A stretch of DNA of 33,666 nt from positions 1 to 33,666 of the forward strand of contig JAICXX010000048.1 in NCBI GenBank assembly GCA_025934485.1. Reading direction: 5' to 3'. The stretch is from Chitinophagaceae bacterium. GTDB taxonomy: Bacteria > Bacteroidota > Bacteroidia > Chitinophagales > Chitinophagaceae. The notes under the pieces were generated by a model. The model was not told where the DNA came from. It was given only the letters and a program-made list of their open reading frames with translations, and ran no database searches. The position numbers and the translations under genes are program-made. Shown piece by piece: positions 1 through 33,666 of this stretch (its first letter is position 1; each line of letters starts with the position of its first letter).

Positions 1-240
1 AGCCTTCCCGCCCGCGGAGCCGGCAGGAGCATAAGCGTAATGTCCATAGAGGCCTGCAGCGGCAACCACCAATACCGCCGGCAACACATAGCGCCAGAAG
101 AATGCCGTCTTTCTCCGCCGTTTGACCTCAACGGCTTTTTCTATGTTTACCCACACAGACTCCGGTGGCCGGAACTCGAGTTCCTCCATTTTTTGCTGTA
201 TCGCCTTCTCAAATTTAGGGTCGTACATAGGTCGATTCAT
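1..240 (-). CDS. Partial membrane protein downstream of ECF sigma factor (possible anti-sigma/regulatory partner)
   Basis: The reading frame starts at ATG 240-238 and is open for 80 codons to the window edge, so only the N-terminus is visible. About 49 hydrophilic, charged residues (start MNRPMYDPKFEKAIQQKMEE) are followed by a KRRRK cluster and one hydrophobic segment (residues ~52-66, RYVLPAVLVVAAAGLYG), giving an inside-to-outside single-pass topology. It overlaps the 3' end of the sigma gene by 26 nt (14 nt if the second in-frame ATG at 228 is used), so the two are almost certainly co-transcribed and coupled. Bacteroidota ECF sigma genes often have a membrane partner of this shape; an anti-sigma role is inferred from position and topology. 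No zinc-binding anti-sigma motif is visible in the part present. It could equally be the N-terminus of a barrel-type protein with an N-terminal anchor. Confidence 0.7.
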   Translation of the reverse strand, partial: MNRPMYDPKFEKAIQQKMEELEFRPPESVWVNIEKAVEVKRRRKTAFFWRYVLPAVLVVAAAGLYGHYAYAPAGSAGGKA

Positions 241-778
241 TTTTGTTGGCAGCCGTATACTTGCGTATCCAGCTGATCAGTAAACTCCGGGCCCGCGCAT
301 ACTGACTGCGGCTCGTCCCCTCTTTGATACCCAATATCTTCCCGATCTCCACATGACTATATCCCTCGACGGCATGCAGGTTGAAGATCGCCTGATAGCC
401 TGGTGGCAGCTGCCGGATCAGATCGGCCAGCTCCTTGGTATTCAAGGAGACTTCGGGATCTTCATCCGACACCGGATGCAGGACGCTATCGGTGAACAAC
501 AATTCCGTTTGATACCGGCTGTTTTTTTTCAGATAATTGATGGCCGTATTCACCATGATCCTGCGTATCCATCCGCCCAGCTCGCCGGAAAAGGCAAACT
601 GGTGCAAATTCTTGAAAACCAGGATAAAGCCTTCTTGTAGTACATCCTCCGCATCTACCATCGATTTGGTATAGCGATAACACACCCCCAGCATCGCTCC
701 CGCAAAATGCTCATAGAGCTGCTTTTGTGCAACCCCATCGCCCTTCAGACAGTCTTTGACGAGCTGGTGATGATCCAT
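215..778 (-). CDS. RNA polymerase ECF-type sigma factor (sigma-70 family)
   Basis: A 187-aa protein of typical ECF length. Region 2 is at residues ~10-80 (YEHFAGAMLGVCYRYTKS, then DAEDVLQEGFILVFKNL and the WIRRIMVNTAINYLKK region 2.4). Region 4 is at ~115-170 (IRQLPPGYQAIFNLHAVEGY and then a helix-turn-helix SHVEIGKILGIKEGTSRSQ). It redirects RNA polymerase to a regulon that cannot be read from this window. The start at 778 (MDHHQLVKDCL) fits the family. The gene overlaps the membrane-protein gene downstream of it. No cognate promoter motif was identified. Confidence 0.95.
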   Translation of the reverse strand: MDHHQLVKDCLKGDGVAQKQLYEHFAGAMLGVCYRYTKSMVDAEDVLQEGFILVFKNLHQFAFSGELGGWIRRIMVNTAINYLKKNSRYQTELLFTDSVLHPVSDEDPEVSLNTKELADLIRQLPPGYQAIFNLHAVEGYSHVEIGKILGIKEGTSRSQYARARSLLISWIRKYTAANKNESTYVRP

Positions 779-843
779 CTTCTCTTATTGAATGTGTTGA
801 CAAGAAAACCGGCTGCTTCGTTGCATTCCTTACCTTTACGGCC

Positions 844-2148
844 ATGATTTCATTGACCGAAAGGGACCGGCGGGTGATCTGGCACCCTTATACACAGCAC
901 AAAGGCTTCCTACCCCCCATTCCCATCGTAAAAGGTAAAGGTACTCTCTTATTCGATGACAAAGACAATGCCTATATCGACGCCATCAGCAGCTGGTGGG
1001 TCAATATCCATGGACATGCGCACCCGCATATAGCAGAAAAGCTGCACCGCCAGGCCCTTCAGCTGGAACATGTGATCTTCACCGGATTTACCCACGAGCC
1101 GGCCGTAGCCCTGGCGGAGCGTCTTCTGCCCATTCTCCCCGGCAACTTCAGCCGGGTCTTTTATTCGGACAACGGCTCCACCGCCGTAGAGGTCGCCATC
1201 AAGATGGCCATCCAATACTGGGGCAACCGCCACGACCGGGATACCACGAGCCGCCGGCGCAACAAGATCCTCGCTTTTCATCATAGCTATCACGGGGACA
1301 CCTTTGGCGCCATGAGCGTGAGTGAACGCAGTGTCTTTACGGACGCCTTCCGCGATTATCTCTTTGAGCCGGTATTCATCGATACGCCCTCTCCTGACAA
1401 CATCTACGACTTGCTAAAACTGGTCCGGGAACAAGGTCCGGAGATCGCCTGTATCATCTATGAACCGCTGCTCCAGGCCGCGGGTGGAATGCGGATGTAT
1501 GACGCTGCGTCGTTCGACCAGCTGCTCGCCGAGATCGCCGGTCAGGGTATCCTGATGATCGCCGATGAGGTCCTCACCGGTTTCGGCCGCACCGGGAAAC
1601 TCTTTGCGGGTGAATATCTCCGTCATAAGGCCGATATCATCTGTCTGAGCAAAGGGCTCACCGGCGGCAGCATGGCCCTCGGCGTCACCGCCACGACGAC
1701 ACCCATTTTCGAAGCCTTTCTCAGCGACGACAAGCGCAAGACGCTTTTCCACGGACATTCCTTTACCGCTAATCCCCTCGCCTGCTCCGCCGCCCTCGCC
1801 AGCCTCGACCTCCTCCTGGATGAAGACTGTCTGCGGCGAATCGATCATATCGCCCGGCGCCAGGAAGCCTTCCTGGAGACCCTCGGCTCCTATCCCATCG
1901 TCCGCAACGCCCGATCGCTGGGTACCGTAGCAGCCTTCGAGCTAAATACCGGCCGCGACGAATACATCAACGCGATCGGTCCCCGGCTCACACAGGAAGC
2001 GCTGGACGCCGGCATCTATCTCCGGCCGTTAGGCAACACCGTTTATTTTATGCCTCCCTATTGTATCACGGAAAAAGAAATGGACCAGGTGTATGATTTC
2101 CTGGTCCATTGCCTCATGTCATATTCGAAACAGGTCCTTACATCGTAA
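844..2148 (+). CDS. bioA: Adenosylmethionine--8-amino-7-oxononanoate aminotransferase
   Basis: This PLP enzyme transfers the amino group of S-adenosylmethionine to 8-amino-7-oxononanoate to give 7,8-diaminononanoate in biotin synthesis. The 434-aa length is normal for BioA. BioA hallmarks are the N-terminal WHPYTQHKG (13-21), SSWWVNIHGHAHP (49-61), the aminotransferase stretch SDNGSTAVEVAIKMA, DEVLTGFGRTG (241-251) and the Schiff-base lysine K270 in LSKGLTGG. These separate it from general class III aminotransferases. It stands alone, without bioB/D/F beside it. A near-consensus -7 box (TACCTTTA, 831-838) lies just upstream. Its 3' end overlaps the convergent DUF2911 gene by 11 nt and carries that gene's probable terminator on the opposite strand. 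Confidence 0.95.
   Translation: MISLTERDRRVIWHPYTQHKGFLPPIPIVKGKGTLLFDDKDNAYIDAISSWWVNIHGHAHPHIAEKLHRQALQLEHVIFTGFTHEPAVALAERLLPILPGNFSRVFYSDNGSTAVEVAIKMAIQYWGNRHDRDTTSRRRNKILAFHHSYHGDTFGAMSVSERSVFTDAFRDYLFEPVFIDTPSPDNIYDLLKLVREQGPEIACIIYEPLLQAAGGMRMYDAASFDQLLAEIAGQGILMIADEVLTGFGRTGKLFAGEYLRHKADIICLSKGLTGGSMALGVTATTTPIFEAFLSDDKRKTLFHGHSFTANPLACSAALASLDLLLDEDCLRRIDHIARRQEAFLETLGSYPIVRNARSLGTVAAFELNTGRDEYINAIGPRLTQEALDAGIYLRPLGNTVYFMPPYCITEKEMDQVYDFLVHCLMSYSKQVLTS
2072..2110 (-). terminator. Intrinsic terminator for the DUF2911 gene, lying antisense inside bioA
   Basis: A perfect 11-bp inverted repeat, AATGGACCAGG (2079-2089) and CCTGGTCCATT (2100-2110), has a 10-nt loop. Read on the minus strand the stem is followed by a T-rich run (TTTCTTTTT, 2080-2072). 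It starts 28 nt past the stop of the minus-strand DUF2911 gene, the right place for its terminator, yet it lies wholly within bioA codons. Confidence 0.65.
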
Positions 2149-2647
2149 CAGGAACCTCGATCTCGACCGTGTCCCACGCCAGGGTCACCCTGCCATGATC
2201 CGCCGTCATCGTCAGCTGTTCCACCGGCGTGCTCAGGTTCTTCACGGGTACGTCTACATGCACCACATCCTGGTCTTTGTATTTGTCGTAACTAAATGCC
2301 CCCCACTGACCCAACTTGGAGTTCAGGATCACCGTCCAATGGTCCTTGTTAGGGATGGCGCAAAAGGTGTACGTTCCGGCCTTTACTTCCTTGCCGCCAA
2401 ACTTTACATCCTTGTCGAAGGTGATCTGCGTGGCCTCGTCTGCCCCGCACCGGTAGACTTTGCCATAGGGCTCCAGCTGACCGAAGATCACGCGCCCCTT
2501 CTTATATGGGCGGCCATAGGTGATCGTGATATCCTTGGCCCGTACGGTGTCATGCGGACTTTTGGGATGGCTGGGTTGTGCATAGGCTGCCGATCCTCCG
2601 GCCAGCAAGAGGACAAACAAACATAGAATAGCATGTCTTACTCGCAT
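2138..2647 (-). CDS. DUF2911 domain-containing secreted protein
   Basis: A 169-aa protein from ATG 2647. An upstream in-frame extension exists, but this start gives a clean signal peptide (MRVRHAILCLFVLLLAGGSA, cleavage near AYAQ). The mature part matches the DUF2911 pattern: DITITYGRPYKKGRVIFGQL, then PYGKVYRCGADEATQITF, then a GTYTFCAIPNKDHWTVILNS stretch. The family is common in Bacteroidota, is exported, and has no established activity. It is the last gene of a minus-strand series (ABC permease, SRPBCC, DUF2911), 56 nt after the SRPBCC gene. Identification rests on motif recall, not a search. Confidence 0.85.
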   Translation of the reverse strand: MRVRHAILCLFVLLLAGGSAAYAQPSHPKSPHDTVRAKDITITYGRPYKKGRVIFGQLEPYGKVYRCGADEATQITFDKDVKFGGKEVKAGTYTFCAIPNKDHWTVILNSKLGQWGAFSYDKYKDQDVVHVDVPVKNLSTPVEQLTMTADHGRVTLAWDTVEIEVPVTM

Positions 2648-2703
2648 ATGGTGGTTTTTTTTAATGACAAGAAGGGCGGGTAGGACTTTAGGGGGTCTCA
2701 AAG

Positions 2704-3237
2704 TTAACGCGTATTTTCGACATACCGTTTCAGCTCGCTCAAAGATTCTTCCATCGCAGGTCCCAGTTTCCGGTCGTATATAAAAACACCTAATTTCTCC
2801 CATGGATACCAGCGGAAATGAAGATCGAACCACCATTCCACCGAAACGCTGTCGGGAAAGGTCTGGTAGACATCGATCACGCCGGAATATTGCTTGCCGC
2901 CCTTGAGGTCCCATCTCAAGGTGATCCCCTGCGTATCGACCGCCGTCTCCTCGACCGAAAGCTGGTCGGAGCGCATCCAGGCGCCTTTGCCATCGGCCGG
3001 GTCCGACCATGCCTTATGGGTAAGCTGCGGCGAATTGACAAACTCATTCCACTGCGTCCACGACCGCAGATCGCTCACCGTCGCCAGCGTCTTTTGCCGC
3101 GAAGCCGCTATATTCACCACCCTTATCACCCGGAGCGAGGATGGGAAAAGCAGGCTCAGCAGCGTCATCACCACGAACAAAACAAAAAGCGCCACTATTC
3201 CAAATCGGATCAGTCGGATTATTCTCATATATTTCAT
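2704..3237 (-). CDS. SRPBCC-fold (START/polyketide cyclase-like) protein with N-terminal membrane anchor
   Basis: A 177-aa protein. Residues ~8-30 form one transmembrane segment (IRFGIVALFVLFVVMTLLSL). The rest has the SRPBCC arrangement: an early strand (RVIRVVNIAASRQKTLATV), the helix DLRSWTQWNEFV typical of the 'Polyketide_cyc2' type, a central GKGAWMRSD strand, TQGITLRWDLKG, and a C-terminal helix ending AMEESLSELKRYVENT. Such folds bind hydrophobic ligands in a cavity; the ligand is unknown. It lies between the ABC-2 permease and the DUF2911 gene on the same strand. A repeat element (copy A) fills the 91-nt gap upstream. Confidence 0.8.
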   Translation of the reverse strand: MKYMRIIRLIRFGIVALFVLFVVMTLLSLLFPSSLRVIRVVNIAASRQKTLATVSDLRSWTQWNEFVNSPQLTHKAWSDPADGKGAWMRSDQLSVEETAVDTQGITLRWDLKGGKQYSGVIDVYQTFPDSVSVEWWFDLHFRWYPWEKLGVFIYDRKLGPAMEESLSELKRYVENTR

Positions 3238-3239
3238 TT

Positions 3240-3322
3240 AAAAAGGCGGTAGCCTTTTTGTCCGAAGGACAGACATTAGCCGTTTGGGGGAAATGCGCTA
3301 TTTTTCTTGAAGCGCATTTTCG
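3240..3322 (+). repeat. Structured intergenic repeat, copy A
   Basis: Three stem-loops in a row. Hairpin 1: AAAAAGGC (3240-3247) pairs with GCCTTTTT (3252-3259). Hairpin 2 is the conserved core GTCC-GAA-GGAC (3260-3270), followed by AGACATTAGCC (3271-3281) and GTTTGGGGG. Hairpin 3: AAATGCGC (3291-3298) pairs with GCGCATTT (3312-3319), with a further G-T and G-C pair possible. The core and the following TTTGSGG recur at 10520 and on the minus strand at 29677; a CACATTT tail is also shared with the 10520 copy. It lies between two minus-strand genes and ends just before the permease stop codon. Confidence 0.7.
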
Positions 3323-3328
3323 GCACAT

Positions 3329-4435
3329 TTACTCCCATTTAAAAACCTTGACGGCCACAGCATAGGTCGCGATGCCCCAGATCGCGAGGATGCCCAGCTG
3401 CTTCCAGCAATCGGTGAGATGGACTCCTTCGAAGGCCACATTCCGCAAAGCGTCGTTGAGCTGTTTGAGCGGTAGTATCTCGCAGAACCTTTGCAGCCAT
3501 TTGGGGAACACGTCCGTCGGGAAAAAGGTGCCGGCCAGCAGGAACTGCGGCAGGGTGAACAGGTTCGCGAACGGCGGGATGGTGCTCTCGCTTTTGGCCA
3601 CGCTGCTGATGATAAATCCAAAACCCATGAAAACGATAAGCCCGAAAAGACTCAACACCACCAATTCTAAAAAGGTCACCCAGCCATGGACCAGCGTGAA
3701 ATGGAACCCGACCTTACCGATGACGATGATGACCACGGCGGTGATCAGTTGAAATACCACGCGTGCGATACCCTCCCCGAGGACGATATACGGTTTGCCG
3801 ATCGGCGTGGCATAATAGCGTTTCAGCACCAGCTGCTGCCGCAGGCTGAAGAACAAAAAGGCGACTCCGAACACTGCTGCGCTCAGCAATGAAAAGCCCA
3901 GCATGCCCGGCAGGATGAAATCGATCTCCGAATAGATGCGGCCGGGGATCTGCGGCAACTGCATGATCACGATAGGCCGGTATTGCATCGGCATGCCGCG
4001 CTCCACGAATTGTTCGAGCACCTGTGCCATTGCCGCCTGCAGGATACGGTATTTATCGGCACTGGCCGAAGAGGTCTGGGTCCGCACGGTGAACTGCCAG
4101 AAATTCGCAGGAGACTTCAACGAATCGACCCAAACAGTCGCGGCGATCCGGCCCCGCTCCAGGTCGTGATGGACGGCAGCCGTATCGTGGTCGTCGGACA
4201 GCTTCACCAGCGGGCTCGCGAGGAGCGCCTTGATCACCGAGGACGACGAATCGGCCGGGTTGGCCAGCGCGATCGAAACACTGGGCACACCGCCCCCGAT
4301 AAATCCAAACACTAAAATAAACACAAGCGGAAAACCGAAACTAAAAGCAACAGCACTCGGGTTTCGCAGGATCGCCATGAAACTTGCCTTGGCGATCGCC
4401 AGCATGGCCCTTAGCTGGGAGTAATTCTTATTCAT
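3329..4435 (-). CDS. ABC-2 type transporter permease, no ATPase partner nearby
   Basis: A 368-aa integral membrane protein. The start at ATG 4435 (MNKNYSQLRAMLAIAKAS) is preferred over an upstream in-frame extension that would run through an inverted repeat. Topology is of the ABC-2 export type: a first membrane segment at ~26-46 (AVAFSFGFPLVFILVFGFI), a large external loop to ~residue 170, then about five C-terminal segments including VFGVAFLFFSLRQQLVLKRY (cytoplasmic loop KRYYATPIGKP) and VIIVIGKVGF. The family exports drugs, lipids or polymers together with a separate nucleotide-binding subunit. No such ATPase lies beside it here, so the partner must be encoded elsewhere. Substrate unknown. 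Confidence 0.85.
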   Translation of the reverse strand: MNKNYSQLRAMLAIAKASFMAILRNPSAVAFSFGFPLVFILVFGFIGGGVPSVSIALANPADSSSSVIKALLASPLVKLSDDHDTAAVHHDLERGRIAATVWVDSLKSPANFWQFTVRTQTSSASADKYRILQAAMAQVLEQFVERGMPMQYRPIVIMQLPQIPGRIYSEIDFILPGMLGFSLLSAAVFGVAFLFFSLRQQLVLKRYYATPIGKPYIVLGEGIARVVFQLITAVVIIVIGKVGFHFTLVHGWVTFLELVVLSLFGLIVFMGFGFIISSVAKSESTIPPFANLFTLPQFLLAGTFFPTDVFPKWLQRFCEILPLKQLNDALRNVAFEGVHLTDCWKQLGILAIWGIATYAVAVKVFKWE

Positions 4436-4442
4436 AATAATA

Positions 4443-4488
4443 TTGTGCACCGACGTGCTCAACCGAAAAATAGCCCGCCGGTGCACAA
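4443..4488. promoter_or_regulatory. 10-bp inverted repeat upstream of the ABC-2 permease (possible operator)
   Basis: TTGTGCACCG (4443-4452) and CGGTGCACAA (4479-4488) are exact reverse complements, 26 bp apart, so their centres are 36 bp apart. Each arm also contains the palindrome GTGCAC. The left arm starts 8 bp upstream of the permease start codon. The spacing is too long for a tight terminator hairpin and is not followed by a T run, so paired protein-binding sites or a 5'-leader structure are more likely. Confidence 0.45.
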
Positions 4489-4500
4489 CCGCTTATGATG

Positions 4501-4530
4501 GGCCTTCGGCCGGTGGACCCGTGGTCCACC
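4501..4530 (-). terminator. Two short GC hairpins directly after sppA
   Basis: GGTGGACC (4512-4519) pairs perfectly with GGTCCACC (4523-4530) around a 3-nt loop and abuts the sppA stop codon. A second small hairpin, GGCC-TTC-GGCC (4501-4511), follows on the minus strand. There is no T run, so this may protect the mRNA end or attenuate read-through to the permease rather than act as a strong intrinsic terminator. Confidence 0.45.
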
Positions 4531-6288
4531 CTATTCTATAGTAAGATCGAACGGAAGACGCGTCTCCGAAACGCCGATCATGCTCTTCACTTTTTTCAGG
4601 GTAACCCAGGTACGATAACCGTCTTCGCCGATCTCTTCCTTCACCGCGGCCTTCATCCCCGTGCCTCGCTTGTAGGTCCCCAATAGCCGGTCGATAAAGC
4701 TCTTCGGCTCCGGATATTCCACCAGCCGGTAATCACTCGTCTTCGCCATCCGTGCCGCACAGTCGATCGCATCCTGCAAGGTGCCGATCCGGTCCACCAG
4801 GCCGAGCGAAACCCCCAGGGTGCCACTCCATACCCGCCCCTGCGCGATGCTGTCTACATAGGCGAGATCTTTTTTTCGCCCATCGGCCACCCGCGTCTTG
4901 AAATCGGTATAGATGGCATCGATCGATGCCTGGATAAACGTCCTTTCCATGGGCGATAGCGGCCGGATATTGGACAATATATCTGCTTCAGGCGCCGTCT
5001 TCACGCCGTCGAAGGTCACCCCCAATTTATTTTTAAAGAACCCTTGCAGGTTAGGTATCAACGTGAACACCCCGATAGAACCGGTAATCGTTCCCGGCAT
5101 GGCAAAGATAGAATCTGCGTTGCAAGAAAGATAATAAGCGCCCGAAGCGGCTACATCCCCGAATGAAACGATCACGGGTTTCTCCTTGCGGGCAAGCGTT
5201 ACCTCGCGCCAGATATTCTCGCTCGCCAGGGAGCTGCCGCCACCAGAATTGACGCGGAGCACGATCGCCTTGACATCCTTGTCGAACCGGGCTTTCCGGA
5301 TCAGCCAGCGATACGTGTCGGAACCGATCTCCTCCCGCGCACCCTTGCCTTCCACTACATCGCCTTCGGCATAGATCAGGCTGATCTTGTCCTTCCCAAC
5401 CGTCTTGTAATTTACCGCCTTGGCATATTTTCCTATCGGAACGAAATTGTTCCAGGAATGCGCAGCGACATGCGTCCGTTGCCGGATTTCGTCTTTGACC
5501 TCGTCGTCATACTTCAATCCGTCCACCAATCCATACTTCAATGCGTCGGAAGGAAAATTGATCAGGTGTTCGTTGACGCATTTGCGCAACACGGTGGTGT
5601 CAAGACCGCGACTGCCCGCCGTTGTATGCAGCACCCGGTCGAACAAACCGTTCAGCAAGGTGGTGAGCTGAAGCCGGTTAGCATCGGACATATGGTCTTC
5701 GCGTAAAGGCTCCGTGGCGCTTTTGAACTTACCCGCATAGAATACCTGCGGATCGATCTCCAGCTTCTGCAATGCCGTTTTGAGATACAGCATTTCGGAT
5801 GCAAATCCCTTCCATTCCAGGTCGCCCTTGGGATTCAAATAGATCTTATCCGCCGCCGTCGCGACATAATAGGCCTTTTGCGTGATCCCCTCGCCATAAG
5901 CGACAATGAACTTCCCGCTCTTTTTAAAGTCGACCAGCGCGTGCCGGAGCTCTTCGTTGGTGGCAAAACCATTGGGATCGTTGTTGCATTTGATATAGAT
6001 ACCTTTGACGGCGGAATCCGTTTTGGCATAGTGTAACAAGCGGATGACGTCATAAAGCCCGGGAACATCGTACTGGTCATCGGAACCCAGATCGGATAAC
6101 GGGTTATCCTGCGCCTGTTCTTTAAAGGTCTGGCTGAGATCCAGTACCAGCACGGCCTTGGCTCCTACTTCCGGCTTGCTTGGAGACAATAGGCCACCCG
6201 CAATGACGACCAGGATGATCACGACGATCACTGTGAAGACCAGCAACGCCAGCAGCGCCGCAAAAAATGATTTAAAAAAGCCCCTCAT
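4531..6288 (-). CDS. sppA: Signal peptide peptidase SppA, long (67-kDa) type
   Basis: A 585-aa membrane-anchored serine protease that degrades cleaved signal peptides and other membrane-associated peptides. An N-terminal transmembrane anchor (~8-32, FFAALLALLVFTVIVVIILV) is followed by two tandem S49 domains, as in the double-length form. The catalytic lysine is in the N-terminal repeat (K189 in YAGKFKSATEP). The nucleophile serine is in the C-terminal repeat (S382 in GDVAASGAYYLS; the usual motif is ASGGYY, here ASGAYY). TGSIGV follows as in the family. The gene diverges from folK, sharing an 88-bp gap with small hairpins. It is the first gene of a minus-strand series. Confidence 0.95.
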   Translation of the reverse strand: MRGFFKSFFAALLALLVFTVIVVIILVVIAGGLLSPSKPEVGAKAVLVLDLSQTFKEQAQDNPLSDLGSDDQYDVPGLYDVIRLLHYAKTDSAVKGIYIKCNNDPNGFATNEELRHALVDFKKSGKFIVAYGEGITQKAYYVATAADKIYLNPKGDLEWKGFASEMLYLKTALQKLEIDPQVFYAGKFKSATEPLREDHMSDANRLQLTTLLNGLFDRVLHTTAGSRGLDTTVLRKCVNEHLINFPSDALKYGLVDGLKYDDEVKDEIRQRTHVAAHSWNNFVPIGKYAKAVNYKTVGKDKISLIYAEGDVVEGKGAREEIGSDTYRWLIRKARFDKDVKAIVLRVNSGGGSSLASENIWREVTLARKEKPVIVSFGDVAASGAYYLSCNADSIFAMPGTITGSIGVFTLIPNLQGFFKNKLGVTFDGVKTAPEADILSNIRPLSPMERTFIQASIDAIYTDFKTRVADGRKKDLAYVDSIAQGRVWSGTLGVSLGLVDRIGTLQDAIDCAARMAKTSDYRLVEYPEPKSFIDRLLGTYKRGTGMKAAVKEEIGEDGYRTWVTLKKVKSMIGVSETRLPFDLTIE

Positions 6289-6376
6289 GTGTGGATGTTA
6301 TTTAGTGCGAACCGAAGTTCGCCTTTGACCGAAGGCCAAAAATAAAGATATTTGGGCCCCCGAAAGTAACGAATCT

Positions 6377-6856
6377 ATGAATAGCTCCTATTTATTGATA
6401 GGTGGCAACGAAGGAGACCGGCAGGCAGCGCTGGCCGAAGCCCGCACCCGTCTCGAGACCGCCGCCGGTACCATCCGGCAGGCGTCGCCCCTGTATGAGA
6501 CCGCCCCCTGGGGCAGAACCGACCAGCCCTGGTTCCTGAACCAGGCCCTGCTCCTGGAGACCTCCGCCGATGCCCCTACCCTGTTGAAAACCCTGCTGCA
6601 CATCGAAGCAAAGATGGGCCGGAAACGGCTGGAAAAATATGGCTCCCGGCGTATCGACATAGATATTCTTTTTTTTAATGATGCGATCGTTCGTCTGCCC
6701 GAGCTCGTCATCCCGCACCCGGAGATCGCCAACCGCCGGTTCGTACTCGAGCCGCTTTGTGACATCGCGCCGGATTATTGTCATCCTGTTCTGCACGTTA
6801 CGGTACGGGAATTGCTACTGGCCTGTACCGACCCGCTGAAAGTAAAAAAATTATGA
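6377..6856 (+). CDS. folK: 2-amino-4-hydroxy-6-hydroxymethyldihydropteridine diphosphokinase (HPPK)
   Basis: This 159-aa enzyme transfers pyrophosphate from ATP to 6-hydroxymethyl-7,8-dihydropterin in folate synthesis. Family marks are the N-terminal SYLLIGGNEGDR, the loop SPLYETAPWGRTDQPWFLNQ (HPPK substrate loop), LLHIEAKMGRKR, and the signature RRIDIDILFF followed by PHPEIANRRFVLEPL. Length is normal. It is first in a compact operon, 4 nt ahead of the deoxynucleoside kinase. Other folate genes are not in the window. Confidence 0.95.
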   Translation: MNSSYLLIGGNEGDRQAALAEARTRLETAAGTIRQASPLYETAPWGRTDQPWFLNQALLLETSADAPTLLKTLLHIEAKMGRKRLEKYGSRRIDIDILFFNDAIVRLPELVIPHPEIANRRFVLEPLCDIAPDYCHPVLHVTVRELLLACTDPLKVKKL

Positions 6857-6860
6857 ACGG

Positions 6861-7493
6861 ATGAACTACCATTTTGTCACCGTAGAAGGGAATATCGGGG
6901 CCGGAAAGACCACACTGGCGCATCTGCTCGCCCGGCATTACAATGCCCGGCTGATCCTCGAGCAGTTCGCCGACAACCCCTTTCTGCCGAAGTTCTATGA
7001 GAACCCCGCGCAATATGCGTTTCCACTCGAGCTGTTCTTTATGGCCGAACGCTACAAACAGCTCAAAGAGCTGGTGCAGATCGACGATCTTTTCCAGACC
7101 ATCACCATCTCGGACTATCTGTTCACCAAATGCCTGCTTTTCGCCCGGGTAAATCTGCCTGAACAGGAATACAAACTCTACCAGAAACTTTTCGAGATCA
7201 TGTCCGCGCAGCTCGTTCAACCGGAACTGCTGATCTATCTGCATGCGCCGGTGTCGAAGCTGCAGGTCAATATCCGCAAACGGAACCGCTCCTACGAACA
7301 GGCCATCCCCGATGAATACCTGCTGAACATCCAGGAGACCTATACACAATATATCCGGCAGCACCATATCCGGACGATCTTCATCGATGTGAGCAACGCC
7401 GATTTCCTCGGCAACAAGGCCCATCTTCAGGTAGTCCTCGACGCGCTGGATAACGACTACGACGAGAAAAACAACTATTTTACGTTACCTTAG
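6861..7493 (+). CDS. Deoxynucleoside kinase family protein
   Basis: This 210-aa protein phosphorylates deoxyribonucleosides to 5'-monophosphates for dNTP salvage. It has the P-loop GNIGAGKT (10-17), the ER motif in MAERYKQL, a DYLFTKCLLF substrate-binding segment, YLHAPVSKLQVNIRKRNRSYEQ (LID arginines) and a C-terminal VLDALDN helix. This is the bacterial dGK/dAK-like branch; which base it prefers cannot be told from sequence alone. It sits between folK and an MFS gene with 4-5 nt gaps, so translation is probably coupled. folK beside a deoxynucleoside kinase is a combination I recall from Bacteroidota, linking folate and nucleotide supply. Confidence 0.9.
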   Translation: MNYHFVTVEGNIGAGKTTLAHLLARHYNARLILEQFADNPFLPKFYENPAQYAFPLELFFMAERYKQLKELVQIDDLFQTITISDYLFTKCLLFARVNLPEQEYKLYQKLFEIMSAQLVQPELLIYLHAPVSKLQVNIRKRNRSYEQAIPDEYLLNIQETYTQYIRQHHIRTIFIDVSNADFLGNKAHLQVVLDALDNDYDEKNNYFTLP

Positions 7494-7498
7494 CACTC

Positions 7499-8743
7499 AT
7501 GGAAAACGAGGAACGACGATTAAGCGCTCTGGACGTTTTACGCATCACCGAATACCGACACTTTATCCTGGCCCGCTTCTTCTACGTCATGGCCCTTCGC
7601 ATGGTCACCACTATCGTCGGCTGGCGCATCTACGAGATCACCCATAATCCCCTCGCCATCGGGCTCATCGGCCTCTCCGAATTCATCCCTGCTTTTTGCC
7701 TGGCGCTACCCGCAGGACATGTCATCGACAAAAGCGATAAACGCTCGATGCTGCTTCGCACCACCGTGTTCTACCTGCTTTGCGTGGGAGGGCTGCTGGC
7801 GCTGTCTTTCGGGCCCATCGCGGGACGTCTTCAAAGCCATTGGCTCCAATGGCTGACCTATAGCATCATCTTCTTCACCGGCGTGATCCGTGCCTTCGCC
7901 GGACCAACCCTCAGCGCCATCATCGCGCAGATCGTGCCCAAAGAAAAGCTGCCCGCCGCCGTCACCCTCAACACCAGCGCCTTTCTCTTCGCCTCCGTAC
8001 TCGGGCATGCCACGGCCGGCTTCCTCATCGCACACACCAGCTATCTGATCTGTTTCAGCGTCGTCGGCGCCTATGTGCTTATCGCCTGGTTGGTGCTCTT
8101 TACCCTCTCACCCAAACAGGTCATGGTCATCCGGGATGTTAAACCCTGGGAAAGTATCAAGGAGGGACTTCGCTTCGTCCTGCATACCCGCGAGGTCCTT
8201 GGTGCACTGGCCCTCGATCTCTTTGCCGTGCTGTTCGGCGGCGCCGTCGCCATGATCCCCGTATACGCCCGGGATATTTTAAAGGTGGGCCCCGTCGGCT
8301 TCGGCTGGCTGAATGCCGCGGACGACATCGGCTCGATCTGCATGCTCACCATCCTCACGCTCTGGCCTCTGCGACGTAAACAAGGCTATATCCTGCTCTA
8401 TGCCGTCTTCGGCTTTGGTGTTTGTATTATTGTCTTCGGGTTGTCCAAACTCTATCTGCTCTCTTATTTCGCGCTCATCTGCGCCGGCATGATGGACGGC
8501 ATCAGCGTCGTCATCCGCGGCACCATCGTACAGGTCAAAACTCCAGACGCGATGCGGGGACGGGTATCGGCGGTGAATTCCATGTTCATCAATTCCAGCA
8601 ACGAACTCGGCTCCTTCGAGAGCGGGGTCATGGCCAAGCTCATGCGCGTCGTACCCTCCGTGGTCTTCGGCGGATGCATGACGATAGCCGTGGTGCTCAC
8701 CACCTGGTTCCGGGCACCCAGTTTACGTAAGATGGAATATTAG
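7499..8743 (+). CDS. MFS transporter, DHA3/enterobactin-exporter-like
   Basis: A 414-aa protein with about 12 transmembrane segments. The N-terminal half carries the MFS loop motif around GHVIDKSDKRSML, and LIGLSEFIPAFCLALPAG is typical of the MFS_3 (EntS-like) branch. A repeat of it appears in the second half: NSMFINSSNELGSFESGVMA, which resembles SVFIGTSNELGEFESG-type motifs of that group. Likely a proton-driven exporter of small molecules; the substrate is unknown. It is the third gene of the folK operon, 5 nt after the kinase, and converges on the cysteine-cluster gene with a 15-bp gap. Confidence 0.88.
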   Translation: MENEERRLSALDVLRITEYRHFILARFFYVMALRMVTTIVGWRIYEITHNPLAIGLIGLSEFIPAFCLALPAGHVIDKSDKRSMLLRTTVFYLLCVGGLLALSFGPIAGRLQSHWLQWLTYSIIFFTGVIRAFAGPTLSAIIAQIVPKEKLPAAVTLNTSAFLFASVLGHATAGFLIAHTSYLICFSVVGAYVLIAWLVLFTLSPKQVMVIRDVKPWESIKEGLRFVLHTREVLGALALDLFAVLFGGAVAMIPVYARDILKVGPVGFGWLNAADDIGSICMLTILTLWPLRRKQGYILLYAVFGFGVCIIVFGLSKLYLLSYFALICAGMMDGISVVIRGTIVQVKTPDAMRGRVSAVNSMFINSSNELGSFESGVMAKLMRVVPSVVFGGCMTIAVVLTTWFRAPSLRKMEY

Positions 8744-8758
8744 GCTCCGTACCGTGGC

Positions 8759-9253
8759 TCAATCCACTGCCGCCATCAGCTTCTCGAGTACAAAATAGAC
8801 GATTGGGCAAAAAGTCGAGTTCTTTTGCGTCAGCGCCGGCCGCTTCACCAGCACATCCTCATCGGTATAGGGAAACCGCTCGCAATCGGAAGGCCGTACG
8901 TCATAGATGCCGCAATAATTGTCCGGCCCCAGAAAAGGGCAGGGCGTCGACCGCGTCACATAATCTCCGTCGTCATCGAGCCGGAGATAGCGTTCGATGA
9001 ACTCGCTTTCCTTTAGCTGCAAATGCCGGGCGATCCGCTTGATGTCCGGCGTCTTGAACCGCGGCGAATAGCTTTTGCAACAGTTGGCGCATTGCAGACA
9101 GTCGATCCGCTTGAAAGCTTCTTCATGAAACTCCGGCAGCTTCTCCAAAATGCGATTCCTTTTAGGAGCCTTGTCGGCCTTTTCGAGCCATCTTTTATAG
9201 AGCTTCTGCCGGTCGCCGCTCTTTTTTTGCCAGTTATTTAACAAATCTGTCAT
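8759..9253 (-). CDS. YkgJ family cysteine-cluster protein
   Basis: A 164-aa protein from ATG 9253 (MTDLLNNWQKKS). A longer frame begins 51 nt upstream but includes the promoter region. The metal-binding cysteines are CLQCANCC (C52, C55, C58, C59), followed by TPCPFLGPDNYCGIYDVRPS with C at the next two sites and a DCERFPY site. This matches the Zn/Fe-S binding CxxCxxCC...C...C...C layout of the family (UPF0153). A metal centre is expected; no biochemical role is established. It is divergent from the sterol desaturase-like gene. Confidence 0.88.
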   Translation of the reverse strand: MTDLLNNWQKKSGDRQKLYKRWLEKADKAPKRNRILEKLPEFHEEAFKRIDCLQCANCCKSYSPRFKTPDIKRIARHLQLKESEFIERYLRLDDDGDYVTRSTPCPFLGPDNYCGIYDVRPSDCERFPYTDEDVLVKRPALTQKNSTFCPIVYFVLEKLMAAVD

Positions 9254-9333
9254 ATATAAGCGTTTGCACGTAATTAACACTTGCACGACAATACGCTGCT
9301 GCAAAGGTGCGTTATTTGCCTTATTTTTAGCCC

Positions 9334-10278
9334 GTGGAAAGCCTCAGAGAACAAATATTGATCCTCATCAGCACGCCGATCTACCTCATCATTATCGGTC
9401 TGGAGATCCTGCTCAGTAATTATGGCCATCGTCATCATCATTCGCACTCCCGCAAAACATACGCCTGGAAAGATACGCTCACCAATGTCTACCTGATGCT
9501 GCTCAACGGCGGCATTGACCTGCTGTTCCGCACCGCTACGCTCCTGATCCTCGGAGCCTGCTACCAGCATCACTGGCTTTCGGTCACGAGCGTGTTCTCG
9601 TATTGGCTGCTGTTGCTGCTCGGGGAGGATTTTCTCTATTACTGGCTGCATCGCTGGGATCATGAGATCCGCTTTTTCTGGGCCGTACATGTTACCCATC
9701 ACTCGTCCGAACACTTCAATTTTACGGTGGGCTTCCGGTCTTCTGTCTTCCAGCCGCTTTACCGTTTTGTTTATTTTATACCGCTGGCATTCCTCGGCTT
9801 CCGGCCGCTGGATATCCTCTTCATGTATTCCGCGACCCAGATCTGGGGCATTTTCGTCCACACCGAGCTGATCGACAAAATGGGTTGGCTGGAATATATC
9901 CTCGTCACCCCATCGCATCACCGCGTACATCACGCTTCGAATAGCAAATACCTCGACCGGAACATGGGTATGTTCCTTATCATCTGGGACCAGCTCTTCG
10001 GCACCTTTCAGGCCGAACTGCCCGAGACCCAGTATGAAGCCGTTAAGTTTGGGCTGACCAAACCCCTGGAGAACACCGGTCCGGGGAACATTGTCTTCCA
10101 TGAGTGGAAGGCCATCGGCAAGGATCTGGCCCGGCAGGATATCGGCTGGAGGGAAAAATGGCAATATGTCTTTGGTCCTCCCGGCTGGAGCCACGACGGC
10201 AGCCGATTGACAAGCGATCAATTAAGGGCGGCAGAAGACGTTGATAATCTGAACTTTGCGACTGATCCGCAATTTTAA
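9334..10278 (+). CDS. Sterol desaturase / fatty acid hydroxylase family protein
   Basis: A 314-aa membrane protein that begins with GTG (VESLREQILIL); no in-frame ATG fits better. It carries the three histidine boxes of the non-heme di-iron hydroxylase family: HRWDH (106-110), HVTHH (119-123) and HRVHH near residue 196. Four or so hydrophobic segments surround them (e.g. LISTPIYLIIIGLEILLSNY at the N-terminus). It probably inserts oxygen into a lipid substrate such as a carotenoid, hopanoid or fatty acyl chain; the substrate is unknown. An extra histidine-rich patch (HRHHHSHSR, 32-40) follows the first membrane segment and is not part of the catalytic set. Confidence 0.9.
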   Translation: MESLREQILILISTPIYLIIIGLEILLSNYGHRHHHSHSRKTYAWKDTLTNVYLMLLNGGIDLLFRTATLLILGACYQHHWLSVTSVFSYWLLLLLGEDFLYYWLHRWDHEIRFFWAVHVTHHSSEHFNFTVGFRSSVFQPLYRFVYFIPLAFLGFRPLDILFMYSATQIWGIFVHTELIDKMGWLEYILVTPSHHRVHHASNSKYLDRNMGMFLIIWDQLFGTFQAELPETQYEAVKFGLTKPLENTGPGNIVFHEWKAIGKDLARQDIGWREKWQYVFGPPGWSHDGSRLTSDQLRAAEDVDNLNFATDPQF

Positions 10279-10504
10279 TTTCCTTTTAATTATCCAAGCT
10301 CCTTAATTGGTGTTTTAGGCGCTAATTTTGTTCCAGCAATTCATTCCTGCTAACGCACGAATAGTTTAGCATTCAATTTTTAGGGTTTAGGGGTTTTTAA
10401 AGAAAATGGCCAGTCCCAATTTGTCAAAGTGGGGACGGCCATTTTCCATTATGTCCTGGCGGCCGGAGGCCGCCAGGGTGTTCGTCCAGGTTTTTCAAAA
10501 CCCA

Positions 10505-10587
10505 GATGCCGGAGGCATCGTCCGCAGGACAGACGTAAGCCTTTTGCGGTCAATGCGGCACCTTCCCACAAAACCGCATTGACCGCA
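10505..10587 (+). repeat. Structured intergenic repeat, copy B
   Basis: Hairpin 1: GATGCC (10505-10510), loop GGA, GGCATC (10514-10519). Hairpin 2, conserved core: GTCC-GCA-GGAC (10520-10530), then AGACGTAAGCC (10531-10541) and TTTTGCGG. Hairpin 3: TGCGGTCAATGCGG (10545-10558) pairs perfectly over 14 bp with CCGCATTGACCGCA (10574-10587). A CACATTT tail follows, as in copy A. Compared with copy A the hairpin-3 bases differ on both arms yet still pair (GCGC/GCGC versus GCGG/CCGC). Confidence 0.75.
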
Positions 10588-10608
10588 CATTTTCTCCTTC
10601 AAGCGTTG

Positions 10609-10616
10609 TACCTTTG
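10609..10616 (+). promoter_or_regulatory. Bacteroidetes -7 box for gcvP
   Basis: TACCTTTG matches the TAnnTTTG -7 consensus and lies 38 bp ahead of the gcvP start. No clear TTG is present 19 bp upstream; that region is the tail of repeat copy B. Confidence 0.5.
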
Positions 10617-10654
10617 CGAATCTTTTTCATCTTGGTCAACCTCTTTATCTACTT

Positions 10655-13591
10655 ATGAATCTATTCGAACAACAAGCGAATGAATTTGCGAGCCGTCATA
10701 TCGGCCCCGACGAACGGGAGACTTCCGGCATGCTGAAGACCATCGGTGTTGGCTCCCTCGATGCGTTGATCGACCGGACCATCCCGGCATCCATCCGTTC
10801 CGGCAAACCGCTCAACATCCCCGGTCCGTTCAGCGAACACCAATACCTGACCTCGCTGCGTCAGATCGCATCCCTCAACAAAGTCTTCAAATCTTATATC
10901 GGCCAGGGCTATTACGATCTGATCGTCCCCAGCGTGATCCTGCGCAATGTATTCGAAAACCCGGGTTGGTATACGCAATACACCCCTTACCAGGCCGAGA
11001 TCTCCCAGGGACGCCTGGAAAGCCTGCTGAACTACCAGACCATGGTAGCCGATCTCACGGGCCTTCCCCTCGCCAATGCCTCGCTTCTCGACGAAGGCAG
11101 CGCAGCCGCCGAAGCCATGACCATGTTCTTCAACCTCAAGAACAAAGATCATGATCATATCACGACGCCGAAATTCTTTGTCGACACGCATATCTTCGCC
11201 CAGACCAAAGACCTCCTGCTCACCCGGGCAGAGCCGGTGGGCATCGAGCTGGTCATCGGCGATTTCCGCAAGGTCACGCTGGACAGCAGTTATTTTGGCG
11301 CCATCGTTCAATATCCCGATAGCAACGGCGCCATCTATGACTACCGCGACTTTATCGGCCAGGCACATGCCGCCGGCGCCTATGTGGTGATGGCCACCGA
11401 TCTGCTGGCGCTCACCCTGCTGACGCCTCCCGGTGAACTGGGCGCCGATGTCGCCATCGGCACCGCCCAACGTTTCGGTGTACCCATGGGTTTCGGTGGC
11501 CCGCATGCCGCCTTCTTCACCGCGCGTGACGAATTCAAACGCGCGATCCCCGGCAGGATCATCGGCGTCAGCGTCGACGCCCAGGGCAACCGCGCCCTGC
11601 GGATGGCCCTGCAGACCCGCGAACAGCACATCAAACGCGAGAAGGCCACGTCCAATATCTGTACGGCCCAGGCCCTGCTCGCCAACATGTCCGCTATGTA
11701 TGCCGTTTATCATGGTCCCGAAGGCCTCACCCGCATCGCTAAACGCGTGAGCCTGCTGACCCGCACGCTCGCGGGCGAACTGGAAGAGCTCGGCTATCCC
11801 AATCTCAACGAATACTATTTCGATACGGTCCGCATCAAGGTCAAGGACACCGCCGCACTCCGGCATACCGCGGAAGCGTATGGCATGAATTTCCATTATT
11901 CCGGCGGCACCGTCGGTATCTCGCTCGACGAGACCACGACGCAGGAAGACGTGCTCAATATCCTTAGTGTCTTTGGAGAACTCACCGACAATTCGCTTGT
12001 CTCGGTCACGTTCGACGTCGACGACACCCTGAGCAATATCCCTTCCACCGTCACCCGGACCTCCGAATTCCTCGCACATCCCGTTTTTAATACCTACCAT
12101 TCCGAGACCAAAATGATGCGCTATCTGCGCAGTCTCGAGGTCAAGGACCTTTCGCTCAATACGTCCATGATCTCCCTGGGATCCTGCACGATGAAGCTCA
12201 ATGCCGCGACGGAACTGATCCCCGTGAGCTGGCCCGAGTTCGGCGGTCTCCATCCCTTCGCACCCGCCGACCAATGGAAAGGCTATCGCCGCATCCTCGC
12301 CGAGCTGGAAGAATGGCTCAGCGAGATCACCGGCTTCGCAGCCACTTCGCTCCAACCCAATAGCGGCGCCCAGGGAGAATACGCGGGTTTGCTGACCATC
12401 CGCGCTTATCACAACGCCAACGACGGCGCACACCGTGACGTACTGCTCATCCCCATTAGTGCGCATGGCACCAACCCTGCCAGCGCGATCATGGCAGGAA
12501 TGAAGGTGGTGGTCGTAAAAAGCGATGACGACGGTCATATCGACGTCACCGATCTCAAGGAAAAAGCACTTCAATACAAGGACCGGCTCGCCGGCCTCAT
12601 GGTCACCTACCCTTCTACCCATGGGGTCTTCGAAGAGGCCATCGTGGAGATCTGCCGCATCATCCACGACAACGGCGGTCTCGTCTATATGGATGGCGCC
12701 AACATGAACGCCCAGGTAGGCCTTACCAGCCCCGGGCGCATCGGCGCCGATGTCTGCCACCTGAACCTCCACAAGACCTTCGCCATCCCCCACGGCGGCG
12801 GCGGTCCCGGCATGGGTCCCATTTGCGTCACGGAGAAACTGAAACCCTATCTCCCCGGGCATGTCGTGAATGTAGAGACGGGCCTGCGGATCGTAGGCAA
12901 CACGGAGACGGCATCGGGTTCGGCAGGACATGCCGTTTCGGCCGCTCCCTTTGGGTCTGCCAGCATCCTGCTGATCAGCTACGCCTATATCAAGATGCTA
13001 GGGGCGGAAGGGCTCACTAACGCCACCCGCTATGCGATCCTCAATGCCAACTATATGAGGGCGCGGCTCGAGAAGAAATACAAGATCCTCTATACCGGCG
13101 CCGGTGGCACCTGCGCCCACGAGTTCATCGTCGACCTCCGCCCCTTCAAAGCCAGCGCGGGCATCGAAGCGGAAGATGTCGCCAAACGGCTCATGGACTA
13201 CGGCTTCCACGCACCCACCCTCAGCTTCCCCGTGCCGGGCACGATCATGATCGAACCCACGGAAAGCGAGGACAAGGCTGAGCTCGACCGTTTCTGCGAC
13301 GCGATGCTCAGCATCCATGAGGAGATCACCGCGATCGAAGAAGGCAGGGCGGACAAGACCGATAACGCGCTGAAGAATGCGCCGCATACCCAGCAGGTGA
13401 TCATCGCCGAAGAATGGAAACATGCCTATACCCGTAACCAGGCGGCCTTCCCGCTGCCCTATGTCCGGGAGAACAAATTCTGGCCCAGCGTCGCGCGTGT
13501 CAACAACACCGTGGGCGACCGCAATCTGATCTGCACCTGCGAGCCGGTAAGCTCGTATGCGGATGTGGACCTCACCAGGACCCCGGCATAG
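10655..13591 (+). CDS. gcvP: Glycine dehydrogenase (aminomethyl-transferring), P-protein of the glycine cleavage system
   Basis: This single-chain 978-aa PLP enzyme decarboxylates glycine and passes the aminomethyl group to the lipoyl arm of GcvH. It is the full-length fused form (alpha and beta halves of archaeal/Gram-positive types in one chain). Marks include the N-terminal [47 protein letters not shown], the glycine-rich [15 protein letters not shown], and the Schiff-base lysine K707 in [20 protein letters not shown]. The gcvT and gcvH genes are not adjacent. It is preceded by a stem-loop-rich leader region and followed by a convergent lipoprotein gene. No glycine riboswitch was recognised. 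Confidence 0.97.
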
Positions 13592-13604
13592 CCGGGGTTC
13601 TCTA
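13580..13604 (+). terminator. Hairpin across the gcvP stop codon
   Basis: ACCCCGG (13580-13586) pairs with CCGGGGT (13592-13598) around CATAG, which contains the gcvP stop TAG. A pyrimidine-rich TCTCTATTT tail follows. A weak intrinsic terminator is likely. Confidence 0.5.
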
Positions 13605-13605
13605 T

Positions 13606-14337
13606 TTAATAAATATATGAAGCCTGCAGGACATTGATTAACAGCGGATTGCTCGGAGACCCGTCGATCCCGCTCAGGAAGATGGTATAAGCATTCCCCA
13701 ATGCCAGCGGGACATTGCTCCTGGATACGATCACACTGTCCGTACCCGCAACCTTTGCCGTAATCGTATACGTCGCCGGCGTGGTCGTTTGAAAACCGTC
13801 GAACGAAAAGTTGGTCGCGTTGTCGGCGGTGGAACGGCCCTGTTGCGCCAGGGCGCCGTTCAAGTAGAGGTCCACATGTGGATGGGTCGAGCAGAGATTA
13901 AAGAACCGGTAGTTCGCCTGGGTGGAGGAAAGGGAGGTGAAATCGTCCTGGATGGTGGCCGCCCGCACGGCGCCGGTTTGCGGCACCGTATAAACCATCA
14001 TCGTATAGAAATTGAGGGTATCGAAAATGAAGCCGGGGATCTCCGTGAGTAAGCTATCCGAAGCGGCGGCTACGAATTTGATATCATAGGTACCGGGGCG
14101 TTCCTGGCCATAAATCTGCGAATACGCTCCGGCGGCGATCCCGCCCGTCACCGTAGCGGCCGTATCGTTGAGCAAAACCGTTACATTGGAAGATAAAGCG
14201 GAAGCATTGATCAGCGTCAAATAGGTTACGGCGCTTTTCTGCAGGCTCGTACCGGTCTTCGCACAACCCATTTGCAGAAACAGGACAAAAATCAACAATA
14301 CTGCTAAAAAAGTAAACTTTCTTGTGCTCCTTCTCAT
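13606..14337 (-). CDS. DUF4397 domain-containing lipoprotein
   Basis: A 243-aa protein with a lipoprotein-type signal (RKFTFLAVLLIFVLFLQMGC, acylated Cys predicted at C25; the Q-M-G-C lipobox is not canonical but tolerable). The mature part has two similar beta-rich units, starting near TYLTLINASALSSNVTVLLN and NYRFFNLCSTHPHVDLYLNG, with the TYDIKF...YTMMVYT pattern of DUF4397. This is a cell-surface or periplasmic beta-sandwich family of unknown function, common in Bacteroidota. It is transcribed away from the DUF4399 gene's terminator and converges with gcvP. Confidence 0.85.
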   Translation of the reverse strand: MRRSTRKFTFLAVLLIFVLFLQMGCAKTGTSLQKSAVTYLTLINASALSSNVTVLLNDTAATVTGGIAAGAYSQIYGQERPGTYDIKFVAAASDSLLTEIPGFIFDTLNFYTMMVYTVPQTGAVRAATIQDDFTSLSSTQANYRFFNLCSTHPHVDLYLNGALAQQGRSTADNATNFSFDGFQTTTPATYTITAKVAGTDSVIVSRSNVPLALGNAYTIFLSGIDGSPSNPLLINVLQASYIY

Positions 14338-14432
14338 GATGTGTCATTTTTCGGACTTTTTGCACAGCCCGGGCTGAGCCTCCGAACCCATGACAACACC
14401 TACGGGTTTTTCGTTGCGCGGGTTGCTAACCC

Positions 14433-14461
14433 AAAAACACGATCCCCCAGGCCGGGGGATC
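14433..14461 (-). terminator. Intrinsic terminator after the DUF4399 gene
   Basis: GATCCCCC (14441-14448) and GGGGGATC (14454-14461) form a perfect 8-bp stem with loop AGGCC. On the minus strand it is followed by GTG and then five T (14437-14433). It starts 12 nt past the stop codon at 14473. A second small hairpin, GGGTT-GCT-AACCC (14420-14432), lies just beyond. Confidence 0.75.
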
Positions 14462-14472
14462 GGAAAAAGAGC

Positions 14473-14982
14473 TTACTTGACCGTCACGTTGATCGTGGTG
14501 GCCAGCTGGCTGCCATAGCTGCGGTGGATACCGTCGGCAAATTGCAGCGTCAGCACATGCTTGCCCGGCGACAGGGTGACTTCCGCGGTGGACTGCGCCT
14601 TGCCGAAATGCAGGTGGGTAGAGTCCTTGGGCACGACCTGGCCGGCAGGGATCGAGTCGCCGGCATCCATAAGCAGGTGATGATGACCGGTACCGGCAAC
14701 AATAGCGCCGGCAGTATCCAGCTTCATACCGTCCACACCCATCTCGATCTTCACAGGTGATTTGACCGTTTGTCCATCCTTGAGATTCTTGAAATAGACC
14801 TTGGCGCCCGCGGGTACCGGCGGCAACGGCGTCACGGCCTGGCTGGAATCGGGCTTGGCCATCGACATGGTATCTTTCGCAGCAGTCGCGGTCGTGTCTG
14901 TTGAACCGGCCTTATTGTCCGCATTGTTGCAGGCAACCATCCCTACCAGCAAAGCGGCAGGAAGAAAATAAAATTTGCGCAT
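14473..14982 (-). CDS. DUF4399 domain-containing lipoprotein
   Basis: A 169-aa protein. It has a lipoprotein signal, MRKFYFLPAALLVGMVAC, with lipobox MVAC and C18 as the acylated residue. A Thr/Ala/Ser-rich linker (DTTATAAKDTMSMAKPD) leads to the DUF4399 domain (~60-169). Features of that domain are VYFKNLKDGQTVKSPVKIEM, the histidine cluster GTGHHHLLMD, HLHFGKAQSTAEVTLSPGKH, and LTLQFADGIHRSYG. The histidines suggest metal binding but this is inference. Its mRNA may start about 130 nt upstream and pass an intrinsic terminator at 15018-15050, so expression could be set by attenuation. Confidence 0.88.
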   Translation of the reverse strand: MRKFYFLPAALLVGMVACNNADNKAGSTDTTATAAKDTMSMAKPDSSQAVTPLPPVPAGAKVYFKNLKDGQTVKSPVKIEMGVDGMKLDTAGAIVAGTGHHHLLMDAGDSIPAGQVVPKDSTHLHFGKAQSTAEVTLSPGKHVLTLQFADGIHRSYGSQLATTINVTVK

Positions 14983-15017
14983 AAAGTGGTTGGTTTTTTA
15001 TTTAGGCAATAAATGTA

Positions 15018-15114
15018 CAAAAAAAATCCCGCCGACTTCGCCGGCGGGATAAATACAATCTTTCTCACTGTTCAGTTCGGTCGCTCTCATGGATACGGAC
15101 TAATATTCATTCAC
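15018..15114 (-). ncRNA. Putative ~95-nt small RNA or transcription attenuator upstream of the DUF4399 gene
   Basis: On the minus strand a consensus promoter (15120-15149) is followed by about 60 nt of leader. Then comes a strong intrinsic terminator: ATCCCGCCG (15026-15034) pairs with CGGCGGGAT (15042-15050), followed by a run of T (15025-15019). The DUF4399 start codon is only 36 nt beyond the T run. The leader contains a 7-codon ORF (MNISPYP, 15110-15087) whose stop overlaps another ATG at 15090. It can be a stand-alone sRNA or a leader that decides read-through into the lipoprotein gene. I do not recognise a known RNA family in it. Confidence 0.5.
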
Positions 15115-15119
15115 GGTTA

Positions 15120-15149
15120 CAAATGTAAAGCTTAACTTCATACAAACAA
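15120..15149 (-). promoter_or_regulatory. Consensus Bacteroidetes promoter (TTG-N19-TAnnTTTG)
   Basis: Minus strand: TTG at 15149-15147, a 19-nt spacer, then TACATTTG at 15127-15120. Both boxes and the spacing match the Bacteroidetes primary-sigma promoter. Transcription would start near 15114. It faces away from the lactonase gene and drives the leader/sRNA described at 15018-15114. Confidence 0.65.
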
Positions 15150-15157
15150 TCGCCCGC

Positions 15158-16288
15158 ATGCGTTTAACCTGCCTGGTCTCCCTGCTGCTTCTGTCCCTTT
15201 CAGGATTCTCCCAACAATATTATCTTTTTGTAGGCTGCTATACCGAAGGGCCCTTCAAGAACGGCGAAACGAAAGGTCTCTTCGTCTACCGCTTCGATGA
15301 AGCTACCGGTGACCTCACCCCCGTGAGCTCTATCGCCACCGATAACCCTTCTTATCTGGCCCTGTCCGCCGACGGGAAATTTGTCTATTCAGTGAACGAA
15401 ACGGATGGTGCGAAGCCCGGCGGTGTAAGTGCCTTCTCGTTCGACAAAGCCACCGGAAAACTCACGTTCATCAATAAGCAGGCAAGCGGAGGCGACGATC
15501 CTGCTTATATCAGTGTCGACAGAAGCCGCAAATGGGCCATCGTCGCTAACTATGGCGGCGGCAATTACTCCGCGTTGCCGATCCGGTCCGATGGCTCGCT
15601 GGCTCCCGCCACGGAGACCATCCAGGACGAAGGCAGCGGCGCTAATAAAGCCCGGCAGGAAAAAGCGCATGTGCATTCCACCATTTTCTCGCCCAGCGAA
15701 AAGCTGCTGGCCGTCTGTGATCTCGGTACCGATAAGATCACCCTTCTGCATTTCAATCCCGCTGCTACGACCAGGCCGCTCGCACGCGATTCGACGATCA
15801 GCGTCACACCGGGTTCCGGTCCCCGTCATACTGCGTTCGATCCCGGCAAGCCCTTTGTCTATGCCATCGATGAGCTCTCGGGTACCGTCGATGCCTATCG
15901 CATCACGGCCGGGAAGTTCGTCCCCATCCAACGCATCTCCTCCCATCCCCGGGACTATAAAGGCGATATCGGCAGCGCCGATATCCATATCTCGCCCGAC
16001 GGCCGTTTTCTCTACGCCTCGAATCGCGGCGATGCCAACAGCCTGGCCATCTTTTCCATCGACCCCATCTCGGGGCACCTGACCTTAAAAGGATTCCAGT
16101 CTACGCAGGGCAGGACGCCGCGCAATTTCCTCATCGACCCTACGGGTCGCTGGCTGCTCGTCGCCAACCAGAACGGTAAGAATGTAGTGGTGTTCAAACG
16201 GGATGTCGCCACCGGCGCGCTCACGGACACCCACAAGCGCATCGAGCTGCCGGCGCCCGTGTGTCTCAAGATGGAACCGGTAAAATAG
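15158..16288 (+). CDS. Lactonase family protein (6-phosphogluconolactonase-like seven-bladed beta-propeller)
   Basis: A 376-aa protein with a signal peptide (MRLTCLVSLLLLSLSGFSQQ), so it acts outside the cytoplasm. The mature part follows the PF10282 lactonase propeller: VGCYTEGPFKNGETKGLFVY at the N-terminus, then repeated blades such as NPSYLALSADGKFVYSVNE, KWAIVANYGGGNYSALPI, GSGPRHTAFDPGKPFVYAID and ADIHISPDGRFLYASNRGD, with a final TGRWLLVANQNGKNVVVF. E. coli Pgl (YbhE) has the same fold but is cytoplasmic. With an export signal the in vivo substrate is probably not 6-phosphogluconolactone. It converges on the dipeptidase gene. Confidence 0.9.
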   Translation: MRLTCLVSLLLLSLSGFSQQYYLFVGCYTEGPFKNGETKGLFVYRFDEATGDLTPVSSIATDNPSYLALSADGKFVYSVNETDGAKPGGVSAFSFDKATGKLTFINKQASGGDDPAYISVDRSRKWAIVANYGGGNYSALPIRSDGSLAPATETIQDEGSGANKARQEKAHVHSTIFSPSEKLLAVCDLGTDKITLLHFNPAATTRPLARDSTISVTPGSGPRHTAFDPGKPFVYAIDELSGTVDAYRITAGKFVPIQRISSHPRDYKGDIGSADIHISPDGRFLYASNRGDANSLAIFSIDPISGHLTLKGFQSTQGRTPRNFLIDPTGRWLLVANQNGKNVVVFKRDVATGALTDTHKRIELPAPVCLKMEPVK

Positions 16289-16315
16289 GCGGCGGCTCAC
16301 CTGCCAGCGGCGGCA

Positions 16316-17389
16316 TTATCCCCAAGCCTTTCGCAGGAACCGGACCCAGTTGCCATGCAGGACATTGGTGATGTCTTCCCGGCTATAGCCCCTGTCTTGC
16401 AACAGCCCTTCCATGCGTGTGAGATCCGCGATCGTGTCCAGGTCATAGGGACACTGTTCCTTGCCGAAGGCCCCATCGAGATCGGTGCCGATGCCCACGT
16501 GTAAGGCGTTTCCGGCGATCTGGCAGATGTGATCCATATGGTCGGCGACCTTTTGCAGATCGCAATGCATTTCTTCCGGCGTCGACACCCCACGCACCCA
16601 GCCCGGCACCATCATCCACGCATCGAGCGCACCGCCGATGACCGCCCCTTTGGCGATCAGCGTCCGGATCATGTCATCGCTGAATTGACGATTATGATCC
16701 ACCAGCGCCCGGCAATTATTATGACTGGCCCACACGGGACCATTGAAAAGCTCCATCGCATCCCAGAACGCGTCATCGCAAAGATGCGTGGCATCGAGGA
16801 TGATACCCAGCCGTTCCATCTCCCGCAAGAGATCCTTCCCCGCGGCGCCCAGATGCCCTGTACTATCCGTGCCGTTGGCATACCGCCCGGGACCATAATG
16901 CGCCGGTCCCAGCGCCCGCAGCCCATTGACGTAGGCATGCCGCAGATAATCCACATGGACGATGGAATCTGCGCCCTCGAGACTTAAAATATATCCGACG
17001 GGCAGCGCACTCGTGTCTGCATCGGCGGTCTGCCAACGTGCGAGATGCGTTTCCAGCGTCACAAGATCTTGGATCATCACCATCTCCCCCGCTTTCTCCA
17101 TCTCTCGGTACCAGGCAAGCTGCCCCTGCGTCTGCGCCCAGGCCTGTGCCGGCGAATGCCAGCCGGGAAGCGGATTGTCGGGGGCCACATACCGGCCGAT
17201 CTGTGTAGCGACCACCAGCCCGATCCCACCCCGGCGCAGTTCGGGAAGCGAGACGGTCCCCTTCCCCCTGTCCGGCTTATCGGTCATTCTCTTTTCGCGC
17301 GCCCGCAGCTCGGCAACCGGCCGGGTCAGATCGCGATTCCATTCCAGGGCATTCATGCTGAGATCCAAATGTGCGTCGATGATAAACAT
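16316..17389 (-). CDS. Membrane dipeptidase family (peptidase M19) protein
   Basis: A 357-aa zinc dipeptidase of the renal-dipeptidase type. It has the metal ligands H7 and D9 (IIDAHLDLSMNALEWNRD), a bridging glutamate in YILSLEGAD, a histidine in LDATHLCDDAFWD, another in WASHNNCRALVDH, and GIGTDLDGAFG near the C-terminus. There is no signal peptide, so it is probably cytoplasmic and acts on imported dipeptides. Substrates for the family include L-L or L-D dipeptides. It begins 20 nt after the SusD stop, third in the SusC-SusD series, which suggests that the transporter's cargo is peptide-like. Confidence 0.9.
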   Translation of the reverse strand: MFIIDAHLDLSMNALEWNRDLTRPVAELRAREKRMTDKPDRGKGTVSLPELRRGGIGLVVATQIGRYVAPDNPLPGWHSPAQAWAQTQGQLAWYREMEKAGEMVMIQDLVTLETHLARWQTADADTSALPVGYILSLEGADSIVHVDYLRHAYVNGLRALGPAHYGPGRYANGTDSTGHLGAAGKDLLREMERLGIILDATHLCDDAFWDAMELFNGPVWASHNNCRALVDHNRQFSDDMIRTLIAKGAVIGGALDAWMMVPGWVRGVSTPEEMHCDLQKVADHMDHICQIAGNALHVGIGTDLDGAFGKEQCPYDLDTIADLTRMEGLLQDRGYSREDITNVLHGNWVRFLRKAWG

Positions 17390-17409
17390 AGCCGGAAATT
17401 ACATCATTT

Positions 17410-18969
17410 CTATTGCTTGTCCCACCAGATATGCGTCATCAGATCGTCCGGCCCCTGCTGTGAAATGGCAGCGGCATAGTTCACGGCATTGAGGTTCTGC
17501 TCGGAGATCGGATACAGACACCGTCTGAAGATTCGCCCGCCGGTGGCATTCGTCGGATAATTGTTGGGTACGAGCGCCGGGTACCCCGTCCGGCGGTAGT
17601 TGTTATACACTTCCAGCGCATCGGGGAAGATACTGACCCAGAATTGGGTGTAGATCTGCCCCATCTGCTGGTCGAAGCTGCCCGAAGTGTTCAGGGGATT
17701 GTTATTGACATAGGTATTGACCAGCGAGGTGTCGATGGCGCCGGCGCTGCCTGCAATAATGGACCATTGCCGCATGGCTGCCTGGATACCCGTCTTATAA
17801 AGGGTGGCGGCGCTTGCCCCGTTATACCAGCCCCGCAATGCGGCCTCTGCCATCAGAAAATTGGATTCGGCGGCGGTGAAAAGCAATTTGGGCGACCCCA
17901 TTAATAATACGGTTGCCGGGTTCGGCTCCGAATAGTTGACGAAATTCGCCGGCTTCGCGTTGGGAATATCCTGCGACATCCCCAGCTGAATGGCCGCCGC
18001 CGTATCCGGCACCCCGTTAACCCAAACCACCGAGATAACGTCGAGCCGCGGATCGTTCGTGGCCTGCAGATAGTTGATCCAGGTATCGGCGTATTTCCCC
18101 CCTTCGGTATTCGTGTTGCCGTTCTTGGCGATATAATCGTTGTTCCACAGGTCCAGCACCAGCGGATTGAGATTGATGTTCTGCCCCGTGGACATATAGG
18201 TCATCTTCGCGATGTCCGCGTCCTGCGTGATCACGCCACCCGCAATCGCCTTGGTCACCCAGCTTTGGGCCGAGGCGATGTCTACTTTCGTCAGCCGCAT
18301 GCCCAGCCGCAACATCAGCGAATAGGCAAATTTCTTCCACTGCGCCGTATTGCCGCCATAGATGAGATCCGATGAACCATAGGTGGTCTTGCTCGCATCC
18401 AGGCTTTGCGCAGCCGCGTCCAGTTCGGAGAGCATATCGCTATAGATGCTTTGCTGGGTGTCGTATGCCGGCTTGTAGATCGACGAATCATAGCCCATAC
18501 CCGCCTGCGAATACGGGATATTGCCATAAAGATCGGTGAGCCGCATAAAACAATAGACCCGCCAGATGCGGGCTTCCGCCAGCAGGTTCACTTTAGACGC
18601 GTCAGCCTTCACCGCCTTGATCACGATGCCCAGCTCGTTGATCTCGTCGGGATAAGCGGCGCTGAACATGCCTTCCGTTTGGGTAACCTGGCTGGAAATG
18701 TATTTCGAGCCGAAACCGGCTACGTCGTTATAGCTGGTGGTATATTGCATCGTCCCCAGCAGGAAGTCGGCCGCGCTGGACCCGTAGGCCCCACCGTTAT
18801 AACCGGCGCCGCCGTATTCGGCCAACGAGAACACAAATTGCGGAGTGGGTTTTCCCGTCGCATCGGGATTGACGTTGAGAGATTTGTATCCTTTATCGCA
18901 GGACCACAAGCCCGCAGTGGTAAGTACCAGCAGACACAGCGTTGTATAATTGAGCGTTTTACTTTTCAT
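17410..18969 (-). CDS. SusD/RagB-family nutrient-binding outer-membrane lipoprotein (SusD-like_2 type)
   Basis: A 519-aa surface lipoprotein that forms the lid over its SusC partner. The signal has a lipobox, LWSC, with C24 acylated (MKSKTLNYTTLCLLVLTTAG). The opening DKGYKSLNVNPDATGKPTPQ and the Y-TTSYNDVAGF segment fit the SusD-like_2 (PF12771) group rather than the SusD starch type. The TPR-like part includes LLAEARIWRVYCFMRLTDLY and GDIPYSQ-like GNIPYSQAGMG. The C-terminal part has FPDALEVYNNYRRTGYPAL and the GGRIFRRCLYPISEQNLN ending of the group. It starts 17 nt after the SusC stop. Confidence 0.93.
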   Translation of the reverse strand: MKSKTLNYTTLCLLVLTTAGLWSCDKGYKSLNVNPDATGKPTPQFVFSLAEYGGAGYNGGAYGSSAADFLLGTMQYTTSYNDVAGFGSKYISSQVTQTEGMFSAAYPDEINELGIVIKAVKADASKVNLLAEARIWRVYCFMRLTDLYGNIPYSQAGMGYDSSIYKPAYDTQQSIYSDMLSELDAAAQSLDASKTTYGSSDLIYGGNTAQWKKFAYSLMLRLGMRLTKVDIASAQSWVTKAIAGGVITQDADIAKMTYMSTGQNINLNPLVLDLWNNDYIAKNGNTNTEGGKYADTWINYLQATNDPRLDVISVVWVNGVPDTAAAIQLGMSQDIPNAKPANFVNYSEPNPATVLLMGSPKLLFTAAESNFLMAEAALRGWYNGASAATLYKTGIQAAMRQWSIIAGSAGAIDTSLVNTYVNNNPLNTSGSFDQQMGQIYTQFWVSIFPDALEVYNNYRRTGYPALVPNNYPTNATGGRIFRRCLYPISEQNLNAVNYAAAISQQGPDDLMTHIWWDKQ

Positions 18970-18986
18970 CTTTGTCGATTTGAGCG

Positions 18987-21900
18987 TTATAATTTCAAGG
19001 ACAGATTCAAGCCGTAAGACCGCGTCCGCGGCAAACCTATCGATTCGAAGCCTTGTGCATTGCTGTTGGTAAAGCTTTGTTCCGGATCGAAGTTTTTGGT
19101 CTGCCGGTACAGGATCAGAAGATTACGGGCCACGAACGAGATATTGGCGCTTTGGATCTTCAACGCCTTGAAAGCGCTCACCGGGAGCTGATAGGAGAAG
19201 ATCACCTGGCGCAGCTTCACGAAACTGCCGTCGTGCAGGAACAATTCGGAATAGGTCTTGTAGTTATCGTAATAGTTGCGCAACACCCCGCCGGTTTGCG
19301 TGATCACCGTATCATAGGGCGCACCGCCCTGGTCTACCCCCTTGAGCTCGAGGCCGCCTACCCGTCCTGGCAGCGTGCTCTTCAGCTTACCCATACGGGT
19401 CGCATACAGCTCGAAGATCGAGAAGATCTTATTGCCGAATTTTCCATCGAGCAGAATGCTCAGCGTGAAATGCTTGTAATGGAAATCATTGGTCAGCCCC
19501 ATGGTATAGGGCGCCACGCTGTTCCCGAGTACCTGGGTGGCGGGGGTCTGCACCGGCGTATGCGTGACCCGGTTGTATACGATCTGGCCCGTTTTGGCAT
19601 CCCGCGTCATCCGTGTTCCTACGAGTGTACCGAAGGGTCTTCCCACGATCTGATCCAAAAAGGCCCAGTTGCCTACGCTGTTCGCGATCTGGATAGATGG
19701 CAACCCCGGCGCCAGCTCGACTACCTTGTTCGCATTGTAAGCTACATTGTACGCGACATTCCAGCCGAAGTTCTTTGTCTTCACAGGCTTGATCGTCAGC
19801 AGGGCTTCGATGCCGCTGTTGCGCAACTGCCCGATGTTCAGGATCACATTGCCATAGCCGGATGTTGTGCTCACTGCCGTATTCACGATATCGTTCGTTG
19901 TCTGCCGGTTATAATAGGTCAGGTCGAGACCCAGCCGGCTCTGCAGAAACTCGACCTCGAAACCACCCTCATAGGTGGTCGAAGTATAGGGCTTCAGGCC
20001 GGGGTTCGAGATCGTATTGGCCCCGCTGTTGGGATCGGGGGTCACGTTCTGCAGCGTGGGACCGGAAGACGCGATATTGCTATAGGTAAGATTGATCTGG
20101 TAAGGATCCGGCGCACCGCCACCCACCTGCGCCCATGACCCACGCAGCTTGGCATAATTGATGAACTCCGGCAGCCGGACGGCATCGGAAAGAACAAAGC
20201 TCCCACCCACACTCGGATAAAAAATGTGATTGTTCTGCGGGCTCAGGGTCGAGAACCAATCCTCCCGACCGCTCACCGTCACAAAGAAAAGGCTTCTGTA
20301 ATCCAGGTCCACCGACCCAAAGATGGAATTGGTGCCGATGCGCGGAGCATAAGGTACCGTTGAAGACGAACCGAGATCCGAAAAACTGTAGAAATAAGGT
20401 ATCGTAAAATTCAGCCCGTTCATGGTAAGCCGGTTCTCCGCATACTTGCGCGTATTGCCGCCGGCCAGCACCGATACCCCAATATCCTTTGTTACCGATG
20501 TCTTATAGGAAGCAGTTACCAGCGCGTTCGTCTCCGAAACATCCGTTTTTATCCCCGTATACTGGCCGTTGGGTTCATAAAGTGTCCCGGTGGGAAGGAT
20601 ATTGTCATAATTGTAATTGTAATGATCCTCGCTGATCGTCCCCTTGAACAGCAGATTTTTGATCGGCTCGAACGAGAGGGACGCCTGACCGATAAACCGG
20701 TTCTTCGTATCGTTCTCCTGGTATTTATTGATCACGAAATACCCGTTGGAAGCAATCGAAGCATCGTTCCAGATCTGCTCGTTACCGTTGGAATCATAAC
20801 CCGGCTTGAGCCAGCGTACGTCGGCCGTGTTTGCGATCTCCAGCGGCGTCCAGTTAGGATTCCCAAGGGCATCCCCCGCGCCGGTACGGTCATGACCCGT
20901 TTCCTGGTTGTATTGCGCCAGCGCATCTACCGAAAGTTTATCCGTAAGCCTGCCGTTCAGCGCCAGGTTGAACGTCTTCCGGTCATAGGTAGTGTTAGGT
21001 AGGATCCCATTGCTTTTCAGATCGGCTGCGGAGAACCGGTAGGTGGCCTTTTCATTGCCACCCGAAAAAGCGATGCTATTGGTGAACGTCGATCCCGTCT
21101 GGTAGAAGTTTTGCAGGTTGCGTTTCTTTGCCCTATAGGGATGATTCCGGCCATCGACGGCGACATAATTGGTATTCCCATCGATCGCCGCGCCCCATGA
21201 TTTACGGCCCGACGCCTGCGCGCTGTTGAGTGTGGTGGCTTCGACACCATCCAAACCCTGCCCGAATGTATATTGGAAATCGGGGATCACGGCCACATTA
21301 TCGAGCGTCGCAGTGCTGTTGAACTCCAATCCAACGCCCTTCTGCGCCCTTCCTTTTTTGGTGGTGATCAGGATAACGCCGTTGCTGGCGCGGCTGCCAT
21401 AGAGCGCCGCCGCCGTACCGCCCTTGAGGACACTTATGGATTCGATATCGTCCGGATTGATACCGGCGATCCCATCGCCACGATCCACGTTATTCGTGAT
21501 GCCATTCGCGGTAGGCGCCCCGCCCGGAACCGAATTGTCGATAGGCATCCCGTTGACGACATAGAGCGGCTGGTTATCGCTGCCCAGTGTCCCGTTCCCG
21601 CGAATGGTCACCCGGCTCGAACCGCCCGGCCCCGTGCTCAAGCCGGCGGCATTGACACCCGCCACCTTACCCGTGAGGGCGTTGGCAATATTGTTCTCCC
21701 TTGCCTGCGTGAATTCATCCCCCTTAACGGTAGTCACCGCATAACCCAGCGACTTTTTCTCGCGGTTGATACCCAGGGCCGTCACGACCACTTCGTCCAT
21801 CGCCGTGTTACCCGTCTCCAGCATAATGGTAAGCTGTGTCTGATACGGCTCCACGACGATCTCGCGGGTCTGATAGCCTATAGAAGAGATCAACAGCCGG

Positions 21901-22142
21901 ATGGGCCCTTCCACCCTGCCGGCAGGGATGCGGAGCGAAAAATTTCCGGCAGCATCGGTACTGGTAGCCATCTCCCGATGTGCCGCCAACGCAACAGTAG
22001 CGCCTGCGACTACACTGTTCCCGGGAGTACTTTTGACCGTCCCGTGAATGGAGGCTGCAGGCTCCTGGCCATGTCCGGTGAAAAAAAAGAGGAGACAGCA
22101 CGCTAACAGGCTGCCCCCCCGGGCGAATGATAGTTTGAACAT
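18987..22142 (-). CDS. SusC/RagA-family TonB-linked outer-membrane transporter
   Basis: A 1051-aa protein from ATG 22142; a longer frame to 22328 would run through the regulatory repeats. A signal peptide (MFKLSFARGGSLLACCLLFF..HGQ) is followed by a carboxypeptidase-regulatory-like domain (~30-115, SIHGTVKSTPGNSVVAGATV), then the plug (~118-230, DEVVVTALGINREKKSLGYA..., with VAGVNAAGLSTGPGGSSRVT and QPLYVVNGMPIDNS). A 22-strand barrel ends in SYGLNLSLKL. It imports ligands with SusD using TonB energy. It is first in the operon and diverges from the DeoR-family regulator over a 234-bp region rich in TTTGCA repeats. Confidence 0.95.
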   Translation of the reverse strand: MFKLSFARGGSLLACCLLFFFTGHGQEPAASIHGTVKSTPGNSVVAGATVALAAHREMATSTDAAGNFSLRIPAGRVEGPIRLLISSIGYQTREIVVEPYQTQLTIMLETGNTAMDEVVVTALGINREKKSLGYAVTTVKGDEFTQARENNIANALTGKVAGVNAAGLSTGPGGSSRVTIRGNGTLGSDNQPLYVVNGMPIDNSVPGGAPTANGITNNVDRGDGIAGINPDDIESISVLKGGTAAALYGSRASNGVILITTKKGRAQKGVGLEFNSTATLDNVAVIPDFQYTFGQGLDGVEATTLNSAQASGRKSWGAAIDGNTNYVAVDGRNHPYRAKKRNLQNFYQTGSTFTNSIAFSGGNEKATYRFSAADLKSNGILPNTTYDRKTFNLALNGRLTDKLSVDALAQYNQETGHDRTGAGDALGNPNWTPLEIANTADVRWLKPGYDSNGNEQIWNDASIASNGYFVINKYQENDTKNRFIGQASLSFEPIKNLLFKGTISEDHYNYNYDNILPTGTLYEPNGQYTGIKTDVSETNALVTASYKTSVTKDIGVSVLAGGNTRKYAENRLTMNGLNFTIPYFYSFSDLGSSSTVPYAPRIGTNSIFGSVDLDYRSLFFVTVSGREDWFSTLSPQNNHIFYPSVGGSFVLSDAVRLPEFINYAKLRGSWAQVGGGAPDPYQINLTYSNIASSGPTLQNVTPDPNSGANTISNPGLKPYTSTTYEGGFEVEFLQSRLGLDLTYYNRQTTNDIVNTAVSTTSGYGNVILNIGQLRNSGIEALLTIKPVKTKNFGWNVAYNVAYNANKVVELAPGLPSIQIANSVGNWAFLDQIVGRPFGTLVGTRMTRDAKTGQIVYNRVTHTPVQTPATQVLGNSVAPYTMGLTNDFHYKHFTLSILLDGKFGNKIFSIFELYATRMGKLKSTLPGRVGGLELKGVDQGGAPYDTVITQTGGVLRNYYDNYKTYSELFLHDGSFVKLRQVIFSYQLPVSAFKALKIQSANISFVARNLLILYRQTKNFDPEQSFTNSNAQGFESIGLPRTRSYGLNLSLKL

Positions 22143-22179
22143 AAGCAGTTTTTTGAGTTTGGGTTCTGGCAGAACGCCG

Positions 22180-22312
22180 TTTGCAAATTCCTCGTCGAAC
22201 TTATTCAAAAAAAAGCAATATGCAAAAAATTTGCAGCTTAAATTTGCAAATAGTGCGTATAATGGTGGTAATCCATGACCAACTTCGCAAAAAATGCAAA
22301 AAATGCAAATTA
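22180..22312. promoter_or_regulatory. Cluster of TTTGCA/TGCAAA repeats between susC and the deoR-family gene
   Basis: TTTGCAAAT at 22180-22188, TGCAAA at 22221, TTTGCA at 22230-22235, ATTTGCAAAT at 22242-22251, and a 9-bp tandem series CGCAAAAAA, TGCAAAAAA, TGCAAATTA (22286-22312). Multiple spaced short repeats between a DeoR-type regulator and a divergent transport operon are what such regulators usually bind. The link to this regulator is inferred. Confidence 0.5.
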
Positions 22313-22345
22313 CTACCGGCTCGTCCATTACAATGGCCTATCTTT

Positions 22346-22369
22346 AGTCACTATAGTCAATTAAAGTCA
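22346..22369 (+). promoter_or_regulatory. Three AGTCA direct repeats just upstream of the deoR-family start
   Basis: AGTCA occurs at 22346-22350, 22355-22359 and 22365-22369, spaced 9 and 10 bp (about one helical turn). It ends 7 bp before the regulator's start codon. Possible autoregulatory site; no direct evidence. Confidence 0.35.
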
Positions 22370-22376
22370 ACGCCCA

Positions 22377-23132
22377 ATGCCCGTCGCCTTACAAAAAAAA
22401 GAGCGAAAAACCCTGATCCTTAAACAGGTGAACATCCATACCCGCTTGATGTACAACGATCTGGTCACCTTGATCGACGTATCCGAGGATACCATCCGGC
22501 GGGATGTGAACGAATTGGCAGAAGAAGGACAGCTCATCAGGATCAAAGGCGGCGCGATGTCGGCCGCCTACCATTATGGGGATGAAGCCAAAACGTATTC
22601 GCAATCCAACAAACTGGTGATTGCGGAAAAAACGCTGTCGCTATTGCAAGACGACATCGTGGTGCTCCTCGGTGGCGGGACCACGGTGCGGGAGTTTATA
22701 AAAAAGATTCCGGCTACGCTCCGCGCGACCTTCCTGACTGTAAATGTGCTCACGGCGGTGGAGTTGCTTGACAAGCCCATGATCCGGACGATCATGATCG
22801 GCGGACAGGTATCGACGTATAGCCAGATGACGGTGAGCGGCGAAGTCTTCGAATATCTCGCCGGCATTCGCCCGGATCTTTGTATCATGGGCACCAACGC
22901 CATCGACAGCAATAGCGGGCTTACGGACTCGGACTGGGAAACCATCCAGGTCAAAAAAGCCATGATCAAAGCCGCGGACAAAATAGCCATCATTGCTATT
23001 TCTGAAAAGCTCAACTCCTCCATGCAGATGAAGATCGCCGATATCAGCGAGATCGACTTCCTGATCACGGAACTTCCGCCCGACAGTCCGGAGCTTCAAC
23101 CCTACAGGGGAAAGAACCTGACGATCCTATGA
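22377..23132 (+). CDS. DeoR/GlpR-family transcriptional regulator
   Basis: A 251-aa regulator. The N-terminal winged helix-turn-helix is at ~12-62 (RKTLILKQVNIHTRLMYNDL, then DVSEDTIRRDVNELAEEGQL and IRIKGGAM, the DeoR signature). The C-terminal sensor domain (~78-235) has the sugar-phosphate isomerase-like fold with VVLLGGGTTVREF, TVNVLTAVELL, MIGGQVSTYSQMTVSG and a GLTDSDWETIQVKKAMIKAA motif. Family members respond to phosphorylated metabolites. It is divergent from susC with shared repeat sites. Its stop overlaps the start of the following LpxR-like gene (ATGA), so the two are co-translated. Confidence 0.92.
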   Translation: MPVALQKKERKTLILKQVNIHTRLMYNDLVTLIDVSEDTIRRDVNELAEEGQLIRIKGGAMSAAYHYGDEAKTYSQSNKLVIAEKTLSLLQDDIVVLLGGGTTVREFIKKIPATLRATFLTVNVLTAVELLDKPMIRTIMIGGQVSTYSQMTVSGEVFEYLAGIRPDLCIMGTNAIDSNSGLTDSDWETIQVKKAMIKAADKIAIIAISEKLNSSMQMKIADISEIDFLITELPPDSPELQPYRGKNLTIL

Positions 23133-24130
23133 ACCGGCTTGTAATCGCCCTGCTCCTGAGCCTCGGTCTCCTTAGCCGTGCCTTTCCGGTGTTAGCACAG
23201 CCGGGCGAACCGCCGCACGACTCGGTGTCGCATCTGATCCGGTTCTACGAGGACGACGATTTTATCAATATCTGGTTCCACGGAACCGATGACGCCTATA
23301 CCAACGGCACCCGCATCGACTATTTTTACAAACCCGGCCACCCATCCCGTTTTTTTCTGGACAAGTGGATGCCCGCGGCCGGCGACAGCACCATCGATAT
23401 CTATGGCTGGGGGGCGATGCAGATCATGTATACGCCTTATAATATCATCGATCCCGACTTCCAACCCAACGACTATCCCTGGTCCGGTGCGCTCGTAGGT
23501 ACCCATACCCGTTATTCGTACGATCCTGAAAGGAAGCTGGACCTGCAAACCGAGCTGATGCTGGGTATCATCGGTCCCGCAGCGCTCGGTCGCCAGACAC
23601 AATCGCTGGTTCACAACATCATCCGGTACTATCATCCCGATGGCTGGAGCCATCAATTTGCGAACGATCTCCTGGTCAATGTAAATGTGACGGCCGAGAA
23701 ACAGCTCGCCGCGCCCGGCTCCTTTGTAAACATCCTTGGCGGCGCCCAGGTATACGCCGGCACCATGCAGAACGGCGCCGCGCTCTATCCCCTGATCCTC
23801 TTCGGCCGGATGAACCCTTATTTTCACGGGTTCTTCGATCAGTATACCAGCTCCGGAGGTAAGACTCCCGGTCAGCGAAACTGGCAGCTTTATTTCTTTG
23901 TAAAGCCGGAACTGCAATGGTTTCTTTCCAATGCGCTGTTGCAAGGCGGCCCCTTCATCCATAACCCCGCGTATCATCCCTTGCAACACTGGGTGCCCAC
24001 CTTTACGTATGGCATGAACATCAGCTATGGCCATTGGGGGTTTTCCGGTTCGCAGATTATCTCTGCCGCCACCCTCCGCGGACTCTATTGTCATAATTAT
24101 GGTAATGTCTCATTCTTCTACGCCTGGTAG
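23129..24130 (+). CDS. LpxR-like outer-membrane lipid A deacylase family protein (DUF2219), paralog 1
   Basis: A 333-aa outer-membrane barrel with a signal peptide (MNRLVIALLLSLGLLSRAFP..LAQ) and a C-terminal aromatic residue (SFFYAW). The family removes the 3'-acyloxyacyl group of lipid A. Family motifs are IRFYEDDDFINIW (near 37-49), TDDAYTNGTRIDYF (53-66), LGIIGPAALGRQTQ and VHNIIRYYHPDGWSHQ, with H162 as the likely catalytic histidine. Where the neighbouring paralog has Asn-Asp (N44-D45), this one has Asp-Asp (D43-D44). It overlaps the deoR-family gene by 4 nt, so it is expressed with it. Activity on this organism's lipid A is unproven. Confidence 0.85.
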   Translation: MNRLVIALLLSLGLLSRAFPVLAQPGEPPHDSVSHLIRFYEDDDFINIWFHGTDDAYTNGTRIDYFYKPGHPSRFFLDKWMPAAGDSTIDIYGWGAMQIMYTPYNIIDPDFQPNDYPWSGALVGTHTRYSYDPERKLDLQTELMLGIIGPAALGRQTQSLVHNIIRYYHPDGWSHQFANDLLVNVNVTAEKQLAAPGSFVNILGGAQVYAGTMQNGAALYPLILFGRMNPYFHGFFDQYTSSGGKTPGQRNWQLYFFVKPELQWFLSNALLQGGPFIHNPAYHPLQHWVPTFTYGMNISYGHWGFSGSQIISAATLRGLYCHNYGNVSFFYAW

Positions 24131-24230
24131 AAAAATTCCTTTCCGCCAGCGAACCGCCGAAGCCCTGCTTTGTTAGTTTATGTAACAGACGAATTTAGAA
24201 TCAGACGAACATAAGCTAAACAGACAGGCT

Positions 24231-25274
24231 ATGAGACCACTTTTACCCATGGCCATGCTATGCGCATGGTTCTGTGGGAACTTTTTGACCGGATTTGCTC
24301 AATCCCCTTCCAATGCGCACGATGACACGCTCACGCACCTGCTGCGCATCTACGAGGACAATGACTTCATCAACATTTGGGGCGAGGGAACGGACGATGC
24401 CTATACCAATGGTACGCGCATCGATTATTTTTACCAACACCGTAGACGGTCGTATGGAATTGACCGCTGGATGCCTGCAGCAGGCGACAGCGCTGTAGAT
24501 ATCTACGGCTGGGGTGTCATGCAGATCATGTATACACCCGACGACATCACCGACCCCGATTATCAACCCAATGATTATCCCTGGTCGGGGGAGCTCATCG
24601 TCCTGCATTCCCGCTATTCCTACAATCCCGAGAAACGCTATGACCTGCAAACCGAATTGGTGCTGGGAGTGATCGGCCCCGCGGCGACCAACAGGCAAAC
24701 CCAGTCCATGGTTCACCATCTCATCCGGTATGATCAACCCGCGGGCTGGGACCACCAATACCGCAATGACCTGCTGGCCAACGTGAACCTTACCGCCGAA
24801 AAAGAGCTGGTCTCCCTGGGATCCGTGGTAACCGTGATCGGCGGCGCGCAGGTCTACGCAGGAACCATGCAGAACGGCGCGGCGCTCTATCCGCTGATCC
24901 TCATCGGGAAAAAACAGGCCTATTTCAAGGGGTTCCTCAGTCAGTATACGAGTCCGGCACACAAAGGCAAAAAGCCATGGCAGGCTTATCTGTTGGTCCG
25001 GCCCGAGATGCAGTATTTTTTTACCAATGCGGTGCTGCAGGGTGGATCGTTCACCACGAATCCCAATCTGCAGCCTACCAGGCAACCCGATGGTAAACCG
25101 GTCACACCTCAACCCTATCACCCGCTGCAACCCTGGGTAGGCTCCTTTGCCTTCGGCGCCGTCCTCACGCATGGCCGTACCGGCATCTCCTTTACCCAGA
25201 CGGCTACCGCAGCAACGTTAAAAGGACTCTATTGCCACACCGTAGGGAATATCTCCCTGTATTTCGGCTGGTAA
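24231..25274 (+). CDS. LpxR-like outer-membrane lipid A deacylase family protein (DUF2219), paralog 2
   Basis: A 347-aa tandem paralog of the gene at 23129, well over half identical by eye. It shares AYTNGTRIDYFY, MPAAGDS, DIYGWG, MQIMYTP, GGAQVYAGTMQNGAALYPLI and a C-terminal aromatic end (SLYFGW). It has its own signal peptide (MRPLLPMAMLCAWFCGNFLT..AQ). It keeps the N44-D45 pair in YEDNDF plus T59-N60 and H162 (MVHHLIRYDQPAGWDHQ), and so looks catalytically complete. It carries an extra ~15-residue Pro-rich loop (PTRQPDGKPVTPQP) before the last strands. A 100-bp gap from paralog 1 allows its own promoter. Confidence 0.87.
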   Translation: MRPLLPMAMLCAWFCGNFLTGFAQSPSNAHDDTLTHLLRIYEDNDFINIWGEGTDDAYTNGTRIDYFYQHRRRSYGIDRWMPAAGDSAVDIYGWGVMQIMYTPDDITDPDYQPNDYPWSGELIVLHSRYSYNPEKRYDLQTELVLGVIGPAATNRQTQSMVHHLIRYDQPAGWDHQYRNDLLANVNLTAEKELVSLGSVVTVIGGAQVYAGTMQNGAALYPLILIGKKQAYFKGFLSQYTSPAHKGKKPWQAYLLVRPEMQYFFTNAVLQGGSFTTNPNLQPTRQPDGKPVTPQPYHPLQPWVGSFAFGAVLTHGRTGISFTQTATAATLKGLYCHTVGNISLYFGW

Positions 25275-25317
25275 TCCATTAAATAAGAATTATTCGTAAA
25301 CAATAAAACAAAGAAAA

Positions 25318-25935
25318 ATGAAAACGACACGTAAGATCGGCGTAGTAACAGCCCTATTGACAGCTTTATCGCTTGGCACTGTAATGACCTCGAACGCGCA
25401 GGATGCCACACCTGCCAAAGCTTCCTCTTCCAGTTCTTCCAGCGACAACAAGGAGTTTCGGTTAAGCGTAGGTCCGGATTTCGGCCTGCCCGTCAGCGAC
25501 CTCTCGCAAGGTTATAATTGGAGCGCCGGTGGTTTCGTCCAGGCGGATATTCCGGTGATCCAGAACCTGTATGTGACCGTCGATGCCGGCTACCGCGGGA
25601 TCTTTAGCAAGAAAGGCAGCGAACTCTCCGGTTCCAAAGGTGTGGATCTCCAAACGATCCCGTTAAAGGCAGGCCTCAAGTATTTCTTCGTCGACAACCT
25701 CCTTTATGTACAGGGACAAGCCGGCGCCACCATCCTTGCCAACAAAAGCAATGCGCTGGCCGATAAAAGCGCGGGTTTTACCTATTCGCCGCAAGTAGGT
25801 GTGCTGATAAAGCTGGCGCATAAAAATTATCTCGACGCCGGCTTTTACTGGGAATCGACACAAAGCTTCTGGAATAACGGCCCCGGCACCTTGAATATGC
25901 TGGGCCTGCGCCTGGCCTATACCTTAGGCATATAA
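25318..25935 (+). CDS. Small outer-membrane beta-barrel protein
   Basis: A 205-aa protein. It has a signal peptide (MKTTRKIGVVTALLTALSLG..SNAQ) and a serine-rich low-complexity stretch (ASSSSSSSDN), then a barrel-like domain: EFRLSVGPDFGLPVSDLSQG, WSAGGFVQADIPVIQNLYVT, GYRGIFSKKG, LKAGLKYFFVDNLLYVQGQAG, SPQVGVLIKLAHKNYLDAGF and a final GLRLAYTLGI. Alternating hydrophobic strands suggest an eight-stranded barrel of the general Bacteroidota porin/OMP_b-brl type. No substrate or function can be assigned. It is monocistronic, with a strong terminator 25 nt after the stop. Confidence 0.8.
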   Translation: MKTTRKIGVVTALLTALSLGTVMTSNAQDATPAKASSSSSSSDNKEFRLSVGPDFGLPVSDLSQGYNWSAGGFVQADIPVIQNLYVTVDAGYRGIFSKKGSELSGSKGVDLQTIPLKAGLKYFFVDNLLYVQGQAGATILANKSNALADKSAGFTYSPQVGVLIKLAHKNYLDAGFYWESTQSFWNNGPGTLNMLGLRLAYTLGI

Positions 25936-25960
25936 GCTAATGTCCGGGCTGAACACACAC

Positions 25961-25998
25961 GGGCCGCCCCTGCAAAACCGCGGGGCGGCCCTTTTTTT
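25961..25998 (+). terminator. Strong intrinsic terminator after the small barrel gene
   Basis: A perfect 10-bp GC stem, GGGCCGCCCC (25961-25970) with GGGGCGGCCC (25982-25991), has an 11-nt loop and is followed by seven T (25992-25998). A textbook Rho-independent terminator. Confidence 0.92.
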
Positions 25999-26010
25999 GC
26001 GTTGAGACCA

Positions 26011-26048
26011 CCAATGTCTGTCCTTTGGATGAACCGCGTCCCGCGGTT
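26011..26048 (-). repeat. Structured intergenic repeat, copy D (degenerate)
   Basis: On the minus strand: hairpin 1 AACCGCG (26048-26042), loop GGA, CGCGGTT (26038-26032), then C, then the core ATCC-AAA-GGAC followed by AGACATTGG (26030-26011). Compared with copies A to C the first core base is A instead of G and the tail reads TTGG. The GGA loop of hairpin 1 is shared with copy B. The next stem on this strand is the terminator at 25961-25991, about 19 nt on. Confidence 0.5.
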
Positions 26049-26095
26049 TTACAAAGTCTTAATCTAGGTTAATGGCGGGCGGGGGAATTCAACCC

Positions 26096-26103
26096 TACCT
26101 TTG
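26096..26103 (+). promoter_or_regulatory. -7 box of the YceI-family gene
   Basis: TACCTTTG matches TAnnTTTG and lies 54 bp upstream of the ATG at 26158. The -33 region is not a clear match. Confidence 0.5.
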
Positions 26104-26157
26104 TGAAAGAAAAATAATTGTCTTAATTTCATTGTTCAAACATCAAAATTGCATATC

Positions 26158-26691
26158 ATGGCTACGACAAAATGGGTTCTCGATCCCACGCACTCCGAAG
26201 TGGAATTCAAGGTGAAACACATGATGATCTCCAACGTCAGCGGAAAGTTCACCAAATTCGACTCTTCGCTGGAAACCGAAGGAGAAGATTTTATGACCGC
26301 CAAAGTGACCTTTACGGCCGATGTCGACTCGATCTCCACGGGCGCTGAACAACGCGACGGGCACCTCAAGTCTCCCGAATTCTTCGATGCCGCAAAATTC
26401 CCCCAGCTGAAATTTACGGCTACCAAATACGAGAATGTGGATAACGACGGGTCCTACGAAGTATATGGCGACCTCACTATCCATGGCATAACAAAGAATG
26501 TAAAGTTGGATGCCGAGTTCGGCGGAGTCATCAAAGATCCCTGGGGCAATACCCGCGCCGGCATCACCGCCAGCGGCAAGATCAACCGGAAGGAGTTCGG
26601 TCTTACCTGGCACGGTGTCACCGAAACCGGCAGCCTCATCGTCAGCGACGAGGTACGCATCCATGTGGGCCTGGAATTCGTAAAAGCATAA
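26158..26691 (+). CDS. YceI family protein
   Basis: A 177-aa protein from ATG 26158 (MATTKWVLDPTHSEVEFKVK); an upstream TTG in frame is not needed. The YceI fold is a lipocalin-like barrel that binds a polyisoprenoid in known members. Motifs are WVLDPTHSEVEFKVKHMMIS, SGKFTKFDSSLE, GHLKSPEFFDAAKFPQLKFT, GDLTIHGITKNVKLDAEF and GKINRKEFGLTW. There is no signal peptide, so this copy is probably cytoplasmic, unlike periplasmic E. coli YceI. It is monocistronic, with a -7 box upstream and a terminator downstream. Confidence 0.93.
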   Translation: MATTKWVLDPTHSEVEFKVKHMMISNVSGKFTKFDSSLETEGEDFMTAKVTFTADVDSISTGAEQRDGHLKSPEFFDAAKFPQLKFTATKYENVDNDGSYEVYGDLTIHGITKNVKLDAEFGGVIKDPWGNTRAGITASGKINRKEFGLTWHGVTETGSLIVSDEVRIHVGLEFVKA

Positions 26692-26699
26692 TATCTGCA

Positions 26700-26725
26700 A
26701 AGGAGGGGGATTACCCCCCCTCCTT
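26700..26725 (+). terminator. Hairpin after the YceI-family gene
   Basis: AAGGAGGGGG (26700-26709) pairs with CCCCCTCCTT (26716-26725), loop ATTACC. Perfect 10-bp stem, 8 nt after the stop; only a short T tail, so termination may depend on the stable stem. Confidence 0.65.
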
Positions 26726-26727
26726 CG

Positions 26728-26735
26728 TATATTTG
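26728..26735 (+). promoter_or_regulatory. -7 box immediately before the ABC-F gene
   Basis: TATATTTG fits TAnnTTTG exactly. Only four bases separate it from the ATG at 26740. If used, transcription would begin at or within a few bases of the start codon, giving a leaderless mRNA. The -33 region falls in the preceding hairpin and lacks a TTG. Confidence 0.45.
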
Positions 26736-26739
26736 CCGA

Positions 26740-28638
26740 ATGCACTATGTCAGCGTCGAAGGGTTAAGCAAGTCATACGGCGTCAAGCCGCTTTTCAACA
26801 ATATCACATTCCACATCGAAGAAGGCGACAAGGTCGCCCTCGTCGCCCGCAACGGGAGCGGCAAATCCACTCTCCTCCGTATCCTGTCCGGACGCGATAC
26901 TACCGATAAGGGTACCGTATGGATCCACAAAGACGTCACCGTGGCCCTGTTCGAGCAGGAACCGGTATTCATGGAGCACCGTTCGATCCTGGACAATATC
27001 TTCCATCACGATCATCCCATGATCAATGCCATTAAGGCCTATGAGGCAGCCAGCGACAGTGGCGACGTCGATGTTCTGACAGAAGCCATCGTAAAGGTAG
27101 ACGAACTCAACGCCTGGGATTTCGACACCAAGGTCAAACAGATCCTCGGAAAGCTGAATATCCATCAGCTCGACCAACCCGCCGGCACCCTCTCCGGCGG
27201 TCAGCGGAAACGCGTTGCGCTGGCCCGCACCCTCATCGACATCGGATTCGAACACAAACATGTTCTCCTGATCATGGACGAACCTACCAACCATCTCGAC
27301 GTGGAAATGGTCGAATGGCTGGAACATTACCTGAACCATGAAAAAGTCACGCTCCTGCTCGTGACCCACGATCGCTATTTTCTCGACAACGTCACCGAAG
27401 AGATCTGGGAGATGGACGGCAGCACTCTGTACGTCTACAAAGGCGACTACGAGAACTATCTCGAGAAAAAAGCCGCCCGACTGGAGAACGAAACCGCCTC
27501 CATCGAAAAGGCCCGGAATACTTACCGGAAAGAGCTGGAATGGATGCGCAAGCAGCCCAAGGCCCGGACGACAAAGAGCAAGAGCCGGCAGGACAATTTC
27601 TATGTCGTGGAGACGCGCGCCAAACAAAAGATAGAAGACCAGCAGATCGAATTGCAGATGAAGATGAACCGCCTCGGCGGAAAGGTCGTCGAGCTCAAAA
27701 AGGTCTACAAAAGTTTTGACGACAGGGTGATCCTCAAAGGCTTCGATTATACCTTTAAACGCGGCGAACGCGTTGGCGTCATCGGCCGCAACGGCGTCGG
27801 CAAATCCACTTTCATCAATATCCTGCAGGGGCTCGAACCCGCGGACAGCGGCAAGATCAACATCGGCGAGACCGTGATCTTTGGCAACTATTCGCAGACG
27901 GGGCTCGTGATCAAAGAAGACATGCGCGTCATCGAATTCGTCAAGAACATCGCCGAACATTTCCCCCTCGCGGCGGGCGGCTCGCTGAGCGCGGCCCAGT
28001 TCCTCAATCTCTTTCTGTTCCCACCCGAACAACAGTATACGTATATCTCCAAGCTCTCCGGCGGAGAAAAACGGCGGCTACACCTGCTGTCCATCCTGTT
28101 CCGGAACCCCAATTTCCTCATCCTCGACGAGCCCACCAACGATCTCGACCTCCCTACCCTGGCTATCCTGGAGAATTTCCTGAGCGAATACCAGGGCTGT
28201 TTGCTCATCGTCTCGCACGACCGGTATTTTATGGACCGGCTGGTCGATCATCTGCTGGTACTCGAAGGGCAGGGCCTCGTCCGCGATTTCCCGGGTAACT
28301 ACTCCCAATACCGGGATTTCCAAAAGAACAACGAAGAAGATGCCCCGTTTCCCAACGAGGAGATGGCCGCCAAAACCGCCTCCCCCGCCTCCACGGCGCA
28401 GCAGGCTCAAGTCCCGGCGAAACGGCAACTGACCTATAAAGAAAAAAGAGAATTCGAGACCCTCGAAAAAGAGATCGCGGCTCTTACTACGGAAAAACAA
28501 AGGATCACCGAAAAGCTCAACAGCGGCGCCGCCCCCTTCGATGAGCTGCAACAGCTGTCGATCCGCATCGGGGAGCTGAGCCAATTGCTCGACGACAAGG
28601 AATTGCGCTGGCTCGAGCTCAGCGAAATGGGGAATTGA
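26740..28638 (+). CDS. ABC-F family ATP-binding protein (Uup-like)
   Basis: A 632-aa soluble protein with two ABC domains and no membrane part. Family members act on the ribosome. NBD1 has the A-loop/Walker A VARNGSGKST (35-44; Ala replaces the first Gly), the signature LSGGQRKRVALAR and Walker B LLIMDEPTNHLD. An arginine/lysine-rich linker (RKQPKARTTKSKSRQDNF) follows. NBD2 has a canonical Walker A, GRNGVGKST, a signature LSGGEKRRLHLL and FLILDEPTNDLD. A C-terminal coiled-coil (~565-632, YKEKREFETLEKEIAALTTE) is the Uup type and binds nucleic acid in E. coli. The gene ends 9 bp from a convergent methyltransferase. Confidence 0.93.
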   Translation: MHYVSVEGLSKSYGVKPLFNNITFHIEEGDKVALVARNGSGKSTLLRILSGRDTTDKGTVWIHKDVTVALFEQEPVFMEHRSILDNIFHHDHPMINAIKAYEAASDSGDVDVLTEAIVKVDELNAWDFDTKVKQILGKLNIHQLDQPAGTLSGGQRKRVALARTLIDIGFEHKHVLLIMDEPTNHLDVEMVEWLEHYLNHEKVTLLLVTHDRYFLDNVTEEIWEMDGSTLYVYKGDYENYLEKKAARLENETASIEKARNTYRKELEWMRKQPKARTTKSKSRQDNFYVVETRAKQKIEDQQIELQMKMNRLGGKVVELKKVYKSFDDRVILKGFDYTFKRGERVGVIGRNGVGKSTFINILQGLEPADSGKINIGETVIFGNYSQTGLVIKEDMRVIEFVKNIAEHFPLAAGGSLSAAQFLNLFLFPPEQQYTYISKLSGGEKRRLHLLSILFRNPNFLILDEPTNDLDLPTLAILENFLSEYQGCLLIVSHDRYFMDRLVDHLLVLEGQGLVRDFPGNYSQYRDFQKNNEEDAPFPNEEMAAKTASPASTAQQAQVPAKRQLTYKEKREFETLEKEIAALTTEKQRITEKLNSGAAPFDELQQLSIRIGELSQLLDDKELRWLELSEMGN

Positions 28639-28647
28639 TCGCGCTGC

Positions 28648-29595
28648 CTATTTTACAAGCTTGAAACAATAGCGGAAAAGTTTCCCCTGAAAGTCGAAGG
28701 GCGTGGTAGCGTTGGTGATATCTTTCACCGATGTGGCCGTGAGCTTCTCCGTTTCGAGCTGAAACTTACGATAGTTCGTGCTGAAATACAGGATACCGCC
28801 GGGCTGCATCGCCCGCAGGGTCTTGTTGATGAGCTCCGCATGATCCCGCTGGATGTCCAGAAAATCCTTCATGCGTTTACTGTTGCTAAAGGTCGGCGGG
28901 TCCATGACCACCAGGTCATAGGTATTGGGCGGGACTTCGTCCAGCCATTGTTTGACGTCGGCATGGATGAACCGCTGTTTCGCGGGATCGGCCGCGACGT
29001 TCAGCGCCAGGTTCGCTTCGGCCCAATTCAAATAGGTTTTCGACAAGTCGACCGAATCCACCTGCATGGCGCCACCCGCCGCCGCATAGACAGAAAAGGA
29101 CCCGGTATAGCAGAACAGGTTCAGCATTTTCTTGCCGGCCGCCTCTTCCCGAACCATACCCCGCGTGATGCGGTGATCCAGGAATAACCCGGTATCCAAA
29201 TAATCCGTAAGATTGATCTTAAAAGAAAGCCCCGCCTCCCGCGCGATAAAGAACTCTTCTTCGCTGGACAGCTTCTCATACTGCCCCTGCCGGCCGGCCT
29301 TGCGGCGGCGTTCGCGATAATAGATGCGGTCGTCCGGGGTCTCCAGCAGTTCGCTTATCGTGGGGATACAGCCCTCCAGCCATTGGTCGTGCTCCTCCTC
29401 CGTCATCCCATGACGGCGCTGGTATTCGGCCAGATAAAGTTTGTCCTCATACCGTTCGATACAAAAAGGGAATTCCGGCAGGTCGTGGTCATAGATCCGA
29501 TAACAGGTCACCCCCTGCCGTCGCGCCGTCTTGGCCACATGCCGGTAGACCTTGGCTAGCCGGTTCCGGAACATCTGCAATTTTTCTTCACTCAT
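28648..29595 (-). CDS. Class I SAM-dependent methyltransferase, RlmK-like (C-terminal half of RlmKL)
   Basis: A 315-aa protein. It aligns by eye with the C-terminal half of E. coli RlmKL, which makes m7G2069 in 23S rRNA. Shared marks are the opening NRLAKVYRHVAKTARRQGVT then CYRIYDHDLPEFPFCIERYE, RKAGRQGQYEKL, the loop DYLDTGLFLDHR (131-142), motif I NLFCYTGS (159-166), VDLSKTYLNWAEANL and motif IV DPPTFSNSKRM (232-242). The RlmL half (THUMP domain, m2G2445) is missing, so this is a single-domain enzyme. The substrate in this organism is inferred from similarity; a related RlmI-type role is the alternative. It begins just past repeat copy C. Confidence 0.85.
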   Translation of the reverse strand: MSEEKLQMFRNRLAKVYRHVAKTARRQGVTCYRIYDHDLPEFPFCIERYEDKLYLAEYQRRHGMTEEEHDQWLEGCIPTISELLETPDDRIYYRERRRKAGRQGQYEKLSSEEEFFIAREAGLSFKINLTDYLDTGLFLDHRITRGMVREEAAGKKMLNLFCYTGSFSVYAAAGGAMQVDSVDLSKTYLNWAEANLALNVAADPAKQRFIHADVKQWLDEVPPNTYDLVVMDPPTFSNSKRMKDFLDIQRDHAELINKTLRAMQPGGILYFSTNYRKFQLETEKLTATSVKDITNATTPFDFQGKLFRYCFKLVK

Positions 29596-29607
29596 CGCTT
29601 ATCGTTT

Positions 29608-29677
29608 ATTTGCGGGAGATCCGCCTACCAGAAATTAGCGTATCTCCCGCAAATCGCTAATGTCTGTCCTGCCGGAC
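29608..29677 (-). repeat. Structured intergenic repeat, copy C
   Basis: On the minus strand the conserved core GTCC-GGCA-GGAC (29677-29666) is followed by AGACATTAGCG (29665-29655). Then a perfect 13-bp hairpin, ATTTGCGGGAGAT (29654-29642) with ATCTCCCGCAAAT (29620-29608), 21-nt loop. The core and the first bases of the stem (TTTGCGG) match copies A and B, while the rest of the stem differs. The core also encodes the last six codons (VRQDRH) and stop of the MFS gene. Confidence 0.75.
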
Positions 29678-30865
29678 AAGCCGCCTGAATCCAAATCCCG
29701 CTGCGAGACAAATGCCACCCACCAGCCACCACAAAACGCGGAAACCGGCACGCTGCGCGATCTCGGCGCCACCCGCCGGTCCGATCACCTGTGCGGTCGA
29801 CCAGGCGATCGTATACAACCCGGCATACTGGCCGCGATTGGCAGGATGAGTACGGGCGATCCAGAACGACGCCAGGAACGACATGGTCATCATCTCGCCC
29901 ACCGTCGTCAGCAACATGCAAAAATAGGCCGTATAGACACTCAAGGGAAGAATATCGAGCAATAAATACGATGAAGCAACCAGACAAGTCCCCCAGAAGA
30001 CATAGACCAGGTTTTCCCGCCGTCCTTCCAGCCGGAAGACAAGGACCATCTCGACGATGGTGATCAACAACCCATTCATGGTCATCAACAACCCGATCAT
30101 GTATTCGGGCATATGAAGCGCCGTTTTATAGAACACCGGCAGAACGGAGAACAATTGAAAAAAACAGGCGGCGAAAACGATCGTACAAGCGAGAAAACCC
30201 AAATAGATCTTGTCGCGATAAGGCGAGCCCACCGGCTCACCGGCGACGTCCTCCGTTTTGGCTACGCCTGGTTCAGCAGAGTGGCCCAGGAAAAAACGCA
30301 ACAGCAGCATCGCAGCGAGATTCGTGCTGCCATCCACCCAGAACAACAAGTGAAAATTGATGGAAGCGAGGACACCGCCGATGGCGCCGCCCACGGCCCA
30401 ACCGAGATTGGTGGCCAGCCTGTTGAGCGAATAGGAGCGGGTGCGGTTATCTTCTTTGCTATACACCGCGATGGCCGTCGAATTGGCCGGACGAAAGGCT
30501 TCATTGACGACACTCAGTACGAAGGTGCAAACACAGATCAATGGATAGCTCGTGACCTGTCCCAGCACCATGAAGAGGATGCCACCTCCCGCGAGCGCCA
30601 TGTATTGTACCCGGTGAAACCCGATACGGTCTGTAAGCCGGCCGCCCAGCCAGCCACCGCACACGGCCCCGAGGCCAAAAACGCCGACCACCGCTCCCGC
30701 CTGACCGATGCTATAGCCCATCGCCGGCCGCGTGAGATAGATCGTCATGAAGGGGATCACCATCGTCCCGCTTCGGTTGATCAGCATTACGATGGACAAT
30801 AGCCAGGTATTCCTGGAAAGACCGCTATAGGCGTTTTGGTAGAGCGAGAGCGTGCGGGCAAACAT
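29657..30865 (-). CDS. MFS transporter
   Basis: A 402-aa, about 12-span membrane protein. The MFS loop motif is seen as GGWLGGRLTDRIGFHRVQYM after the second/third helix. Other family features are NRSGTMVIPFMTIYLTRPAM at the first helix, AFRPANSTAIAVYSKEDNRT and a second-half loop with RLEGRRENLVY. It resembles DHA1/YdeG-type small-molecule exporters; the substrate is unknown. It starts 6 nt after the DUF4197 stop, so the two form one transcript. Its last codons and stop are supplied by repeat copy C. Confidence 0.88.
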   Translation of the reverse strand: MFARTLSLYQNAYSGLSRNTWLLSIVMLINRSGTMVIPFMTIYLTRPAMGYSIGQAGAVVGVFGLGAVCGGWLGGRLTDRIGFHRVQYMALAGGGILFMVLGQVTSYPLICVCTFVLSVVNEAFRPANSTAIAVYSKEDNRTRSYSLNRLATNLGWAVGGAIGGVLASINFHLLFWVDGSTNLAAMLLLRFFLGHSAEPGVAKTEDVAGEPVGSPYRDKIYLGFLACTIVFAACFFQLFSVLPVFYKTALHMPEYMIGLLMTMNGLLITIVEMVLVFRLEGRRENLVYVFWGTCLVASSYLLLDILPLSVYTAYFCMLLTTVGEMMTMSFLASFWIARTHPANRGQYAGLYTIAWSTAQVIGPAGGAEIAQRAGFRVLWWLVGGICLAAGFGFRRLVRQDRH

Positions 30866-30871
30866 AGGAGT

Positions 30872-31561
30872 TTACAGTCCGCCGAATACTTTTTTCAACA
30901 AGGCATCAGCCTGTCCCGCGGGATTCGCACGGATATTCTTTTCCTCCACGGCGACATAAAAGAACACCCCGTAAAGCGCTTTGTCCGTCGTATAGGCGGG
31001 CAGATCGGGGTTGATCCTTTTCTGGAATGGGATCTTGTTATAGAGCGATACCACCGTATTCCAGGAAGAAGAGGCACCCACCTTGTCGAGCGAGTTCTTG
31101 ATCACGGGAAGGAACGCGGCGTAGAGCTGGGCCGTGGTAGATCTGCGCAGATAAGCGGTAGCAGAAGTGTCCGATCCGCGAAGGATATTGAGGCCATCGG
31201 TGACGCTCATATTTTTAATGGCGTTGATAAAGATAGGGGCGGCGGATTTGGCGGCATCTTCGGCTGCGCGGTTGATGTCCAGGATAGCCTTATCTACCTG
31301 CGGACCAAAACCGGCTCTACGCAAGGCCGATTCCATCTTGGCAGCCTCGGGGGGAAACAATACCTTGACTGCGGCGTCTTTGAAAAAGCCATCTACGGCA
31401 CTCAGCTTTTCGGTACTTTTTTGTGTGCCTTTGTTTAGGGCGTCCTTAAGACCGGCAACGATATCATCGGAACTGAGGCCTTTGCCTAACAGCCCCTGGG
31501 CTTGGGTGGATAGCACGAAAAATAGGGCAAGAGCCGCGACAGTGGTGAGTTTTTTGATCAT
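30872..31561 (-). CDS. DUF4197 domain-containing secreted protein
   Basis: A 229-aa protein from ATG 31561. A signal peptide (MIKKLTTVAALALFFVLSTQ..AQ) is followed by a helical DUF4197 domain: LSSDDIVAGLKDALNKGTQK, DAAVKVLFPPEAAKMESALR, VDKAILDINRAAEDAAKSAA and GLNILRGSDTSATAYLRRST. The C-terminal part includes NPDLPAYTTDKALYGVFFYV and NIRANPAGQADALLKKVFGG. The domain is exported and widespread in Bacteroidota and Proteobacteria, with no known activity. It heads a minus-strand series with the MFS gene. Confidence 0.9.
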   Translation of the reverse strand: MIKKLTTVAALALFFVLSTQAQGLLGKGLSSDDIVAGLKDALNKGTQKSTEKLSAVDGFFKDAAVKVLFPPEAAKMESALRRAGFGPQVDKAILDINRAAEDAAKSAAPIFINAIKNMSVTDGLNILRGSDTSATAYLRRSTTAQLYAAFLPVIKNSLDKVGASSSWNTVVSLYNKIPFQKRINPDLPAYTTDKALYGVFFYVAVEEKNIRANPAGQADALLKKVFGGL

Positions 31562-31604
31562 TGGATATTTGTATTTAACAGCTTTAAAAGTAAGCAATAA
31601 ACCC

Positions 31605-31612
31605 TATTTTTG
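31605..31612 (+). promoter_or_regulatory. -7 box of the FKBP gene
   Basis: TATTTTTG matches TAnnTTTG and lies 25 bp before the ATG at 31638. The -33 position reads TTT rather than TTG. Confidence 0.45.
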
Positions 31613-31637
31613 CGACTTATTCATGAATTAAATATAT

Positions 31638-32411
31638 ATGAAGATCCTTCTTGCCACTACTCTCTCCGCGGCCATTGCGCTGCCCTCGTTTGCGCAGACA
31701 ACGCATACCGCCGCCGCTCATACTACCGTTCATAAACCAGCCGCGGCCGTGCCTGTCGTGCTCAAAACTACGCAGGATTCGCTAAGCTATGCGATAGGTC
31801 TTAGCCTGGCGAATTTCTACAAACAGCAAAACATCACCGGTGTCAATACGGCATTGGTCATGCGCGCAATTACCGACGTCAACAAGGGCAGCAAACTTCC
31901 GATGGACGAACAGCAGGCGAATGCTTGTATCGTTAATTATATGCAAAAAGAAAAGGCAGCGAAGGCTTCCGTCGCGAAAAAACAAGGCGAGGATTTTCTC
32001 GCCGCCAATAAGACCAAGCCGGGAGTCGTCACCACGCCCAGCGGCTTACAATACCTCGTGCTGAAAGCAGGTACCGGTGAAAAGCCCAAACTCACCGATA
32101 TGGTCCGCGTCCATTACCATGGTACGCTCATCGACGGCCGGGTCTTCGACAGCAGTGTAGAAAGAAAACAACCCATCGAGCTCGCCGTCAATGGCGTCAT
32201 CCCCGGCTGGACCGAAGCCCTGCAGATGATGCCCGTAGGCAGCAAGTGGAGGCTCTTCATTCCCTCCAACCTGGCCTATGGTGATCAACAGGCCGGTCCG
32301 TTGATCGCGCCGGGTTCTACGCTGATCTTCGAGGTCGAGCTGCTCGACATCGTCAAGCCGAAGACCGCCGACACGCCGGCCTCCGCCGACACCACGAAAA
32401 AGCCGCAATAA
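31638..32411 (+). CDS. FKBP-type peptidyl-prolyl cis-trans isomerase (Mip/FkpA-like, exported)
   Basis: This 257-aa protein speeds prolyl isomerisation in envelope proteins. It has a signal peptide (MKILLATTLSAAIALPSFAQ) and a Thr/His/Ala-rich linker. An N-terminal dimerisation domain spans ~52-125 (DSLSYAIGLSLANFYKQQNI, then MDEQQANACIVNYMQKEKAA). The C-terminal FKBP domain is at ~140-245 (TPSGLQYLVLKAGTGEKP, VRVHYHGTLIDGRVFDSSVE, GVIPGWTEALQMMPVGSKW, RLFIPSNLAYGDQ, LIFEVELLDI), with active-site residues Y, F-D, W and Y in place. It is divergent from DUF4197, and a bidirectional terminator follows. Confidence 0.95.
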   Translation: MKILLATTLSAAIALPSFAQTTHTAAAHTTVHKPAAAVPVVLKTTQDSLSYAIGLSLANFYKQQNITGVNTALVMRAITDVNKGSKLPMDEQQANACIVNYMQKEKAAKASVAKKQGEDFLAANKTKPGVVTTPSGLQYLVLKAGTGEKPKLTDMVRVHYHGTLIDGRVFDSSVERKQPIELAVNGVIPGWTEALQMMPVGSKWRLFIPSNLAYGDQQAGPLIAPGSTLIFEVELLDIVKPKTADTPASADTTKKPQ

Positions 32412-32476
32412 ATGTCTCAGCAAAGCCCGGGCAGCCCCCGGTCCCGACAAAGACCCTTCTTTGCCGGACATTATGG

Positions 32477-32521
32477 AAAAAGCAGCCGCTTACTTTTCGA
32501 CCTGAAGCGGCTGCTTTTTTT
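32477..32521. terminator. Bidirectional intrinsic terminator between the FKBP gene and the peptidase-like gene
   Basis: AAAAAGCAGCCGCTT (32477-32491) pairs perfectly over 15 bp with AAGCGGCTGCTTTTT (32505-32519), loop 13 nt. There is an A run on the left and a T run on the right, so it can stop transcripts from both convergent genes. The right end abuts the stop codon of the minus-strand gene. Confidence 0.9.
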
Positions 32522-33666
32522 ATTTCACGATCTTCTGCGCCCGGAACAGATTATCCGTCGCCTGGAGGATCTTTGCTTTTAGCTTGGGGTTATAATCCGG
32601 ATGCCGTTCGAGAAAATCCGTCACGATCTTCGCGGCACCCGCGGTTTGATAGTAGCCAAAACTAGCCGCCAGCCAGCTCTGTGGGAAAAACACATCCCCC
32701 GTATGCTGAATGTCCTGCAGCCAGTCCAGCGAAGCCGCCAGGTATTTCTCCGAATGGGCCGTACGCAACGGATGATGCAGATACGACAAGGCCGTGAGCA
32801 CCCAGGCTTCCTTTCTACGGGCCACCGGGTCCTGCAAGGAAGCGAAAAAACGATCCCGCACAGCCGTGTCGGCGCTCAGGGCGGCCTGCAGATATTGCCA
32901 CCGCCCCTTACGGTCGCTGTTTTGGATGCGTTCACCCTGCTCCCGCAGGATATCCCTATACCCCGTACGTTCGCGCAATGCCAGCGCGGCAGCCAGCCCC
33001 GTATAATCGTCTTCCGATAATTTTACCCCTTCCGGCGGGTGTTGATCCTTCCAAATGGCATACAACCGGTCCTCCCCTTCTTTGCTAAGCACGATATTGC
33101 CGTAGGTACGAAACAGTAATTTCTTTTCATTCCCCGCCGGCACGCGAAGCATCGTTTGCCACAGGTCGGTCTCCAGACCCGGGCCGACAGCCTTCCGCTC
33201 CGCCGGCGTGAGAAAACGCCAATAGATCGAGCCCAGCTGATCCAGCAGAAGATTAAGATCGAGCTCTTCCGGTTCGCGGGTCAAAGCCTGCCGGTCAAAG
33301 GCCAGCAACTGTACCGGCGTAACGGCCTTCCCGTCCAGCATGTTCTCGTAAAGATTGATATACGCTGCGGCGCGCGTCACGGGTCCTAATCGGCCCATGC
33401 CATCTTCCAGCAACCAATGCGTAAAATGGGGGTCTAAGGAAAAAAGCCCATATCCATAGCCGTTGAAATCCGGCAGTCCCAGTTCCGGTAGCGGCTTGCC
33501 GCCAGCCCGGGCAAGATACATGACACGGGCATCCGTGCTGACGGAAAGCGTATCGATATGATCGCGATAGATCATCGCGGTGGTAAACACTTGTGGCCAG
33601 AGTCTGTCGGAGCCGTCCTCGCCCTGTTGTACGATCCGATAATCGATACCGTCCTTATCCCCCTCC
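32520..33666 (-). CDS. C-terminal part of a probable M1-family aminopeptidase, cut by the window edge
   Basis: The frame is open from the right edge to the stop at 32520 (382 codons, no stop). A GTG at 33590 is just an internal codon, since GDKDGIDYRIVQQ and further in-frame residues precede it. The visible part looks like the helical ERAP1-like C-terminal domain: LPDFNGYGYGLFSLDPHFTH at its start, tandem helices such as GPVTRAAAYINLYENMLDGK, LYAIWKDQHPPEGVKLSEDD, ARRKEAWVLTALSYLHHP, and a YNPKLKAKILQATDNLFRAQ end. The HExxH catalytic domain would lie beyond the window, so assignment as M1 is tentative. Confidence 0.7.
   Translation of the reverse strand, partial: EGDKDGIDYRIVQQGEDGSDRLWPQVFTTAMIYRDHIDTLSVSTDARVMYLARAGGKPLPELGLPDFNGYGYGLFSLDPHFTHWLLEDGMGRLGPVTRAAAYINLYENMLDGKAVTPVQLLAFDRQALTREPEELDLNLLLDQLGSIYWRFLTPAERKAVGPGLETDLWQTMLRVPAGNEKKLLFRTYGNIVLSKEGEDRLYAIWKDQHPPEGVKLSEDDYTGLAAALALRERTGYRDILREQGERIQNSDRKGRWQYLQAALSADTAVRDRFFASLQDPVARRKEAWVLTALSYLHHPLRTAHSEKYLAASLDWLQDIQHTGDVFFPQSWLAASFGYYQTAGAAKIVTDFLERHPDYNPKLKAKILQATDNLFRAQKIVK

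Follow-up and report, generated by a model that had tools for sequence, protein, structure and literature searches.

The means by which REPs spread and the reasons for their retention in cells are still an open question. REPs are reported to lie mainly downstream of coding regions (PMC3733652). RAYTs of subclass 2.6 occur mostly in Bacteroidetes; atypical structures, described as weaker and devoid of GT[AG]G, reportedly flank them and recur at other places in the genome (PMC6006769). The motifs NH[LIV]H, WQ, YIH[QN]NP, and SS are listed for this subclass, together with a median HuH-to-Tyr spacing of 82 (PMC6006769).

We analyzed a 33,666-nucleotide stretch of DNA (the window) from a Chitinophagaceae bacterium of the genus Puia, in which an initial annotation had proposed a dispersed, structured repeat of the REP/RAYT or RNA type. 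The structured repeat is real, and the element has been found in one clade of Puia. Compared with the GTAG- or CGTC-tagged REPs, BIMEs, and REPINs (PMC3733652, PMC8266576), the Puia element is likewise short, palindromic, dispersed, mostly intergenic, present in high copy number, and sometimes tandem or doubled, and 36 of 75 copies contain CGTC. Unlike them, it comprises three hairpins in a fixed order and stands sense before start codons, and its GTC is not an unpaired tag but is paired in a mini-stem and replaced with compensation in other copies. The likeness to subclass 2.6, or Bertels group 5 TnpA-REP (PMC6006769), consists of the Bacteroidetes host, the HLH, WQ, IHxNP, and SS motifs of a RAYT-like protein (protein A) with a spacing of 86 against the median of 82, and structured repeats that are dispersed and lack GT[AG]G. 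The differences are that protein A is encoded in tandem with a second protein (B), that the Tyr position is changed in both and the HuH motif lost in B, that no repeats flank the pair, and that the element shows a leader bias and three strong hairpins instead of a weaker structure. Non-autonomous IS200/IS605-type elements share the end hairpins and the lack of a visible target-site duplication, but for the Puia element no full-length parent was identified and the flanks show no fixed target motif. A literature search by title, with preprints and most subscription journals outside its scope, returned nothing describing the Puia element or a Tyr-less RAYT pair.

Architecture, copies, and distribution of the element

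The unit of approximately 90 bp folds on one strand into three hairpins in series: a variable stem (hairpin 1), a GNCC-GAA-GGNC mini-stem followed by the AGACATTAGC linker, and a long stem (hairpin 2) with a TAnnTTTY loop, 3' of which CAT and an A/T run form a conserved tag. Scanning the window with the covariance model R1 revealed five copies, A–E (Table 1). Copies A, B, and C belong to the 34 sequences used for building R1, and their scores are therefore partly by construction; copies D and E are outside the set. The scan recovered the copies of the initial annotation, A, B, C, and the degenerate D, and added copy E, which had been missed and whose letters differ from the other copies while the three stems are the same. 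Two points of the initial annotation are to be corrected: the element has three hairpins, and copy C lacks the first, the place of which is taken by the 3' end of an MFS gene (29657-30865) with its TAG stop within the core. Copy C lies sense about 15 nt before a methyltransferase gene (28648-29595). Copy E, likewise sense, precedes an ABC-2 permease gene, ending about 9 nt short of its ATG at 4435. Copy A is antisense to both of its neighbors, which are minus-strand genes. The fold of copy B has an energy of -37.8 kcal/mol (z -5.2); a -7 box, TACCTTTG, is located between this copy and the ATG at 10655, which places copy B upstream of a likely promoter.

Table 1. Copies of the element in the window and their parts.
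Feature	Position	Strand	Basis
Copy A, full element	3240..3343	+	R1, 88.9 bits
Copy A, hairpin 1		+	sequence read directly
Copy A, mini-hairpin GTCC-GAA-GGAC	3260-3270	+	sequence read directly
Copy A, AGACATTAGC	3271-3280	+	sequence read directly
Copy A, hairpin 2 arms	3289-3299 / 3311-3321	+	arm alignment
Copy A, GCACATTT tag		+	sequence read directly
Copy E, full element	4427..4531	-	R1, 49.8 bits
Copy E, hairpin 1 GGTGGACC/GGTCCACC; GGCC-GAA-GGCC; core CATCATAAGC; hairpin 2		-	R1 scan
Copy B, full element, upstream of gcvP	10504..10605	+	R1, 72.0 bits
Copy B, hairpin 1	10505-10519	+	read directly
Copy B, mini-hairpin	10520-10530	+	read directly
Copy B, core AGACGTAAGC	10531-10540	+	read directly
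Copy B, hairpin 2	10545-10587	+	read directly
Copy D, partial: hairpin 1 and core, without hairpin 2	25989..26050	-	R1, 25.3 bits, E 1.1e-4
Copy C	29593..29697	-	R1, 77.6 bits
Copy C, mini-hairpin GTCC-GGCA-GGAC; AGACATTAGC		-	R1 scan
Copy C, hairpin 2	29609-29651	-	R1 scan

The covariation noticed between the stems of copies A and B extends across the 34 aligned copies, in which both sides changed in 21 of 27 pairs, a level seen in 0 of 500 shuffles. Neither a fixed tetranucleotide 5' of hairpin 1 (69 copies) nor the fixed GTAG or CGTC tag of the REP superfamily was found, and the element thus falls outside the GTAG/CGTC superfamily proper. A pseudoknot between the core and hairpin 2 (ATTAGC/GCTAAT) is unproven: 84.8% of the cells pair, but only one of the six pairs changes on both sides, which 177 of 500 shuffles equalled, and 19 of 500 shuffles attained the covariation score, which a slide of +1 surpassed. 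The covarying stems and the leader position resemble structured RNA families in Rfam. However, no family reached its gathering score in the window, and nine element loci (E ≤ 1) gave a single implausible match of 30.3 bits, to a microRNA family with a gathering score of 90; the element is not a known Rfam RNA family.

In the window's genome, GGACAGACRTWAGC occurs in 43 exact copies (zero mismatches). Allowing up to two mismatches raises the count to 224, but the pattern in reverse then also gives 134, which means that many two-mismatch matches are background. R1 matched at least 144 times at E ≤ 1, a lower bound because 150 candidates were scored and copy E was outside that list. The whole-genome count and the search for compensatory changes suggested in the initial annotation accordingly returned many copies and compensating stems, bearing out a genome-wide, structured family of the REP/RAYT or RNA kind; the exact copies, the model matches, and the stem covariation together rule out a chance origin. 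With these 144 matches, and with 75 of 83 copies between genes (five lie inside called genes and three have no 3' gene in the locus), the element is a REP in the wide sense of a high-copy, dispersed, mostly intergenic palindromic repeat. The 83 copies come from 108 matches, after dropping those below 49.8 bits and two L050 matches, in a search of 100 own loci that excluded the duplicates L005, L013, and L014 and the weak or variant L048, L055, L060, L062, L065, L068, and L070.

Matches were present in 15 of 33 Puia genomes and 0 of 25 others, with 68 candidates scored per genome under stricter filters; eight of the 18 element-free Puia genomes are at least 90% complete. A class-wide scan with 10 candidates scored per genome matched one of 395 genomes, the window's own. 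The pattern scan of genome contigs yielded 65 stretches, of which 63 were titled Puia, Chitinophagaceae, Chitinophagales, Sphingobacteriales, or Bacteroidetes, not each being assigned to Puia; the remaining two, one each in Amphritea and Hungatella, look like chance.

Mobility and the RAYT-like gene pair

Five dispersed copies in G017 (L074, L088, L317, L319, L320) are 94–98% identical in all ten pairs. Their likeness starts at hairpin 1 and ends just after hairpin 2, the flanks being unrelated. The leader of one gene with 14 orthologs contains an R1 match in the sense direction in G000 and G004 and in the opposite direction in G007, a 5' module recognized by eye in G009, and none in the other 10, with a clean empty form in G029, G031, and G017. 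Near-identical copies, sharp ends, unrelated flanks, and empty sites are the marks of a mobile miniature element: the unit is mobile, spreads whole with no evident target-site duplication, and turns over between species. The same leader was hit more than once, and the opposite copy in G007 makes re-insertion there a fact. The element upstream of gcvP occurs in the window's genome only and is absent upstream of gcvP in 14 other element-bearing genomes. Puia shows bursts within single species, empty sites, and a leader hit repeatedly, with the copies located at gene starts and not at gene ends.

As for a mobilizing enzyme, no RAYT gene was seen in the window, where the initial annotation had suggested looking nearby, but element-bearing Puia species carry a RAYT-like gene pair, A and B, adjoining a pcrA/uvrD-type gene. 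The two proteins match NF047646 (REP-associated tyrosine transposase) with E-values of 1.5e-16 and 1.7e-14 (60.6 and 53.9 bits, below the curated cut-off of 80). At ≥54% identity, A is present in all 15 Puia genomes that bear the element and in 0 of the 18 without it, and B, tracked only as a neighbor of A in a search run with A, adjoins it in all 15. A single branch separates the element-bearing genomes from the others, and the co-occurrence therefore counts as one event, not 15. A REPtron has its RAYT gene in the same genome, as found here with the sub-cut-off NF047646 match. The REPs of a REPtron also flank this gene, but among the fetched flanks only one of 15 pair loci contained the element, in degenerate form, and the combination of HuH and catalytic Tyr is missing. 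Protein A retains HLH in 15/15, but its Tyr position is occupied by H (12), S (2), or E (1); protein B is without HuH and has T or S at that position in 15/15, in a divergent stretch. The outgroup relatives keep Tyr in 6/6. Judged by these alignments, A and B appear to have lost the normal cutting residue. Compared with the described subclass 2.6 motifs, A shows xHLH, WQ, xIHENP (14/15), and SS; its spacing from HuH to the Tyr position was counted by hand. A PDB sequence search with A found weak similarity to the transposases 2ec2 (E 0.006) and 2f4f (E 0.007), and both matches end before the Tyr region. Both proteins are under purifying selection, yet seem unable to use the textbook tyrosine chemistry.

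The element is probably a non-autonomous REP-like mobile element close to the "atypical" Bacteroidetes RAYT type, with a RAYT-type protein as its candidate mobilizer. A HuH protein of the RAYT type, akin to the subclass 2.6 kind and here represented by the A/B pair, would recognize the folded single strand, and the element would move as single-stranded DNA. It may insert into the strand exposed near transcription start sites, so that an inserted copy would often become part of an mRNA leader. The role of A/B as the putative cutting enzyme stays unproven because both lack the aligned catalytic tyrosine. We counted in favor of this explanation the copy number and spread, the covariation, the G017 copies, the leader turnover, the gcvP case, the A/B co-distribution, and the subclass 2.6 likeness. 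Weighing against it are the losses of Tyr and, in B, of HuH, a pair unflanked by elements, co-occurrence as one event, incomplete element-free genomes, the missing GTAG/CGTC tag, the strong structures, the start-codon placement, and an aro-type Y1 protein with Tyr in G017. A cultured strain exists in Puia dinghuensis (CGMCC 1.15448), which opens the link between A/B and the element to test.

Placement at gene starts and alternative explanations

The element is preferentially located in the sense direction ahead of a start codon, with a promoter or an upstream gene on its other side. Classified by the 3' neighbor, 60 of the 75 copies in the window's genome (own copies) and 53 of the 61 in other genomes (foreign copies, the high-scoring ones, from 63 loci in 13 genomes) stand sense before a start codon, at a median distance of about 20 nt. 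Within 34 nt of the start codon lie 46 of the 75 own copies, among them three whose start was placed at the end of hairpin 2 or within it, whereas the gene map of the window alone, with 29 genes, leads one to expect about 21% (p 6e-14). For the gene calls we used a small caller whose codon usage was learned from the window, and single start codons may be off.

This placement favors a cis-acting mRNA leader element, in which selection sees the RNA (its stability, translation, or processing), mobility is mere spread, and A/B are possible RNA-binding partners, an explanation we find rather doubtful. It is consistent with the concentration of TAnnTTTG upstream of hairpin 1 in the bin from -24 to -10 (12 matches in 145 copies, 5.5 per 1000 positions, against 0–0.9 in other upstream bins); however, 11 matches also follow within 60 nt after hairpin 2 (143 copies), and some copies, such as copy B, lie upstream of a promoter. 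G-U exceeds A-C in hairpin 2 (50 vs. 10), which also speaks for this explanation, but not in hairpin 1 (23 vs. 29) or the mini-stem (5 vs. 5). Two leaders common to G000 and G004 have stems that pair in both genomes despite different letters; the opposite insertion in G007 in one of them weighs against this explanation, since re-insertion, and not change in place, can explain the differing stems. A test of 52 foreign downstream ORFs against the 83 own copies (L333, without a recognizable core, was left out) found only two shared placements, and antisense copies are also strongly structured, copy A with the score in Table 1. The downstream genes, by names we presume from their sequences, look varied, which also speaks against a regulon.

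An ordinary passive MITE family mobilized by an aro-type IS200-like TnpA (L071 type) instead of the A/B pair is unlikely. This protein has both HuH and Tyr in G017, where the recent burst is clearest, as well as in G031, G012, G029, G032, and G002, but its distribution does not fit a general mobilizer: it was not found in the element-carrying G009, G011, G019 (65% complete), and G030, is present in the element-free G015 and G027, and has Phe in place of Tyr in G000, G004, G007, G014, and G023. G030 contains a different IS200-type protein.

It is improbable that A/B represent a RAYT turned two-subunit nucleic-acid-binding protein, which would control at least 100 messages without tyrosine cutting via leader elements that are still spreading. 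If true, A/B and the element would constitute a transposase-derived, genome-wide post-transcriptional system with spreading target sites.

The Bacteroidetes -7 box is TAnnTTTG, ending in G. That the hairpin 2 loop acts as this box for the gene behind, making the element a mobile promoter, is very unlikely: TAnnTT is present in 121 of 128 loops and a start codon is close behind, but -7 boxes precede the element in some copies and follow it in others, and the final G occurs in 2% of 123 anchored loops, with C or T in 92%.

A folded, covarying and dispersed element

From 5' to 3', the element consists of hairpin 1 (stem of 5-11 bp with a loop mostly of 3 or 4 nt in 69 copies), the mini-stem GNCC-GAA-GGNC, the core AGACATTAGC, a few nucleotides, the TTTGC hairpin 2 (about 15 bp, loop TA[A/T]TTTTY), and CAT with an A/T run. 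C is enriched at positions -4 and -3 of the left flank (0.39 and 0.41), in which no fixed motif was found. Partial copies comprise hairpin 1 and the core alone, some copies carry doubled cores spaced by 40-43 bp, and others stand in tandem at 91-92 bp. Tandem arrays with the latter period lie close to contig ends (loci L012-L014, L040, L046, and L049). An enlarged 5' part, which is an extra hairpin and a GC-rich insert ahead of the usual core, recurs in two forms (Table).

Among 34 aligned full copies, 85.4% of the cells are paired for this structure, and both sides have changed in 21 of 27 pairs (114 such cells). The covariation score is 0.361, against at most 0.134 for slid controls, and none of 500 shuffles equaled the alignment on any of five measures. 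The mini-stem, found as GTCC/GGAC, GGCC/GGCC, GACC/GGTC, and GTCG/CGAC, is paired in 97.8% of the cells, hairpin 2 in 94.0%, and hairpin 1, of which the 3- and 4-nt loops were left unaligned to each other, in 63.2%. RNA folding of eight copies gave no shuffle as stable for six of them; for window copies C and E, 3 and 1 of 200 shuffles were as stable, respectively. In the best 83 of 108 aligned matches from the window's genome, G-U cells number 50 versus 10 A-C cells in hairpin 2, 23 versus 29 in hairpin 1, and 5 versus 5 in the mini-stem. For hairpin 2 alone, the G-U excess thus favors the top strand, and it would fit RNA and single-stranded DNA equally.

Direct reading of the window confirmed all four copies that the initial annotation had located, one of them degenerate, and a scan with R1, a covariance model built on the 34 copies, found five, including a new one. 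The window's genome (6.75 Mb in 381 contigs) contains 43 copies of GGACAGACRTWAGC with zero mismatches. Two mismatches gave 224 matches versus 134 for the reversed pattern, and R1 gave at least 144 matches at E<=1.

Features and their coordinates
Feature	Locus	Position	Strand
Element copy	window	3260	+
Element copy	window	10520	+
Element copy	window	29677	-
Degenerate element copy	window	26030	-
Element in Gfo/Idh-like leader of G007	L360	1310-1415	-
Degenerate element downstream of RAYT-like pair	L072	2581-2686	+
IS200-type protein, 139 aa	L071	1426-1845	-
Copies with enlarged 5' part	L274, L277, L278, L284, L287, L289; L064, L031, L271, L281		

Restriction to one clade, mobility and placement

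The element matched 15 of the 33 Puia genomes, none of 25 genomes in other genera, and, class-wide, one of 395 genomes, the window's own. A GcvP tree covering 29 of the 33 genomes, rooted by choice on an element-free genome, has one branch (support 0.98) that divides the 15 element-bearing from 14 element-free genomes, and the family was therefore gained or lost once.

Within this clade the element is mobile. Five dispersed copies in one genome (G017) are 94-98% identical, with similarity starting at hairpin 1 and stopping just past hairpin 2, and have unrelated flanks. When 52 foreign downstream ORFs were compared with 83 copies of the window's genome, two placements proved to be shared, both with G004. 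Six more foreign loci share a neighboring gene with a copy of the window's genome but differ in the gap; at one of them (L074/L286), the G017 element lies between two genes and the window genome's match inside the first. Among the 15 element-bearing genomes, only the window's has the element upstream of gcvP. A shared placement at leuD in G007 and G031 was rejected, as the elements precede different paralogs. Inspection by eye recognized no target-site duplication.

Placement is biased toward gene leaders. Of the 83 copies in the window's genome, 60 lie upstream of a same-strand start codon (median distance 19 nt), 15 face an opposing gene on their 3' side, five lie inside a called gene, and three have no gene in the locus. 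Relative to random positions in the window's intergenic space, sense copies are in excess (60/75 versus 64% expected, p 0.003), particularly within 34 nt (46/75 versus 21% expected, p 6e-14). The 63 foreign copies comprise 53 sense (median 22 nt), eight antisense, and two inside genes. The opposing gene ends inside hairpin 2 or at most 3 nt away in 11 of the 15 antisense copies. At six of these (L262, L059, L007, L270, L294, and L031), it ends 28-29 nt inside the hairpin, and this near-identical end point suggests that the hairpin 2 loop may supply the stop codon.

TAnnTTTG, the Bacteroidetes -7 box, was counted 12 times between -24 and -10 (15 positions) in 145 copies, and 0-4 times per other upstream bin. 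On the 3' side of hairpin 2 (143 copies), the first 60 positions contain it 11 times and the next 60 lack it. The element is therefore near promoters on either side. Insertion may occur at exposed promoters, and the element could have an effect on the message.

Several states of one leader

One placement common to the window's genome and G004 precedes a gene that we take from its sequence to be Gfo/Idh-like, with an ortholog in 14 of the 15 element-bearing genomes. In G029, G031, and G017, the box AAATTAGTACATTTA is followed by an uninterrupted leader up to the ATG. The window's genome and G004 carry a full sense element after the box, and in G007 an element of opposite direction (R1, 61.8 bits) starts a few bases past it, so that this leader has been hit at least twice. 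G009 has hairpin 1 and the core by eye, with no R1 match at E<=0.01, and the leaders of the other seven orthologs gave no R1 match. The site just behind this -7-like box is possibly an insertion hot spot. G009, the window's genome, and G004 cluster in the GcvP tree (support 0.991). A single old insertion in the sense direction, followed by stem change, would fit this grouping, but re-insertion is just as possible.

A co-distributed RAYT-like pair

A PF01797 search of the genus found several Y1-type proteins, including one weak kind, a tandem pair of protein B followed by A. In 14 of 15 genomes, the pair has a pcrA/uvrD-type helicase gene as its neighbor; the exception is G029, where the stretch fetched beside the pair showed no helicase end. 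Protein A is co-distributed with the element, with relatives of 54-100% identity in all 15 element-bearing and none of the 18 element-free genomes, where relatives reach at most 35% in long matches and two short ones in G026 reach 46-50%. Protein B, looked for beside A, is present in 15/15.

Protein A retains HLH and WQ, and another residue holds the Tyr position (His147 in the window's genome, numbered by hand); protein B has neither HuH nor Tyr, and the Tyr is present in six outgroup relatives within the genus (Y115 of E. coli and its role are described in PMC8266576, the RAYT subclass motifs in PMC6006769). The dN/dS ratio is 0.04-0.12 in nine of ten pairs over A and B, with dS saturated in the tenth. 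Across the order, 127 of 248 genomes encode relatives of A. The six nearest fetched from outside the genus (46-53%) have His in three and Tyr in two, and the sequence of the sixth ends short of the site. As A relatives from another genus of the family (L343, L344, and L346) have His at this position, the Tyr change is probably older than Puia.

The element works like a REP: it is a mobile unit that folds, is dispersed and non-autonomous, and is accompanied by a RAYT-like protein of matching distribution. Any membership in a tagged REP family would be putative. We infer that A/B recognize the element, which would move by a single-stranded DNA route. Unlike RAYTs by definition, its RAYT-like protein lacks the catalytic Tyr and flanking repeats; among described groups, RAYT subclass 2.6 and the atypical repeats that go with it come nearest. 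The element is unusual for its preference for leaders and for the pair without Tyr.

The degenerate element downstream of the pair (Table) has a hairpin 2 loop that seems to contain the ATG of a sigma-factor-like gene. A separate IS200-type protein (Table) lies between two genes, presumably aroB-like and DAHP-synthase-like; its 13 relatives in the genus have the catalytic Tyr in eight and Phe in five.
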